From: Pelomonas sp. BJYL3
GTDB lineage: Bacteria > Pseudomonadota > Gammaproteobacteria > Burkholderiales > Burkholderiaceae_C
Assembly: GCF_027257975.1 (NCBI RefSeq)
Contig: NZ_JANZKX010000002.1
Span: 496,001 to 560,000, forward strand
DNA: 64,000 bases
Reading direction: 5' to 3'
The notes below the pieces were generated by a model that was not told the origin of the DNA, did no database searches, and was given only the letters and a program-made list of their open reading frames with translations. The position numbers and the translations under genes were made by a program. Shown piece by piece: positions 1 through 64,000 of the stretch (its first letter is position 1; each line of letters begins with the position of its first letter).

Positions 1-247
1 TCCAGGTTGCGGGGGCTGGCGCCGAGCGCGCGACTCCCGGGGGCAAGGGCGCTGATCTTGCCGAGCGGCTTGGCAGCGGCGGTGGCGGGAGCTGCTCCGC
101 ATGGGCCTGGGCAGCGGTATCCGGCCGAGGTGGTGGCGCTGCGCATGTCCCGTAGATCGTGAGGACCAGGGATGACAGCAGCAGTGCCACCACGCCCAGG
201 CCGGCCCGGCGAAGCCTGAGCTTGGACGAGGTCTTCGAAGCGGTCAT
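1..247 (-). CDS. 5' fragment of an exported or membrane-anchored protein (runs off window)
   Basis: Only about 82 codons are inside the window. Reading leftward from the ATG at 247, the protein starts with a basic stretch (SSKLRLRRAG) followed by a hydrophobic segment at about residues 17-33, then Pro/Ala-rich low-complexity sequence. This looks like a signal peptide or membrane anchor with a flexible periplasmic linker. No domain is visible and no function is offered. Near the edge (about positions 1-75) a neighbouring frame (KISALAPGSRALGASPRNL) has higher third-position GC than the frame of the start codon, so a frameshift is possible. Confidence 0.4.
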   Translation of the reverse strand, partial: MTASKTSSKLRLRRAGLGVVALLLSSLVLTIYGTCAAPPPRPDTAAQAHAEQLPPPPLPSRSARSAPLPPGVARSAPAPATW

Positions 248-369
248 GGTGTCCTGGTGAGCGGTCCGGAAAAGGCGCCAGATCATAGGCCGACGCCGGC
301 CGGTGAAGAGGCCGCTTCGTCAAGAGCGGACGGCCAGGCGCACCGCCGAGCGGCCTGGCCCGCACGCTG

Positions 370-2085
370 TCAATCCAGCGTCACCTCCGCCCTCACCACC
401 CCCGCCCGCTCCGTGCGGGCCGAGAGCGAGAGCCGCGTGCCATGCGGGGCTCGGACGATCCATTCGGCGACGGCGCGGTCGCCGGTGATCTCGTCGGTGG
501 GCAGGAAGCTCAGCTGGCTGGCCTGGGGAGCGTGGCCGGCCAGGTGCGGGCCCTCCATGCGCGCCTTGCCGGTGACGAGGCTGGCACTGCCGTCCTCGGG
601 CAGCTGGATCTCGAAGATCACGCCGCGCACCACCTGGCGCTCCTTGGCGCGGGCGGTGACGGCGGCGCTGAGGTAGCCGCTGTTGGCCACGGCCAGGCGC
701 ACGCGCCAGCTGTCGGCGCCCAGGGCGCGGACTTCGGTGCGCAGCAGCTCCAGGCGCGGCAGGGAGAGGCCGATCTGCGTCAGCCAGGCGGGGAAGCGCG
801 CGGCCTCGCGCTCGCGCAGGGCCGGCGGCGGGTTGCGCCAGTAGTTCATCTTGTCCCAACCGCCGATCTCCACCGCGCCCAGCTGCGGATGCTGGAAGGG
901 GCGCCAGTCCACATGGGCCTGGCCGCCGCAGTGCTCGTCGCTCCACTTGAGCAGCTTGAGCTCGTCCTCCACCGGGTGCTCGCGGAACCAGTCGATCCAC
1001 TTGTAGCCGCTGATGCCGGCCTCCTGGTTGGGGTTCCACAGCTCCACCACCCAGAACAGCGCGCCCAGGTGCTCGTAAAGCCATTCCTGCGTGCCGCTGA
1101 TGCTGTCCTTGGGGTGGTACTTGAAGTCGTGCCAGATGCTCACGGCCGGGTAGCCGCTGTGCTTCTCGCCCAGGGCCGAGAACTGCTTGATGAGCCAGAG
1201 GTCCTCGGGCGTCATGTCCTCGTCGCTGCAGCTGCCCATGGGGCGCAGGATCACGCCGCTGTAGGTGTGAAAGCTGATGGCCGCGCCGATGTTGGGATGC
1301 TTCACGATGAAGTCCACCATGGCTCGCACCTCGGGCTCGCTGGCCGGGTAGGGGCCGGCGCCGCCCTGCTCGTGCTCCTGGCGCCAGCCGCCGGGGAAGT
1401 TGCGGTTGAGGTCCAGGCCCTCGACGTCCCCGTTGACCTTGATCTGCAGGCCGTCGTAGTGTTGGATGAAGCCCTCGGGCATCAGGCGGTAGTACTCGCC
1501 GCCGAACTCGCCGGGCTCGCGCGCCACCATGAGGCGCGGGTCGCCGGCATGCTTCTTGTAGCCGCCATGCGGGTCGGGAACGCGCAGGGTGAGGATGCGG
1601 CCGTCGCCATCGATGTCCTCCATCGTGAGGCCGTCCACGGGGTCCTCGTCATGCGGGTAGCGGCGGGTGGAGGAGCGGATGTGGCGCGGCCGGTCCGCCA
1701 GGGCCAGCTCGGCGCCGTCGGGGTTCAGGCGCGGCACGATGTAGACCACGCGGCTGTCCAGCAGCTGGGTGGCGCGGCGGCCGTCCTCGCTGTCCTGGCC
1801 GTAGTGCTGCAGCAGCTGGTGCAGGTAGTAGAGGCAGGTGGTGCTGGCCGTCAGCTCCGCGGCATGGATGTTGCCGTCCAGCCAGAGGGCGGGCTTGTCG
1901 GTGTCGGGGCCGGTAGCTTCGTTCGTGAGGGCCAGCAGCCAGATCTCGCGGCCTTCGTGGCTGTGGCCGATGGAGCGCAGCGTGACGAGATGCGGCCGCG
2001 CCGCGGCATAGGCCTGCAGCAGTTCGGTGAGGGGCTGGTAGCGGAGGAACTGGCTGAAGTCCGGGGTCGGGAGGGCGGTGGCCAT
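370..2085 (-). CDS. M14-family zinc carboxypeptidase
   Basis: A 571-residue protein of the M14 metallocarboxypeptidase family, which removes C-terminal residues from peptides using one zinc ion. The zinc-binding HxxE motif is HAAE at residues 74-77 (context LDGNIHAAELTAS). The distal histidine lies in ISFHTYSG, and FWVVELWN is a good candidate for the general-base glutamate. The last ~120 residues form an extra C-terminal, probably beta-rich domain. I see no clear signal peptide, so location is uncertain. The ATG at 2085 (MATALPTP) is preferred over an in-frame upstream codon at 2136, because homology-like sequence begins there; neither has a strong Shine-Dalgarno sequence. It stands alone, downstream of the LytTR operon on the same strand. 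Confidence 0.85.
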   Translation of the reverse strand: MATALPTPDFSQFLRYQPLTELLQAYAAARPHLVTLRSIGHSHEGREIWLLALTNEATGPDTDKPALWLDGNIHAAELTASTTCLYYLHQLLQHYGQDSEDGRRATQLLDSRVVYIVPRLNPDGAELALADRPRHIRSSTRRYPHDEDPVDGLTMEDIDGDGRILTLRVPDPHGGYKKHAGDPRLMVAREPGEFGGEYYRLMPEGFIQHYDGLQIKVNGDVEGLDLNRNFPGGWRQEHEQGGAGPYPASEPEVRAMVDFIVKHPNIGAAISFHTYSGVILRPMGSCSDEDMTPEDLWLIKQFSALGEKHSGYPAVSIWHDFKYHPKDSISGTQEWLYEHLGALFWVVELWNPNQEAGISGYKWIDWFREHPVEDELKLLKWSDEHCGGQAHVDWRPFQHPQLGAVEIGGWDKMNYWRNPPPALREREAARFPAWLTQIGLSLPRLELLRTEVRALGADSWRVRLAVANSGYLSAAVTARAKERQVVRGVIFEIQLPEDGSASLVTGKARMEGPHLAGHAPQASQLSFLPTDEITGDRAVAEWIVRAPHGTRLSLSARTERAGVVRAEVTLD

Positions 2086-2192
2086 GGCATGCGTCTTGTG
2101 GAGGCAGGGAGCCATGCTACGGGTGGCCCGGCGCATCCGGCTGGGGGCGAACCCGTGCCAGCATCCAGGGCGTCAGGCGCTGCCGCAGCGCC

Positions 2193-2954
2193 TCACTGCC
2201 CCTTGAACAGGCCCTGGAACTGGCGCGACACCGGCAGCTTCTCCTCCCGCCCCTTGAGCGTCAGCTGCATGGTGTTCTCGTCGATGCGCACGGCGCTGGC
2301 GATGCAGCGGCTGTTGACCAGCACCGAGCGGTGCACCTGCCAGAAGAGCTCGGCGTCCAGCGAGGCCAGCAGCTCCTTCAGCGGCGTGCGGATCAGCGCC
2401 TCGCCGCCGTCATAGACCACACGGGTGTAGCGGTTGTCGCTCTCGAAATAGACCACGTCCTGCGGGTCGATCATCTTGACCTCGCGGCCCAGCGAGGCCT
2501 GGATCAGGCGGGTCTTGGGCGTGGCGGCGGCCATGGGCAGCAGCTGCTTGAGCAGGGCCTGCAGGTCGGGGGCGGGCTGCTGCAGCCGGGACTTCAGCCG
2601 CTCGATGGCCTGGGCCAGGCGGGCGTCCTCCACGGGCTTCATGACGTAGTCCACCGCACCGGCATCGAAGGCCGCCAGGGCATGGTCGCCGTAGGCGGTG
2701 ACGAAGACCACATGCGGCGGGCGCGCGGTGGCGCCCATGCGGCGGGCCACCTCGATGCCGGTGAGACCGGGCATGTTGATGTCCAGGAAGCAGACCTGGG
2801 GCTCGTGCGCCAGGAAGTCGTCCCAGGCATCGACGCCATGGCGGCTGGCGGCCACGATGTCCAGCTCCGGCCAGAGTCGCTGCAGGGCTGCGCGCAGCTG
2901 CTCGCGCGGGCCTTCCTCGTCGTCGGCAATGAGGGTGCGGATGGCAGTGTTCAT
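2193..2954 (-). CDS. LytTR-family response regulator
   Basis: A 253-residue response regulator of the AlgR/LytR type. The N-terminal receiver domain (about residues 5-120) has the acidic cluster DDE at 11-13 and the phospho-acceptor Asp58 in CFLDINMPG; the conserved Lys lies in VMKPVE. A linker leads to a C-terminal LytTR DNA-binding domain (about 145-250), recognisable from FESDNRYTRV and WQVHRSVLVN. It is the last gene of an operon with two LytS-like kinases encoded just upstream (30-nt gap), which are the obvious phosphodonors. Targets cannot be read from the sequence; proteins of this class usually bind tandem direct repeats. Confidence 0.9.
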   Translation of the reverse strand: MNTAIRTLIADDEEGPREQLRAALQRLWPELDIVAASRHGVDAWDDFLAHEPQVCFLDINMPGLTGIEVARRMGATARPPHVVFVTAYGDHALAAFDAGAVDYVMKPVEDARLAQAIERLKSRLQQPAPDLQALLKQLLPMAAATPKTRLIQASLGREVKMIDPQDVVYFESDNRYTRVVYDGGEALIRTPLKELLASLDAELFWQVHRSVLVNSRCIASAVRIDENTMQLTLKGREEKLPVSRQFQGLFKGQ

Positions 2955-2984
2955 GGGGGTCCTCGCTCCTTGTGTTGTGCTGGT

Positions 2985-4148
2985 TCAGGCGGGCTGGATG
3001 CGCACCTCGGCGGCGCATCCCCCTTCGTCCAGGGTGCGCAGCTGCAGGCTCGCACGCTCGCCGAAGGCCTGGCGCAGGCGCTGCAGGGTGTTGCGCAGGC
3101 CCAGTCCGCCCTGGGCCGCGGCCGTGGCCGAGTCCTGACTGAAGTCCAGGCCGGCTGCGGGCCCGTGGCCGTTGTCCAGCACCTGCAGGCACAGGCCACC
3201 GCGGTCGTCCAGCGTCGCCCGGATGGTGATCTCGCCGCCCTCCAGGCACGGCTGCACGCCGTGCTCGACGGCGTTCTCCACCAGGGTCAGCAGCACGCCG
3301 GGCGGCAGCTGGGCGCGGGCGGCGTCGGGCGCGATGTCCAGGCGAAAGCGCAGCCGCTCGCCCAGGCGTGCCTGCATGACCTCGAGGTAGCGGCGTGCGG
3401 CCTCGGACTCCTCGGCCACGCTCAGCAAGGGGCGGTCGAACAGCGGCAGGGTGGCGCGCAGATAGCCCGTCAGCGAGCCCAGCAGGGGGGCGGCCCGGTC
3501 GTCCTTGACCTGCACCCAGTGCTGCAGCGCGGCCAGGGAATTGAAGAGGAAATGCGGCTGGATCTGCGCCGTGGCCAGCCGGCGGGCCAGGTCCAGGGCC
3601 TCGGCCTGGCGGTCCTGCTCGCGCAGCCACTGGGCGCAGTACTCGTTGCGCCAGCAGGCCAGGACCCACAGCGCCAGCGCGCCCAGCATCATGCCCAGCA
3701 TCAGCATCATGAGCAGGGCCCGGGCCAGTGCCTTGTCCAGGTGGGCGCTGGCCTGCCAGGCATGGAAGCCGAGGACCGCGGCGATCCAGACCAGGGCATA
3801 CAGGCTGGAGGTCAGGTACAGCCGCTTCATGGTGGGGCGGCGCCAGAGCTGCCTCAGCATGGACAGCTGCATCACCCCGAGCCCATGGTTGGCCAGGAAG
3901 ATCGCGAGCAGCCCTTGCCAGGGCGTGCCCGGGAGGAAGCGATCCACGGCCCAGATCTGGAACAGCCCGGAACCGATGATGTTGATCCAGATGGCCGCCG
4001 CCACGCTGGCCGACATGGCCGGCAGCGTGGCCAGGCGCGCCCACTGCGCGTCGGTGAAGCGGTGGCGGGGTCCCAGCATCAGCGCGACGCGCCAGTCCAC
4101 CTCGCGCCAGAAGCCCAGGACGCGATCCCGCAGGGCGACCACGCTCAC
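2985..4148 (-). CDS. LytS/YehU-type sensor histidine kinase (second of two)
   Basis: A 387-residue membrane sensor kinase of the His_kinase (LytS/YehU) class. About four hydrophobic segments occupy the first ~170 residues. The phospho-acceptor motif TAQIQPHFLFNSLAA has the histidine near residue 199, and the ATPase domain carries the N box TLVENAVEHG and a G box with DNGHGP. The GTG at 4148 is chosen because it overlaps the stop of the upstream kinase (GTGA), an arrangement typical of translational coupling; another GTG lies at 4172. The gene sits between a paralogous kinase and a LytTR regulator. Both kinases keep the catalytic motifs, so neither looks like a dead pseudokinase. Confidence 0.88.
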   Translation of the reverse strand: MSVVALRDRVLGFWREVDWRVALMLGPRHRFTDAQWARLATLPAMSASVAAAIWINIIGSGLFQIWAVDRFLPGTPWQGLLAIFLANHGLGVMQLSMLRQLWRRPTMKRLYLTSSLYALVWIAAVLGFHAWQASAHLDKALARALLMMLMLGMMLGALALWVLACWRNEYCAQWLREQDRQAEALDLARRLATAQIQPHFLFNSLAALQHWVQVKDDRAAPLLGSLTGYLRATLPLFDRPLLSVAEESEAARRYLEVMQARLGERLRFRLDIAPDAARAQLPPGVLLTLVENAVEHGVQPCLEGGEITIRATLDDRGGLCLQVLDNGHGPAAGLDFSQDSATAAAQGGLGLRNTLQRLRQAFGERASLQLRTLDEGGCAAEVRIQPA

Positions 4149-5293
4149 GCCAGCCCCTGCAGCAGCAGGCACACGCGGGTGCCGGGGCCGTCCTCGCGCG
4201 GACTGAGCTGCAGTGCGGCGCGTTCACCGAAGAAGCCCTGCAGGCGCGCGCGGCTGTTGCCCAGGCCCAGGCCCTCCTGCCAGCCCTCGGCCAGGCCCAC
4301 GCCGCTGTCCTCGATCAGCAGGCGCCATCCGCCCGCGGGCTGCGGCGCCAGCTGCATATGGAGCTCGGCGCCGTTGAGCGTCGGGGCGATGCCGTGCTCC
4401 AGCGCGTTCTCGACCAGACTCAGCACGATGCCCGGGGGCAGGCTGGCGGCCTCGGCGGCGGCGGGGTCGATGTCCAGGCGGTAGCTCAGGCGCTCGCCCC
4501 AGCGGGCCTGCATCACGCCCAGGTAGGCCTGCACCAGGCTGAGCTCCTCGGCCAGGCTCACCTCGGGCCGCAGCATCAGCTCGGCCGAGCCGCGCAGGAA
4601 GCTGCTGAGCTGGCGCAGCAGCGGGCTGGCGCGCTGGTCGCCGGTGTCCACCCAGTGCTGGACGGCGGCCAGGGTGTTGAAGATGAAATGCGGCTGGATC
4701 TGGGCCTGCAACAGGCGCAGCCGGGCCTCGCTGGCCTCGCGCCGGGCCTGTTCGTGGTCCGCGCGGCTCTGCGCCATGGCCAGCTCGCGGGCCATCTGCT
4801 CGCGGCGTTGGCTGGCCGTCAGAATCACCACCAGCAGCAGCGCGAAGGCCATCACCAGGGGCAGGGGCATGCCGATCTTGGCGGCCGCGATGGCGCCGTC
4901 CAGCTGCTCGCGCCAGGGCAGGGCATGGTCGACCGGCGCGCGGCGCAGGCCCTGCGTCATGCCGATGGCGCCGGCGACGAGGCCGACCACGGCGCTGAGG
5001 ATGGCAGCCGGCCGCCCCGAGAACCACAGGGGCCGCAGCCAGGACAGGCCCATCAGGCCCAGGAATCCGCCGCTGAATCCCACCCAGGCGAGCAGGGCCA
5101 GCAGCAGGCTGCCGCTGTCTTTGTAGACGCCGGCGAACATGCCCATGCCGCCGAAGACCGCCCCGATGACGGCGCCCAGAAACTGGGAGTTCCGGCTGCA
5201 GCCGTTCTCGTTGCGCAGCAGGCGGCCCAGGGCCTGAGCGGCATCGGCGCGCAGGGAGGCGTGCCAGGAGAGGGGAAGGGTGGGGGTTGCCAT
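4145..5293 (-). CDS. LytS/YehU-type sensor histidine kinase (first of two)
   Basis: A 382-residue sensor kinase paralogous to its downstream neighbour. It has four hydrophobic segments between about residues 36 and 160, then a short coiled-coil-like linker, the phospho-acceptor motif LQAQIQPHFIFNTLAA (His202) and an ATPase domain with N box SLVENALEHG and G box DSGVGL. The ATG at 5293 opens the three-gene operon kinase-kinase-regulator. The last bases overlap the start of the second kinase. The input signal is unknown because the membrane part has no recognisable ligand-binding domain; it may sense membrane state or a small hydrophobic molecule (inference). Confidence 0.88.
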   Translation of the reverse strand: MATPTLPLSWHASLRADAAQALGRLLRNENGCSRNSQFLGAVIGAVFGGMGMFAGVYKDSGSLLLALLAWVGFSGGFLGLMGLSWLRPLWFSGRPAAILSAVVGLVAGAIGMTQGLRRAPVDHALPWREQLDGAIAAAKIGMPLPLVMAFALLLVVILTASQRREQMARELAMAQSRADHEQARREASEARLRLLQAQIQPHFIFNTLAAVQHWVDTGDQRASPLLRQLSSFLRGSAELMLRPEVSLAEELSLVQAYLGVMQARWGERLSYRLDIDPAAAEAASLPPGIVLSLVENALEHGIAPTLNGAELHMQLAPQPAGGWRLLIEDSGVGLAEGWQEGLGLGNSRARLQGFFGERAALQLSPREDGPGTRVCLLLQGLA

Positions 5294-5391
5294 GGCGTGA
5301 GTATCTCCGCCGCGCGGCGGGCGGATCCGGGGCGATGCGGCGAACGGCGGGCTGCCGCGGCGAATGGCGGACTGCCGGGCGCCGGCGGGGG

Positions 5392-6147
5392 TCAGCCCGC
5401 CAGCGCGCCGCCCACGAAGACCTTGAGCTCGCCGGGCTGGAAGGCCACCCAGGGCTCGTCGCGGGTCAGGGGCTCCGTGGCGATGATGGCGGCGCGGTCC
5501 AGCGGGGAGGTGTGCTGGGACAGGTCCAGGCTCAGGTCCTCGTCCTGCAGCTGCACCCGGCCGAAGGGATGCTGGCGCAGCAGGTAGTGCAGCCGGGTCG
5601 AGCCATGCGCCCACAGGGCCTGGCCGTTGGACAGCAGCATGTTGAAGGTGCCGTAGGCATTGAGGCGCGGCATCAGCTCGGCCAGGGTCAGGCTCAGCTC
5701 CTCGACGCTGGGCACGCTGCAGTGCGCCTTGGCCAGCTCCTGCATCAGCCAGCAGAAGGCCCGCTCGCTGTCGGTGTCGCCCACGGGGCGGAAGGCGGCA
5801 TGCAGGGGCGGGTGGAAGTCCTTGAGGTTGCCGTTGTGCGCGAAGACCCAGTAGCGGCCCCACAGTTCGCGCACGAAGGGATGGGTGTTCTCCAGCAAGA
5901 CCTGACCCTGCGTGGCCTTGCGGATGTGGGCGATGACGTTGTCGCTCTGGATCGGATAGTTGCGGATGAAGCCGGCCAGGGGCGAGACGCGGGCACTGTG
6001 GTGGTCCACGAAATGGCGCAGGCCGCGGCCCTCGAAGAAGGCGATGCCAAAGCCGTCCTTGTGCTCCTCGGCCCGGGTGGCAAGCCCGGTGAAGCTGAAC
6101 ATCACGTCGGTCGGCACATTGCAGTTCATGCCCAACAGCTGGCACAT
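5392..6147 (-). CDS. class II glutamine amidotransferase, YafJ-like
   Basis: A 251-residue Ntn-type amidotransferase of the YafJ group. After removal of Met1, the nucleophile would be Cys2 (MCQLLGMNCN). Family signatures follow: HKDGFGIAFF, the VIAHIRKAT segment and the FAHNGNL motif. The substrate of YafJ-type enzymes is not well established, so only glutamine-hydrolysing activity is inferred. The start at 6147 is preceded by an AAGGA-like ribosome site. It ends about 100 nt before the kinase operon and begins 14 nt after the flavoprotein gene, so it is probably co-transcribed with the latter. One copy of the dispersed 14-mer (5895-5908) lies inside it and encodes GQVLL. Confidence 0.88.
   Translation of the reverse strand: MCQLLGMNCNVPTDVMFSFTGLATRAEEHKDGFGIAFFEGRGLRHFVDHHSARVSPLAGFIRNYPIQSDNVIAHIRKATQGQVLLENTHPFVRELWGRYWVFAHNGNLKDFHPPLHAAFRPVGDTDSERAFCWLMQELAKAHCSVPSVEELSLTLAELMPRLNAYGTFNMLLSNGQALWAHGSTRLHYLLRQHPFGRVQLQDEDLSLDLSQHTSPLDRAAIIATEPLTRDEPWVAFQPGELKVFVGGALAG
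5895..5908 (+). repeat. dispersed 14-mer, copy 1 (inside yafJ-like gene)
   Basis: Exact GCAAGACCTGACCC on the plus strand. The gene is on the minus strand, where the word is read in the frame giving Gly-Gln-Val-Leu. Confidence 0.85.
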
Positions 6148-6161
6148 GGGGAGGTCCTTGC

Positions 6162-7352
6162 TTACTCGAGGAACAGGCGCCTGAGGCCCTTGAGGCTCAG
6201 CAGGGTGCCCGGGTTGCTGGTCTCGTTGAGCACGCCGCTCATGCGCTTCAGCAGGCGCGGGCTGCGCTTGGCGCGCCAGATCAGCAGGTCGGCCAGCCAG
6301 GGCGCCGCGTTGATGCGATTGGCGCGCTCATAGAGATCGTAGCGGGGCTTGAGCTCCTGCAGCACGGCTTCGTAGCGCTGGCGGGTGTCGGCGTCGTTGT
6401 GGCCCTGCAGCACGGCCTCGGCGGCGGCCATGCCCGTGGCCATGGCCTTGCCGATGCCTTCGCCGGTGAAGGAGTAGGTGCTGCCGGCGGCCTCGCCGCT
6501 GACCAGCAAGCCCGGGCGCGTCCAGCGGGCGCCCTGCAGGGTGCAGCGCAGGGGGGCGCCCTTGAGCTCGCCCTCCAGCTGGCCGTGGCGCATCAGCTCG
6601 GCCGCGGGGGGGTAGTGCTGGCAGAAGGCGTCGAACAGGGCGCGCAGGTTGACGTCCTTCTTGCGCCCCTTGCCGGCCACCGCGCTGTGGCTGTCGGTCA
6701 CGCCCACGCCGATGTTGAAGCGGCCCTCCGGCGCGGGGAAGATCCAGCCATAGCCCGGCCGGACCTCGCGCGACCACACCACCTCCATGGCCCGGATGCG
6801 GCCGACCATGGCCGGCGCGTGCACATAGCCGCGCAGGGCCACGCCGCTGGGTGTGTGGCGCTCGCACATGCCGGCGGCGATCAGGGCCTTGGGCACGGCA
6901 CCCGTGGCAAGGATGATCCAGCGGGCGCGGACTTCGCGCTCCTCGTCGCCCTGGCGCAGCACCGCGCCGCAGACGCGGCCGGTCTCGTCCTCCAGCACAC
7001 GCTCGAAGCGGGCCTGCTCGAACCGCGCGCCTCCCGCGATGGCGTGGCGGGTCAGCAACTCGTCAAGGACCTGGCGCGGCAGCACGGCCAGGCTGCCCGG
7101 CACGTCGATGCGGCCTCCGCGCGGCCCCACGCAGCCCACTTCGCCCACCGGCTGCGCCTGCGCCATCACCGCCTCCAGAAGGCCCAGGCGCTGCAGGGCC
7201 TGGTGCGCATCGGGGATCAGGCCGTCACCGCAGGTCTTGTCACGGCCGATGGGGTGCTGGTCTACGAGCAGCACCTCGCGCCCGGCCTGGGCCAGCCAGC
7301 GGGCGCAGGCGCTGCCGGCTGGGCCGGCGCCAATGATGAGGGTATCGAGCAT
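6162..7352 (-). CDS. geranylgeranyl reductase-family FAD-dependent oxidoreductase
   Basis: A 396-residue flavoprotein of the geranylgeranyl-reductase/PHBH-like superfamily. The N terminus has the FAD-binding Rossmann motif GAGPAGSACA and an acidic strand end (VLLVDQ). The family motif DKTCGDGLIP follows at about residue 40, and a second FAD motif, GEAAGSTYSFTGEGIG, lies in the C-terminal half. In Burkholderiales such proteins are usually annotated as NAD(P)/FAD-dependent oxidoreductases; the substrate (an isoprenoid or lipid double bond) cannot be decided from the sequence. The ATG at 7352 is preferred over a GTG 15 nt upstream. It is followed after 14 nt by the amidotransferase gene. Confidence 0.82.
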   Translation of the reverse strand: MLDTLIIGAGPAGSACARWLAQAGREVLLVDQHPIGRDKTCGDGLIPDAHQALQRLGLLEAVMAQAQPVGEVGCVGPRGGRIDVPGSLAVLPRQVLDELLTRHAIAGGARFEQARFERVLEDETGRVCGAVLRQGDEEREVRARWIILATGAVPKALIAAGMCERHTPSGVALRGYVHAPAMVGRIRAMEVVWSREVRPGYGWIFPAPEGRFNIGVGVTDSHSAVAGKGRKKDVNLRALFDAFCQHYPPAAELMRHGQLEGELKGAPLRCTLQGARWTRPGLLVSGEAAGSTYSFTGEGIGKAMATGMAAAEAVLQGHNDADTRQRYEAVLQELKPRYDLYERANRINAAPWLADLLIWRAKRSPRLLKRMSGVLNETSNPGTLLSLKGLRRLFLE

Positions 7353-7853
7353 CGTTTCGTGCTTCACGGGGGCAGGTGGCTGCAGGCCGGTCCGGGGTTC
7401 GGGGGGGCATTCTAGGCAGCCGGCGGATGGGCGGCCGCCGTACGAGGGGTGACCTGATGCCGGTCATGGCTGCAGGGTCCCGGAGTATGTCCCGAGGGTG
7501 GGGCCCTCCAATGGCGGCGACTCGACACGTCCACGTGGTCGGGCGGCAGTCCCAACTTGTTGCGCAGCTGACACAATTCTGACTTGGATCTGTCGGATTC
7601 AGGCGGCTGGGTCGGCGGGCGCCTTGCGGCCATTGCACCTGTATTCGCGGGCGGCGCGGCTGCGGGGGGGCGTTGATTGCTGATTTGCCACGGCTGGCGG
7701 CGCACGTCAATGCATGAATTGCACTAGCGCCGCCAGCGCCGATCTCCTAGACCATGCCGCGCTGCCTTTCAGAATCACTGCGGTACGCATGGCGACCGGG
7801 CACAGAGGGCTTCCACGAGAAGCGCCAGATCAAGCTTGATACCAGGAGAATGT
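7353..7853. other. intergenic region between divergent genes
   Basis: About 500 nt separate the flavoprotein start from the TonB-dependent receptor start. Short open frames exist on both strands, but none has family-like sequence or a ribosome site. The stretch about 7545-7600 is more AT-rich than its surroundings and is where promoters would be expected; I could not pick a convincing -35/-10 pair. No RNA gene is recognised. Confidence 0.5.
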
Positions 7854-10832
7854 ATGAAACGAACTTATATGCAGGCGACGTCGACTCAGGGACTGCGTCG
7901 TACCGCATTGGCGCTGGCAGCGGGTGCGCTGCTGGCTTCTGCGCAGGTCTATGCTCAGCAGAGCACGGGTTCCATCAGCGGCCAGGGCAAGAGCGGTGAT
8001 GTGGTCACCGTGACCAGCAAGAGCATCGGCATCACCCGCCAGGTGGTGGTCGACAAGAGCGGCACCTTTGGCGCCTCGCAACTGCCTGCTGGCGAGTACG
8101 TGGTGACCATCAAGCGTGCAGACGGCTCCACCAGCACCCAGACCGTGATCGTGCAGCCGGGCCAGGGCGCCTCGGCCAACTTCAACCAGCTGGACCAGGT
8201 CGTGGTGACCGGCACGGCCGTGAAGACCATCGACGTGAAGTCGGTCGAGTCCGCGACTCTGCTGTCCAAGGCTGAACTGGACCGCATCCCCGTGGCCCGC
8301 AACACCACCGCCATCGCGCTGCTGGCTCCGGGTGCAACGCTGGGCGACGGCCGCATCGGCTCGACCAACACCCGCTCGGGCAACGTGGCGTCGCTGGGTG
8401 GCGCATCTCCCGCCGAGAACGCCTACTACATCAACGGCTTCAACGTGACCAACATTGTGAACGGCATCGCGTTCAACTCGGTCCCGTTCGAAGGCATCGG
8501 CAACCAGCAGGTCAAGACCGGTGGCTACAGCGCCGAGTATGGCCGTTCGCTGGGTGGCGTGATCTCGGTCACCACCAAGCGCGGTACCGATGAATGGCAC
8601 GGTGGCGCCAACATCACCCTGGAGCCGCGTTCGCTCTCCGGCAAGTCGGTGTATGCCAAGAAGGATGATCCCAACAGCACCAGCCCCAACGACTGGTATC
8701 TGGCCAAGCGTCCGGGTGGTTCCGACAAGACCCAGGTGAACGTGTGGGCCGGCGGCCCGCTGATCAAGGACACGCTGTATGGCTTCGCCCTGGTCCAGGC
8801 GGCCAGCGAGAAGTCGAACGGCTACGGCTTCGACCAGCAGACCGAGCTGAAGAACAGCACGCCGCAATACCTGGTGAAGCTGGACTGGAACGTGAACAAG
8901 AGCAACCTGCTCGAGCTCACCGCGTTTAACGACAAGTCGACCGACGAGCTGACGACCTGGAATTCGCCGAAGGCCTACGAGACCGAGCGCGGCACCAACC
9001 TGGGCACCGACAAGTTCACGACCGGTGGCGACACGAGCATCCTGAAGTGGACCAGCTGGGTCACGGACGACCTGACCCTGTCCGCCCTGTATGGCGTGGG
9101 CAAGTACAACCGCACGTCGGCCGTGCCCTCTGCTGACTGCAACTACGTCAGCGATCGCCGCGTGAGCCCGGCCAAGTCCTATGGCTGCGCCACCGCGACC
9201 AGCATCACCGATCCGCGTGCCAACGACAAACGCGTGGCCTACCGGTTCGACCTGGAATACGTGCTGAACGCCAAGCACACCATCCGCGCCGGTCTGGACA
9301 GCGAAGTCTATGACACCGTGGACGGCACGGTCGCTCCCGGCCCCAACGCCACCCGTTACCTCATCAAGGAAGTGGGCGCAGGCAAGGCCCTGGCCAACGG
9401 CTATGTGAACAACACGGGCGCCACCCAGGCCTACGTCGAGGCTCGCCGGTTCGAGAACGGCGGCACCTTCAAGACGGAAAACTCCGCCTGGTACGTCGAG
9501 GACAACTACCAGGTCACCAAGAACCTGCTGCTGAACCTGGGCCTGCGCAACGAAGCGTTCACCAACAAGAACGGCAACGGCATTCCCTTCATCGAAGTCA
9601 AGAACACCCTGGCACCGCGTCTGGGCGCGAGCTGGGATGCCAAGGGCGACGGCGACCTGAAGTTGTACGGCAACTACGGCCGCTACTACATCCCGGTGTA
9701 CGCCAACACCAACGTGCGCCTGTCGGGCAAGCAGACCGACTACACGGACTACTACGCCTTCAACGAGACCTTTGGCAACGACAAGTTCCAGCTGCCGGTT
9801 CTCGGCGCCAAGCTGGGCAATCGCAAGGTCAACTCCGATGGCACCACGCCGGATCCGCGCACCATCGTCGATCCCAACATCAAGCCGATGTTCCAGGACG
9901 AGTTCATCCTGGGCTTCCAGAAGTCCCTGGCCAAGCGCTGGACGGCGGGCGTGAAGTACACGCACCGTGCCCTGAAGAACGCCATGGATGACCTCTGCTC
10001 GGGCGCCAAGCCGGCCGAGTGGGCGCTTGCCAATGGCTACAGCGCCGCTGAAGCTGGGCGCATCGGCGACACCATCGAGCACTGCTTCCTGGGCAATCCG
10101 GGCCGTGATCTGACGGTCAACGTGGACGTCAAGGCCGATGGCAAGCTGGTGCCGGTGACCATCCCGAACGCGGCCCTGGGCTTCCCGGAAAAGCCGAAGC
10201 GTACGTATGACGCACTGGAGTTCATGGTCGAGCGCGCCTGGGACAAGCAGTGGAGCTTCCAAGGCTCCTACGTGCTGGCCTTCAGCAAGGGCAACACCGA
10301 AGGCTACGTGAAGTCGGACATCGGTCAGGATGACGCGGGTATCAGCCAGGACTGGGATTACCCCAGCCTGATGCAGGGTGCCAATGGCTATCTGCCCAAC
10401 GACCGTCGTCACACCTTCAAGGTGTGGGGCTCCTACGCTGCCACCGACGAATGGCGCCTGGGTGCCAACCTGACGGTGCAGAGCGGTCGTCCCAAGAACT
10501 GCTTCGGCTATCCGGTCAGCGAGGATGACCCTGCCTACAACTACGGCTCCTCGTCGTTTGTCTGTGATGGCAAGCCGACGCCCCGTGGTTCGCAAGGTCG
10601 CCTGGGCTGGTTCAAGGAACTCAACCTGCAAGCCACCTACACGCCGCGTTTCCTGAAGGGCGCCACCTTCTCGGTGGACCTGCTGAACGTGTTTGATACC
10701 CGGACCGTCCGCGGTATCGAAGAGCAGGCTGAGCAGGCCTCGGGCACCTGGGCACCCGCCTATGGCCGTCCGATCGCCGACAGCATCCAACGCGGCCGTC
10801 GCGTGCGTCTGCTGGCTCAGTACGAGTTCTGA
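7854..10832 (+). CDS. TonB-dependent outer-membrane receptor with N-terminal carboxypeptidase-regulatory-like domain (Oar-like)
   Basis: A 992-residue TonB-dependent receptor. The ATG at 7854 follows a strong AGGAGA ribosome site. A signal peptide ends near residue 34 (LLASAQVYA then QQSTGS). Residues about 35-105 form a beta-sandwich carboxypeptidase-regulatory-like domain, the plug domain follows (RIPVARNTTAIALLAPG), and the rest is a 22-strand-type barrel rich in alternating aromatic strands, ending RVRLLAQYEF with the usual terminal Phe. Such Oar-like receptors import large substrates using TonB energy; the ligand cannot be inferred. No TonB or inner-membrane transporter gene is adjacent. 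A strong terminator follows, so it is probably monocistronic. Confidence 0.92.
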   Translation: MKRTYMQATSTQGLRRTALALAAGALLASAQVYAQQSTGSISGQGKSGDVVTVTSKSIGITRQVVVDKSGTFGASQLPAGEYVVTIKRADGSTSTQTVIVQPGQGASANFNQLDQVVVTGTAVKTIDVKSVESATLLSKAELDRIPVARNTTAIALLAPGATLGDGRIGSTNTRSGNVASLGGASPAENAYYINGFNVTNIVNGIAFNSVPFEGIGNQQVKTGGYSAEYGRSLGGVISVTTKRGTDEWHGGANITLEPRSLSGKSVYAKKDDPNSTSPNDWYLAKRPGGSDKTQVNVWAGGPLIKDTLYGFALVQAASEKSNGYGFDQQTELKNSTPQYLVKLDWNVNKSNLLELTAFNDKSTDELTTWNSPKAYETERGTNLGTDKFTTGGDTSILKWTSWVTDDLTLSALYGVGKYNRTSAVPSADCNYVSDRRVSPAKSYGCATATSITDPRANDKRVAYRFDLEYVLNAKHTIRAGLDSEVYDTVDGTVAPGPNATRYLIKEVGAGKALANGYVNNTGATQAYVEARRFENGGTFKTENSAWYVEDNYQVTKNLLLNLGLRNEAFTNKNGNGIPFIEVKNTLAPRLGASWDAKGDGDLKLYGNYGRYYIPVYANTNVRLSGKQTDYTDYYAFNETFGNDKFQLPVLGAKLGNRKVNSDGTTPDPRTIVDPNIKPMFQDEFILGFQKSLAKRWTAGVKYTHRALKNAMDDLCSGAKPAEWALANGYSAAEAGRIGDTIEHCFLGNPGRDLTVNVDVKADGKLVPVTIPNAALGFPEKPKRTYDALEFMVERAWDKQWSFQGSYVLAFSKGNTEGYVKSDIGQDDAGISQDWDYPSLMQGANGYLPNDRRHTFKVWGSYAATDEWRLGANLTVQSGRPKNCFGYPVSEDDPAYNYGSSSFVCDGKPTPRGSQGRLGWFKELNLQATYTPRFLKGATFSVDLLNVFDTRTVRGIEEQAEQASGTWAPAYGRPIADSIQRGRRVRLLAQYEF

Positions 10833-10883
10833 TGAGCTGAAGCCTCGGGGCTTGCACCCCGGGGTGTCTCATCGACGCCGATC

Positions 10884-10913
10884 AGGCCCTGGGCTTCCGC
10901 CCAGGGCCTTTTT
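10884..10913 (+). terminator. intrinsic terminator of the TonB-dependent receptor gene
   Basis: An 11-bp perfect stem (AGGCCCTGGGC at 10884-10894 pairing with 10899-10909), a TTCC loop and a run of T residues. Confidence 0.9.
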
Positions 10914-11040
10914 CATTGTTCAGGGGTATCCGGGCTCCTGGCCGTGCGGCCTGCCGAACGCCTCGGGGCTTGCCCCTTGCCGGCCGGGTCGGGCCGGGAT
11001 GGGCTGCGTGGGGCTGGGCGACATTCGGTGCCCTCCATGC

Positions 11041-11075
11041 AAAGAGGGCCTGCAGCGCGTGTGCGTTGCAGGCCC
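11041..11075 (-). terminator. probable terminator of glcB
   Basis: On the minus strand a 9-bp stem (11067-11075 with 11046-11054, GGGCCTGCA/TGCAGGCCC) is followed by TCTTT. It lies about 40 nt after the glcB stop. Confidence 0.6.
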
Positions 11076-11114
11076 CCGGCAGGCCCCTTTGGGGGGCGGG
11101 TGTCGACGCGAGGG

Positions 11115-13304
11115 TCAGCCCTGCTGCTTGACCTTCAGACGCCAGGCGTGCAGCAGGGGCTCGGTGTAGCCGCTGGGCTGCTCCTTGCCCTTGAAGACCA
11201 GGTCCAGCGCGGCCTGGAAGGCGGCGCCCTGCGGGTGGGCGGCCAGGGACTTGTAGGCGGGGTCGCCGGCGTTCTGCTGGTCCACCACCGTGGCCATGCG
11301 GGCGAAGGTCTCGCGCACCTGCGCCTCGCTCACCACGCCGTGGTGCAGCCAGTTGGCGATGTGCTGGCTGGAGATGCGCAGGGTGGCGCGGTCTTCCATC
11401 AGGCCGACGTTGTGGATGTCCGGCACCTTGGAGCAGCCCACGCCCTGGTCGACCCAGCGCACCACGTAGCCCAGGATGCCCTGGACGTTGTTGTCCAGCT
11501 CCTGCTGGCGCTCGGCGGCGCTCCAGTTCGGGTGCGCGGCCACGGGGATGGTCAGCAGCTTCTCCAGGATGCCGGCGCGCTCGGCGGCTTCGTCGGTCTT
11601 CTCGAGTTCCTGCTGCACGGCGGCCACGCTGACCTGGTGGTAATGCAGGGCGTGCAGGGTGGCCGCGGTGGGGCTCGGGACCCAGGCGGTGTTGGCGCCG
11701 GCCTTGGGATGGGCGATCTTCTGCTCCAGCATGGCGGCCATCAGGTCCGGCATGGCCCACATGCCCTTGCCGATCTGGGCTCGGCCGCGCAGGCCGCAGG
11801 CCAGGCCGACCAGCACATTGCTGCGCTCGTAGGCCTGGATCCAGCTGCTCGTCTTCATGTCACCCTTGCGCAGCATGGGGCCGGCCAGCATGGCGGTGTG
11901 CATCTCGTCGCCCGTGCGGTCCAGGAAGCCGGTGTTGATGAAGGCCACGCGGCTGGCGGCCGCGGCGATGCAGGCCTTGAGGTTGACCGAGGTGCGGCGC
12001 TCCTCGTCCATGATGCCCAGCTTGACGGTGCTGTCGGGCAGGCCCAGCAGCTGCTCCACGCGGCCGAAGAGCTCGTTGGCAAAGCCCACCTCGGCCGGGC
12101 CGTGCATCTTGGGCTTGACGATGTAGATGGAGCCGCGGCGCGAGTTGCGCAGGCCGCTGCCCGAGAGCTGCTTCAGGTCATGCAGGGCGATGGCGGTGGT
12201 GATGACCGCGTCCATGATGCCCTCGGGGATCTCCTTGCCGCCGTCCCACAGGATGGCCGGGTTGGTCATCAGGTGGCCGACATTGCGCACGAACATCAGC
12301 GAGCGGCCATGCAGCACCAGCTCGCCACCCGTGGGCGCGGTGTAGCGGCGGTCGGCGTTGAGGCGGCGCACGAAGGTCTTGCCGCCCTTGGCGACTTCCT
12401 CGGTCAGCGTGCCGCGCTGGATGCCCAGCCAGTTGCGGTAGGCCAGCAGCTTGTCCTCGGCGTCCACCGCGGCGACCGAATCTTCCAGGTCCAGGATGGT
12501 GGACAGGGCGGCTTCCATCACCACGTCGGCGATGCCGGCGGCGTCGGTCTTGCCGATGGCGGTGCTGCGGTCGATCTGGATGTCCAGGTGCAGGCCATGG
12601 TGGACCAGCAGCACGCTGCTGGGCGCGCCGGCATCGCCCTGGTAGCCGGCGAACTGGCTGGCGTCCTGCAGCCCGGTGCTGGCGCCGCCGGTGAGGCTCA
12701 CCACCAGGCGGCCGTTCTCGACGCGGTAGCCGGTGGCGTCACGGTGCGAGGCGCCGGCCAGCGGGGCGGCCTGGTCCAGCACCTGGCGGGCGAAGGCGAT
12801 GACCTTGGCGCCGCGCACCGGGTTGTAGGCGCCGGCGCGCTCGGCGCCGTCGGCCTCGGGGATGGCGTCCGTGCCATAGAGCGCGTCATAGAGCGAGCCC
12901 CAGCGGGCGTTCGCGGCGTTCAGCGCATAGCGGGCGTTGAGGATGGGCACCACCAGCTGCGGCCCGGCCTGGGTGGCCAGCTCGGCGTCGACGTTGGCGG
13001 TGGTGGCCTGCACCTGCTCGGGCACGGGCACGAGGTAGCCCAGCTCCTTCAGGAAGGCCTGGTAGGCCGGCATGTCGGTGATGGGGCCGGGGTGGGCGCG
13101 GTGCCACGCGTCCATGGCGGCCTGGATGCGGTCGCGCTCGGCCAGCAGGGCGGCATTCTTGGGGGCCAGCTCATGGACGAGGGCGTCGAAGCCGGCCCAG
13201 AAGGCGGCGCGGTCCACGCCGGTGCCGGGCAGGACCTCCTGGTCGATGAAGTCGGCCAGGCGGCTGTCGACCTGCAGGCGGTGGAGGGAAGTGCGTGCGT
13301 TCAT
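11115..13304 (-). CDS. glcB: malate synthase G
   Basis: A 729-residue malate synthase G, which condenses acetyl-CoA with glyoxylate to give malate and CoA in the cytoplasm. The length matches the monomeric G isoform (about 720-730 residues). Recognisable blocks include [30 protein letters not shown] and [15 protein letters not shown]. The start at 13304 ([16 protein letters not shown]) has an AGG-containing ribosome site. It lies 31 nt downstream of a 2-haloacid dehalogenase gene on the same strand. The pair makes metabolic sense, because dehalogenation of a haloacetate gives glycolate, which is oxidised to glyoxylate, the substrate here. Confidence 0.96.
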
Positions 13305-13335
13305 GGCAAAACCTCGTGAAGGCAAAGAAGAGGAA

Positions 13336-14025
13336 TCAGGAGACGGTGTCGGGAAAGAGGGCCAGCACCCCGCGCAGGGAGCTGGCCTCGTGATGCGGCG
13401 GCGGGCCCAGCTGCTCGCGCGGCTGGCCCTGGCGGTTGACCCACAGCGTGGTGTAGCCGTACCAGGTGGCGCCCAGGGCGTCCCAGGCATTGCTGGAAAC
13501 GAAGAGGATCTCGCGCGCCGGCAGGCCCAGGGCGGCGGGCCCCAGGGCGTAGGCGGCGGGGTCGGTCTTGTAGCGTCGGGTCTCGTGCACGCTCAGCACC
13601 GGGTCCAGCCAGGGCGCAAGGCCGGCGCTCTGCACGGCGACCTGCAGCATGCCCGGGTCGCCATTGCTGAGGATGCCGGCGCGGATGCCCCGGGCCTGCA
13701 GCTGCTGCAGCACCTCGCGGTTCTCGGGGAAGGCGCTGAGATGGCGGTATTCGTTCATCAGGCGCTCCTCGCCCGCCGCCGTCAGCGTCAGCCTGAGGCT
13801 CAGGCAGGCATGGCGCAGCGCAGCGCGGGTGAGTTCCCAGAAGGGCTGGTACTGGCCGCTCATGGAGCACAGGCGGCTGTACTCGATCTGCTTGTCCCGC
13901 CATCGCTGGGACAGGGCCTGGCCCTGGCTGGCGAAGAGCTGCTCCGCCATCAGCGCGACGCTGTGCACGTCGAAGAGCGTGCCATAGGCGTCAAAGAGCA
14001 CGGCGCGGAGGGTGGGCGGGGTCAT
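13336..14025 (-). CDS. haloacid dehalogenase, type II (L-2-haloacid dehalogenase)
   Basis: A 229-residue HAD-superfamily enzyme of the type II haloacid dehalogenase group. The nucleophilic Asp12 is in [11 protein letters not shown]; the later motifs are ILSNGDPGM (Ser/Asn), YKTDPAAY (Lys) and [11 protein letters not shown]. These type-specific motifs separate it from phosphatases of the same fold. It would replace the halogen of short 2-haloalkanoic acids by hydroxyl. It heads a two-gene operon with glcB and is divergent from a LysR gene, a layout common for LysR-controlled catabolic operons. The physiological substrate might instead be a natural 2-haloacid or a related acid. Confidence 0.9.
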
Positions 14026-14141
14026 GTGCCCAATTTAGGCCCAAACAGGGCCTGGATTGCTGCGCTGCACACGTGGAGATTCGTGATCAAAACGCAAAGA
14101 TCCGGGCCTTTATGGTCTTCATTCCGCTTCGAGAAATCTCT

Positions 14142-14156
14142 TTTCATTCAGTGAAA
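14142..14156. promoter_or_regulatory. candidate LysR-type operator
   Basis: TTTCATTCAGTGAAA is a perfect 5-bp inverted repeat that contains the T-N11-A pattern of LysR-type binding sites. It sits in the 218-nt divergent region between the dehalogenase and LysR genes. Binding is inferred only from sequence and position. Confidence 0.45.
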
Positions 14157-14243
14157 TGAGGATTGCAACCTTGCATAGGTGTAAATCCAACATTTTTTGA
14201 TGCATTGCCATCATTGGCCGTGGGCGAGCGCAGAATGCGGCGC

Positions 14244-15179
14244 ATGGACCGGCTCAAACAGATCGAATCCTTTGTCGCCGTGGCGACCAAGGGCAGCCTC
14301 ACCGCCGCCGCGCAGGCGGAAGGGGTGGCGCCCGCGGTGATGGGGCGGCGCATCGACGCGCTGGAGGAGCGTCTGGGCGTCAAGCTGCTGCTGCGCACCA
14401 CGCGGCGGCTCTCGCTGACGCACGAGGGCACCGCCTTCCTGGAGGACTGCCAGCGCCTGCTGGTGGACTTCGCCAATGCCGAGGCCAGCGTCAGCGCGGG
14501 CGGCGTCAAGGCCAGCGGCCATCTGCGCATCACCGCGCCGGCCGGCTTCGGCCGCCGCCACGTGGCACCCCTGGTGCCGGACTTCCTGGCGCAGCACCCG
14601 GACGTGTCCCTGTCCCTGAACCTCTCGGACCGCGTGGTCGACATCGTGCACGAGGGCTTCGACTGCGCCGTGCGCGTGGGCGACCTGGCGGACTCCAGCC
14701 TGGTCAGCATGCGCCTGGCCGACAACCGCCGCCTCTGCGTGGGCGCGCCCGGCTACCTGAAGCGCGCCGGCATCCCGCAGCATCCCGACGAGCTGTCCCG
14801 CCATGCCTGCCTGGTGCTGAGTTCCGATGCCAGCCAGTCGCGCGGCTGGGCCTTCACGGTGGACGGGCAGCTGCAGCACATCCGCCCCGTGGGCCGCCTG
14901 GACTGCAGCGACGGGCAGGTGCTGCACGACTGGTGCCTGGCCGGCCTGGGCCTGGCCTGGCGCAGCACCTGGGAGGTGGAGGCCGACGTGGCGGCGGGCC
15001 GCCTGGTCTCGGTGCTGGACGACTTCGCCGCGCCGGCCAACGGCATCTACGCGCTGATCCCCCAGCGCAAGCACCTGCCGCTGCGGGTGCGCCTGTGGAT
15101 CGACTTCCTCAAACACCACTACGGCAGCGCGGAGTACTGGCAGCGCCAGGGTCGCGCATCTGAGGCACACTCCGCCTGA
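14244..15179 (+). CDS. LysR-family transcriptional regulator
   Basis: A 311-residue LysR-type regulator. The N-terminal winged helix-turn-helix (about residues 1-60) reads MDRLKQIESFVAVATKGSLT and continues with AVMGRRIDALEERLGVKLL and TTRRLSLTHEG. The effector-binding domain occupies residues about 90-295. The ATG at 14244 gives the usual LysR N terminus; another ATG lies three codons upstream at 14235. Being divergent from the haloacid dehalogenase-glcB operon, it is the likely regulator of that operon, with a palindrome in the shared promoter region. The effector could be a 2-hydroxy or halo acid (inference). Confidence 0.9.
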   Translation: MDRLKQIESFVAVATKGSLTAAAQAEGVAPAVMGRRIDALEERLGVKLLLRTTRRLSLTHEGTAFLEDCQRLLVDFANAEASVSAGGVKASGHLRITAPAGFGRRHVAPLVPDFLAQHPDVSLSLNLSDRVVDIVHEGFDCAVRVGDLADSSLVSMRLADNRRLCVGAPGYLKRAGIPQHPDELSRHACLVLSSDASQSRGWAFTVDGQLQHIRPVGRLDCSDGQVLHDWCLAGLGLAWRSTWEVEADVAAGRLVSVLDDFAAPANGIYALIPQRKHLPLRVRLWIDFLKHHYGSAEYWQRQGRASEAHSA

Positions 15180-15217
15180 ATTTTTCGGCTGACATCGCAA
15201 TTCAGGGGAGTGCGTCG

Positions 15218-15673
15218 ATGCTTCTTGAGACCGGCCTGGCCATCTTTCACTGGCTGTCCATCCTGACCCTGGTGGTCTTCATCAGCAGCGAGGCGGCGCT
15301 GTGCCGCGTCGAGTGGCTCAATGCCGCGGTGGTGAAGCGCCTGCAGCGGGTGGACCTGATCTACGGCATCGCCGCGATGGCGGTGCTGGCCTCGGGCCTG
15401 CTGCGGGCCTTCCTGGGCATGAAGGGCTCGGCCTGGTACTGGGGCCAGCCGCTGCTGCATGCCAAGCTGACGCTGTTCGTGGTCGTGGGCCTGATGTCCA
15501 TCAAGCCCACGCTGACCTTCCGCCGCTGGGGCCGGCAGCTGGCCGCCGATGGGCGCCTGCCCGAGGCCGCCGAGATCGCCGCCACGCGCCGCCTGGTGAT
15601 GATCCAGGCGCACCTGATCCTGGTCTTCCCCATCCTCGGGGCCCTGCTGGCGAGGGGCATGCTGACACGCTGA
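15218..15673 (+). CDS. DUF2214-family integral membrane protein
   Basis: A 151-residue protein with four hydrophobic segments (about residues 5-25, 45-68, 80-98 and 125-147). The sequence matches the DUF2214 type of small inner-membrane proteins, with FISSEAALCRVEW after helix 1 and GSAWYWGQPLLHAKL between helices 2 and 3. No function is established for this family as far as I know. It starts 38 nt after the LysR stop on the same strand and is followed by a terminator, so it may be co-transcribed with the regulator or be an independent short unit. Confidence 0.8.
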   Translation: MLLETGLAIFHWLSILTLVVFISSEAALCRVEWLNAAVVKRLQRVDLIYGIAAMAVLASGLLRAFLGMKGSAWYWGQPLLHAKLTLFVVVGLMSIKPTLTFRRWGRQLAADGRLPEAAEIAATRRLVMIQAHLILVFPILGALLARGMLTR

Positions 15674-15693
15674 GCACGCGCGGTTCCACGAGC

Positions 15694-15718
15694 AAAGGCC
15701 CGCCTGCAGCGGGCCTTT
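15694..15718. terminator. bidirectional-type hairpin between convergent genes
   Basis: A 10-bp perfect stem (AAAGGCCCGC at 15694-15703 with 15709-15718) with A residues on the left arm and T residues on the right. It can serve the DUF2214 gene and the convergent PsiF-repeat gene. Confidence 0.8.
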
Positions 15719-15742
15719 GGCTTTCAGGGGAACGAACGGGGT

Positions 15743-16129
15743 TCAGCCCTTGGCGGCGTCCGCCGCGCACTTCTTGACGAAGCTGTTCTTGGCAGCGCCC
15801 GCCAGCTTCTTCTCTGCGGCCTTGGCCTCGCAGGCGACGGCCGGATCGGGCTTGGCCTCGGCGGCGGCCGGGGCGGCGCCACCGGCGGCATCGGCATTGC
15901 ACTTCTTCAGGAAGCTGTTCTTGGCGGCACCAGCGAGCTTCTTCTCGGCGGCCTTGGCGTCGCAGCCGTTGGCGGCGCCGGCGTCGGCATTGCACTTCTT
16001 CAGGAAGCTGGTCTTGGCCGCGCCGGCCAGCTTCTTCTCGGCGGCCTGCTCGTCACAGCCGGCATGGGCGCTGAGGTGGACGGCACCCAGCACGAAGCTC
16101 AGGGCCAGGAGGGAGAGGGACTTCTTCAT
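15743..16129 (-). CDS. PsiF-repeat periplasmic protein with three repeats
   Basis: A 128-residue exported protein. A clear signal peptide (MKKSLSLLALSFVLGAVHLSAHA) is followed by three copies of the PsiF-type repeat, each built as C-(x)-AAEKKLAGAAK-SF-KKC, so every repeat carries a Cys near each end that could form a disulphide. An Ala/Pro-rich spacer separates repeats two and three. PsiF in E. coli is phosphate-starvation inducible, but its function is unknown. I do not see a convincing Pho box upstream. The E. coli protein has two repeats; three is a local expansion. Confidence 0.85.
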   Translation of the reverse strand: MKKSLSLLALSFVLGAVHLSAHAGCDEQAAEKKLAGAAKTSFLKKCNADAGAANGCDAKAAEKKLAGAAKNSFLKKCNADAAGGAAPAAAEAKPDPAVACEAKAAEKKLAGAAKNSFVKKCAADAAKG

Positions 16130-16173
16130 GGTGGAACTGCCTTTGATGGTGGACTACGGGTACAGCACTGCGT

Positions 16174-16200
16174 ACTGCGGGGAACTGCGGGGAACTGCGG
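16174..16200. repeat. short tandem repeat upstream of the PsiF-repeat gene
   Basis: The 10-bp unit ACTGCGGGGA is present in two full copies plus a partial third (16174-16200), 45 nt before the start of the PsiF-repeat gene. A copy of the dispersed 15-mer lies 7 nt further on. Confidence 0.7.
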
Positions 16201-16207
16201 TGGCAAC

Positions 16208-16222
16208 GGGGTCAGGTCTTGC
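16208..16222 (-). repeat. dispersed 15-mer, copy 2 (intergenic)
   Basis: Exact GCAAGACCTGACCCC on the minus strand, between the PsiF-repeat gene and the Ser/Thr kinase gene. Confidence 0.85.
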
Positions 16223-16275
16223 CTGGTGATGCCTTGGGGACTCAATGCGCGGGGCGGCCCGGCGGTTGACCGCCT

Positions 16276-17676
16276 TCAGAGAATGCGCCGTGGATGGGCC
16301 ATGGCCTCGTGCGCGGCATGCAGGCGCCGCACGAGAACCTGGATGAAGGCCCGGTCGAAGCGGTGCTGGCACTCCGGGCTCAGCAGGGCCAGGGACTCGG
16401 GGGTGAAGGAGATCGTCGTGCAGACCTCGGTCACGCGGATGTCGGTGCTGTGACGGCGCAGTTCGGGGTTGGGCGCCAGGTAGGCCATCTCGCCCACCGA
16501 GGTGCCGGTGCCCAGGGTCGCGACCTGCTGGCCGTCCCGGAAGACCTCCACCTCGCCCGCGGCGATGATGTGGAAGCTGTTGCCCTCCTGGCCCTTCTTG
16601 TACAGCGCATGCCCTTCCGGGTAGCGCCGCCACTTGGCGCGGTGCACCACCTCCCACAGCTCCACGTCTCCGAAGCCGGCGAAGAACTCCAGGCCGCGCG
16701 CGAGGTTGAAGCGCTCGGAGTCCTTGACCTCGTACAGCCGTGCCAGCGGCACCAGCTGCTTGGCCACCAGCTCGGACAGGGCGGTGGCGAAGCTGTCCCA
16801 GTCCGGGAAGCGCTCGGCGGGGTGCTTGGCCAGGGCCTTCTGGATGACGGCGTCCAGCTCGGCCGTGACCCCGCCGCGCAGGTCGGTCAGGGGCTGGGGG
16901 GCCTGGTGGTAGATCTGGTGCATCAGCGCCATCTGGTTGGGCGCGTCGAAGGGCGGGCGGCCGGCGACCAGGTGGTAGAGCACGGCGCCCAGGGCGTAGA
17001 TGTCGGCCTGGCAGCCGACGTCACCGCCCTCGATCTGCTCCGGCGGCATATAGGCCAGGGAGCCCACGCGGTGGATCTGGGTCTGGTCGGCGTTGAGGTT
17101 CAGGGCACTGCCGAAGTCGCTGACCTTGACATCGGTCACCTGGCCTTGAGCGTCCAGCACGGCCAGGAGATTGGCGGGCTTGACGTCGCGGTGGATCACG
17201 CCCTGGCGGAACACATAGCCCAGCGCCATCGCGCACTTGAAGCCCAGCTCCACGATCTGGTCCAGGGGCAGGAGGCGGTCGCTGCGGCAGAAGCTCTTGA
17301 GGGTGACGCCCGGCACGTACTCCATCACCAGGAAGGGCGCGTCGGCGTCGGGCACGGCGTCCAGGATCTGGACCACGTTGGGGTGCTGCAGCCGCCCGGC
17401 CAGCGCGGCCTCGGCGGCGAAGAAGCGCCAGCTGATCTGCCCATCCGCGGACTCCCGCTGCTGGCTGGCCCAGGCGCGCTGGCGCTTGATGGCCACTTCC
17501 TGATCGCGGAATTCGTCCAGGGCCAGGAAGACATCGCTCGTGGCGCCCTCGCCCAGCTGGCGCAGGACCTTGTACTTGCCGATATAGGCGGGGAGGTCGC
17601 GGGCGGAGATGGGGCCCAGGGCGTCGGAGCCGGCGGACGGCACGGAACTGGCGAGTGTGCGGGAGTCAAGGCTCAT
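16276..17676 (-). CDS. Ser/Thr protein kinase with C-terminal cyclic-nucleotide-binding-like domain
   Basis: A 466-residue soluble kinase. The N-terminal Hanks-type domain (about residues 35-290) has the Gly loop QLGEGATSDV, catalytic Lys in VAIKRQ, catalytic loop VIHRDVKPANLL, DFG motif VSDFGSALN and MPPEQIEGG in place of APE. Residues about 330-450 form a cNMP-binding-like beta barrel with a phosphate-cassette-like segment (GEMAYLAPN and RRHST). No membrane helix is present, unlike PknB-type kinases. Kinase activity gated by a cyclic nucleotide, as in a eukaryotic cGMP-dependent kinase but with reversed domain order, is an inference. The start at 17676 (MSLDSRTLASS) excludes a poorly conserved upstream extension. 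Confidence 0.88.
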   Translation of the reverse strand: MSLDSRTLASSVPSAGSDALGPISARDLPAYIGKYKVLRQLGEGATSDVFLALDEFRDQEVAIKRQRAWASQQRESADGQISWRFFAAEAALAGRLQHPNVVQILDAVPDADAPFLVMEYVPGVTLKSFCRSDRLLPLDQIVELGFKCAMALGYVFRQGVIHRDVKPANLLAVLDAQGQVTDVKVSDFGSALNLNADQTQIHRVGSLAYMPPEQIEGGDVGCQADIYALGAVLYHLVAGRPPFDAPNQMALMHQIYHQAPQPLTDLRGGVTAELDAVIQKALAKHPAERFPDWDSFATALSELVAKQLVPLARLYEVKDSERFNLARGLEFFAGFGDVELWEVVHRAKWRRYPEGHALYKKGQEGNSFHIIAAGEVEVFRDGQQVATLGTGTSVGEMAYLAPNPELRRHSTDIRVTEVCTTISFTPESLALLSPECQHRFDRAFIQVLVRRLHAAHEAMAHPRRIL

Positions 17677-17803
17677 GGCGGCTCGTATCCTGCCCCAGGC
17701 CCCCAGGCGAGGCAAGACCATGAACAGGCAGTAACAGCCGCGGGCAACAGCTGTTCCGCGATGGCACATGCGCCAGGGCCCGGGCGCGGGGCGGGGGGTT
17801 TCG

Positions 17804-17809
17804 TAGAAT
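17804..17809 (+). promoter_or_regulatory. candidate -10 element for argS
   Basis: TAGAAT lies 7 nt upstream of the argS ATG. If it is used, transcription would start at or next to the start codon. No good -35 is seen at 17-nt spacing. Confidence 0.35.
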
Positions 17810-17816
17810 CGCGCCC

Positions 17817-19541
17817 ATGATCCAAGCCAAGCAGGAACTGCTCGCCGCCCTGGGCGAGGCCATCCACTCCCTCAGCCCCGAGGCCACCCTGGCCCCGGCC
17901 TTCGAATCGCCCAAGCAGGCCAGCCATGGCGACTACGCCTGCACGGCCGCCATGCAGCTGGCCCGCCCGCTCAAGAAGAACCCGCGCGAGCTGGCCCAGG
18001 CCCTGATCGAGGCCCTGCAGGCCAAGCCGGCCTTCCAGCGATGGGTCGAGGGCATGGAGATTGCCGGCCCCGGCTTCATCAACATCCGCCTGAAGGATGC
18101 CGCCAAGCAGGCGGTCGTCGCCGAGGTGCTGGGCGCAGGCAGCCATTTCGGCGACCGTCCGGCCACCAGCAAGCACGTGATGATCGAGTTCGTCTCGGCC
18201 AACCCGACCGGCCCGCTGCACGTGGGCCATGCCCGCCAGGCCGCGCTGGGTGATGCGATCTGCTCGCTGCTCAAGACCCAGGGCCACGATGTGACCCGGG
18301 AGTTCTACTACAACGACGCTGGCGTGCAGATCGCCACGCTGGCCCACTCCACGCAGTTGCGGCTCAAGGGCTTCAAGCCGGGCGACGCCTGCTGGCCCAC
18401 CGATCCCGACCACCCCGACAGCAAGAAGTTCTACAACGGCGACTACATCCAGGACATCGCCGACGCCTTCCTGCGCAAGGAAACGGTCAAGGCCGATGAC
18501 CGTGAGTTCACCGCCTCGGGCGATGTCGAGGACCTCGACGGCATTCGCCAGTTCGCCGTGGCCTATCTGCGTCACGAGCAGGATCTGGACCTGCAGGCCT
18601 TCGGCCTCAAGTTCGACAACTACTTCCTTGAGTCCAGCGTCTATGCCAACGGCCAGCTCGAAGCCGCGGTGCAGCGCATGATCGACAGTGGCAAGACCTA
18701 CGAGAAGGACGGCGCACTGTGGTTCCGCTCGACGGACTATGGCGACGACCAGGACCGGGTGATGCGCAAGCGCGAGGGCGGCTTCACCTATTTCGTGCCG
18801 GACGTGGCCTACCACGTCAACAAGTTCGGGCGCGGCTACACCCAGTGCATCAACATCCAGGGCACCGACCACCACGGCACCATCGCCCGCGTGCGCGGCG
18901 GCCTGCAGGCGCAGAACCTGGGCATTCCGCAGGGCTTCCCGGACTACATCCTGCACAAGATGGTCACGGTCATGAGGAACGGCGAGGAGGTCAAGATCTC
19001 CAAGCGCGCCGGCTCCTACGTGACGCTGCGCGACCTGATCGACTGGACCAGCCGCGACGCCGTGCGCTTCTTCCTGATCAGCCGCAAGGCCGACACCGAG
19101 TTCACCTTCGACGTGGACCTGGCCCTGAAGCAGAACGACGAGAACCCCGTGTTCTACGTGCAGTACGCCCATGCGCGCATCTGCTCGGTGATCCGCAAGT
19201 GGGCCGAGCAGGGCGGTGATGAAGCCGGCCTGGCCGGTGCCGACCTCAGCCTGCTGACGGCACCCACCGAGGCCGCGCTGATGCTCAAGCTGGCGGACTA
19301 CCCCCGCATGCTCAGCAGCGCCGCGCAAGACCTGGCCCCGCACGACGTGGCCTTCTACCTGCGCGACCTCTCCGGCGCCTACCACAGCTACTACGCCGCC
19401 GAGCGCGTGCTGGACCAGGCCCCCGAGCTGACCCGTGCCCGCGTGGCCCTGCTGGCGGCCACCCGTCAGGTGATCCGCAACGCCCTGGCGGTGCTGGGCG
19501 TCAGCGCGCCGGAAGTCATGGCACGCGAGGCGCTGGCCTGA
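17817..19541 (+). CDS. argS: arginyl-tRNA synthetase
   Basis: A 574-residue class I aminoacyl-tRNA synthetase that charges tRNA-Arg. The HIGH-type motif is HVGH at residues 135-138 within [15 protein letters not shown]. The N-terminal Arg-specific add-on domain and the C-terminal anticodon-binding DALR domain (ending [13 protein letters not shown] and later MAREALA) are complete. The KMSKS position is occupied by ISKRAGSYV, as in many ArgS proteins. The ATG is very close to a TAGAAT box. It is followed after 83 nt by the SPOR-domain gene and then dsbA, a conserved order in Burkholderiales. Confidence 0.97.
19325..19339 (+). repeat. near copy of the dispersed 15-mer (one mismatch)
   Basis: GCAAGACCTGGCCCC differs at one base from the eight exact copies and is translated as QDLAP in argS. 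It may be chance or an eroded copy. Confidence 0.35.
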
Positions 19542-19567
19542 AGTCTTTCCGGACCAGTCGGCGGACC

Positions 19568-19573
19568 TAGAAT
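19568..19573 (+). promoter_or_regulatory. candidate -10 element for the SPOR gene
   Basis: TAGAAT occurs 52 nt before the SPOR-protein ATG. Its context resembles that of the argS box. No strong -35 is seen. Confidence 0.3.
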
Positions 19574-19624
19574 CCGCCGCGTTGAAGGGTCGGCCCCGGG
19601 TGGGGCCGCGAGCATGGAGATGGC

Positions 19625-20290
19625 ATGAGCAAGGCTGAAGCTGGCAAGCAGCGCGGTGGATTTGTCCTGGGGCTGATCGTGGGCCTGCTGCTGGGTCTGG
19701 CGATCGCGCTGGGCGTGGCGCTCTACATCACCAAGGTGCCCATCCCCTTCGTCAACAAGGTGCCGCAGCGCACGGCCGAGCAGGACGCCGAGGAAGCGGC
19801 CCGCAACAAGAACTGGGACCCCAACGCCCCCCTGGCCGGCAAGGCCGCCCGCAGCGCCAGCGGCGTGCTGAGCCCGGCCGTGCCCGCCTCCGCCCCCGCG
19901 CCGCAGGAAGTGGCCCGGCCCGTGGACAAGCCGGCCGACAAGCCAGCGGAAAAGCCCACGGAAAAGCCCACCGACAAAGTGACCGACAAGACCGCCGACA
20001 AGGTCATGGAGAAGGTCGCCGAAAAGACGGCCGAGAAGGCCGCCGCGGATGCAGGCAGCCTGTACTTCGTGCAGGCCGGTGCCTTCCTGAAGCCCGAAGA
20101 TGCCGAGGCGCAGCGCGCCAAGCTGGCCATGGCCGGCTTCCAGTCCAAGGTCTACGAGAAGGAACAGTCGGGTCGCACGGTCTACCGCGTTCGCATCGGC
20201 CCGATCGACAACCGTGACGAAGCCGAGGCCCAGCGCGGCAAGGCCGAGGCCGCCGGCTTCGAGGCCAACCTGGCCCGTGTCGCGCGCTGA
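19625..20290 (+). CDS. SPOR-domain inner-membrane protein
   Basis: A 221-residue bitopic protein: short cytoplasmic N terminus, one membrane helix at about residues 13-35 (FVLGLIVGLLLGLAIALGVA), a long periplasmic linker and a C-terminal SPOR domain at about 144-221 (LYFVQAGAFLKPEDAEAQ, then RVRIGPIDNRDEAEAQ). SPOR domains bind denuded peptidoglycan at division sites, so a septal cell-wall role is likely (FtsN/DedD-like). The linker carries a run of short K-P/V/T-x-D/E repeats (KPADKPAEKPTEKPTDK and similar) that will be unstructured and highly charged. It lies between argS and dsbA. Confidence 0.88.
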   Translation: MSKAEAGKQRGGFVLGLIVGLLLGLAIALGVALYITKVPIPFVNKVPQRTAEQDAEEAARNKNWDPNAPLAGKAARSASGVLSPAVPASAPAPQEVARPVDKPADKPAEKPTEKPTDKVTDKTADKVMEKVAEKTAEKAAADAGSLYFVQAGAFLKPEDAEAQRAKLAMAGFQSKVYEKEQSGRTVYRVRIGPIDNRDEAEAQRGKAEAAGFEANLARVAR

Positions 20291-20338
20291 GCCGGCCGCC
20301 CGCGCCCCCTTCCGTCCCCCCGATCCCAGGAGAATGCC

Positions 20339-21004
20339 GTGAGCATCAACCGCCGTGATTTCGCCGCCGCTGCCAGCCTGGCAGCCCTGAACCTGCCTCT
20401 GATCGCCCAGGCCCAGGGCGGCCCGGTCGAGGGCCGCCACTACCAGAAGCTGCAGCAGCCCCTGCCCACCACCGCCGGCAAGATCGAGGTGGTGGAGTTC
20501 TTCTGGTACGGCTGCCCGCACTGCTACGTCTTCGAGCCCGCCCTGGCGGCCTGGACCGGCCAGCTGCCGGCCGACGTGAGCCTGCGCAAGGTCCATGTGC
20601 TGTTCCGCCCCAATATGCGGGTGCACCAGCGCACCTACTTCGCGCTCGAGGTGATGGGCAAGGAGGCGGAAGTCCGCGGCAAGATCTTCGACGCCATCCA
20701 CCGGCAGGGCCAGCGCCTGGACGAGCTGGACGCCATGGCCGCCTTCCTGGCCAAGCAGGGCATCGACGCGGCCAAGTTCAAGGACACCTTCGGCTCCTTC
20801 GGCGTCAACAACAAGTGCGGCCAGGCCGACAAGCTGGCCGAAGGCTTCCGCATCGAGGGCGTGCCGGCGGTGGGCGTGGCCGGCCGCTTCCTGACCTCGC
20901 CGGCCATGGCCAGCGTGGGCATGCGCATCGACGAAGAGCAGAGCGGGCTGCGTGCCCTGGCCGTGGTGGACTTCCTGATCAAGCGCGCCCGCCAGGGCGC
21001 CTGA
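20339..21004 (+). CDS. dsbA: thiol:disulphide interchange protein DsbA
   Basis: A 221-residue periplasmic thioredoxin-fold oxidase. The GTG start at 20339 follows CCAGGAG. The signal region (SINRRDFAAAASLAALNLPLIAQA) has a Tat-like twin Arg followed by a hydrophobic stretch. The active site is C59-P-H-C62 (FFWYGCPHCYVF), the classic DsbA dipeptide; the cis-proline loop is EGVPAVGVAG. It introduces disulphides into exported proteins such as LptD and several others encoded in this window. It lies directly upstream of lptA, after the SPOR gene. Confidence 0.95.
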   Translation: MSINRRDFAAAASLAALNLPLIAQAQGGPVEGRHYQKLQQPLPTTAGKIEVVEFFWYGCPHCYVFEPALAAWTGQLPADVSLRKVHVLFRPNMRVHQRTYFALEVMGKEAEVRGKIFDAIHRQGQRLDELDAMAAFLAKQGIDAAKFKDTFGSFGVNNKCGQADKLAEGFRIEGVPAVGVAGRFLTSPAMASVGMRIDEEQSGLRALAVVDFLIKRARQGA

Positions 21005-21160
21005 GCCGCTGCAGGGCGTCGCGCCTAGCCCCCGGCCGCGGGGGCTGGCATGGGCCGCCTCGTGGCAGAATGGTCTGCAAGAACCGTGCCTTGCCTTGTG
21101 CGCCCTCGGGCGCCCAGGCTGCCGGGGCGCGCCATCCCTGAACTTTCGTCCGAGCGCTGT

Positions 21161-21796
21161 ATGACTGCCACCGGCTTGCGAGCCTCCGCCCTGCTGTGCC
21201 TGTCCCTGTCGACGGGCCTGATCGGCACGACCCCGGCCCATGCGGCCCGGGACGATGCCAACAAGCCGCTGAGCATCAGTGCCGACAAGGGCGGTCGCCT
21301 GGACGTGGCGCGCCAGCGCACCGAATGGAATGGCAATGTCGTCCTCAGCCGCGGCAGCATGCTGCTCAAGGCCGAGCGCATGGACATCCAGGAGGGCGCG
21401 GACGGCTACTACCTCGCCTATGCCCAGGGCGAGGCGGGCAAGCCGGTCAATTTCCGGCAGGACCGCGACGTGGCCGGGGAGTCCATCCAGGGCTATGCCG
21501 ACCAGCTGGAGTACGACGGGCGCTCCGACACCGTCCGCTTCATCGGCAACGCCGTGGTGCGCCGCATGCGCGGCAGCGTGGTGGCTGACGAGGTCAGCGG
21601 CGCCGTCATCGTCTATGACAACCGCACCGAGGTCTTCGGCGTGGAAGGCGGCCAGGGCGCCCTGCAGCCCAACGGCCGCGTCCGCCTGGTGATGAGCCCC
21701 CGCGGCAGCGCCTCCGCGCCGGCCCCCGCGGCCTCGACGCCGTCCCTGCAACTGCAGCCCAGCCCGGGCCTGCAGCCGCTGCGCAAGACGCCATGA
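21161..21796 (+). CDS. lptA: LPS transport periplasmic protein LptA
   Basis: A 211-residue periplasmic protein of the OstA-like beta-jellyroll family that forms the LPS bridge between inner and outer membranes. Signal peptide [20 protein letters not shown] continues to AHA at about residue 28. The OstA core ([10 protein letters not shown], then [19 protein letters not shown]) spans residues about 30-165; the C terminus is Pro/Ala-rich. The ATG at 21161 is preferred because longer forms would bury the signal peptide. Its stop overlaps the lptB start (ATGA). No lptC-like gene lies just upstream, where many Burkholderiales have it. Confidence 0.93.
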
Positions 21797-22566
21797 ACCA
21801 GCGCCCCGCCCTCGAAGCCGGGCCGCCCAGCCGCCTGGAGGCCGAAGGCCTGCAGAAGAGCTACGGCGTGCGCAAGGTGGTCAAGGACGTGCATCTGGCC
21901 GTCAACAGCGGTGAGGTCGTGGGCCTGCTGGGGCCCAACGGTGCCGGCAAGACCACCAGCTTCTACATGATCGTGGGCCTGGTGCGCGCCGATGCCGGCG
22001 AGATCCGCATCGACGGCCAGCCGGTCCAGCGCCTGCCCATCCACCAGCGCTCGCGCCTGGGCCTGAGCTATCTCCCGCAGGAGGCTTCGATCTTCCGCAA
22101 GCTCAGCGTCGAGGAGAACATCCGCGCCGTGCTGGAGCTGCAGCAGGACGAGCACGGCAAGCCCTGGCCCGAGACCCGGGTGCGCGAGCTGCTGGAGAGC
22201 CTGCTGGCCGATCTCAGCATCGAGAAGCTGCGCGACAGCCCGGCGCCGGCCCTCTCCGGCGGCGAGCGCCGCCGCGTGGAGATCGCCCGCGCCCTGGCCA
22301 CCCAGCCCCGCTTCATCCTGCTGGACGAGCCCTTCGCGGGCGTGGACCCGATCGCCGTGCTGGAGATCCAGCGCATCATCGGCTTCCTCAAGGCGCGCGG
22401 CATCGGGGTGCTGATCACCGACCACAACGTGCGAGAGACTCTGGGCATCTGCGATCGCGCCTACATCATCAGCGAGGGCCGCGTGCTGGCCGAGGGGCAG
22501 CCGGACGAGATCGTGCAGAACCCCGAGGTCCGCAAGGTCTACCTGGGCGAACACTTCCGCATGTAA
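21793..22566 (+). CDS. lptB: LPS export ABC transporter ATP-binding protein LptB
   Basis: A 257-residue ABC ATPase that powers LPS extraction by LptFGC. Walker A is GPNGAGKT at residues 47-54, the Q loop region is LPQEASIF, the signature is [13 protein letters not shown] and Walker B is [13 protein letters not shown]. The His switch is in [10 protein letters not shown]. It overlaps lptA by four bases and is followed after 12 nt by rpoN, the standard lptA-lptB-rpoN arrangement. The first ~15 residues ([15 protein letters not shown]) are a short extension compared with the E. coli protein. Confidence 0.96.
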
Positions 22567-22578
22567 GGGCGGCCCGCG

Positions 22579-24081
22579 ATGAAGCCCTCTCTGCAGGTCC
22601 GCCTATCCCAGCATCTCTCGCTGACGCCGCAGCTGCAGCAGAGCATCCGGCTGCTGCAGCTGTCGACCCTGGAGCTGAACCAGGAGGTCGAGCAGATGCT
22701 GGCCCAGAACCCCCTGCTGGAGACCGAGGAAGAGTTCGAGACCCGCCAGGAGCCGGCCCGTGCCGAGCTGCAGGCGCCCGCCAGCACGGGCGGCGATGAA
22801 GGCAGCGGCGGCGACGAAGGCGGCGAGGCCCTGGGCGAGATGCGGGCCGAGGACTTCGGCACCACCGAGCGCGAGGACTGGGAGAACGGCACCGAGGGCG
22901 ACGACTTCGACGGCATCCGCGAGCTGCCCAGCGGCAATGCGGCGCCCAGCGACGACGGCGACGAGCGCTCGGACACCGACGCCGGCACCATCAGCCTGCA
23001 GGAGCATCTGCAGGCGCAGATGGCCGGCATGAGCCTCTGCGACGAGGACCGCGCGGCCCTGCTGGTGCTGATCGAGTCTCTCAACGAGGACGGCTATCTC
23101 GAGGATCCGCTGGAGGAGATCGCCACCAGCCTCAACCCCGAGGGCGACCCTGCGGTGCAGGAAGAGCTGCTGGACCGCCTGCGCTGCGCGCTCAAGTGGC
23201 TGCAGAGCCTGGAGCCCTCCGGCGTGGGCGCGCGTGACCTCTCCGAATGCCTGGTGCTGCAGCTGCGCGCGCAGCCGCGCAGCCAGGTGCAGGCCGTGGC
23301 CATCCTGATCTGCAAGCAGCACCTGGACCTGCTGGCCAGGCGCGACCTGCGCCGCCTGGGCTCGCTGACTGGCGCCGACGAGCCCCTGCTGCGCGAGGCC
23401 CAGGCCCTGATCGCCCGCCTGGAACCCAAGCCCGGCCGCCCCTTCGTGCGCAATGTGGCGCAGGCGGTGATCCCCGATGTCATCGTGCAGAAGTCCGGCC
23501 GCGGCTTCCGGGTGATGATCAACCCGGAAGTGGCGCCCAAGCTGCGCATCAACGAGCTCTACGCCCAGGCCCTGCGCCAGACCCGCGGCGGCGTGACCAA
23601 CTCGCCGCTGGGCGGCCAGCTGCAGGAGGCGCGCTGGTTCATCAAGAACATCCAGCAGCGCTTCGACACCATCCTGCGGGTGTCCGAGGCCATCGTTGAA
23701 CGCCAGAAGGGCTTCTTCACCCACGGCGAGCTGGCGATGAAGCCCCTGGTGCTGCGCGAGATCGCCGACGAGCTCAGCCTGCACGAGTCCACCATCTCCC
23801 GCGTGACCACGGCCAAGTACATGGCCACGCCCTGGGGCACCTTCGAGCTGAAGTATTTCTTCGGCTCCGGTCTGGCCACCGAGACCGGCGGCAACGCCTC
23901 CAGCACGGCGGTGCGGGCGCTGATCAAGCAGTTCGTGGCGGCCGAGGATCCGAAGAAGCCGCTGTCCGACAGCGCCCTGGCCAGCATGCTGGAGGAGCAG
24001 GGCATCCAGGTGGCGCGCCGAACGGTGGCCAAGTACCGCGAGGCCCTCAAGATCGCGCCGGCCAATATGCGCAAGACCTGA
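22579..24081 (+). CDS. rpoN: RNA polymerase sigma-54 factor
   Basis: A 500-residue sigma-54. Region I is the Gln/Leu-rich N terminus (LSLTPQLQQSIRLLQLS), followed by an acidic linker (about residues 55-145), the core-binding domain and the DNA-binding domain ending with the RpoN box ARRTVAKYRE at residues 479-488. It directs transcription from -24/-12 promoters with AAA+ activators. The gene lies 12 nt after lptB. The last codons and TGA stop (ATG CGC AAG ACC TGA) are part of a dispersed 14-mer, and a second copy follows 14 nt later, so the extreme C terminus appears to have been rewritten by this repeat. Confidence 0.97.
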   Translation: MKPSLQVRLSQHLSLTPQLQQSIRLLQLSTLELNQEVEQMLAQNPLLETEEEFETRQEPARAELQAPASTGGDEGSGGDEGGEALGEMRAEDFGTTEREDWENGTEGDDFDGIRELPSGNAAPSDDGDERSDTDAGTISLQEHLQAQMAGMSLCDEDRAALLVLIESLNEDGYLEDPLEEIATSLNPEGDPAVQEELLDRLRCALKWLQSLEPSGVGARDLSECLVLQLRAQPRSQVQAVAILICKQHLDLLARRDLRRLGSLTGADEPLLREAQALIARLEPKPGRPFVRNVAQAVIPDVIVQKSGRGFRVMINPEVAPKLRINELYAQALRQTRGGVTNSPLGGQLQEARWFIKNIQQRFDTILRVSEAIVERQKGFFTHGELAMKPLVLREIADELSLHESTISRVTTAKYMATPWGTFELKYFFGSGLATETGGNASSTAVRALIKQFVAAEDPKKPLSDSALASMLEEQGIQVARRTVAKYREALKIAPANMRKT

Positions 24082-24084
24082 CCC
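24071..24084 (+). repeat. dispersed 14-mer, copy 3 (overlaps rpoN stop)
   Basis: Exact GCAAGACCTGACCC; the TGA at 24079-24081 is the rpoN stop codon. Confidence 0.85.
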
Positions 24085-24098
24085 TCCGGGCCTGGCGC

Positions 24099-24113
24099 GC
24101 AAGACCTGACCCC
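24099..24113 (+). repeat. dispersed 15-mer, copy 4 (downstream of rpoN)
   Basis: Exact GCAAGACCTGACCCC, in direct orientation to copy 3, between rpoN and the LysR gene. Confidence 0.85.
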
Positions 24114-24138
24114 AGTCGAGCCACGGAGATCCCAGCCC

Positions 24139-25086
24139 ATGGACCAGCTCAAGGCGATGCGCGTGTTCGCGCGGGTGATCGACGAAGGCAGCTTCGCCGG
24201 CGCCGCCCGCGCCCTGGACCTGGCCCCCGCCGTGGTGACCCGCCTGGTGGCCGACCTCGAGGAGCACCTGGGCGCACGGCTCCTGAACCGCACCACCCGC
24301 CGCCTGGCCCTCACCGAGGTGGGCGAGGCCTACCTGGAGCGCTGCCGCCGCGTGCTGATGGAGCTGGAGGACGCCCAGGCCCTGGTGCAGTCCGCCACGC
24401 ACGAGGCGCGAGGCCATGTGCGGGTGCTGGTGCCGCCGGCTATCGCCGTGCACCAGCTGGCCAAGCACCTGGCCCGCTTCCACCAGCAGTACCCGCACGT
24501 GACCCTGGAGCTGCATTCGCCGGGCCCGGTGACGCAGATCGACGAGGCTTTCGACATCAGCGTCATCAGCACCAAGGAGCCGCTGCAGGGCGACTTCGTG
24601 GCGCGGCGCCTGGCGCGCACCGAGGTCATCCTCTGCGCCGCGCCGGAATACCTGCAGCGGCGCGGCCGGCCGCAGCATCCGGTGGAGCTGCAGCAGCATG
24701 ACGTGTTGGTGCCGCCCGTGGCCATCCAGCAGCGCGGCATCGTCTTCGTGCGGGGGCGGCGCGAGGCGCCCGAGGAGCGCATCGAGGGCGAATGCCGCCG
24801 CGGCGTGCTGACCACCGGCCACAACGACACCAACTACGCCGCTGCCCTGCACGGCCTGGGCATCGCGGCCTTGCCGTCCTTCATGATCGAGGACGCGCTG
24901 CTGGAGCATGCGCTGGAGCGCGTGATGCCGCAGTGGCACATGCAGAGCTACGACCTCTGGGCCGCCATGCCTTCGCGCAAGTTCCTGCCGGCGCGCACGC
25001 GGGTCTTCCTCGACTTCCTGGTCAGCATCTTCGGCGGCCAGGACCACGACCCCTGGCTGGAGGCCGCCGGCTGCGCGACCCGCTGA
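24139..25086 (+). CDS. LysR-family transcriptional regulator
   Basis: A 315-residue LysR-type regulator starting MDQLKAMRVFARVIDEGSFA. The N-terminal HTH continues with AVVTRLVADLEEHLGARLLN and TTRRLALTEVGEAYLERCR; the periplasmic-binding-protein-like effector domain covers about residues 90-300. It belongs to the AaeR/DsdC-like broad LysR group that begins MDQL/MDRL. It lies 57 nt after rpoN on the same strand and converges with amgK, so its target is not obvious from context. No operator could be assigned. Confidence 0.9.
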   Translation: MDQLKAMRVFARVIDEGSFAGAARALDLAPAVVTRLVADLEEHLGARLLNRTTRRLALTEVGEAYLERCRRVLMELEDAQALVQSATHEARGHVRVLVPPAIAVHQLAKHLARFHQQYPHVTLELHSPGPVTQIDEAFDISVISTKEPLQGDFVARRLARTEVILCAAPEYLQRRGRPQHPVELQQHDVLVPPVAIQQRGIVFVRGRREAPEERIEGECRRGVLTTGHNDTNYAAALHGLGIAALPSFMIEDALLEHALERVMPQWHMQSYDLWAAMPSRKFLPARTRVFLDFLVSIFGGQDHDPWLEAAGCATR

Positions 25087-25104
25087 GCCGGGGCGTCGGG
25101 GCGC

Positions 25105-26142
25105 TCAGCGCAGGCTGAAGCCGTCCTGGACCAGGCTGCCGCGCAGGTCCTGCAGCAGGTGCGTCAGCGGGGACAGCTCCACGTAGCGCGTGCTGACCTT
25201 GATCGCATAGGCGAAGAGGCGGGGCAGGTCCTCGGCATAGCGGGGCTTGCCGTCGCGGTGCTTGAGGCGGCAGAAGATGCCCAGGATCTTCAGGTGGCGC
25301 TGCAGCCCGCACCACTCGATGCGGCGCCAGACCTCGCCGAAGTCGTCGCCAATGGGAATGCCGGCCCGCCGCGCCTGCTCCCAGTAGCGGATGGCCCAGT
25401 CCAGCTCGCGCTCCTCGTCCCAGGAGATGAAGGCGTCACGCAGCAGGGAGGCGATGTCATAGCAGGTCGGGCCGCGCACCATGTCCTGGAAGTCCAGGAT
25501 GCCGGGCAGGGGCTCGCAGACCATCAGGTTGCGCACCATGTAGTCGCGGTGCATGGCGACCATGGGCTGGTCCAGCATGTTGCGCACCAGGGCCTTGCAG
25601 CTCATTTCCCACCAGGCCTGCTGCTGTTCGGACCATTGGCGGCCGTGTTCCTTCTGCACGCACCAGTCGACGAAGATCTGCAGCTCGCGGCGCACGAAGG
25701 CCTCGTCGTAGGCGGGCAGGCTGCTCGCGTCGGCCCGCGACTGCCACTGCACCAGGGCGCCGATGGCGGCGCGCATCAGGCGGTCGGCCTCCTTGGGCTC
25801 GGCCTGCAGCAGGGCCTGCAGATAGGGCGTGTCCCCGAGGTCTTCCAGCAGCATGAAGCCCAGCTCGGTGGAGCTTGCCAGCACCTGAGGCGCGTGCAGG
25901 CCGGCCTGGCGCAGCTGCTCGCCCACCTGCAGGAAGGGGCGCAGGTCGTTGCTGGCAGGCGGGGCGTCCATCAGCACGAGCGGGCCCTGGGCCGCGTCCA
26001 GGCGCAGGTAGCGGCGGGTGCTGGCATCCTCGCTGGCCGGGCGCAGGGTGTCGGCGCGCAGGCCAAGGGCAGGGTCCAGGCCTTGCAGCCAGTGGTGCAG
26101 GACCTCGGCACGGGCGGGATCGGTCCAGGATACGTTGGACAT
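25105..26142 (-). CDS. amgK: AmgK-type N-acetylmuramate/N-acetylglucosamine anomeric kinase
   Basis: A 345-residue protein with the aminoglycoside-phosphotransferase fold. Kinase features are MLLEDLGDTPYL, the catalytic-loop MAMHRDYMVRNLMV and the metal-binding GILDFQDMVRGP. This pattern matches AmgK, which phosphorylates recycled MurNAc/GlcNAc at C1 in the cell-wall salvage route that bypasses de novo UDP-MurNAc synthesis. Divergence from lptD is the usual setting. The partner nucleotidyltransferase gene murU, normally next to amgK, is not adjacent here: a convergent LysR gene follows instead. The ATG at 26142 (MSNVSWTD) is favoured over a longer form. Confidence 0.87.
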   Translation of the reverse strand: MSNVSWTDPARAEVLHHWLQGLDPALGLRADTLRPASEDASTRRYLRLDAAQGPLVLMDAPPASNDLRPFLQVGEQLRQAGLHAPQVLASSTELGFMLLEDLGDTPYLQALLQAEPKEADRLMRAAIGALVQWQSRADASSLPAYDEAFVRRELQIFVDWCVQKEHGRQWSEQQQAWWEMSCKALVRNMLDQPMVAMHRDYMVRNLMVCEPLPGILDFQDMVRGPTCYDIASLLRDAFISWDEERELDWAIRYWEQARRAGIPIGDDFGEVWRRIEWCGLQRHLKILGIFCRLKHRDGKPRYAEDLPRLFAYAIKVSTRYVELSPLTHLLQDLRGSLVQDGFSLR

Positions 26143-26251
26143 GGGTGGTGGCTGGTCTGGGCGGCGCAGGCGGAGCCGCGGTCGAAGGGGGAGGCGGGCC
26201 GGCCATTCCCATCCCTGCCTGATGGCAGGGGGGCGCGTCGGCCGGCTCATG

Positions 26252-26257
26252 GATAAT
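26252..26257 (+). promoter_or_regulatory. candidate -10 element for lptD
   Basis: GATAAT is a near-consensus -10 in the amgK/lptD divergent region. It supports a start for lptD downstream of it rather than at the ATG that overlaps it (26249). Confidence 0.4.
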
Positions 26258-26335
26258 GAATTCTACAAACCGCCGTCATGGCGAGCGCCGGCCTGCCCAG
26301 CAGGCTGCCACTCCACTTCGATCGATGCCGTCGCC

Positions 26336-28777
26336 GTGCTGCGTCCCGCTCCCGTCCTGCCACCCCCGCTGACCTCCCTGCGCTCCCTGCTTGCTCTGAC
26401 GCCCCTGGCGCTGGCAGCCATGAGCGTGGGCGCCCAGACCCTGGACCCCGAGGCCATCCCGCCGCGACTGAAGCCGGCCCGCAGCCTGGACACGGCCCGC
26501 GCGGGCAATGCCGAGCAGAAGCCGGCCCTGGTGCTGGAGGCCGAATCCCTGAAGAGCCAGGTCGATGCCCAGACCCTCGCCCAGGGTCAGGTCCGCCTGC
26601 GCTACGGCGACCTGCTGCTGCGCGCGGACCAGATCAGCTATGACCAGGCGAAGGATCTCGCCCGGGCCGAAGGCTCGGTGGAGGTCAGCCGCAACGGCAC
26701 CGTGGTGCGCGGGCCGAGCCTGCAGCTCTACCTGGAAAAGTTCGAGGGCGAATTCGTCTCGCCCCAGTACAGCTTCGCGCTGACGGGCGGCAGCGGCCGC
26801 GCCCAGCGCCTGCGCTTCATCGACGCCTCGCATGTGGAGGCGCAAGGGGCGACCTACTCCAGCTGCCCCGTCGAAGAAGGCAGCGGCCGGCCCGCCTGGC
26901 AGCTCACCACCCGGCAGCTGCGCATGAACTTCGACGCCAACGAGGGCGTGGCCGAGGACGCCGTGCTGCGCTTCTACGGCGTGCCCATCCTGGCCGCGCC
27001 CGCCCTGAGCTTCCCGCTGGGCGAGGGGCGCAAATCGGGCTGGCTGCCGCCCAATATGGGCCTGGACAACCGCAGCGGCTTCGAGCTGGGCCTGCCCTAC
27101 TACTGGAACATCGCGCCGCAGCGCGACGCCACCCTCACGCCCTTCTTCATGACCCGCCGTGGCGCGGGCCTGGACAGCGAGTTCCGCTACCTCGAGCCCG
27201 GCCATGCAGGCCAGCTGAACCTGGCCTTGCTGCCGCGCGACCGCATCATCGACCGCAGCCGCTGGGACCTGCGCCTGAGCCACGATGGCGAGCTGATGGA
27301 CGACTGGCGCTACCGCTGGCGCCTGGAGCGGGTGTCCGACGACGAATACTGGAAGGACATGCCGCGGCGCCTGCAGAACGTGCCGCAGCGCCTGCTGCCG
27401 GCCGATTTCAGCCTCAGCCGCCTGCGCAGCTACGGCTGGGGCGAGATGCAGACCTACGCCCGCATGCAGCGCTGGCAGGCCTTGCAGGGCCTGGACGTGG
27501 CCGCGCAGTTCGAGACGCCCTACCAGCGTTCGCCCCAGGTCGGCCTGCGCCTCAACACCCAGGCCGACGACCTGGTGCTGGCCGGCTTCCGCCCCTGGGG
27601 GCGCCGCGCCCGCCTGGAGGGCGGCCTGGAGCTGGAATACAACCGCTTCGACCTGACCACCTCGAGGCAGCTGCTGGATCCGTCGGATCCGCTGGGCAAG
27701 AAGCTGCTGCCCGTGCCCAACACCGGCGAGCGCGTGCACATGCTGGGCCACGTCAGCCTGCCCATGGGCGGCGCCGCATGGTGGCTGGTGCCCAAGGTCT
27801 CGCTCAATGCCGCGCGCTACCGCCTGGACCAGCCCGTGGCCGACGGCCGCACCAGCCTGGGCCGCAGCATCCCGACCTTCAGCCTGGACCACGGCTGGGT
27901 CTTCGAGCGCAACACGACCCTGTTCGACCGCGCCATGCAGCAGAGCCTGGAGCCCCGCCTGCTGTACGTGCGCACGCCCTATCGCCAGCAGGACCTCTTC
28001 CCGCGCTTCGACAGCGCGGCCAAGGACTTCAACGCCGACTCCATCTACGCCGAGAACCAGTTCTCCGGCGTGGACCGGGTGTCCGACGCGCATTCGCTGA
28101 CCGCCGGCGTGACCTCGCGCTGGCTGGACGCCGCCCAGGGCGAGGAGATGCTGCGCCTGGGCCTGGTGCAGCGCTTCCTCTTCGCCGACCAGCGCGTCAC
28201 GCCGGACGACAAGCCGGTGTCGCAGCGGGTCTCGGATGTCCTGCTGGTGGGCGCCGCCCACCTGGACCGCCGCTGGTGGATGGACGGCGCCCTGCAGTAC
28301 AGCCCCGAGGCCGGCCGGACCATGCGCTCGGTGCTGCGGGCCCGCTATGCGCCCGGTCCTTTCCGCACGGTCAGCGTCGCCTACCGCCTGGCCCGCGAGC
28401 AGAGTGAGCAGGTGGAGCTGGCCTGGCAATGGCCGCTGTTCGGCGCCGCCGAGCGCCCGCAGCGCCGCAGCAGTGCCGGCAGCTGCAGCGGTGCCTGGTA
28501 CAGCGCAGGCCGCATCCAGTACAGCATGCGCGACCGGCGCCTCACCGATTCGGTGGTGGGTTTCGAGTACGACGCCGGCTGCTGGGTGCTGCGCGTGGGT
28601 GCCGAGCGCCTCTCCGCCGGCCGCGCCGAAACCAACACGCGCCTGCTGCTGCAGATCGAGCTGGTGGGCCTCTCCCAGCTCGGTTCCAATGCGCTCAGGG
28701 TCTTGAAGGACAATATCCCCGGTTACCGTCAGCTGAGCTCAGACCGCTCGGCAAGCTCTCATGGCATCTATGACTGA
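26336..28777 (+). CDS. lptD: LPS-assembly outer-membrane protein LptD
   Basis: An outer-membrane beta-barrel that inserts LPS together with LptE. From the GTG at 26336 the product is 813 residues with a believable signal peptide (LRSLLALTPLALAAMSVGA, cut before Gln). An ATG at 26249 is in frame, but would place the hydrophobic core near residue 50. The N-terminal OstA-like domain (SQVDAQTLAQGQVRLRYGD) precedes the barrel, which keeps the family blocks LPYYWNIAPQRDATLTPF and EFRYLEPGHAGQLN. Cysteines near the start and end of the mature protein could form the essential disulphides. surA overlaps its 3' end. Confidence 0.93.
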   Translation: MLRPAPVLPPPLTSLRSLLALTPLALAAMSVGAQTLDPEAIPPRLKPARSLDTARAGNAEQKPALVLEAESLKSQVDAQTLAQGQVRLRYGDLLLRADQISYDQAKDLARAEGSVEVSRNGTVVRGPSLQLYLEKFEGEFVSPQYSFALTGGSGRAQRLRFIDASHVEAQGATYSSCPVEEGSGRPAWQLTTRQLRMNFDANEGVAEDAVLRFYGVPILAAPALSFPLGEGRKSGWLPPNMGLDNRSGFELGLPYYWNIAPQRDATLTPFFMTRRGAGLDSEFRYLEPGHAGQLNLALLPRDRIIDRSRWDLRLSHDGELMDDWRYRWRLERVSDDEYWKDMPRRLQNVPQRLLPADFSLSRLRSYGWGEMQTYARMQRWQALQGLDVAAQFETPYQRSPQVGLRLNTQADDLVLAGFRPWGRRARLEGGLELEYNRFDLTTSRQLLDPSDPLGKKLLPVPNTGERVHMLGHVSLPMGGAAWWLVPKVSLNAARYRLDQPVADGRTSLGRSIPTFSLDHGWVFERNTTLFDRAMQQSLEPRLLYVRTPYRQQDLFPRFDSAAKDFNADSIYAENQFSGVDRVSDAHSLTAGVTSRWLDAAQGEEMLRLGLVQRFLFADQRVTPDDKPVSQRVSDVLLVGAAHLDRRWWMDGALQYSPEAGRTMRSVLRARYAPGPFRTVSVAYRLAREQSEQVELAWQWPLFGAAERPQRRSSAGSCSGAWYSAGRIQYSMRDRRLTDSVVGFEYDAGCWVLRVGAERLSAGRAETNTRLLLQIELVGLSQLGSNALRVLKDNIPGYRQLSSDRSASSHGIYD

Positions 28778-30098
28778 TCTGTCCCTACGCTCCCTTCTTG
28801 TCGCCGGCATATGCGCCAGCCTGTACGCCAGTGTGGTGCCCCAGGCCTCGGCCCAGACCGGCGCCAGCCGCATCAAGCCCGGGGACCATATCGCCGTGGT
28901 GGTGAACCAGGATGTCGTGGCGGCCAGCGAGATCACGCTGCGGGCCGAGCGCTCGCGCGCGGAGGCCCGCCGCCGCGGCGAGGCCAATCCCAATATGGAC
29001 GAGCTGCGCAAGGCCGCGATGGAGGCGCTGATCGAGGAGCGTGCCATGGTGACCCTGGCTCGCGAGACCGGCCAGCGCGTCGAGGACCCCGAGCTGGATC
29101 GCGTGGTGGCCAATGTGGCCACGCAGAACAAGCTGACCATGGCCGAGCTGAAGGAACGCCTGAAGGCCGACGGCATGGACTTCAGGACCTTCCGCGAGAA
29201 CCTGCGCGACCAGATGCTCATGGAGCGGGTTCGCGAGCGTGAAGTGCAGAAGCGCATCAACATCACCGACGGCGACATCGACCGCTACCTGGACGAGCGC
29301 CAGGCCAAGGCGGACAGCAACCCGCAGCTGAACATTGCCCAGGTCCTGATCCCCATTCCCGAGAAGGGCACGGAGGCCCAGGTGGCCGAGCGCAAGGCCC
29401 GTGCCGAGACGGCCCTGGCCCGCGTCAAGGCGGGCGAGGACTTCGCCAAGATCGCGCGCGAGTTCTCCGAGGATGCCAACAAGGACCGGGGCGGCGAAGT
29501 GGGCCTGCGCCAGGCGGAACGCCTCCCGGACGTCTTCGTCGACGCCGTGCGTGAGCTCAAGCCGGGCCAGGTCAATCCCCGCCTGATCCGCTCCGAGGTG
29601 GGCTTCCACATCATCAAGCTGCTGGCCCGCGAGGCCGCTGCCAATCCCAACGTCATCACCCAGACCCATTCCCGCCACGTGCTGCTGCGCCCCTCGCAGC
29701 AGCTGACGGCCGAGGTGGCCGCGCGCCGCCTGCTGGAGTTCAAGCGGGCCATCGAGGCCGGTCAGGTGAGCTTCGAGCAGGTGGCCCGGGACAATTCCGA
29801 GGACGGCAGCGCGCCCAATGGCGGTGATCTGGGCTGGGTCGGGCCGGGCACCTTCGTGCCCGAGTTCGAGGAAGCCATGAACGCCCTGCCGCTCAATGGC
29901 ATCTCCGGTCCTGTGGTGTCCCGCTTCGGGGTGCACATGATCCAGGTGCTGGAGCGTCGCCAGGTCGAGCTGGAGCCCAAGCAGTTGCGTGAGCAGGCCA
30001 AGGTGGCCCTGCGGGAGCGCCGCTACGAGGACGCCTACAAGGACTGGCTGAAGGAGTTGCGCGCCAACGCCTTCATCGAGATGCGCGAGTGGCAGTGA
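28761..30098 (+). CDS. surA: periplasmic peptidyl-prolyl isomerase/chaperone SurA
   Basis: A 445-residue periplasmic chaperone for outer-membrane proteins. It has a signal peptide ([21 protein letters not shown]), an N-terminal chaperone domain (ending about residue 180), and two parvulin domains: the first contains [17 protein letters not shown] and the second [17 protein letters not shown]. The start at 28761 overlaps the last 17 bases of lptD; an ATG at 28770 is equally possible. The overlap implies translational coupling, sensible because SurA assists LptD folding. rsmA follows after 13 nt; pdxA, which separates them in E. coli, is absent. Confidence 0.95.
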
Positions 30099-30111
30099 GC
30101 GAAGGCGCCTG

Positions 30112-30873
30112 ATGCAGCACGTCGCCCGCAAGCGTTTCGGCCAGCACTTCCTGACCGATGGCGCGATGATCGAGTCCATCATCGACGCCATCGCGCCGGA
30201 GCCCGGTGATGCCATGGTGGAGATCGGCCCCGGCCTGGGTGCCATGACCCTGCCGCTGCTGGCCCGCATCCAGCCGCTGACCGTCATCGAGCTGGACCGC
30301 GACCTCGCCGCCCGCCTGCGCAAGCGGGGCGACCTGGAGGTGATCGAGTCCGATGTGCTGAAGGTGGACTTCGCGGCCATCGCCGCGTCCAAGGGGAAGA
30401 AGCTGCGCGTGGTGGGCAACCTGCCCTACAACATCTCGACGCCCATCCTCTTCCACCTGCTGGGCTTCGTGGACCATGTCGTCGACCACCACTTCATGCT
30501 GCAGAAGGAAGTCGTGGACCGCATGGCGGCCTCGCCGGGCAGCAAGGACTACGGCCGGCTGTCGGTGATGCTGCAGTGGCGCTATGACATCGAGTCGGTG
30601 CTGGACGTGCCGCCCGAGTGCTTCGACCCGCCCCCGCGCGTGGACTCCGCCATCGTCCGCATGATCCCGTTGGCCCAGCCGCCGGTGCTGGACTCGACCC
30701 TGCTCGAGCAGATGGTCGCCGCCGCCTTCTCCCAGCGCCGCAAGCTCCTGCGCCACAGCCTGGGCGTCTGGCTCGCCCAGCGCGGCTTCCAGGGCCATTT
30801 CGACCTCCAGCGCCGCGCCGAGGAAGTCCCCGTCCACGAGTTCGTGGCCCTCGCGCAGCAGCTCCAGAAATGA
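30112..30873 (+). CDS. rsmA: 16S rRNA dimethyladenosine transferase RsmA (KsgA)
   Basis: A 253-residue SAM-dependent methyltransferase that dimethylates two adjacent adenosines near the 3' end of 16S rRNA during small-subunit maturation. Motifs: RFGQHFLTD at the N terminus, the SAM motif [11 protein letters not shown], acidic end ELDRDLA, and the adenine-methyltransferase catalytic motif [12 protein letters not shown]. The length is typical. It is the last gene of the lptD-surA-rsmA operon and is closed by an intrinsic terminator immediately after its stop. Confidence 0.96.
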
Positions 30874-30875
30874 CC

Positions 30876-30899
30876 AAGCCCGCCATGAGCGGGCTTTTC
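30876..30899 (+). terminator. intrinsic terminator after rsmA
   Basis: An 8-bp stem (AAGCCCGC at 30876-30883 with 30889-30896), CATGA loop, then TTCC. Confidence 0.8.
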
Positions 30900-31121
30900 C
30901 TTGACCACGTCGTCGTTCGTGCGTGACGACGGGTTCGGGCAGGGTGCCGTCGTTCTGTTCTGGCGTGTCCACTGGCAGCAAGCGACCCATCAACGACATT
31001 GATCGTCCTGATCTCCTCGCCCCGAAGCAGCCGGTCACCGCTGCCACGATCTCACTGCCGCAGACGTCCGTCCTGCCGGGCCTAGTTCTGGTCTTCAGGC
31101 TTTGGGAAGCGTTTGAGTTCC

Positions 31122-31343
31122 CTATGCGCGCGCACGCGCGGCCACATGGCGTGCTTGAGAGGCTACCTCGGCCGTCTTCGACGTGTAGCCCGTGGCCGTC
31201 GAACTGCGCCTGAGCTCCCGGCTCGCGCTGCCCGCACTGCGCCCGAGCACCTGCCTGATCTGCCGCAGGCTCTATCGCTGTTGCCGCAGCGCCGGCGGCG
31301 TCACTCGCTCTTCGGCCAGCATCTGCTGAAATCGTCTCGTCAT
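31122..31343 (-). pseudogene. degenerate IS30-family transposase N-terminal fragment
   Basis: Reading leftward from 31343 gives MTRRFQQMLAEERV, an in-frame TAG at codon 24, then SLRQIRQVLGRS, SRELRRSSTATGYTSKTA and a TAG at codon 74. The combination of a LRQIA-like HTH, GRS-x-S-x-SRELRRN and GY-x-KTA is typical of the IS30 transposase N terminus. The catalytic DDE part is missing. The remnant lies at the left side of the low-GC island, just beyond the rsmA terminator. I could not identify both inverted repeats. The rest of the 570-nt gap to the next gene holds no other gene I can support. Confidence 0.6.
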
Positions 31344-31469
31344 CTCCACACCTTACCGGACGGCGAGGTATTGCATTCCGGGATTGAAACCGCCCGGCGT
31401 TTGCCGCTCAGTGTTTGGAAGTAAATTCCATCGTGGCAACACAAATAAGGTAGCTCTGGGGGAACAAGC

Positions 31470-32717
31470 TTGGACCTGGCAAGAATCTATGAAACAGCTG
31501 TGGGAAGCGGCTTGGCACGAGAGATGGCTCGCATCGAAGAGGAGCGCTCATCGTGGCGCAATGCTTTGATCGACAGCAATCTGATCGGCAAACAGGTGCG
31601 GGAGCTGGCTGGAAACACGATCTATGCCCAGATGGCCAAGGACCTCAAAGCCTTGCAGTCGCCAGCGATTTCGATTGCCAAGCAGTATGAAGACCTCTTG
31701 AGTTCCAACTCTGCCATTGGGTCTGCATACAAAGCTTGGCAAGAATCTGAGCGTGCCCAGCTGGAAAAGATGCGAAAGATGTTCGACCCCATGGCCGACA
31801 TTCGCAAGAGTGTTCTGGGGGACGCCACCACCCAGCAACTCGTCAAGGAGCTCACTGACGGTAGCTCCATGCGAAGCCAGATGAAGGCGATTACAGATCA
31901 GGCCTTGGGCATCGGATCGGTTGCCAAGATGCTGGCCCAACAAGCCGAGGACTCACGAGCGCAGACCAAGAAGCTGCTTGAAGGATTGGGAGTGGGGAGC
32001 AGCATTCAGAGCTACCTCAAAGACTTCGAGCACATCAACAAGCAGTGGAAGGTGCCCAACGAGGTGCTCGGCCTCATGGGACCGGTCAAAGAGCTGCAAG
32101 AACAGCTCGGACTTGGCAAGGTCGCGTTGCCCACCATCGATTGGGGCTCCGCTGCGGCCTTGGCACGGGCGATGGGACCGGAGGGCATTCAAGAGCAGCT
32201 GGCATTGCTGGGCATAGAGCCAGATGGCTCTATGAACCCAAAGGCGGGTCTGCCAGAGAAGGGCATCCTCAGCAAGAAGCAAACCGATGTCATCACACTG
32301 ATCAGCTTCCTTCTGATCTTCGTAATCTTCTTCTACCAGGAGTACAACAGCTCGTTGCAGCAGGCCAAAACGGAAGCATTCCAAGCGCAGACCGCCGTGA
32401 TGTTGCAGGTGCAGGCCAAGCAGATTCAGAACCTTACGACCCTTATCGAAAAGACCTTGGTGCAAGCGGCACAGGAGCCAGAGGAGCGCCTAGTTGTGCG
32501 CGATCGCATTGCCACGGTTCGGTCAAAGCCAGAGCATGGATCGGCCATAGAAGGCCAGCTCATGCCCAACGAGGTGGTGCGTGAGACTGATAAGGACGGC
32601 AAGTGGGTGGAGATCGAGTACTACCACTGGCTGCACGAGGAGTACCGAACGGGATGGGTCTTGAAGAAGTATCTGGAACGAGTGCCTGCGAACTATGCGA
32701 AGGCCCGTCGGCAGTAG
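31470..32717 (+). CDS. orphan membrane protein with C-terminal SH3b domain
   Basis: A 415-residue protein of unknown function. Residues 1-270 are helical, soluble-looking and rich in charged and Gln residues. A single membrane helix at about 274-290 (VITLISFLLIFVIFFY) is followed by a short coiled coil (295-335) and a bacterial SH3-like domain at about 341-404 (DRIATVRSKPEHGSAI to GWVLKKYLERV). By topology the SH3b part may be periplasmic and could bind cell wall, or the reverse. The likely start is the TTG at 31470 after a GGGGGA ribosome site; an in-frame ATG is at 31524. G+C is near 50%, far below its surroundings, so it was probably acquired. Confidence 0.75.
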   Translation: MDLARIYETAVGSGLAREMARIEEERSSWRNALIDSNLIGKQVRELAGNTIYAQMAKDLKALQSPAISIAKQYEDLLSSNSAIGSAYKAWQESERAQLEKMRKMFDPMADIRKSVLGDATTQQLVKELTDGSSMRSQMKAITDQALGIGSVAKMLAQQAEDSRAQTKKLLEGLGVGSSIQSYLKDFEHINKQWKVPNEVLGLMGPVKELQEQLGLGKVALPTIDWGSAAALARAMGPEGIQEQLALLGIEPDGSMNPKAGLPEKGILSKKQTDVITLISFLLIFVIFFYQEYNSSLQQAKTEAFQAQTAVMLQVQAKQIQNLTTLIEKTLVQAAQEPEERLVVRDRIATVRSKPEHGSAIEGQLMPNEVVRETDKDGKWVEIEYYHWLHEEYRTGWVLKKYLERVPANYAKARRQ

Positions 32718-32836
32718 ATGCTAGAAGGTGGCCTGTGCGCAGTAAGGCGGCGGCCCAGATGAGATGCAGAGATGCCCGGAAGCGGCCGGTGAGGAGCGAC
32801 GGCTTTTGGCCGAACGGCGACGCAAGAGCGGCGCCG

Positions 32837-33520
32837 TCACCAGGCGAGGTCAAACGGCAGCGCTTCAGGGCCAAACAGGAAGTGCAACACTCTTCGTCGG
32901 CTTGTGCCTGACGACTTTGAGGAAGCATGCAGAACCAAGGGGCGCATGACCAGTGCGTCGCCACGCTCCGCGGGCACGACGAAGCCTTGTGTCCGTCCCA
33001 AGATCGCAGCGCGGCCGGGATCGACACGACCAAGCTCATGCGACGCTGGGACGAGTCGGAGAGGCCCATCCTCCTCGGAGCAGCGATCGATGTGAACGCG
33101 AACTGCGAGGAGTTGCCGAAGGACCGTGTCCGGCGGCTGTACAAACACCGCGCCTTCTTTTTCACTCCAGCCCGACAACGCCGGGTGACTCACTCGACGC
33201 GCAACGGGGATGCTCAGGTCCTGGTGAATCGGCACCAGCCAATTCTTTTCAGCAGACTTCTCAAAGAACGTGCACTGAACTGCCCGAACATCGGCCGGCA
33301 GGTACCTGCGAATCTCAGCATGAATCATTACCTTGTGCGCGAGATCAGCACACCAGTTTTCCTCCAACAACCGCCTCGAACCGACGCCTCGCGATTCGGC
33401 CAATGAAAGAGCTTGGGCTACGTCATTGCACTCTGCTTCGCTCAAAAGCATCGGAACAAGGGTAAATCCATCAACGTCGAGCTGCATTTCAGGGCCAGGA
33501 AGTTGATGTCCCGGAAGCAT
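32837..33520 (-). CDS. phytanoyl-CoA dioxygenase-family protein
   Basis: A 227-residue Fe(II)/2-oxoglutarate oxygenase of the PhyH family. The facial triad is His99-x-Asp101 (VPIHQDLSIP) and His198 (PLVLHASSKSS); Arg210 or its neighbours (SRRRVLHF) would bind 2-oxoglutarate. The double-stranded beta-helix blocks LLAVRVHIDRCSEEDGPL and LVPASHELG are present. The substrate is unknown; small PhyH proteins hydroxylate varied metabolites. The start is uncertain: ATG at 33520, ATG at 33487 or an upstream GTG at 33571; none has a strong ribosome site. It converges with the SH3b gene and lies in the accessory island. Confidence 0.78.
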   Translation of the reverse strand: MLPGHQLPGPEMQLDVDGFTLVPMLLSEAECNDVAQALSLAESRGVGSRRLLEENWCADLAHKVMIHAEIRRYLPADVRAVQCTFFEKSAEKNWLVPIHQDLSIPVARRVSHPALSGWSEKEGAVFVQPPDTVLRQLLAVRVHIDRCSEEDGPLRLVPASHELGRVDPGRAAILGRTQGFVVPAERGDALVMRPLVLHASSKSSGTSRRRVLHFLFGPEALPFDLAW

Positions 33521-33604
33521 AGCGAACTGCTGTGTCGAATTGCTTAGAAGCTGGCGGTCGCGGCCGGCCACTCCTGGCCGAGAGCAGACGAATCAGCCGG
33601 GCAT

Positions 33605-33635
33605 GACTGCCAGCGGCAGCCGCTGCTGAGCAGTC
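33605..33635. other. nested hairpin in the gap upstream of the dioxygenase gene
   Basis: GACTGC (33605-33610) pairs with GCAGTC (33630-33635) around an inner CAGCGG/CCGCTG stem. It has no T run. The surrounding 33572-33704 holds no gene I can support. Confidence 0.4.
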
Positions 33636-33704
33636 CTTCATGCCGCCGCCTTTTGGGCCGAGCGGGGTGCCCAGTGCCCCCATGTGCACGACCCTAGAAA
33701 CAAA

Positions 33705-33734
33705 GAAGCCCACCGGTACAACCCGGTGGGCTTC
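33705..33734 (-). terminator. intrinsic terminator on the minus strand
   Basis: A 12-bp perfect stem (33723-33734 with 33705-33716, GAAGCCCACCGG type) followed on the minus strand by TTTG and further T-rich sequence. It follows the three-hairpin element and the small ORF at 33823-34011. Confidence 0.75.
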
Positions 33735-33740
33735 GCCCCC

Positions 33741-33822
33741 AGCGAATACCGCTGATCCGGCTTTGCCGGGCAGTCGGTATTGCCCCCTTGAGGGGGCGGC
33801 CGTCAGGCCGTAGGGGGTGGTC
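33741..33822 (-). repeat. three-hairpin downstream element, copy A
   Basis: On the minus strand, beginning right after the stop of the small ORF, come CCACCCCCTA, a GGCC/GGCC hairpin (33806-33809 with 33798-33801), a GCCCCC-TCAA-GGGGGC hairpin (33782-33797) and a long stem: CGGTAT/ATACCG (33775-33780, 33746-33751) enclosing CAG/CTG and CCGGC/GCCGG helices. The architecture and several sequence blocks match the element after fur (57051-57126). Confidence 0.75.
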
Positions 33823-34011
33823 TCATGCCGCGCTGAGCCACATGGCAGTGTCAAAGGCACTGCTCATCATCGGCATGTTCATGCCGAAATTGGCATTCGC
33901 AGCAGCCTTGCTGCTCTTCGTTGCAGGCTTCTCAGCAACCGGGGCCACCTCAGCAGCCCGCTCCCATGACCCGTTTTCTTGGGAGCGGGCTACTGAAAAG
34001 AATAGAAACAC
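33823..34011 (-). pseudogene. small ORF or 3' remnant of a gene
   Basis: The frame ends AEVAPVAEKPATKSSKAAAN, then FGMNMPMMSSAFDTAMWLSA and a TGA at 33823. The Lys/Ala/Pro-rich tail has normal amino-acid make-up and its own 3' element and terminator, so it looks like the true end of a protein, reminiscent of phasin tails (weak). The upstream part of the frame runs into the hairpin and the 3' end of the barstar gene and has no start signal. I read it as the 3' remnant of a gene cut off when the RNase/barstar module arrived; a real small protein is possible. Confidence 0.3.
33955..33991 (-). terminator. strong hairpin at the barstar stop codon
   Basis: A 12-bp perfect stem (33980-33991 with 33955-33966, AGCCCGCTCCCA type) begins within the barstar stop region. 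It lacks a T tract, so it may stabilise the 3' end or mark an insertion edge rather than terminate on its own. Confidence 0.5.
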
Positions 34012-34385
34012 CGGAAGGGGACCTTGCGATCCGCCCAGTAGTCGGCGGCATCGCGGAACACGTCCAGCAACTGCTCGCGGGACTCGCGGTCGAAGCGCAG
34101 GTTGTCCGGCAGCTGCTCCAGCACCACCACGAAGCCCGGCTGCGCGCCGGACTTGTGGACCAGGTCGGTCATGCAGTCATAGAGGGCGTCGAGGTTCTTG
34201 CCAAAATGCGCAGGGAAGAGGAAGGACTGTGCGATCCCTTCCAGCACGTCCTGCTTGGACTCCGCCTCGGTCAGGTTGGCGTAGAGGAAATGCTGGCCGG
34301 CCGCCTGGGCCGCCTGCATCAAGTCCTCTACGCGGTAGGCCCGTATGGCCTGCACGATATTGGGACGGACGGTCTGCAAAAGCAT
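33990..34385 (-). CDS. barstar-family ribonuclease inhibitor
   Basis: A 131-residue barstar-like protein. The fold signature is LFPAHFGKNLDALYDCMTDL, in which helix 2 and its acidic residues plug the active site of guanyl-specific RNases in barstar. There is no signal peptide, as expected for a cytoplasmic immunity protein. The start at 34385 lies 9 nt after a perfect AGGAGG, while a GTG at 34391 is only 3 nt away and less likely. It is immediately downstream of the RNase gene (46-nt gap), forming an enzyme/inhibitor pair. Confidence 0.9.
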   Translation of the reverse strand: MLLQTVRPNIVQAIRAYRVEDLMQAAQAAGQHFLYANLTEAESKQDVLEGIAQSFLFPAHFGKNLDALYDCMTDLVHKSGAQPGFVVVLEQLPDNLRFDRESREQLLDVFRDAADYWADRKVPFRCFYSFQ

Positions 34386-34431
34386 GGTCACGTTCCTCCT
34401 AGAATGGTCACAGAACTGGGTGCGCCGCTGC

Positions 34432-34854
34432 TCATTTCACGATCTTGCGAAAGCTCGCGTAATGATCCTCGGTGTAATAGCAAACCTCGGGATTGCTGGG
34501 GGGCTGGCCGCCGCACACGATCCGTCTGGCGCCGCGGTTGCGTGCGCCGGGCGTTTTGACGGTGTACTCGTGGTAGAAGCCGCGGGCCTTCTTCGGCAGC
34601 TGCCGCTCGCGATTGCCGAAGACCACGCCGTCTTTCTCGTAGGGGAAAGGTCCCCCGGAAAGAATCAGCTGATGGGTCTGCTGGGCTTCGCGCGGCAAGG
34701 CCGACAAGGCCACCGTGCCGCTCGCTGCGCCGGTCGTGGAGGCGTTTTCCTTGGCCTGCGCACTGGGCGCCATTGCCAAGACCACAGCTGCTGTGAGGAC
34801 GCCGCCCCACTGTCGCCACGCGGGCCAAGCCCCTGACCGATCGAGCAAAAACAC
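34432..34854 (-). CDS. secreted guanyl-specific ribonuclease, RNase Sa-like
   Basis: A 140-residue exported RNase of the barnase/N1/T1 superfamily, closest in appearance to RNase Sa of Streptomyces. Catalytic residues: Glu96 (GFYHEYTV), Arg111 (GARRIV) and His131 (YTEDHYASF). The substrate loop PFPYEKDGVVFGNRE is conserved. The signal peptide is about residues 1-34, ending MAPSAQA. The GTG at 34854 follows AGGG and lies just after a good promoter. From memory of RNase Sa, its terminal disulphide is missing here, while two Cys (114 and 125) bracket a short insertion next to the active site. Its inhibitor is encoded directly downstream. Confidence 0.88.
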   Translation of the reverse strand: MFLLDRSGAWPAWRQWGGVLTAAVVLAMAPSAQAKENASTTGAASGTVALSALPREAQQTHQLILSGGPFPYEKDGVVFGNRERQLPKKARGFYHEYTVKTPGARNRGARRIVCGGQPPSNPEVCYYTEDHYASFRKIVK

Positions 34855-34881
34855 GGGTTTACCCTGAATCCTGAAGGCAAG

Positions 34882-34910
34882 ATGGTACCGAAGCCCCCCG
34901 GAAATCTCAA
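34882..34910 (-). promoter_or_regulatory. sigma-70 promoter of the RNase-barstar operon
   Basis: On the minus strand, TTGAGA (34905-34910) and TACCAT (34882-34887) are separated by exactly 17 nt. The predicted start site is about 20 nt before the GTG at 34854. Confidence 0.6.
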
Positions 34911-35182
34911 GCCGAGGGTTTTGCCGATGCCTAGAAATGCGGCAATGTGAGTGTGCGCACACCATGCTTATGGCGGGCTTAAATGCTCACTTCCTGCTCG
35001 GAAATCAGGCTCAGTGAGCCGTCACAAACTTTTATGAAGAGTCTGTGCTCCAGACGGACAATTGCACAAAAAAGGTGCACTTCCTGCCGGAGGATTCGCT
35101 GAATTTGCGGCGCCACAGCACGCCGACGGGCTGAGGGGCGATGCACCCAGGCCCTCCCGGGCCCGGGCGTCCGGCAGGGGAT

Positions 35183-37480
<2,298 letters not shown>

Positions 37481-37745
37481 GGACAGGTCTCGTCGTTCAG
37501 GACCGGAACCGGTGCCGGGCTTTGCGCCCTGGCGCCTGTCCGGACAAGCCGGGGTGGGCGGCGATTGTAGGAGCCGGGTCCTGACGCCAGCTGACGCCGC
37601 CATGCCGAATCGGCATGCGCCCCAGCCGGTGCCTGCGGGGGGCTCCGGTGCTCGAACGTCCTAGTGTGAACCCGAATGGCCGCGCCGGGGTACGCGAAAC
37701 TGCGCATCTGAATTGCGCGCCAAGCAGCAATACTGGGCCGACCTC

Positions 37746-39821
37746 ATGACTGACTCCTGCCCCTCCCCTGCCAGCCTCGCGCAGCCGGCCGCTGCGCTGC
37801 CGCCCCGTCGCGGGCGCCGCTGGCTGCTCTGGGCGGCCCTGATCGGCCTGCTGCTGGTCGCCCAGAGCCTGCTGCTGGCGCTGACCCTCAGCTACGAAAC
37901 CCAGCGCGCCCAGGATCAGGTCGACGCCCTCGCGCTGGAACTCGTGGGCCGGCTGCAGCAGCTGGGCTCGCACCAGATGCAGGACGTGCAGGCCCTCATG
38001 TGGGAGGAGGGCGCCATGAACTGGCAGGCCGAGGCCGCACGCCTGATGCGCGCCTCGCGGCCCTTGCTGCGCCTGGAATGGCGGGACGCCCGGCGCCAGG
38101 TGCAGCGCGCGGTGGAGTCGCCCTTCGGCGGGCCCATGTTCGCGCGCCTGGCCCGCACGGAGCTGCAGCTGGAGACCGAGCTGGCCTGCACGGCCGCCGT
38201 GCGCCAGGGCTCGCCGCAGTACTCGCGCAGCTACTTCGTGCCCCTGGGCGGAGGGGACGGCCTGGAGGTGATCGACCTGTGCCTGCCCCGCCTGCAGGCC
38301 GGCCGCACCGAGGGCTACCTGGTCGCGACCCTCGGCCTGCATCAATGGCTGGAGGAAGCCTCCACGCCCGAACAGGCGCGGCGCCACGAGTTCAGCTTCG
38401 TCGAGGGCGATGGCACCCGGCTGGCCCGCGCCGGCCTGGTCCGTGGTGCCGGCCACTTCCGCGCCGAGCGCGTGCTGGACATGCCGGGCCTGACCCTGCA
38501 GCTGCGCGTGGACAGCGCGGCGGGCAGCCCCAAGCTCATCCCCAACCTGATGACCTCGCTGGTGCTGGGCCTGTCCCTGGCGCTGTTCGGCGTGGTGATC
38601 CTGCTGGCCCGCGACGTGCGCCGCCGCGCCGCCGCCGAGCGCGCCCTGGCCGAGGCCCTGGCCCTGCGCAAGGCCATGGAGAACTCCCTGATCACCGGCC
38701 TGCGGGCCCGGGACATGGACGGCCGCGTGAGCTACGTCAACCCGGCCTTCTGCCAGATGGTGGGCTTCAGCGCCGAGGAGATCCTGACCACCGGCGGCGA
38801 GCGCGAGCAGAGCGCGCCGCCCTACTGGCCGCCCGAGTTCATCGAGGAATACCGGCGCCGCCACCGCGAGCGCAGCGCCCGCTGGCAGGCGGACACGCCC
38901 GCGCCCGGCGGCCAGGACCCGCGCCAGGGCTTCGAGACCGTCTTCATGCGCCGCAACGGCGAGCGCTTCCCGGTGATGATCTTCGAGGCCCCGCTGCTGG
39001 ACGCCCAGGGCCAGCAGACCGGCTGGATGAGCGCGGCGCTGGACATCAGCGAGCAGCGCCGCATCGAGGAGCTCTCGCGCCAGCAGCAGGAGCGCCTGCA
39101 GGCCACGGCCCGGCTCGCGACGGTGGGCGAGATGGCCTCGCTGCTGAGCCATGAGCTGAACCAGCCGCTCTCGGCCATCGCCAGCTATGCCGCGGCCTCA
39201 CTGAACCTGCTGCGCCTGGAGGCCACGGACCCGCAGACGCCGGACATGGTGCGCCAGGCGGTGTCCCGCATCGCCGAGCAGGCCGAGCGCGCCGGCCGCG
39301 TGATCAAGAGCGTGCACGACTTCGTGCGCCGGCGCGAGCAGGCCCGCGAGTCCATCGCCGTGGAGCGGCTCTTCGACGCCGTGCTGCCCCTGGTCCGCCT
39401 GCAGGCCCGCAAGAGCGGCACGCGCATCGAGGTTGCGCTGCCGCCCGGCCTGCCCGCCCTGCGCTGCGACCGCACCATGGTCGAGCAGGTGCTGCTCAAC
39501 CTCAGCCGCAACGGCATCCAGGCCATGGAGGCGCACACGGCGCTGGGCGATCGCGTGCTGACCCTGGGCGCCAGCCAGCAAGGCCGCTGGGTGATGATCA
39601 CCGTGCAGGACCGCGGCCCGGGCATTCCCGAGGGCGTCGCTCGCCAGCTCTTCACGCCCTTCTTCACCACCCGCAGCGAGGGCATGGGCCTGGGCCTGAG
39701 CCTGTGCCGCACGGTCATCGAGCAGCATGGCGGCGCCATGGACTTCGAGAACCTGGGCGAGGAGGGCGCACGGCGCGGGTGCGTGTTCCGTTTCACGCTG
39801 CCTGCCGACACCGCGGGCTGA
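37746..39821 (+). CDS. PAS-containing sensor histidine kinase, DctS/FixL-like
   Basis: A 691-residue membrane kinase. A first membrane helix (about residues 24-48, LLWAALIGLLLVAQSLLLAL) and a second at about 260-285 (LVLGLSLALFGVVILLA) flank a periplasmic sensor domain of about 210 residues. Then come a PAS domain (about 310-445, YVNPAFCQMVGFSAEE), HisKA with phospho-acceptor His469 (LLSHELNQPLSA) and an ATPase domain (NLSRNGIQAM, DRGPGIP, GMGLGLSLC). The response regulator gene begins 37 nt downstream. Architecture and context next to maeB resemble DctS of C4-dicarboxylate control, though the ligand is unproven. Start ATG at 37746; an upstream TTG is less likely. Confidence 0.88.
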   Translation: MTDSCPSPASLAQPAAALPPRRGRRWLLWAALIGLLLVAQSLLLALTLSYETQRAQDQVDALALELVGRLQQLGSHQMQDVQALMWEEGAMNWQAEAARLMRASRPLLRLEWRDARRQVQRAVESPFGGPMFARLARTELQLETELACTAAVRQGSPQYSRSYFVPLGGGDGLEVIDLCLPRLQAGRTEGYLVATLGLHQWLEEASTPEQARRHEFSFVEGDGTRLARAGLVRGAGHFRAERVLDMPGLTLQLRVDSAAGSPKLIPNLMTSLVLGLSLALFGVVILLARDVRRRAAAERALAEALALRKAMENSLITGLRARDMDGRVSYVNPAFCQMVGFSAEEILTTGGEREQSAPPYWPPEFIEEYRRRHRERSARWQADTPAPGGQDPRQGFETVFMRRNGERFPVMIFEAPLLDAQGQQTGWMSAALDISEQRRIEELSRQQQERLQATARLATVGEMASLLSHELNQPLSAIASYAAASLNLLRLEATDPQTPDMVRQAVSRIAEQAERAGRVIKSVHDFVRRREQARESIAVERLFDAVLPLVRLQARKSGTRIEVALPPGLPALRCDRTMVEQVLLNLSRNGIQAMEAHTALGDRVLTLGASQQGRWVMITVQDRGPGIPEGVARQLFTPFFTTRSEGMGLGLSLCRTVIEQHGGAMDFENLGEEGARRGCVFRFTLPADTAG

Positions 39822-39858
39822 GGCTCTAACATCCGGACTGCCGACAAGGAGCCTGCCC

Positions 39859-40506
39859 ATGTCCTCCAGCCTGCCCATGGTCTACATCGTCGACGACGAA
39901 GAGGTCGTGCGCGACGCCCTGGGCTGGCTGCTGCGCTCGCGCCGTCAGCTCTTCGAGGGCTTTGCCAGCGCCGAGGCCTTTCTCGACTTCCTGGACGGCC
40001 TGCCCGAGGGCGGCGCCCACTGGCCCAACTGCCCCAGCTGCCTGCTGCTGGACGTGCGCATGCCCGGCCTCAGTGGCCTGGCCCTGTTCGAGCGCCTGAT
40101 CGAGCGCGGTCTGCTGCGGCGCCTGCCCGTGATCTTCCTCACCGGCCATGGCGACGTGCCCAGCGCGGTCGACGCCCTCAAGCGCGGCGCCTACGACTTC
40201 GTCGAGAAACCCTTCTCCGACAACGCCCTGGTGGACCGCGTGCTGCAGGCCCTGGCGCAGAGCGGCGAGGCCATCGCCCTGCGCGACCGCGATCGCCTGT
40301 TGCAGCAGCGTGTGCAGGAGCTGACCGAGCGCGAACGTGAGGTGATGCAGCTGATCGTGCGCGGCCTGCCCAACAAGCTGATCGCCGACCAGCTCCACAT
40401 CAGCGTGCGCACGGTGGAGGTGCACCGGGCGCGGGTCTTCGACAAGATGGAGGTGAAGTCCGCCGTCGAGCTGTCCAACCTCCTGCGTGAGCCCGGCGCG
40501 GCCTGA
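39859..40506 (+). CDS. FixJ/DctR-type response regulator with LuxR HTH
   Basis: A 215-residue response regulator. The receiver domain has VYIVDDEEVV and the phospho-acceptor Asp in CLLLDVRMPGLSG, followed by FLTGHGDVPSAVDALKRGAY with the conserved Thr and KPFSD with the Lys. The C-terminal LuxR-type HTH spans about residues 150-212 (LTEREREVMQLIVRG, then RTVEVHRARVFDKM). AAGGAG precedes the ATG at 39859. It is co-transcribed with the upstream kinase, which is its evident partner. Candidate targets include maeB and dicarboxylate transport genes outside the window. Confidence 0.92.
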   Translation: MSSSLPMVYIVDDEEVVRDALGWLLRSRRQLFEGFASAEAFLDFLDGLPEGGAHWPNCPSCLLLDVRMPGLSGLALFERLIERGLLRRLPVIFLTGHGDVPSAVDALKRGAYDFVEKPFSDNALVDRVLQALAQSGEAIALRDRDRLLQQRVQELTEREREVMQLIVRGLPNKLIADQLHISVRTVEVHRARVFDKMEVKSAVELSNLLREPGAA

Positions 40507-40535
40507 GCCCTGCGCCGTCCGGCGACAATCGCCGC

Positions 40536-41510
40536 ATGAGTGCAAGCCTGGGTGAATTCGAGCTGATCCGCCGTTTCTTCGACCGCGGGGATCGCGCCGC
40601 GGACGGCGTGGTCAAGGGCATCGGTGATGACTGCGCCGTGCTGGCGCCCACGCCGGGCTGGCAGTGGCTGGTCTCGACCGACATGCTGGTCGAGGGCCGG
40701 CACTTCCTCTCCACTGTCGACCCCGAGCGCCTGGGCCACAAGGCCCTGGCCGTCAACCTCAGCGATCTGGCCGCCTGCGGCGCCACGCCCCGGGCCTTCT
40801 TCCTGGCCCTGGCCCTGCCGCGCGCCGATGCGACGTTCCTGGAAGGCTTCGCCCGCGGCCTCTTCGCTCTGGCCGACGCCCACGGCATTGCCCTCGCCGG
40901 CGGGGACACCACGGCGGGCCCGCTGAACATCTGCATCACCGTGATGGGCGAGGCACCGCAGGGTCAGGTCTTGCTGCGCAGCGGTGCCCGGCCCGGTGAC
41001 GAGCTCTGGATCAGCGGCACCCTGGGCGACGCGCGCCTGGCCCTGGAGGTCTTCCGCGGCACGCTCTCGCTGCCCGGTGAGCAGTTCGCCCAGGTGCGCC
41101 GCGCCATGGAGCTGCCCCGGCCGCGCCTGGCCCTGGGCCAGGCCCTGCGCGGCATCGCCAGCAGCGCCATCGATGTGTCGGACGGCCTGGGCGGCGATCT
41201 GGGCCATGTGCTGAAGGCCTCCGGCGTGGGCGTGGAGCTGCAGGTCGACGCCCTGCCGCGCAGCGCCGTCCTGGCCGCGCAAGACCCGGTCCTGCAGCTG
41301 GAATGCCTGCTCGCCGGCGGGGACGACTACGAGCTGGTCTTCACGGCGCCGGCCGATCGCCATCAGGCCGTGCGTGAGGCCGCAGCCCGCGCCGGCACGC
41401 CGGTGAGCTGCGTGGGCCGCATCAGCGCCGAACCGGGCCTGCGCCTGCTGGATGCCCAGGGTCAGCCGATGGCCCGCCGTTTCGCGTCCTTCGACCATTT
41501 CAAGAGCTGA
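40536..41510 (+). CDS. thiL: thiamine-monophosphate kinase
   Basis: A 324-residue ATP-dependent kinase that makes thiamine diphosphate from thiamine monophosphate in the cytoplasm. Family signatures: the N-terminal GEFELIRRFF, GIGDDCAVL, STDMLVEGRHF, the GGDTT motif (ALAGGDTTAGP) and SDGLGGDLGH. The length matches bacterial ThiL. The gene begins 30 nt after the response regulator and is tightly followed by pgpA (2-nt gap), a common pair in Proteobacteria. A dispersed 14-mer copy (40961-40974) encodes GQVLL in it. Confidence 0.95.
   Translation: MSASLGEFELIRRFFDRGDRAADGVVKGIGDDCAVLAPTPGWQWLVSTDMLVEGRHFLSTVDPERLGHKALAVNLSDLAACGATPRAFFLALALPRADATFLEGFARGLFALADAHGIALAGGDTTAGPLNICITVMGEAPQGQVLLRSGARPGDELWISGTLGDARLALEVFRGTLSLPGEQFAQVRRAMELPRPRLALGQALRGIASSAIDVSDGLGGDLGHVLKASGVGVELQVDALPRSAVLAAQDPVLQLECLLAGGDDYELVFTAPADRHQAVREAAARAGTPVSCVGRISAEPGLRLLDAQGQPMARRFASFDHFKS
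40961..40974 (-). repeat. dispersed 14-mer, copy 5 (inside thiL)
   Basis: Exact GCAAGACCTGACCC on the minus strand; the plus-strand gene reads it as GQVL. Confidence 0.85.
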
Positions 41511-41512
41511 GC

Positions 41513-42151
41513 ATGAGTGAGCAGCAAGACCTGACCCCCGAGGCAACGGACGACAGCGGCGCGCCCCTGCGCCCGGATGACGTGCACATGGCCGACGCCA
41601 CGCCCAGCAGCGCGGCGCCCGCCGGCATGGCTCCGCGCCGCGCCACGGTGGGCTTCATGCTGCGCCATCCGGCCCGCTGGATCGCCCTGGGCTTTGGCAG
41701 CGGCCTCTCGCCCGTGGCGCCGGGCACAGTGGGCACGCTGTGGGCCTGGCTGAGCTTCGTGCTGCTGCGGCCGCATCTGGCGGAGCTGCAATGGCTGCTG
41801 CTGATCGCGGTGGGCACCCTGGTGGGCGTGTGGGCCTGCACGCGCTGCGCCCAGCACCTGGGCGTGGCGGACCCGGGCTCCATCGTCTGGGACGAGATCC
41901 TGGCCTTCTGGCTGGTCCTGTGCCTGGTGATGCCCGTGGGCTTCGGCGGCCAGCTGCTGGCCTTCGGGCTCTTCCGCTACTTCGACGCGGCCAAGCCCGG
42001 GCCCGTGCGGTGGGCGGACGGCCTGTTCAAGTGCAGGCCCGGCGAGGCCATCGGCTGGCGCCAGGGGCTGGGCATCTTGTTGGACGATTTCGTGGCCGCT
42101 GGATGTACCCTCGTGGTGTTGGCGCTGTGGCGCTTCACCATCGGAGGATGA
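41513..42151 (+). CDS. pgpA: phosphatidylglycerophosphatase A
   Basis: A 212-residue inner-membrane PgpA-type phosphatase that dephosphorylates phosphatidylglycerophosphate in phosphatidylglycerol synthesis. Recognisable segments: GFGSGLSPVAPGTVGTL, the acidic VWDEILAFWLVL and FFRYFD-like LFRYFDAAKPGPVRW. Hydrophobic helices alternate with these loops. The N-terminal ~45 residues (MSEQQDLTPEATDDSGAP onward) are an acidic, poorly conserved extension; the dispersed 15-mer (41524-41538) encodes QQDLTPE in this extension. The stop overlaps a possible pncC start (ATGA). Confidence 0.93.
   Translation: MSEQQDLTPEATDDSGAPLRPDDVHMADATPSSAAPAGMAPRRATVGFMLRHPARWIALGFGSGLSPVAPGTVGTLWAWLSFVLLRPHLAELQWLLLIAVGTLVGVWACTRCAQHLGVADPGSIVWDEILAFWLVLCLVMPVGFGGQLLAFGLFRYFDAAKPGPVRWADGLFKCRPGEAIGWRQGLGILLDDFVAAGCTLVVLALWRFTIGG
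41524..41538 (+). repeat. dispersed 15-mer, copy 6 (5' end of pgpA)
   Basis: Exact GCAAGACCTGACCCC, read as QDLTP in the variable N-terminal extension of PgpA. Confidence 0.85.
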
Positions 42152-42156
42152 CCATC

Positions 42157-42657
42157 ATGCTGTGCCCTGACGAACCCGAACTGATCGAACGCATCGCCCT
42201 GGCCCTCATCCAGCGCCGCGAGCGCATGGGCACGGCCGAGTCCTGCACCGGCGGGCTCATCGCCGCGGCCTGCACCAGCCTGGCCGGCTCCAGCCAGTGG
42301 TTCGAGCGCAGCGTGGTCAGCTACAGCAACCAGGCCAAGACCGAGATGCTGGGCGTGCCGCCGGGCCTGCTGGAGCTGCACGGCGCCGTCAGCGCCGAGG
42401 TGGCGCAGAGCATGGCGCGCGGCCTGTACGCCCATGCGCCCGTCGAGTGGACCCTGGCCGTGACCGGCATCGCCGGGCCCAGCGGCGGCAGCGAGGACAA
42501 GCCCGTGGGCACGGTCTGGCTGGCGCTGTACCACCACGGCAAGCCCATCAAGGTCTGGCAGGAGCTGTTCAAGGGCGACCGTCATGCCGTGCGAGCGGCC
42601 ACCGTCCGCGTGGGCCTGGCAGCCCTGTGCGAGGCCCTGGAGGACCGGGACAGCTGA
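42157..42657 (+). CDS. pncC: nicotinamide-nucleotide amidase (CinA C-terminal family)
   Basis: A 166-residue PncC/CinA C-terminal-domain protein that deamidates NMN to nicotinic acid mononucleotide in NAD salvage. Motifs: GTAESCTGGLIAAACTS with the catalytic Ser region, VVSYSNQAKTEMLGV and AVTGIAGPSGGSEDKPVGTV. GGAGG is positioned 9 nt before the ATG at 42157; an ATG at 42148 overlaps the pgpA stop but sits directly on the ribosome site. Its stop overlaps the ghrA start by one base (TGATG). The four genes thiL-pgpA-pncC-ghrA look like one operon. Confidence 0.92.
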   Translation: MLCPDEPELIERIALALIQRRERMGTAESCTGGLIAAACTSLAGSSQWFERSVVSYSNQAKTEMLGVPPGLLELHGAVSAEVAQSMARGLYAHAPVEWTLAVTGIAGPSGGSEDKPVGTVWLALYHHGKPIKVWQELFKGDRHAVRAATVRVGLAALCEALEDRDS

Positions 42658-43616
42658 TGGCGATTCTCCTGTGTGGTGCCTGGGCGCTGGACCAGCCCGA
42701 AGGCCGGGCCGAGCAGCAGCGCTGGCTGCAGGCCCTGCAGCAGGCCCTGCCGGGCGAGGACTGGGTGCTTCAGGCGCCCGAGGACCCGGCGCAGGCCGCG
42801 GCCATCGAGATTGCCGTGGTGGCCAACCCGCCGCCCGGCAGCCTGCAGGGCCTGCCGCGCCTGGCCTTGATCCAGTCCCTGTGGGCGGGCGTGGACCGGC
42901 TGATGCAAGACCTGACCCTGCCGGCCGGCATCCCCCTGTGCCGCATGGTCGACCCAGCCATGAACGAGGCCATGGTGCAGACGGCGCTGTGGGCCACCCT
43001 GGCCCTGCACCGCGGCTTCTTCCAGTGCCAGCAGCAGCAGTGCGCGGCGCAGTGGCGCCAGCCGCCGCAGCTGCGTGCGGCCGAATGGCAGGTGCTGGTG
43101 CTGGGGCAGGGCGAGCTGGGCGGCCGCGTGGCCCGCAGCCTGGCCGGCCTGGGCTACGCCGTCTCGGGCTGGAGCCGCCGGCCCAGGACACATGAAGGCG
43201 TGCAGGGCCTGCATGGCGAAGACGGCCTGGCCCGGGGCCTGGCCGCGGCGGACACGGTGATCAACCTGCTGCCGCTCACCGACGAGACCCGCGGCTTCTT
43301 CGACGCCCGGCGACTGGACGCCTTCAAGCGGGGCGCCAGCCTCATCAATCTGGCGCGCGGCGCCCATGTCGACGAGCAGGCCCTGCTGGCGGCCCTGGAC
43401 ACGGGCCACGTCGGGCATGCGGTGCTGGATGTCTTCCGCCACGAGCCGCTGCCGGCGCCCCATCCCTTCTGGTCGCACCCGCGGGTGACGGTCCTGCCCC
43501 ACACGGCGGCGCAGACCGATCCGCGCTCGGCGGCCGAGGTGGTGGCGTCCAATGTCAGGGCGCTGCGCAGCGGAACGACATTGCAGCACCGGGTCGAGCG
43601 CAGCCAGGGCTACTGA
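42657..43616 (+). CDS. ghrA: glyoxylate/hydroxypyruvate reductase A-like dehydrogenase
   Basis: A 319-residue D-isomer-specific 2-hydroxyacid dehydrogenase of the GhrA group. The NAD(P)-binding motif is VLVLGQGELGGRVARSL, with the following WSRRP typical of NADPH preference; catalytic residues lie in INLARGAHVDEQAL (Arg), DVFRHEPLP (Glu) and LPHTAAQTD (His). It would reduce glyoxylate to glycolate or hydroxypyruvate to glycerate. The start overlaps the pncC stop. A dispersed 14-mer copy (42905-42918) encodes MQDLTLP between the substrate-domain blocks. Confidence 0.9.
   Translation: MAILLCGAWALDQPEGRAEQQRWLQALQQALPGEDWVLQAPEDPAQAAAIEIAVVANPPPGSLQGLPRLALIQSLWAGVDRLMQDLTLPAGIPLCRMVDPAMNEAMVQTALWATLALHRGFFQCQQQQCAAQWRQPPQLRAAEWQVLVLGQGELGGRVARSLAGLGYAVSGWSRRPRTHEGVQGLHGEDGLARGLAAADTVINLLPLTDETRGFFDARRLDAFKRGASLINLARGAHVDEQALLAALDTGHVGHAVLDVFRHEPLPAPHPFWSHPRVTVLPHTAAQTDPRSAAEVVASNVRALRSGTTLQHRVERSQGY
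42905..42918 (+). repeat. dispersed 14-mer, copy 7 (inside ghrA)
   Basis: Exact GCAAGACCTGACCC, read as QDLT in a surface-type segment of the dehydrogenase. Confidence 0.85.
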
Positions 43617-43725
43617 AGCGCCCGGCCCGCCGCCCCGCAGGCGGGTGTGCGTCCCTGAAGCGGGGCTTCTCAAGCGCGGCGGCCCTGCGTTAGCCTTGGG
43701 CTTCGTCGTCGGGATGTAAAACACC

Positions 43726-46518
43726 ATGGACTGGCTTCGCAGGCCTGCGCTGTTTCCGGGTCGCCTGGCATCGGCTGTCGCGGGTGTCGATGCGCCCCCG
43801 TCCCTGCCGCTGCTGGCGCTGGCCCGGCGGGCCTGGGCCGAGCGCCAGCTGGACAGCCGCCAGGCCCTGTCCTGGGCCGCCGCCGTGCTGGAAGGCCTGC
43901 CCACGCTGGACCTTCCCGCGGCCGACGCCCGCCTGCTGGGCGCCCGCATGACCCTGGTCCGGGCCGAGATTCATCTGCAGCAGCTGCGCCTGGACGAGGC
44001 CGAGCAGGGCATGAAGGCGGCGCGTGCGCAGTTCGAGGCCTGCAGCGACGACTGCGGGCTGGCCGATGCCTGCTGGCTCGAGCACATCCTGGCCAGTGAC
44101 CGCGGCGACACCCAGGGCCTGCGCCGCGCCTTGCTGGACGCCCTGGCCTGCGCCGAGCGGGCCGCCGAGCCGGACCGCGCGCTGTTCCTGCGCATCGTGC
44201 TGGCCCGGTCCGACATGTTCCGGGACGCCGAAGAGGCGCGCCAGGCCTGGGCCGGCCGCCTGCCTGAATCCATCGAAGGACTCTCGCCGATGTGCGCCGC
44301 GGCCCTGGCCGACTACCTCGGCGTCCGCGAGGGGCTGCTGTCGCATTTCTCGCTGTCCGCCACCTGGCTCGAGCAGGGATTCGAACTGGCACTGGCCTCC
44401 GGGCAGCTGCGCCGGGCCATGGCCCTGGCCTCGAACCTGGGCTACACCTTCACCGCGTCGTCGGACTATGCCCGCGCCATCGACTGGCTGCAGCGCGGCC
44501 TGGAGCTGGCCCGGCGTGCCGGCTGGCCCGGCTCCATCGGCCTGTGCCTGGCGCAGACCGGCGAGGCCATGCGCCGCGTCGGGCAGGTGGGAGCGGCGCG
44601 CGAGCTGCTGCAGGAGTGCCTCGACACCCTGTCCGGCCACCCCGACAGCCGCACCATCCTGCTGGCCCTGAGCTATCTGGGCCAGGTGGAACTGGACTCC
44701 GGCCATGCGCCGCAAGCCCTGACCCTGTTCGAGACCCTGGTCCGGCGCGCCCTGCTGGTGGGCTCCAGCGACCTGCGCCTGGACGGCGAGCTGGGCCGTG
44801 CGCGCTGCCTGCTGCGTCTGCAGCGCCCGGCTGAAGCGCGGGCCGCGGCCCAGGGCGCGCAAGACCTGGCACGCCAGCTGCAGCAGCAGGCCCTGCAGGT
44901 GGAACTGCTGTGGCTGCAGGCGGCCATCGCGCGCGCGGCTGCGGCGCCGCCGGCCGAAGTGCTGGACGGGCTGCTGGAGGCCTCGCAACTGGCCGCGGTG
45001 ATCGAAGGCTACCGCCCGCCGCCGGCCCTGCTCGAGGAGACGGCCGAGGCCCTGGCCGCCGCCGGCCGGCACCAGGAGGCCTATGCGAGCGCACGGCAGG
45101 CGGCCCGGGTGCGCAAGGACAGCCTCAGCGACGAAGCCGCCAAGCGCGCCGCCGCCCTGCAGCTGCACCAGCAGATCGAGACCCTGGCCGCGGAGCGCGA
45201 GCATCTGCGCCGCCTGGCCGAGGCGGAGTCGGCCCGCGCGCGGGCCCTGGAGGATGCGCAGCAGGTGCTCAGCCACCTGAGCCGCGTGGGGCAGGAGATC
45301 ACGGCCGAGCTGGTGGCCGAGCGGGTGTTCGATTCGCTGGAGCGCCATGTGCACGCCATGCTGCACGTGGCCTGCATGGCCATCTACCTGCTCGACGAGG
45401 CCGGCACCCAGCTCTACTGCGCCTTTGGCGTGGAGGAAGGCCAGCCCTTCGTGGACCCGCCCGTGCCGGTGGACGCGCCGCACAGCTACTGCGCACGCTG
45501 CGTGCGGGAGCGCTGCAGCTTCGTCCTGGGCGTGGACGAGCAGCCGCATGCAGACTCGCAGGTGCCAGGCACCAGCCAGATGCTCAGCGTGATGTTCGCG
45601 CCGCTGATGATCGGCGAGCGCGTGGTGGGCGTGATGACCGTGCAGTCGCCGCGCGCCGCGGCCTACGGCCAGCGCGAAGAGCTCATCTTCTCCAGCCTCT
45701 GTGCCTACGCGGCCATCGCGCTGGACAACGCGCGCGCCTACCAGCGCCTGTCCGAGCTGCAGCGGCACGTGATGGCCCAGGAGAAGCTGGCCGCCCTGGG
45801 CGCGATGGTGGCCGGCGTGGCCCATGAGCTGAACACCCCCATCGGCAACAGCCTGCTGGTGTCCTCGGCCCTGCTCAGCGATGCGCGCGACTTCGAGGCC
45901 CGCGTGAACCGCGAGCCCCTGCGCCGCAGCGACTGGCAGCAGCACGCCACGCGGTCCCGCGAGGGCCTGGAGGTCATCGAGCGCTGCATGGACACCGCGG
46001 CGGCCCTGGTGCGCAGCTTCAAGCAGGTGGCGGTGGATCGCAGTGCGGAGCAGCGCCGGCGCTACGAGCTGCTGGAGCTGTGCCAGCAATGCCACCAGAG
46101 CCTGGGCCTGATGCTGCGCCGCGCGGGCGTGCAGCTGGACATCGCGGTGCCGGCGGGCCTGCTCCTGCACGGCTACCCGGGTGCGCTGAGCCAGGTACTG
46201 GTCATCCTCATCAACAACGCCGTCACGCACGCCTTCGACGGGCGCGAGCAGGGCCTGATGCGCCTGGAGGCGCAGCTCAACGGGCCGCACCAGGTCCAGC
46301 TGAGCCTGCGGGACGACGGCGCCGGCATGAGCCCGGCCGTGCTCAAGCGGGTGTTCGAGCCCTTCTTCACCACCAAGTTCGGGCAGGGGGGCAGCGGCCT
46401 GGGCCTGTCGATCTGCCTCAACATCGTCGAGACCCTGCTGGGGGGGCGCATCCGGGTCAGCAGCGAACCGGGCCAGGGCAGCTGCTTCACGCTGGAACTG
46501 CCGCTGATCGCCCCCTGA
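43726..46518 (+). CDS. orphan histidine kinase with TPR-like, coiled-coil and GAF domains
   Basis: A 930-residue soluble sensor kinase. Residues about 30-470 are helical TPR-like repeats (SDYARAIDWLQRGLELARRA and later AAGRHQEAYASARQAARVRK), a coiled coil covers about 470-525, and a GAF domain lies at about 530-680. HisKA carries His700 in GVAHELNTPIGNS, and the ATPase domain has INNAVTHAFDG, DDGAGMSP and GGSGLGLSIC. No membrane helix is seen, and no response regulator gene adjoins it. The layout recalls adenylate-cyclase/guanylate-cyclase-type TPR sensor proteins. The signal is unknown; TPRs suggest a protein input. Confidence 0.88.
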   Translation: MDWLRRPALFPGRLASAVAGVDAPPSLPLLALARRAWAERQLDSRQALSWAAAVLEGLPTLDLPAADARLLGARMTLVRAEIHLQQLRLDEAEQGMKAARAQFEACSDDCGLADACWLEHILASDRGDTQGLRRALLDALACAERAAEPDRALFLRIVLARSDMFRDAEEARQAWAGRLPESIEGLSPMCAAALADYLGVREGLLSHFSLSATWLEQGFELALASGQLRRAMALASNLGYTFTASSDYARAIDWLQRGLELARRAGWPGSIGLCLAQTGEAMRRVGQVGAARELLQECLDTLSGHPDSRTILLALSYLGQVELDSGHAPQALTLFETLVRRALLVGSSDLRLDGELGRARCLLRLQRPAEARAAAQGAQDLARQLQQQALQVELLWLQAAIARAAAAPPAEVLDGLLEASQLAAVIEGYRPPPALLEETAEALAAAGRHQEAYASARQAARVRKDSLSDEAAKRAAALQLHQQIETLAAEREHLRRLAEAESARARALEDAQQVLSHLSRVGQEITAELVAERVFDSLERHVHAMLHVACMAIYLLDEAGTQLYCAFGVEEGQPFVDPPVPVDAPHSYCARCVRERCSFVLGVDEQPHADSQVPGTSQMLSVMFAPLMIGERVVGVMTVQSPRAAAYGQREELIFSSLCAYAAIALDNARAYQRLSELQRHVMAQEKLAALGAMVAGVAHELNTPIGNSLLVSSALLSDARDFEARVNREPLRRSDWQQHATRSREGLEVIERCMDTAAALVRSFKQVAVDRSAEQRRRYELLELCQQCHQSLGLMLRRAGVQLDIAVPAGLLLHGYPGALSQVLVILINNAVTHAFDGREQGLMRLEAQLNGPHQVQLSLRDDGAGMSPAVLKRVFEPFFTTKFGQGGSGLGLSICLNIVETLLGGRIRVSSEPGQGSCFTLELPLIAP

Positions 46519-46542
46519 TCGCCCGCTGGTTGCGGGATCGGA

Positions 46543-48972
46543 TCAGCTCAGGCCCGCGAACAGCGACTCCGGCGGATCCTCGGCGTCGAGGGCCGGTGGC
46601 TTCCACTGCTCCAGCCAGTCCACGAACTGGGCCTCGGGCATGGGCTTGCTGATGAAGTAGCCCTGGCCCTCGTCACAGCCCAGGCGAGCCAGGATTTGCC
46701 AGGCCCGCAGGGTCTCCAGCCCTTCGGCCACCACCGACAGCCCGAGGTTGTGGGCCAGCTCGACGGTGGAGCGCACGATCTTGGCGTCGTCCAGGTCGCG
46801 CTCCATGGCCATCACGAAGCTCTTGTCGATCTTCAGCTCGTCCACGGGCAGGCGCTTCAGGTAGGCCAGCGAGGAGTAGCCGGTGCCGAAGTCGTCGATG
46901 CTCAGCTTGAAGCCCATGGCGGACAGTTGCTCCAGCGTGCTCAGCGCGCGGGCGGGGTCGTCCATGATGGCGCTCTCGGTGATCTCCAGGCACAGCGCCG
47001 AGGGCGGCACGCCCTCGGCCTCGATGGCGGCGCGGATCTTCAGGGGCAGGTCCTGGTCCATCAGGTCGCGCGTCGAGAGATTGACGCTGATGCGCAAGAC
47101 CTGACCCCGCTCGCGGGCCTGCCGCCAGGCGCGGGCCGAGGCGGCCACCACCCAGGCGCTGAGTTGGCGGATGAAGCCGGTCTGTTCCGCGAAGGGGATG
47201 AACTGCATGGGCGGCACCAGGCCGCGCTGCGGATGCTCCCAGCGCACCAGGGCCTCGGCGCTGATGACCTGGCCGCTGCGCAGGTCCACCTTGGGCTGCA
47301 GGAAGAGGCGCAGCTGGCCGCCCTCGACCGCCCGGCGCAGCTCGCCCAGCAGACTCAGGGACTCCTGGCTGCCCGCGTCCAGGCTGGGGCTGTAGAGCTG
47401 GCTGCCGCTTTGACGCTGCTTGGCGGCGTACATGGCCAGCTCGGCCCGGCTCAGCAGGCTGCTGGCGTCGCGGGCCTGGCGCGGGTAGAGCACGATGCCG
47501 ATGCCGGCACCCAGGTCCACCGTCTGATCCTCGATGTGCAGGGACTGCTCGAAGTCGCGCTGGATGCGCTGGGCCATGGCCAGCGCGGCCTCCTCGTCGG
47601 CGCCGTCCAGCAGCAGCGCGAACTCGTCGCCGCCCAGTCGTGCCAGCAGGCTCTGGGAGCCTCGGCACAGCTCGCTGAGCCGCGCGGCCACGCCGCACAG
47701 CAGCTGGTCGCCCAGCCGGTGGCCCAGCACGTCGTTGACATGCTTGAAGCGGTCCAGGTCCAGCATCAGCACGGCGCAGGGTGCCTCGCTGGCCTGCAGG
47801 CGCTCCTGCAGGCGCTGGCTGAACTGCTCACGGTTGGGCAGGCCGGTCAGCGGGTCCCAGTAGGCCAGGCGATGGACCTGCTCCTCGCGCTCGCGGATGC
47901 CCAGGCGCATGGCCTCGAAGCTGCGGGCCAGCTCGGCCACCTCGCCGAGGTCGGAGCCCGAGGCCACGGGCGTGTCATAGTCGCCCGCGCCCAGTCGCAG
48001 TGCCGATTGCGTCAGCGAGGCGATGGGGCGGCTGATGCGCCGCGCGGTGAAGACGCTGCCCATGGCGAAGGCGGCGATGCCCGCGGCCGTCAGGGCCAGC
48101 AGGGACCACTGCAGCTGGCGGTAGGGCGCCACCGCTTCGTCGAAGGAGGCCCACATCACCGCGCCGATCTGGCGCTTGCCGGCCAGCTCCTGCGGCAGGG
48201 GCAGCAGGCGCACCCGCCAGTGCTGCCCGCCCCATTCGCGCCGCAGGGACTGCCCCGGGCTCAGCTCCGCCATGGCGCTGGTGAAGGCGGGGCCGCGCTC
48301 GGCGTCTTCCACCACGGAGACGCTTTCCTGCCAGCGCCCGCGCTCCCCGGTGACGAACATGGCGTCGACGTTGATCAGGCGCTTGAGGTCCAGCAGCGGC
48401 ACTTCATCGAGCCGGAAGCCCATCAGCACATGGCCGATGGTCATGGGGGCGCGGACCGGCACGGTGACCACCTGCATGATCTCGCGGTCCACCAGGACGA
48501 GGGTGGCCTGCTCGGGGTCCGGGTCCTGGCGCTTGAGCAGGGGCAGGTAGAGCTCGGCCTGGTCGCGGGTGGCGGCCACCAGCTGGCCCGTCACGTTGGC
48601 ATAGGCCACCAGCGAGGCGTTGACGCGCTCGCCGTTGTTGTGAAGGGCGTCGCGCAGGGTCTCGATGTCGACCTGCTCGGACGGGCCCTGGCTGCGGCCC
48701 ACGGCCTCGCGGAAACCGTAGTCCGCGGCCAGCAGCTCGGCAGCGGCCCGCTCGCGGGCGGCCTGCTGGACGAGCAGCCGCTGCAGCATGCGCCCCGCGG
48801 TGGCCAGCTTGGCCTCGATGGCGGCCTCGGCGTTGGCCTCGATGCTGTGGCCGATGAAGCCGAAGCTGGCGAGCTGGATCAGCAGCAGCAGCCCCAGGAA
48901 CAGGGCCACGATGCGGCCCTCGATGCGGCGCGGGTTGAGGAAGGCCGGCAGTTGCGGGGACCCCATCAGCAT
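46543..48972 (-). CDS. membrane GGDEF-EAL protein (cyclic-di-GMP turnover)
   Basis: An 809-residue protein with an N-terminal membrane helix (about residues 21-44), a periplasmic sensor region to about residue 280, a second helix, a HAMP domain (RRISRPIASLTQSALRLGAG), GGDEF and EAL domains. The diguanylate-cyclase site is intact (GGDEF at residues 447-451), as is the phosphodiesterase signature EAL at 573-575 with DDFGTGYSSLAYL later, so both activities are possible. It starts only 7 nt after the stop of a cupredoxin-like periplasmic protein gene and is surely co-transcribed with it. One dispersed 15-mer copy lies inside (47094-47108). ATG 48972; another at 48966. Confidence 0.92.
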   Translation of the reverse strand: MLMGSPQLPAFLNPRRIEGRIVALFLGLLLLIQLASFGFIGHSIEANAEAAIEAKLATAGRMLQRLLVQQAARERAAAELLAADYGFREAVGRSQGPSEQVDIETLRDALHNNGERVNASLVAYANVTGQLVAATRDQAELYLPLLKRQDPDPEQATLVLVDREIMQVVTVPVRAPMTIGHVLMGFRLDEVPLLDLKRLINVDAMFVTGERGRWQESVSVVEDAERGPAFTSAMAELSPGQSLRREWGGQHWRVRLLPLPQELAGKRQIGAVMWASFDEAVAPYRQLQWSLLALTAAGIAAFAMGSVFTARRISRPIASLTQSALRLGAGDYDTPVASGSDLGEVAELARSFEAMRLGIREREEQVHRLAYWDPLTGLPNREQFSQRLQERLQASEAPCAVLMLDLDRFKHVNDVLGHRLGDQLLCGVAARLSELCRGSQSLLARLGGDEFALLLDGADEEAALAMAQRIQRDFEQSLHIEDQTVDLGAGIGIVLYPRQARDASSLLSRAELAMYAAKQRQSGSQLYSPSLDAGSQESLSLLGELRRAVEGGQLRLFLQPKVDLRSGQVISAEALVRWEHPQRGLVPPMQFIPFAEQTGFIRQLSAWVVAASARAWRQARERGQVLRISVNLSTRDLMDQDLPLKIRAAIEAEGVPPSALCLEITESAIMDDPARALSTLEQLSAMGFKLSIDDFGTGYSSLAYLKRLPVDELKIDKSFVMAMERDLDDAKIVRSTVELAHNLGLSVVAEGLETLRAWQILARLGCDEGQGYFISKPMPEAQFVDWLEQWKPPALDAEDPPESLFAGLS
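47094..47108 (+). repeat. dispersed 15-mer, copy 8 (inside GGDEF-EAL gene)
   Basis: Exact GCAAGACCTGACCCC; the minus-strand gene reads it as RGQVLR. Confidence 0.85.
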
Positions 48973-48979
48973 CGGCCCT

Positions 48980-49597
48980 TCACTGCGGGGCCAGCACCAG
49001 GCTGGACTGGCCCGAGGCCTGCCCGGCAGGCACGGTGAGCTTCTGGCTCAGCAGCAGCGGCTGCAGGCGCGAGGGGTGCCACAGCTTCAGCGCATGCTCG
49101 CCCGGAGGCAGGTCCAGGCTCAGCTCGCCCTGGGCGTTGGTCTTGCCGAAGACGGGGGTGTCGACCACCACGATGAAGGCGCCCATGCGGTCGTGGATGT
49201 TGCAGCCCAGCGCGGCGACGCCCGGCTTGTCGAAGACGACGGGCTCGGAGGGCGTGCCCGAGTAGAGCTTGATGTCGAAGGGCTTGATGGGCGAGAAGGA
49301 ATAGACGTGGTGGCGGACCGTGTCGAAGTTGGGGAAGGACACGGCCGTGCCCGTCTGCACCACCAGCACATGCGGCTGGAACTGGCGATCGCGCTGGGCC
49401 ATCTCGGCGCGGCCGTTGCTGCTGCGCGCGGGGCCCTTGATCTCGACGGCGACCACCGCCTCGGCCAGCGGCTGGCCTTCGGCCGTGCGAAGCTGGAACT
49501 GCCAGGGAATGGCTGCGGCCAGGCCCGGCAGCAGGCACAGGGCGGCGCAGCTGCCGCCCAACAGGGTTCGGATCGTTCGCGGGAGCGTGGGCTGCAT
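48980..49597 (-). CDS. cupredoxin-like periplasmic protein ('methylamine utilization protein' type)
   Basis: A 205-residue exported protein. Signal peptide: about residues 1-29 (LLGGSCAALCLLPGLAAA). The middle is a cupredoxin fold with an apparent type 1 copper site: His96 or His97 (DTVRHHVYSF), Cys132, His135 and Met138 (GCNIHDRMGA). A C-terminal beta domain (about 150-205) follows. Proteins of this kind are often labelled methylamine utilization protein, but there is no mau cluster here. The gene is directly upstream of, and coupled to, a membrane GGDEF-EAL protein, suggesting a redox- or copper-linked input to cyclic-di-GMP signalling (inference). Confidence 0.82.
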   Translation of the reverse strand: MQPTLPRTIRTLLGGSCAALCLLPGLAAAIPWQFQLRTAEGQPLAEAVVAVEIKGPARSSNGRAEMAQRDRQFQPHVLVVQTGTAVSFPNFDTVRHHVYSFSPIKPFDIKLYSGTPSEPVVFDKPGVAALGCNIHDRMGAFIVVVDTPVFGKTNAQGELSLDLPPGEHALKLWHPSRLQPLLLSQKLTVPAGQASGQSSLVLAPQ

Positions 49598-49675
49598 GCC
49601 TGCGCCTTCCAGGAAGGGACAACAGGCCAGACCATAACGCGAAACACCGCGTCGCGGCGTGCCGAATCAGCCGTC

Positions 49676-50770
49676 TCAGGCCTTGAGAACGAGGCTGGCG
49701 TGACGTCCGCCCGCCCCGCGACCCGGCTGACCCAGCGCGGTCTCCAGCAGCATCAGCGCCAGCTTCTGCAGCGCGGCCCAGGGGTCCAGCGGCCAGTCGC
49801 GGTGACGCAGGCCCTTGACGATGCCGTCAACGACCTGGGCGGCATCGACCAGGGCCTGGACCTGCATGCCATGCAGCCCCGGCACGATGCGCTCGAACAG
49901 CCGCTCCTTGGCGCCCCAGACCCGCGACTCGCGCAGGGCCATGGGCAGGGGCTTGCCGGCATCCACGGCCTCGCGCACGCGCTTGAGGGCGCGGATGTCG
50001 TCGGCCAGGGCCCAGTGCACCAGCACGGCGGCCTCGCCCTCGGCTTCGAGGCCTTCGAGCATGCGCAGCACGCGGGGCGTCTGGCCCGAGAGGATGGCCT
50101 CGCTGAGCTTGAAGACGTCATAGCGCGCCACGTTCAGCACCGCGCTCTCGATCTGCTCGAAGCTCAGCGGCCCCGGCGGATGCAGCAAGGCCAGCTTCTG
50201 CAGCTCCTGGTGCGCGGCCAGCAGGTTGCCCTCCACGCGGTCGGCAAAGAAGGCCAGGCTGCGCTGCCCTTCCTCGCCCTCGACCACGGACTGCCCCTGC
50301 GCCGAGAGGCGCTGGGCAAGCCACTGCGGCAGGGCGCGGCGCTCCACGGGTTCGACCTTGATGCTCACGCCTTGCTGGTCCAGAGCGGTGAACCAGGCGC
50401 TCGAGAGCTGGGTCTTGTCCAGGCGGGGCAGGGTGACCAGCGTCAGCACGTCCTCGGGCAGGGCCTGGCAATAGCGCTGCAGGGCCTCGGAACCGTCCTT
50501 GCCGGGCTTGCCGGAGGGGATGCGGATCTCGATGAACTGACGCTCGGCGAAGAGGCTCAGCGCCTGCGCCGCGCCCAGCACCGGGCCCCAGTCGAAATAG
50601 GCGCCGCTGACGATGAAGACCTTGCGCTCGCTGTAGCCCTGGGCGCGCGCCGCGGCACGGATGGCGTCCGCGGCCTCCTGCGCGAGCAGGGGCTCATCCC
50701 CATGCACGGTGTACAGGGGCTTGAGGCCTTTGGCGAGTTGCGCGGCCAGCGCGTCGGGGCGGATCTGCAT
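49676..50770 (-). CDS. holA: DNA polymerase III subunit delta
   Basis: A 364-residue clamp-loader subunit that opens the beta clamp. It starts MQIRPDALAAQLAKGLKPLY with the typical VHGDEPLL segment; RQFIEIRIPSGKPGKDG and LPRLDKTQLSSAWF are family blocks. The N-terminal two domains resemble AAA+ modules without a P loop, as expected for delta, and the C-terminal helical collar domain is complete. It overlaps the usual context leuS-lptE-holA, starting 10 nt after the lptE stop. Confidence 0.94.
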   Translation of the reverse strand: MQIRPDALAAQLAKGLKPLYTVHGDEPLLAQEAADAIRAAARAQGYSERKVFIVSGAYFDWGPVLGAAQALSLFAERQFIEIRIPSGKPGKDGSEALQRYCQALPEDVLTLVTLPRLDKTQLSSAWFTALDQQGVSIKVEPVERRALPQWLAQRLSAQGQSVVEGEEGQRSLAFFADRVEGNLLAAHQELQKLALLHPPGPLSFEQIESAVLNVARYDVFKLSEAILSGQTPRVLRMLEGLEAEGEAAVLVHWALADDIRALKRVREAVDAGKPLPMALRESRVWGAKERLFERIVPGLHGMQVQALVDAAQVVDGIVKGLRHRDWPLDPWAALQKLALMLLETALGQPGRGAGGRHASLVLKA

Positions 50771-50780
50771 GGTGGCGGCT

Positions 50781-51278
50781 TCAGCGCAGGCGCACGCTGC
50801 CCAGACGGCGCATCACCTGCGCGGCGGCGTCGTACTGCATGGCGCGATAGAGCTGGGCTTCCTCCTGCTCCTTGGCCAGGGCCTGGGATTCGAGGTAGCT
50901 CATTTCGCGGCTCATGCGCAGCTCGGTGATGGGCAGCAGCGGCTCGCCGCCGGGCGTGCGCACCAGGTAGTCCAGCTGCAGCTTGAGCTGCCACTCCCGC
51001 ACCTGGCCGGCGCTGGTGGACACCACGACCGAGCGCTCGCGGTTGTCCCGCAGCGCTTCCAGCACGACCTGCGCCTTGGACGGGTCCTGCACCAGCTGCA
51101 GCGGCGACTGCCGCAGCTGCCGGCGCAGTTCCTCGGCCAGCGGCGATTCGGGCGCGAAGCCCGCCAGGGCCAGGGACTGGAAGGCGAACTCCGGATCACG
51201 GCGCAGCTCGAAGCCGCAGGCGGCCAGGCCGGTCAGCACGGGCAGCGCGAGCAGCCCGCGGCGCGAGAGGCGACTCAT
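50781..51278 (-). CDS. lptE: LPS-assembly lipoprotein LptE
   Basis: A 165-residue outer-membrane lipoprotein that plugs the LptD barrel. Twin-Arg-like basic start (MSRLSRRG), hydrophobic core and lipobox LAAC with the lipidated Cys near residue 21. The mature part begins GFELRRDPEFAFQSLALAGF, typical of LptE. The ATG at 51278 lies 5 nt after the leuS stop. Order leuS-lptE-holA is conserved in Proteobacteria. Confidence 0.94.
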   Translation of the reverse strand: MSRLSRRGLLALPVLTGLAACGFELRRDPEFAFQSLALAGFAPESPLAEELRRQLRQSPLQLVQDPSKAQVVLEALRDNRERSVVVSTSAGQVREWQLKLQLDYLVRTPGGEPLLPITELRMSREMSYLESQALAKEQEEAQLYRAMQYDAAAQVMRRLGSVRLR

Positions 51279-51283
51279 GGCGC

Positions 51284-53938
51284 TCAGACCACCACGTTGA
51301 CCAGACGGCCGGGCACGACCACGACCTTCTTGGGAGGCTGGCCGCCGCTGAACTCGGCGAACTTCTCGTGGGCCAGGGCGGCGGCCTCGATGGCGGCCTT
51401 GTCGGCGCCTGCGGGCACCTTCAGCGAGCCGCGCAGCTTGCCGTTGACCTGCAGCATCAGCTCGATCTCGTCCTGCACCAGGGCGCCCTTGTCGACCATG
51501 GGCCAGGGCGCGTCCAGCAGGTCGCCCAGCTGGGCCGCGAAGCCCAGCTCCTGCCACAGGGTGTGGGCGATGTGCGGGCAGGCCGGGTAGATCACGCGCA
51601 GCAGCACCGAGAGGCCCTCGCGCACGGCGGCGGCCTGGCCTGCCACGTCCTTGAAGGCCTCCAGCGCCTTCAGCAGCTTCATGGCCCCGGAGACCACGGT
51701 GTTGTAATGCATGCGCTCGTAGTCGCGGGTGACCTGATCGAGCACGTCGTGCACCTCGTGGCGCAGGGCCTTGCCCTCGGCGCTCAGCGCAGCGAAGTCA
51801 CTGTCGGCGGTCTTCACCACGTCGGCGTTCTTGGCGGCGAAGCCCCAGAGGCGCTTCAGGAAGCGGTGCGCGCCCTCCACGCCGGCGTCGTTCCACTCCA
51901 GCGTCTGCTCGGGCGGGCTGGCGAACATCACGAAGAGGCGGGCGGTGTCGGCGCCGTACTGGTTGATCAGCTCCTGCGGGTCCACGCCGTTGTTCTTGGA
52001 CTTGGACATGGTGCCCACGCCCTCGTAGTCGATGGCCGAGCCATCGCTCTTGAGCTTGGCACCGATGATCTTGCCGCTCTTCTCGTCGAAGACGTTCTCG
52101 ACCTCATGCGGCCAGAAGTACTCGATGCCGCCCTTGTCGGTGCGGCGCGAGTAGATGTGGTTGAGCACCATGCCCTGCGTCAGCAGCTTGCTGAAGGGCT
52201 CGTCGATCTTGACCAGGCCCAGGTCGCGCATGACCTTGGTCCAGAAGCGCGCGTACAGCAGGTGCAGGATGGCGTGCTCGATGCCGCCGATGTACTGGTC
52301 CATCGCGGCGCCCTGGCGCATCCAGTAGGCCGTGCCGTCGCCGACCATGGCGTCCTTGTTCTGCGCGTCGCAGTAGCGCATGAAGTACCAGGACGAGTCC
52401 ACGAAGGTGTCCATGGTGTCGGTCTCGCGCTTGGCGGGCTTGCCGCAGACCGGGCAGGGCACGTTCAGGAAGGCGCTGTGCTTGTTCAGCGGGTTGCCGC
52501 TGCCATCGGGGATGCACTCCTCGGGCAGCACCACCGGCAGGTCCTTCTCGGGCACCGGCACCGCGCCGTGCTCGTCGCAGTGGATGATGGGGATGGGCGT
52601 GCCCCAGTAGCGCTGGCGGCTCACGCCCCAGTCGCGCAGGCGCCAGGTGGTCTTCTTCTCGCCCAGGCCCTTGGCGCCGACGAGTTCGGCGACCTTGTCC
52701 ACGGCCTGCTTGTGCGTCAGGCCATCCAGCACGCCGGAGTTGATGCACACGCCCTGCGACTTGTCGCCGAACCAGTCGGCCCAGGTGGTGGTCGAGAAGG
52801 TCTGGCCCTCGACGGCCACGACCTGCTTGATCTCGATGCCGTACTTGTTGGCGAAGGCGAAGTCGCGCTCGTCATGCGCGGGCACGCCCATCACGGCGCC
52901 GTCGCCGTAGCTCATCAGCACGTAGTTGCCGATCCACACCGGCACCTGCGCGCCGGTCAGCGGATGCGTGACCACGAGGCCCGTGGGCATGCCCTTCTTC
53001 TCCTGCGTCGCGAGCTCGGCCTCGGTCGTGCCGCCCTGCTTGCATTCCTCGATGAAGGCCGCCAGTGCCGGGTTCGTGGCAGCGGCGTGCGCGGCCAGGG
53101 GGTGCTCTGGCGCGACGGCGCAGAAGGTCACGCCCATGATGGTGTCGGCGCGGGTGGTGAAGACGTAGAGCTTGCCGTCCTGGATCAGGGCGCCGCTGGC
53201 GTCCTTGATCTCATGCGGGAAGGCGAAGCGCACGCCCTGGCTCTTGCCGATCCAGTTCTCCTGCATCAGGCGCACGCGCTCGGGCCAGCCGGACAGGTAG
53301 TTCTTGTCCTCGGGGTTGGCCACCGCGGCCAGCAGCTCTTCGGCGTAGTCGGTGATCTTGAGGTAGTAGCCGGGGATCTCGCGCTTCTCGACCAGGGCAC
53401 CGGAGCGCCAGCCGCGGCCGTCGATCACCTGCTCATTGGCCAGCACGGTCTGGTCCACCGGGTCCCAGTTGACGACCTGGGTGCGGCGCTCGGCGATGCC
53501 CTTCTCCAGCATCTTCAGGAACAGCCACTGGTTCCACTTGTAGTACTCGGGCTGGCAGGTGGCGATCTCACGCGACCAGTCGATCGCCAGGCCCATGGCC
53601 TGCATCTGCGACTTCATGTAGGCGATGTTGGAGTACGTCCACTGCGCCGGCGGCACCTTGCCCTTCATGGCGGCGTTCTCGGCCGGCAGGCCGAAGGCGT
53701 CCCAGCCCATGGGCATCAGCACGTTGTAGCCCTTCATGCGCAGCTGACGCGTGAGCATGTCGTTGATCGTGTAGTTGCGCACATGGCCCATGTGCAGCTT
53801 GCCGCTGGGGTAGGGCAGCATGGAGCAGGCGTAGAACTTCGGCTTGTTCTCGTCCTCTAGCACGCGGTAAGCGTCGCGTTCGTTCCAGTACTGCCGCGCG
53901 GCGGCTTCGATCTCGTTGGGGGCGTACTTGTCGTTCAT
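51284..53938 (-). CDS. leuS: leucyl-tRNA synthetase
   Basis: An 884-residue class I synthetase charging tRNA-Leu. The HIGH motif is in [20 protein letters not shown] and the KMSKS loop in [13 protein letters not shown]. The CP1 editing domain (about residues 220-430), zinc-like Cys insertion ([13 protein letters not shown]) and C-terminal domain are intact. The start at 53938 ([18 protein letters not shown]) matches the family; longer in-frame forms are rejected. It lies upstream of lptE and holA on the minus strand. Confidence 0.97.
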
Positions 53939-53975
53939 GCGCCAAATTGTAGGCGCAGGGTGTGGCGCGGCCGCT

Positions 53976-54404
53976 TCAGGGCTTGTCGCTGCTCGGTGCT
54001 TGGGCGACGAAGGCAATGCGGTGCAGGCCGCCGTCCTGGATCCAGCCGATCAGCTCGGCCACGCGGCCGTAGGGCACGGTCTGGTCTGCGCGCAGCTGCA
54101 CCTCCATCTCGGGGCGGGCCTGGCCCAGCTGCCGGATGCGCTGCTTGAACTCGGCGGGCGTGAGACGCTCCTCGCCGAGGTAGAGCTCGCCGGCCGGGTC
54201 CATCGCCACGCTGATGAACTGCGGCGTGTCCGAAGGCGTGGCTGCCTCGCTCTTGGGCAGGTCCAGGCGCAGCGAAGAGCTCATCAGCGGCGCCGTGATC
54301 ATGAAGATGACCAGCAGCACCAGCATGACGTCGATCAGCGGCGTCATGTTGATCTCGCCCATGGGCCTGGGCGATTCGCGGCGTTCGAGGCGGCCGAAGC
54401 TCAT
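53976..54404 (-). CDS. ExbD/TolR-family biopolymer transport protein
   Basis: A 142-residue inner-membrane protein: short cytoplasmic N terminus ([20 protein letters not shown]), one membrane helix at about residues 21-42 with the proton-carrying Asp ([19 protein letters not shown]), and a periplasmic domain containing [17 protein letters not shown] and [12 protein letters not shown]. With the upstream ExbB/TolQ-like protein it forms a proton-driven energy transducer for TonB or Tol systems; which one cannot be decided because tonB and tolA are not adjacent. The ATG at 54404 is chosen from the family N terminus. Confidence 0.9.
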
Positions 54405-54468
54405 GCCGACCCCCGGTTGGCAGCAGGCCGGCAGGGGCGCGGCCCGGCGCTCGGCCTGCGGCGGATGC

Positions 54469-55119
54469 TCATGATGCGGCGCTGTCCAGGAACTCGCGCA
54501 GGTCGTGCGCAAAGCCTTCCAGCTCGGCCTCACAGGCGCCAATCAGCTTGCCGAAGACGTTGTAGGCCAGGACCGCGGGGATGGCCACGGCCAGGCCGGC
54601 GGCGGTCATGATCAGGGCTTCGCCCACCGGGCCGGCGACTCGGTCGATGGTCAGGTTGCCCGCGGCGGAGATGCTCTGCAGCGCGTGATAGATGCCCCAG
54701 ACGGTGCCGAACAGGCCCACGAAGGGCGCTGTGCTGCCCACCGAGGCCAGCAGCACCTGGCCGTACTGCAGCCGTTGCACGACGCGGTGCAGGGCGTCGC
54801 GCAGCTGGCGGGTCAGCTGGGACTCCTTGTGTCCCTGGGCTGCCAGAGTCTGGGCCGCGGGCGTCTCGGTGGCCGCTTGCAGCAGGGGGACCAGCACGCC
54901 CTCGCGGTCCAGCCGTGACACCGTGCTGTGGCCGTCAGCCAGCGAGGCCGAGTTCCAGAACGCCGACATGCCCTGGGCCAGATCCAGCCGGGCGCGGCGC
55001 AGCTGCCAGCCTTTCCAGAAGATCAGCACCCAGGCGCTCACCGACATGGCCAGCAGTAGCAGGGCCACCAGGCGGCCCACGCCATCACTCTGCGTCCAGA
55101 ACTGGAGGAAGCCGCCCAT
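54469..55119 (-). CDS. MotA/TolQ/ExbB proton-channel family protein
   Basis: A 216-residue inner-membrane protein with three hydrophobic segments (about residues 17-37, 120-145 and 160-185). The conserved ASVGSTAPFVGLFGTVWGIYH and VGEALIMTAAGLAVAIPAVL segments form the proton channel with the ExbD partner encoded 64 nt downstream. In this chromosomal neighbourhood (between dapB and leuS) Burkholderiales carry a generic ExbB-ExbD pair. The C terminus is cytoplasmic (ELEGFAHDLREFLDS). Confidence 0.92.
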   Translation of the reverse strand: MGGFLQFWTQSDGVGRLVALLLLAMSVSAWVLIFWKGWQLRRARLDLAQGMSAFWNSASLADGHSTVSRLDREGVLVPLLQAATETPAAQTLAAQGHKESQLTRQLRDALHRVVQRLQYGQVLLASVGSTAPFVGLFGTVWGIYHALQSISAAGNLTIDRVAGPVGEALIMTAAGLAVAIPAVLAYNVFGKLIGACEAELEGFAHDLREFLDSAAS

Positions 55120-55124
55120 GGTGC

Positions 55125-56518
<1,394 letters not shown>

Positions 56519-56621
56519 GTCACTAGGGGCTTAGAAGTCGGCGGCCCAAGCTGGCTATGATCGACCCATTCTAGCGGCAGGCCTGGAGCCTGCTGAACGC
56601 ACGCTGATTGCCAGCAAGACC

Positions 56622-57047
56622 ATGAACCGCACCGACGAAATCAAGAACAGCGGCCTCAAGGCCACGCTGCCGCGCATCAAGATCCTCGAGATCTTCCAGA
56701 AGACGACGCAGCGCCACATGACGGCCGAGGACGTCTACAAGGCCCTGCTCGTGGAGGACGCCGACATCGGTCTGGCCACGGTCTACCGGGTGCTGACCCA
56801 GTTCGAGCAGGCCGGCCTGCTCTCGCGCAATCATTTCGAGTCCGGCAAGGCGGTGTTCGAGCTCAACGAGGGCCACCACCATGACCACCTGGTCTGCCTG
56901 ACCTGCGGCAAGGTCGAGGAGTTCTTCGACCCCGAGATCGAATCGCGCCAGCACAAGATCGCCCTGGACCGAGGCTTCGAGCTGCAGGAGCATTCGCTGT
57001 CGCTGTATGCGAACTGCATCAAGAAGGACTGTTCCAACAGGCGGTGA
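56622..57047 (+). CDS. fur: ferric uptake regulator Fur
   Basis: A 141-residue metal-dependent repressor. The winged-helix domain ([15 protein letters not shown], then [18 protein letters not shown]) is followed by the dimerisation domain with the metal-binding cluster [17 protein letters not shown] and a C-terminal NCIKKDC. TATGAT at 56556-56561 may be its -10. A three-hairpin repeat element begins 3 nt after its TGA and probably forms its 3' untranslated region. Confidence 0.96.
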
Positions 57048-57050
57048 TGG

Positions 57051-57126
57051 CCCACCCCCTACCGGCTGCGCCTGCCTCCTCAAGGGGGCACACCCGTAGG
57101 CCCGGCGGAGCCGGATCCTCGGGTGT
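57051..57126 (+). repeat. three-hairpin downstream element, copy B
   Basis: Beginning right after the fur stop: CCACCCCCTA, a GGC/GCC hairpin, a GCCTCC-TCAA-GGGGGC hairpin and a long stem ACACCCG/CGGGTGT (57090-57096, 57120-57126) enclosing AGG/CCT (57098-57100, 57117-57119) and CCGGC/GCCGG (57102-57106, 57110-57114). Compared with copy A at 33741-33822, the outer and middle stems differ in sequence but keep pairing. Confidence 0.75.
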
Positions 57127-57174
57127 CGCTGGGTGAAATCCCCCCCTGCCGGCTGGGCTGGCCCCCAAGGAGCA

Positions 57175-57209
57175 CACCCGCAGGCCCGGCAAGGCCGGAT
57201 CCTCGGGTG
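57175..57209 (+). repeat. three-hairpin downstream element, partial copy C
   Basis: The main stem is repeated: CACCCG/CGGGTG (57175-57180, 57204-57209), AGG/CCT (57182-57184, 57201-57203) and CCGGC/GCCGG (57186-57190, 57194-57198). The 5' hairpins are degenerate. The remaining stretch to the hprK stop at 57295 shows no gene. Confidence 0.65.
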
Positions 57210-57294
57210 CCGCGCGTTCGGGGACGCGCTGCTCCCCGTTGATTCCTGGGCTGTGGGCTTGTGGGGCGAGGGGTGAGCTCGGCGTGGCAAGGCC

Positions 57295-58257
57295 TCAGGC
57301 GTCGTCCTGCAGGCCTTTTTCGATGGCGCGCTGGTGGCGCTCGACGAACTCACGGTAGGTGTCGATGCCGCGCAGCTGCAGGATGGTGTTGCGCACCGCG
57401 GCTTCCACCAGCACGGCCAGGTTGCGGCCGGCGTCCACGGCAATCACCACCTTGCGCACGGGCATGCCCAGCACGTCCTCGTACAGGGGCTCGTAGGGCA
57501 GGCGCTCGAAGTCGCGCTCCATGGTTTCCTTGCGGACCAGGTGCACGATGAGCTTGAGCCGCATCTTGCGGCGCACGGCGGTCTCGCCAAAGATGGCCTT
57601 GATGTCCAGCAGGCCGATGCCGCGGACCTCCAGCAGGTTCATCAGCAGTTCAGGGCAGCGGCCTTCGATGGCGGTCTGGGAGATACGGAAGAAGTCCACC
57701 GCGTCGTCGGCCACCAGGCCGTGGCCGCGGGAGATCAGTTCCAGGCCCAGCTCGCTCTTGCCCAGTCCGGATTCGCCGGTCAGCAGCACGCCCAGGCCCA
57801 GGATGTCCATGAAGACGCCATGACGGGTGGTCCGGTTGGCGCACAGCAGGGCCAGGTAGGAGCGCACCACATCGATGGTGTGGCCGGCGGACTCGGAGGT
57901 GACGAAGAGCGGGATCTCGGCACGGTCGCACATGGCCACCAGGCGGTCCGGCGGGTTCTGGTCGTCGGCGACGATGATCACCGGCGGCTCCAGGGTCACG
58001 ATGCGAGCGATGCGGCGGTCCAGCACTTCGCCCGAGGCCTCGCTGAGGTAGGCCACCTCGCGGCGTCCCACCAGCTGCACGCGGTAGGGGTGGATGTAGT
58101 TCAGGTAGCCGACCAGGTCGGCGGCGGACTGGGCGTCCCGCACGGCCGTGTCGTCGAAACGGCGCTCGGGGTGGGCGTGTCCGGCGATCCAGGCCCAGCG
58201 CAGGGCCTCGCGGAGTTCTTCAAAGAGGCGGTCGGCGCTGATCGAGGTGGGCTTCAT
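57295..58257 (-). CDS. hprK: HPr kinase/phosphorylase
   Basis: A 320-residue bifunctional enzyme that phosphorylates and dephosphorylates a Ser of HPr-type proteins in the proteobacterial PTS. The N-terminal domain is followed by Walker [20 protein letters not shown] (about residues 153-171) and the HprK signature [15 protein letters not shown], with FEDLPxE-like [10 protein letters not shown] nearby. It lies directly downstream of ptsN (13-nt gap), the usual ptsN-hprK pair of betaproteobacteria. Its own terminator is not clear. Confidence 0.95.
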
Positions 58258-58270
58258 CCCGTCATCGGCC

Positions 58271-58741
58271 TCAGGCGACCGACTTCAGCGGTTCCCAGTC
58301 GGCGATCAGCTTGTGCAGCGTCGCCGCCTCGGCCTCGGTCTTGAGGCGCTCGCGCAGTTCGCGGTCCGAGAGCATCTCGGCGATCTCGGAGAGGATTTCC
58401 AGGTGGCGCTGGGTGGCGGCTTCGGGCACCAGCAGGAAGATCAGCAGGGAGACGGGTTCGTCATCCGGAGCGTCGAAGCCGATGGCCTGCTGCACGCGCA
58501 GCACCGCAGCCAGCGGATTCTTCAGGCCCTTGATGCGGCCGTGGGGGATGGCCACGCCATGGCCCAAGCCGGTCGAGCCCAGGCGTTCCCGGGCAAAGAG
58601 ATTGTCCGTGACCAGGGCGCGCGCGATGGAATGGTTGTTCTCGAACAGCAGGCCTGCCTGTTCGAAAACTCGTTTCTTGCTGGAGGCGTCCACATTCACC
58701 AGCACATTGCTGGCAGGCAGGATGGCGGCGAGACGGTTCAT
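58271..58741 (-). CDS. ptsN: nitrogen-PTS EIIA component PtsN
   Basis: A 156-residue EIIA-Ntr. The phosphorylated histidine lies in [15 protein letters not shown]; the segment [12 protein letters not shown] and the C-terminal [14 protein letters not shown] complete the fold. It regulates potassium transport and other systems in its phosphorylation-dependent states. The ATG at 58741 (MNRLAAILP) is preferred over a GTG three codons upstream. It is followed by hprK and preceded, beyond a terminator, by hpf. Confidence 0.94.
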
Positions 58742-58927
58742 CGAGGTCACAGCGCCGATTACGGCCGGGTCGGCCTTGGGCGGGACGCTTGGTCACTAGG
58801 GTTGGAAAACCGATTATAGAAAGCTCCTTGACCCTGGGCGTCCTGCCCGGGCGAAGAGCCCTCCAAATGGGTGCGATAGCGTGATATTGAGGCGCTTCGG
58901 CAACGCTGCCGCGCCACGGGCGGGGCA

Positions 58928-58954
58928 GCAAAAAGGCGCCCGGATGGGCGCCTT
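58928..58954 (-). terminator. intrinsic terminator of hpf
   Basis: A 9-bp stem (58946-58954 with 58933-58941, AAGGCGCCC type) followed on the minus strand by TTTTTGC. It separates hpf from ptsN transcriptionally. Confidence 0.85.
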
Positions 58955-58981
58955 GCGTACAGGACGGATTGACGTCAGGAC

Positions 58982-59323
58982 TCAGGAGGCCGGCATGTCC
59001 ATGCGCTTGACGGCCTGGTGGTGGTGGTCCTGGAGCTTGTCCTTGTGGCGGCAGACCTGACGATCCAGCTTGTCCATCAGCTGGTCAATGGCGGCATAGA
59101 GATCTTCGTGAGCTTGCTCGACAAAGATGTCACGTCCCTTCACATGGACAGTGACTTCGGCCTTTTGCCTGCGCTCCTTCTCCTTCTGCTTCTCCACCGT
59201 GAGCAGGACGTTGATGTCAACAACCTGGTCAAAGTGGCGGGTCACCCGGTCCAGCTTGGTCAGCACGTATTCGCGCAGCGCTGGGGTCACTTCAAGATGG
59301 TGGCCGCTGATAGTCAGGTTCAT
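58982..59323 (-). CDS. hpf: ribosome hibernation promoting factor
   Basis: A 113-residue short-form HPF/RaiA that binds the small ribosomal subunit in stationary phase. Sequence: [20 protein letters not shown], then [13 protein letters not shown] and [21 protein letters not shown] strong AGGAGG precedes the ATG at 59323. The His-rich C terminus ([14 protein letters not shown]) is a usual feature in Burkholderiales. In many relatives hpf follows rpoN, but here rpoN lies about 35 kb away. Confidence 0.94.
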
Positions 59324-59684
59324 AAAGCCTCCTTTCACAGGGCTTGGTCGCGAGAAAGCATTGATGCTTGAGAACACTTGGGGGACGCCGTGGCGGCGGC
59401 CGCCCTTCTTCAGGGATACAGAGGTCTTGAGGGGGAGGTTGAGGCGTCTTGGAAAGGTGTGCGGCGGTGAGTAGCGGAGTGGAGGAGTCGTTCTTGCTGT
59501 GAGCCAGTTTGCTCCCGAAGCATGACTGTGACAAGCGTTTTAAAGCGCCTTCTAGTGGCTTGCAGGGCTGCTCTTTTGCTTCAGCGCAAAGCCGTGATGG
59601 AATGCGCGATCGGCCCGCGCAGCGCGCAGGCGCGGCCTCAGGGCAAGCCCGCTGATATCGTCGGCGGCGCCGCCATAGAAATGC
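59324..59684. other. intergenic region between hpf and the corA promoter
   Basis: About 360 nt with only unconvincing open frames on both strands. The hpf promoter should lie just right of 59340. No RNA gene or repeat is recognised. Confidence 0.4.
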
Positions 59685-59714
59685 TTGATGCGCCTGACGA
59701 CGGGACGCGATAAT
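59685..59714 (+). promoter_or_regulatory. sigma-70-like promoter upstream of corA
   Basis: TTGATG (59685-59690) and GATAAT (59709-59714) are spaced by 18 nt. The resulting 5' leader to corA would be about 230 nt. Confidence 0.55.
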
Positions 59715-59770
59715 GCGCCGTCCCCACCACTGGAGCCTTTCTTGGACAGCGATCACCCTCGGTGACCGTC

Positions 59771-59836
59771 CACTCCAGCGTCCCGGAGCACGCGGCCCCT
59801 TGAGCAGGCCCTGCGTTGCGGCCGGTGTCCGGAGTG
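59771..59836 (+). promoter_or_regulatory. structured leader upstream of corA
   Basis: CACTCC (59771-59776) can pair with GGAGTG (59831-59836); further in, GCAC (59788-59791) with GTGT (59825-59828) and CGGCC (59793-59797) with GGCCG (59820-59824); a GCAGG/CCTGC hairpin fills the loop. It does not match a riboswitch class I know. A Mg-responsive leader is only a possibility. Confidence 0.3.
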
Positions 59837-59953
59837 AGACGGGTCGCCTTCACCCCCTTCCCCGGACTTGGCCTGCCCTGCACGCTCGTCCATCGCCCAC
59901 AGACTGATCCTGCCGCGCCCCGCAGCCGGCCGGACGCATGCGCTGGAGCCCTC

Positions 59954-60928
59954 ATGCTCAATGTCTTCACGCTGGACAACGGCCGCCTCAAGGGTGGGCT
60001 GTTCCAGGACGAAATCGAATCCGCCGCCGATCTGGCCATGGCCCGCCCCGTCTGGGTGGACCTGGAGAACCCCACATCCGAGGAAAAGGGCTGGATACGA
60101 GAGCGCTTCGGGCTGATCATTCCCGAGGACATCGTCGACGACGACCTTGAGGAATCCGCCCGCTTCTACGAGGAAGACAACGGCGAGCTGCACATCCGCT
60201 CCGACTTCCTCATCGAGGACGACGAGTCGGCCCGCAATGTGCGGGTGGCCTTCATCCTGCACCAGAACGTGCTCTTCTCCGTGCACAACGAGGACCTGCC
60301 GGTCTTTCGCCTGCTGCGACTGCGGGCCCGCCGCATCCCGGCACTCATCGAGGACGCCAAGGACGTGCTGCTGAAGCTCTATGACGCGGATGCCGAGTAC
60401 TCCGCCGACGTGCTGGAAGGCATCTACGACAAGCTGGAGCGCATCAGCGCCCGCGTGCTGAAGAGCGACGTCAACGATGCCGAGGCCGGCGAGGTGCTGG
60501 CCGCCATCGCCCGCGAGGAAGACTTGAACGGGCGCATCCGCCGCAATGTGATGGACACCCGCCGTGCCGTCAGCTTCATGATGCGCAGCCGCATGCTCAA
60601 TGCCGAGCAGTTCGAGGAGTCGCGCCAGATCCTGCGGGACATCGACTCGCTGGACTCCCACACGGCCTTCCTGTTCGACAAGATCAACTTCCTGATGGAC
60701 GCCACGGTCGGCTTCATCAACATCAACCAGAACAAGATCATCAAGATCTTCTCCGTGGCCAGCGTGGCCCTGCTGCCGCCGACCCTGATCGCCAGCATCT
60801 ACGGCATGAATTTCAAGCACATGCCGGAACTCGATGCGGAATGGGGCTACCCCTTCGCCATCGCCCTGATGGTGGCCTCGGTGGCCGCGCCCTTCATCTA
60901 CTTCCGCCGCAAGGGCTGGCTGCGCTGA
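59954..60928 (+). CDS. corA: magnesium/cobalt transporter CorA
   Basis: A 324-residue pentameric Mg2+ channel. The large N-terminal cytoplasmic domain (MLNVFTLDNGRLKGGLF, LENPTSEEKGWIRERFGL) is followed by a long stalk helix and two membrane helices. The signature GMN motif is in ASIYGMNFKHMPEL, and the basic C terminus (FRRKGWLR) is cytoplasmic. The ATG at 59954 is selected from the family N terminus; the upstream in-frame stretch is leader. Confidence 0.94.
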   Translation: MLNVFTLDNGRLKGGLFQDEIESAADLAMARPVWVDLENPTSEEKGWIRERFGLIIPEDIVDDDLEESARFYEEDNGELHIRSDFLIEDDESARNVRVAFILHQNVLFSVHNEDLPVFRLLRLRARRIPALIEDAKDVLLKLYDADAEYSADVLEGIYDKLERISARVLKSDVNDAEAGEVLAAIAREEDLNGRIRRNVMDTRRAVSFMMRSRMLNAEQFEESRQILRDIDSLDSHTAFLFDKINFLMDATVGFININQNKIIKIFSVASVALLPPTLIASIYGMNFKHMPELDAEWGYPFAIALMVASVAAPFIYFRRKGWLR

Positions 60929-61169
60929 AGACGCTGCGCCAGTGGCGGCAGGATCAACGCGCCGGCATGCAGGCCGCCGCCGTTCCGTGAGGAGCACTGC
61001 GGGCTGAGGGTCGGGCGCCGTTGCGCCCGCGGTACCACCCGGCCTCTGCTGCAGCCGTTCAGGATTCGTCTTTGGGAATGGCGGCAATCGCGGGCCGCGA
61101 AGCGGTCGCGGCTGCCCGCGGCGCTGGAAGGCTGCCCGCCGCTGTAGCTTTACGTCAGGCAGCGGCCAA
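60929..61169. other. gap after corA
   Basis: About 240 nt between corA and the candidate small RNA. Open frames here (for example from 61021) pass through the RNA and its terminator and are not credible genes. No clear corA terminator is seen. Confidence 0.4.
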
Positions 61170-61337
61170 GAAAAAGGGCTCCCGCAACAGCGGGAGCCCT
61201 GGACATAAAAGAAGCCGCAAGATGCCCCGGGACCAACGAGGGAGGGAGGGAGGAGGAGGAGAAGAGTCCCGGGATTTCAGCCCCAACACTGGGGAGATCT
61301 TGCGACCGAAAGCTTGTGGCTACTTTACTCGTTTGTG
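61170..61337 (-). ncRNA. candidate structured small RNA with CCU-rich loop
   Basis: On the minus strand, TTGAAA (61368-61373) and TACACA (61345-61350) are 17 nt apart, predicting a start near 61337. The RNA would fold as CGCAAGAT/ATCTTGCG (61297-61304 with 61216-61223), a CCCCA/TGGGG hairpin (61281-61294), and GTCCCGGG/CCCGGGAC (61266-61273 with 61226-61233) closing a 32-nt pyrimidine loop of CCU/CCCU repeats (61234-61265). It ends with an 11-bp terminator stem (61175-61200) and a T run. The loop is complementary to Shine-Dalgarno sequences. I do not recognise a known family. Confidence 0.55.
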
Positions 61338-61344
61338 GTTTCGC

Positions 61345-61373
61345 TGTGTAAGCACGCCAGCCGTACTTTTCAA
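61345..61373 (-). promoter_or_regulatory. candidate promoter of the small RNA
   Basis: TTGAAA and TACACA with exactly 17 nt between them, read on the minus strand. The -35 is good, the -10 only fair. Confidence 0.45.
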
Positions 61374-61845
61374 ACCTTTGCGCAATTCTGCAAATGAATT
61401 GGCGCTACAGCGCGGATTGTTGGGCCTGGGGGCCGGAAGTTTTGCTACTTCTGTCCCAGGTGCCGGGTACAAGAACGAGTTCTTGAGCGAAAGTGTGGGC
61501 CTTCGGGCTTACACCAAGCTTCAAGGGCGGGGTTTTCACGGAATGACGGCCGCTGGAGATGTCCCGCGTTTCTGTGTCATGCGGAAATGCGACGCTCCCG
61601 GCGTAACCGGCGCGGTCACGGTTTTTGCGCCCGAGGCCGTCTGGCAGCTGCGTGGCAGGGTGGCTGTCACATGGCTGCAAGCCTTTGCTGTTGAACTGCT
61701 GCGGGGCTGACCGGCGCGGCCGGCCCTGCCCGGCTGCGCCGACCCCGTTGCCGAGGCTCACCCACTTGCGGGGCCTTGTCCGGGGGCGAAAGCTCCTTGG
61801 CGCCCGCCCCGTTTAGAATGCCGCCCCTAAACCATAGGACGGACC
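61374..61845. other. intergenic region before the ferritin-like gene
   Basis: About 470 nt, with lower GC around 61380-61560. No credible gene. TAGAAT at 61814-61819 may be the -10 of the next gene. Confidence 0.4.
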
Positions 61846-62724
61846 ATGCTCTACCCCGAACTCTTCAAGCAACTGGAAGCCGTGCGCTGGAACATGGACA
61901 CCGACATCCCCTGGGACACGTTCGATGCCAGCCTGCTCACCGAAGACCAGGCCCAGACCATCAAGATGAATGCGATCACCGAGTGGGCGGCTTTGCCGGC
62001 CACCGAGATGTTCCTGCGTGACAACCGCGACGACAGCGACTTCTCCGCCTTCATGAGCGTCTGGTTCTTCGAGGAGCAGAAGCACTCCCTGGTGCTGATG
62101 GAATACCTGCGCCGCTTCCGCCCGGACCTGGTGCCCAGTGAGCAGGAATTGCATGAGATCCGTTTCGACTTCGATCCGGCGCCCGCCCTCGAGACGCTGA
62201 TGCTGCACTTCTGCGGCGAGATCCGCCTGAACCACTGGTACCGCCGTGCCGCCGAATGGCACACCGAGCCGGTGATCAAGGCCATCTACGAGACCCTGGC
62301 CCGCGACGAAGCCCGCCATGGCGGCGCCTACCTGCGCTACATGAAGCGCGCCATGCAGAAGTTCGGTGACGAAGCCCGTGCTGCCTTCGCCAAGGTGGGC
62401 GTGCTGATGGCCAGCGCCCGCCGCACGGCCCAGGCCCTGCACCCGACCAATCTGCACGTCAACGCCAAGCTCTTCCCCCGCGACACCATCCAGAGCCGCC
62501 TGCCGGATCCGGAATGGCTGGAGAAGTGGCTGGACAAGCAGATCCAGTTCGATGCCGTCTGGGAGAACAAGGTGGTGGATCGCATCCTGCACAACATGAG
62601 CCTGCTGATGGAGCGCAGCTTCGCCAGCGTGCAGGAGCTGAACCGCTTCCGCAAGGAAGTCAGTGCCAAGGTGACCGCAGCCGGCGGTGCTGCCAGCGGC
62701 GCCGAGCCCAGCCCCGCGGCCTGA
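61846..62724 (+). CDS. diiron ferritin-like protein, acyl-ACP-desaturase-like
   Basis: A 292-residue all-helical protein with apparent diiron motifs: FFEEQKHSLVLMEYL (ExxH-like), CGEIRLNHWYRRAAEW and ARDEARHGGAYLRYM (DExxH). This arrangement fits the ferritin-like superfamily, with resemblance to plant-type acyl-ACP desaturases and related hydroxylases. The substrate is unknown. An AGGA ribosome site precedes the ATG at 61846. It is followed by a terminator and stands alone. The last ~20 residues are an Ala/Gly-rich tail without conservation value. Confidence 0.75.
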   Translation: MLYPELFKQLEAVRWNMDTDIPWDTFDASLLTEDQAQTIKMNAITEWAALPATEMFLRDNRDDSDFSAFMSVWFFEEQKHSLVLMEYLRRFRPDLVPSEQELHEIRFDFDPAPALETLMLHFCGEIRLNHWYRRAAEWHTEPVIKAIYETLARDEARHGGAYLRYMKRAMQKFGDEARAAFAKVGVLMASARRTAQALHPTNLHVNAKLFPRDTIQSRLPDPEWLEKWLDKQIQFDAVWENKVVDRILHNMSLLMERSFASVQELNRFRKEVSAKVTAAGGAASGAEPSPAA

Positions 62725-62748
62725 TCGCACCGTCGATTCCGCAAAGAC

Positions 62749-62775
62749 AAAGCCCGCCAATCGGCGGGCTTTTTA
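62749..62775. terminator. terminator between convergent genes
   Basis: A 10-bp stem (AAAGCCCGCC at 62749-62758 with 62763-62772) followed by T residues on the plus strand and preceded by A residues, so usable in both directions. Confidence 0.85.
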
Positions 62776-62793
62776 CTGGAGGCTCGCGAGGGC

Positions 62794-63693
62794 TCAGCTA
62801 GCCTGGCGGCGCTTGAGCACCAGCAGGTAGAAGCACAGGCCGGCCAGGGCCAGGCCGCCGACGAAGTGCGGCGAAACCAGCTGGGCGAAGGCCGCGCCCA
62901 GGTCATGCAGCACCAGCTGCAGCAGGCTGGCGAAACTCTCGTGCTCCAGCTGCTGGGCGGCGCCCCGGCCTTCCAGGGTCATGCTGGCATTGAACAGAGC
63001 CTTGCCGGCTCCTTCGAACTGGGCCTTCAGCAGTTCGGCCACGATGCGGTTGTGATAGACCTTGTCCAGCACGTTGGCGATGATCACGGTGCCGCCAATC
63101 AGCACGGGCACCCCCCAGCGCTTGAGCCAGGCCGCCGCCGCCATCAGGGCCATGAACATGGGCGCCAGCCACAGCGTCATCAGCAGCAGGCCGATGCTCA
63201 GGCGCAGCCAGCCCAGGACGACGATGCTCATCAGGCTGCCCCAGGGCACCTGGCCGAAGCCGGCAAAGCCGTGGATCTTGAGCAGGGCTGCTGCGGCCAT
63301 CACGGGCCCGCAGACCAGGCCGACGGCCATGGCTGCCATGGGCACGAGCAGCGCGTGCGTCAGCACGGTGGCGCCGATGCTCTCGACATGCGTGGCCGGC
63401 AGGGACAGCCAGAACTCGACGGAGCGGTCCTGCTGATCGCGGCGGGACAGGCCCGGCAGCTGGAACATCGACACGATCCAGCTCAGGGCGAACACGCCCG
63501 CCATGCTGCCCAGCATGGCCACGGCGGCCACGGCCACCGGCGGCGGGACTTGGGCGTCGCCGTCGACGATCGGGCCCTGGAGAGGCATCAGCAGCAGGAT
63601 CAGTGCGGGCGGCACCAGCATCACCAGCAGCCAGCCGAGGCGGTGCTGCATCCACTCGCGCTGCATGAGGGTCAGGAATCGTTGTGCATTCAT
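62794..63693 (-). CDS. ABC transporter permease (ABC-2 type)
   Basis: A 299-residue integral membrane protein with about six hydrophobic segments (for example LGWLLVMLVPPALILLLMPL, AVAAVAMLGSMAGVFALSWI and GVPVLIGGTVIIANVL). The cytoplasmic start MNAQRFLTLMQREWMQHR is typical of ABC-2 permeases. The segment SRRDQQDRSVEFWLSLPAT resembles YhcI/EcsB-like export permeases. It is coupled to the ATPase gene just upstream on the minus strand (12-nt gap). The exported substrate is unknown. Confidence 0.85.
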   Translation of the reverse strand: MNAQRFLTLMQREWMQHRLGWLLVMLVPPALILLLMPLQGPIVDGDAQVPPPVAVAAVAMLGSMAGVFALSWIVSMFQLPGLSRRDQQDRSVEFWLSLPATHVESIGATVLTHALLVPMAAMAVGLVCGPVMAAAALLKIHGFAGFGQVPWGSLMSIVVLGWLRLSIGLLLMTLWLAPMFMALMAAAAWLKRWGVPVLIGGTVIIANVLDKVYHNRIVAELLKAQFEGAGKALFNASMTLEGRGAAQQLEHESFASLLQLVLHDLGAAFAQLVSPHFVGGLALAGLCFYLLVLKRRQAS

Positions 63694-63705
63694 GGTCGGT
63701 CTCCT

Positions 63706-64000
63706 TCAGGCCTCGCGGGGCTGCAGTTCAGGCTTGCGGGTCAGGGCGACGAAGAGGTCGACCAGGCTGGGGCGGAATCGCTGGCCCAGGGCCTGGACGT
63801 CTGCCGGCGGCTCGCCGTCGAACAGGGCCGCCGAGCGGCCTTGCTGGCGGTAGCGCAGCAACGGGTGGGCGCGGGCCACGGTGTCGGCGGCAGCCGGGTC
63901 GTGGGCCAGGGCCACGAAGCGGGAGTCCATCTCTTCCAGGCTGATGTTGAGCACCAGCTTGCCCTCGTCCAGCATCATCACGTCGGACAGCAGGCTCTCG
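63706..64000 (-). CDS. ABC transporter ATP-binding protein, C-terminal fragment
   Basis: Only the last ~97 codons are inside the window; the gene continues beyond the right edge. The sequence ESLLSDVMMLDEGKLVLN corresponds to the stretch after the His switch of an ABC ATPase, where the regulatory C terminus starts, and the tail ends RKPELQPREA. The Walker motifs lie outside. It is followed by its permease gene after 12 nt. Confidence 0.8.
   Translation of the reverse strand, partial: ESLLSDVMMLDEGKLVLNISLEEMDSRFVALAHDPAAADTVARAHPLLRYRQQGRSAALFDGEPPADVQALGQRFRPSLVDLFVALTRKPELQPREA

What the first reader, a model, noticed from the sequence alone, without database searches (positions are those of the whole stretch)
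5895..47108. A 14-15 bp word, GCAAGACCTGACCC(C), is dispersed through genes and intergenic DNA
I find eight exact copies: 5895-5908, 16208-16222, 24071-24084, 24099-24113, 40961-40974, 41524-41538, 42905-42918 and 47094-47108, on both strands. By a rough base-composition estimate fewer than 0.01 would be expected by chance in 64 kb. Five copies lie inside unrelated genes (yafJ-like, thiL, pgpA, ghrA, GGDEF-EAL), always in one of two frames that give GQVL or QDLT and never in the frame with a TGA. Four copies carry the extra C (15-mer). This looks like a sequence that is either mobile at very small size (for example a relic of REP-type elements moved by a RAYT transposase) or selected genome-wide, such as a DNA-uptake word or a protein-binding site.
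Basis: partly seen in the sequence, partly recalled or inferred. Interest (0 to 1): 0.75.

Follow-up and report, generated by a model that had tools for sequence, protein, structure and literature searches.

The report
Genome-wide 15-base DNA-uptake-like word
A group of Burkholderiales bacteria carries the same 15-letter DNA word tens to hundreds of times, mostly written into existing sequence rather than inserted, and it looks like a further case of the 'self' tags that some competent bacteria use to choose which DNA to take up.

Summary
GCAAGACCTGACCC occurs 8 times in the window and 331 times in the 5.24 Mb genome (172/159 by strand; reversed control 0). It is the commonest 14-mer in 864 kb sampled; position 15 is C or T and other flanks are random. 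Of 39 copies in DNA compared with a sister species, 30 align without a gap, so they arose in place; six have a gap in or at the word. All 14 alignable copies of the sister are exact in the host. All 30 QDLT peptides in 411,002 residues are spelt by the word, so the DNA drives the peptide. There is no replication- or gene-strand bias. Word-rich genomes are mostly one rpoB clade (13 of 17). This matches DNA uptake sequences of Neisseriaceae/Pasteurellaceae. The REP/RAYT-relic idea fails for nearly all copies, although the same word flanks RAYT genes in other phyla; why is unexplained. Best reading: an uptake-sequence-like word (about 0.58), untested by experiment; ComP-type pilins and ComEC are present but equally so in word-poor relatives.

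The parts
5895..5909 (+). exact word + T, inside a class-II glutamine amidotransferase gene (5392-6147 -), read as GQVL
   Evidence: sister G154 has one mismatch at the same place
16208..16222 (-). exact 15-mer (+C); gene context not settled (overlapping ORFs)
24071..24085 (+). exact word + T whose TGA is the stop codon of the sigma-54 (rpoN) gene 22579-24081
24099..24113 (+). exact 15-mer (+C) between rpoN and a LysR-type gene (24139-25086); direct pair with 24071, 28 bp apart; exact in sister G154
40960..40974 (-). exact word + T inside the AIR-synthase-like (thiL-like) gene 40536-41510, read as GQVL
   Evidence: one mismatch each in G028 and G154
41524..41538 (+). exact 15-mer (+C) at the start of the pgpA gene 41513-42151, read as QDLT; 14-mer exact in G028 and G154 while flanks vary
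42905..42919 (+). exact word + T in the 2-hydroxyacid dehydrogenase (ghrA-like) ORF 42297-43616, read as QDLT; exact in G028, 6 mismatches in G154
47094..47108 (+). exact 15-mer (+C) in the dCache-HAMP-GGDEF-EAL gene 46543-48972 -, read as GQVL; 14-mer exact in G028 and G154, one mismatch in G007
19325..19338 (+). one-mismatch copy GCAAGACCTGGCCC (A11G, the commonest degenerate form)
44712..44725 (+). one-mismatch copy GCAAGCCCTGACCC

Best explanation
The word GCAAGACCTGACCCY is a genome-wide duplex-DNA recognition signal of a Burkholderiales clade. It most probably works as a DNA uptake sequence: a surface receptor of the type IV pilus/competence machinery prefers DNA fragments that contain the word, taken-up fragments recombine into the chromosome, and so the word is maintained and multiplied (molecular drive plus selection) in permissive places of genes and between genes. 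Shown here: copy number, consensus, origin in place at most compared sites, conservation above flanks, DNA-level origin of the encoded peptides, strand symmetry, clustering mostly in one clade, degenerate copies in neighbours. Inferred: that the recognising machine is DNA uptake.
For: 331 copies, 172/159 by strand, control 0. Commonest 14-mer of 864 kb: 74 against 0.01-0.64 by Markov models of order 1-6. 80 one-mismatch copies there, and random flanks except Y at position 15. In-place origin: of 39 host words in the compared stretch 31 align end to end, 30 of them gap-free; 14 of 30 are exact in G154 against 21.9% of 2,241 nearby (overlapping) 14-mers (p 0.002); 14 of 14 alignable G154 words are exact in the host. 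Eight of the 16 host-only copies differ from G154 at 3-9 of 14 bases, and word surroundings are more divergent (86.2% against 88.0%): both traits are described for neisserial DUS in PMC2397512 (abstract and passages). QDLT: 30 of 30 spelt with the word's codons, 0.74 expected from codon use; GQVL 36 of 64, 0.05 expected. No replication-strand bias (47 leading, 52 lagging by GC skew, p 0.69) or gene-strand bias (40 same, 34 opposite, p 0.56). 31 of 105 outside predicted genes against 10% non-coding. 70 of 105 words lie in the 132 of 272 5-kb windows with GC >= 0.70. 13 of 17 word-rich genomes on one side of a fully supported rpoB branch. The word holds CCTGA; all neisserial DUS dialects keep CTG (passages). 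ComP_DUS-family pilin in 67 of 68 and ComEC in 33 of 35 family genomes examined.
Against: ComP_DUS pilin (18 of 19 word-rich, 49 of 49 others) and ComEC (16 of 18 word-rich, 17 of 17 others) do not separate users from non-users; G036 (51 copies) and G182 (50) gave no ComEC hit, though G160 and G077 of the same genera did. One exact copy per 16 kb is sparser than the thousands per genome stated for DUS/USS (passage). A host NRPS/PKS-type cluster (C1:811-871 kb; Pfam) holds ten words, and the part tested (C1:860001-868000) has only short weak hits in G154 and G007, whereas neisserial DUS are absent from recently acquired genes; two 5-kb windows of 58-62% GC also hold two words. Six of 36 sites with aligned DNA on both sides have a gap in or at the word, one of them a 32-base gap in G154. 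The three pairs closer than 50 bp are all direct, not inverted. In G102 the C of CTG is often changed. G030, inside the clade, has no exact copies but keeps ComEC and ComP-type pilins. Four word-rich genomes lie outside the main clade. No competence was shown here.
Confidence: 0.58

Rival explanations
1. The word is the site of another duplex-DNA-binding protein with a chromosomal role (nucleoid structure, segregation, recombination), kept by selection and unrelated to DNA uptake.
For: Strand-symmetric, genome-wide, conserved, and the recogniser is unknown.
Against: Chromosome-organising sites that I recall are either palindromic (matS, parS, Noc, SlmA) or strand-polar (KOPS, Chi); this word is neither. 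Many gains at diverged sites and near-exponential spacing without positional pattern suit drive by uptake better.
Confidence: 0.2
2. The word is maintained by a RAYT/TnpA-REP single-strand nuclease: a domesticated RAYT recognises it and the genome keeps hundreds of target sites.
For: The same 15-mer, including C or T at position 15, flanks RAYT genes in many phyla. Each of the 18 near-complete word-rich genomes examined has at least one Y1_Tnp gene, in 17 of them about 7 to 14 kb from a ComP-type pilin.
Against: Where read, the conserved-locus RAYT carries other end words, for example GGGGTCAGACTC or GGGGTCAGAGTC. A second Y1_Tnp gene was not detected by PF01797 in G007, G013, G036, G160, G077, G182, G062 and G174, which hold 14-180 words. 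40 of the 49 other genomes examined also have a Y1_Tnp gene, and the same gene placement is seen in G030 and G034. Dispersed copies lack shared flanks and mostly lack insertion boundaries.
Confidence: 0.12
3. The copies are relics of small mobile REP-type insertions.
For: The word is a RAYT end word elsewhere, and G139 (Scleromatobacter) has 70 copies, arrays beside a RAYT gene among them. Six of 36 host sites have a gap in or at the word.
Against: 30 of 36 host copies with aligned DNA on both sides have no gap; the gapped ones read lie in variable DNA and show no clean word-sized insertion (one of them not read). G139 has 70 exact and only 2 one-mismatch copies, whereas the clade has nearly as many or more one-mismatch than exact copies. 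Flanks are random.
Confidence: 0.02
4. Protein-level constraint: the copies only encode common peptides.
For: Most in-gene copies read QDLT or GQVL (61 of 74).
Against: QDLT is 5.6-fold commoner than its residues predict and is spelt by the word in 30 of 30 cases. 31 of 105 copies lie outside predicted genes. Orthologues lacking the word carry other sequence at the site.
Confidence: 0.01

Closest known systems
Neisseriaceae DNA uptake sequence (DUS) and its dialects
   Same: Short asymmetric duplex word on both strands, in genes and between genes, conserved above flanks, in permissive sites, many new copies too diverged for point mutation, clade-wide inheritance, CTG inside.
   Different: Different and longer word (15 against 10-12 bp, partly recalled), another order, lower density, direct rather than inverted close pairs, word-rich accessory cluster, no uptake data.
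Pasteurellaceae uptake signal sequence (USS)
   Same: Same general behaviour (abstract and passages).
   Different: Unrelated sequence; USS core and its AT-rich flanks are recalled, and no such flanks are seen here.
RAYT-associated REP / IS200-like end repeats
   Same: The identical word stands beside RAYT genes across phyla.
   Different: There the copies sit in inverted or tandem arrays beside RAYT genes; the host's copies are mostly single, mostly inside genes, and mostly arose in place.
Chi and KOPS polar sites
   Same: Short over-represented words.
   Different: They are biased to the leading strand (recalled); this word is not.

Membership tests
DNA uptake sequence (DUS/USS) | Strong genome-wide over-representation of one asymmetric word on both strands | tested here: met
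   331 copies, 172/159, control 0; top 14-mer
DNA uptake sequence (DUS/USS) | Copies arise in place (substitution/recombination), not as insertions | tested here: met
   30 of 36 copies with aligned DNA on both sides gap-free; alignments; six gapped, five of them read
DNA uptake sequence (DUS/USS) | Word more conserved than its permissive flanks | tested here: met
   14/30 exact vs 21.9%; 14/14 reverse; flanks 86.2% vs 88.0%
DNA uptake sequence (DUS/USS) | Rare in recently acquired DNA | tested here: inconclusive
   Fewer words at lower GC (9 in 48 windows below 0.68, 18.5 expected), but an NRPS/PKS-type cluster, tested part absent from G154, is word-rich
DNA uptake sequence (DUS/USS) | Cognate receptor pilin that binds the word | tested here: inconclusive
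   ComP_DUS-family pilins in 67 of 68 genomes, users and non-users alike; binding not testable
DNA uptake sequence (DUS/USS) | Word raises DNA uptake or transformation | not testable with these tools
   needs experiment
REP/RAYT element | Insertion of a discrete element with shared internal sequence | tested here: not met
   random flanks; no gap at 30 of 36 sites
REP/RAYT element | Element ends match the host's RAYT gene ends | tested here: not met
   L009 ends differ; beside L010 only one- and two-mismatch variants
Chi/KOPS | Leading-strand polarity | tested here: not met
   47 leading vs 52 lagging by GC skew

The most novel reading that the evidence does not exclude
A RAYT transposon end word and a chromosome-wide uptake word are the same 15-mer because one was made from the other: either these bacteria adopted a RAYT end word as their uptake signal, or RAYT elements copied an uptake word to be taken up preferentially by competent cells and so spread between phyla.
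Probability: 0.25. Interest if true: 0.9.

Novelty: new variant of a known kind. Interest (0 to 1): 0.76.

Why it matters
The two lineages described in the papers seen here as having self-recognising uptake words are Neisseriaceae and Pasteurellaceae. A further lineage, with graded states (rich, mostly degenerate, none) across neighbouring genera, would let one ask how uptake specificity starts, drifts and dies. The identity of the word with RAYT ends is a lead on where such words come from.

Tried and rejected
Mobile REP relic: rejected for most compared copies. Protein constraint: rejected. Polar replication sites: rejected. RNA-level role: no gene-strand bias. ComP_DUS pilin and ComEC as markers of word users: not discriminating. 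First rpoB tree discarded because some rows were wrong-strand ORFs; redone (60 rows; G036 and G160 gave no rpoB hit; six genomes with hits were not fetched). L142 as a synteny anchor failed; C1:400001-1200000 (66 words) gave no aligned bases against the G154 stretch held, so only the 39 words of C12:160001-720000 could be compared: 30 gap-free, one with a gap inside, five with aligned DNA on both sides but a word end in a gap, two aligned on one side only, one in DNA not aligned at all. Nine sites were read one by one: mostly variable DNA, one 32-base gap over the word, no clean word-sized insertion; the site at C12:633666 was not read. G154's 13 other words lie in DNA without aligned flanks. 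An rpoB search of plasmids to name the host gave no close match. Literature: the word and complements gave 2 papers, both on donkey casein genes (listing seen); CAAGACCTGAC and GTCAGGTCTTG had no occurrence in the 25 of 1,830 papers listed; no uptake word in Burkholderiales appeared in the listings. That is not proof of absence: the library is open-licence only.

Full report
The observation. The eight copies are at the stated places, four followed by C and four by T. The genome holding the window (G000, 5.24 Mb, 28 contigs) has 331 exact copies, 172 forward and 159 reverse, with none of the reversed control. In 864 kb of it (C1:400001-1200000 plus the window) the word is the most frequent of all 14-mers, 74 copies against Markov expectations of 0.01 to 0.64. 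Another 80 copies there have one mismatch, chiefly A11G (23), A6G (11) and G1T (9). Flanking bases are unconserved except position 15, C 40 or T 34.

How the copies arose. In orthologous DNA of the sister species G028 and G154 and of other genera most of the six window sites examined align without gaps to sequences with none to several substitutions. On a larger scale, 560 kb of G000 (39 words) was set against 800 kb of G154. Thirty words align gap-free; one has a gap inside; five more have aligned DNA on both sides but a word end in a gap; three lack aligned DNA on one or both sides. Of the 30, 14 are exact in G154, 8 differ by one or two bases and 8 by three to nine. Exact conservation (14 of 30) exceeds that of nearby 14-mers (21.9% of 2,241; p 0.002). 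In the other direction all 14 alignable G154 words (of 27) are exact in G000; the other 13 lie in DNA without aligned flanks. So words are kept once present, and the extra ones are host-side gains or G154-side losses; those with many differences look like gains.

DNA, not protein. In 1,052 crudely predicted genes (411,002 residues) QDLT occurs 30 times and every one is spelt CAAGACCTGACC, where codon use predicts 0.74; GQVL occurs 64 times, 36 spelt with the word's codons where 0.05 is expected. At the rpoN gene the word's TGA is the stop codon. Of 105 words in 1.36 Mb, 40 lie along the gene, 34 against it and 31 outside predicted genes. Of 99 words, 47 are on the leading and 52 on the lagging strand as judged by the mean GC skew of two large stretches, a rough guide.

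Who has it. Of 200 genomes of the family 48 have at least one exact copy and 19 have 14 or more. Of 369 genomes drawn across the class 62 have one, and apart from G000 the highest count is 20, including closely spaced opposite-strand copies. An rpoB tree of 60 genomes puts 13 of 17 word-rich rows, with G034 (7 copies) and G030 (none), on one side of a fully supported branch; G062, G174, G102 and G139 fall on the other side. The tree as drawn needs five changes, its well-supported branches force two. With one mismatch allowed G034 rises from 7 to 122 and G062 from 20 to 201 (controls 2 and 3), so they hold mostly degenerate copies; G139 only rises from 70 to 72.

The RAYT link. Double copies of the word occur in bacteria of many phyla (116 stretches, scan stopped at its limit, many of them metagenome bins). 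In 19 of the 116 a relative of the host's RAYT is encoded (tblastn), and in 10 of these 19 (L014, L015, L016, L047, L061, L092, L097, L098, L108, L110) words stand on both sides of it in inverted orientation; the examples read are followed by C or T, as in the host. The host has two Y1_Tnp genes; one has other end words, the other has one- and two-mismatch versions nearby. The link is real but does not explain the dispersed copies.

Interpretation. Asymmetry, strand symmetry, in-place origin, conservation above permissive flanks, diverged gains and clade-wide inheritance are the traits reported for neisserial DUS (PMC2397512, PMC3630211: abstract and passages seen). The word holds CCTGA, and CTG is the invariant DUS core. 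ComP-family pilins and ComEC are present but not diagnostic. Points against are listed under the best explanation, above all the word-rich NRPS/PKS-type cluster, the gapped sites and the lack of any experiment. PMC4212676 (passages) is on natural transformation in Verminephrobacter, recalled to be of the same order; the passages seen discuss sequence-specific uptake only as a possibility there.

Noticed in passing
L009 (G000:C22:454685-458005) and L258, L259, L261, L262, L263, L266, L270, L274, L276, L278: A RAYT gene about 7 to 14 kb from a ComP-type pilin gene in 17 of 18 near-complete word-rich genomes and also in G030 and G034; where read, its ends carry other words such as GGGGTCAGACTC. 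In L009 the neighbours look like gltB and dgt (read by eye, not searched).
   Followed up: partly
L009, L258, L259, L262; one- or two-mismatch versions in L261, L263, L266, L274, L276, L278: One word site in what looks like the glutamate synthase gene next to this RAYT has similar immediate flanks in several genera, exact or with one or two mismatches.
   Followed up: partly
G000:C1:811325-871329: NRPS/PKS-type genes hold ten words in different protein contexts; the part tested has no real match in sister G154.
   Followed up: partly
window 22579-24113: The word supplies the stop codon of rpoN and a second copy follows 28 bp on.
   Followed up: yes
L010 (G000:C1:1023673-1026996): A second RAYT gene with GCAAGGCCTGACCCC and GCAACACCTGGCCCC on one side.
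   Followed up: no
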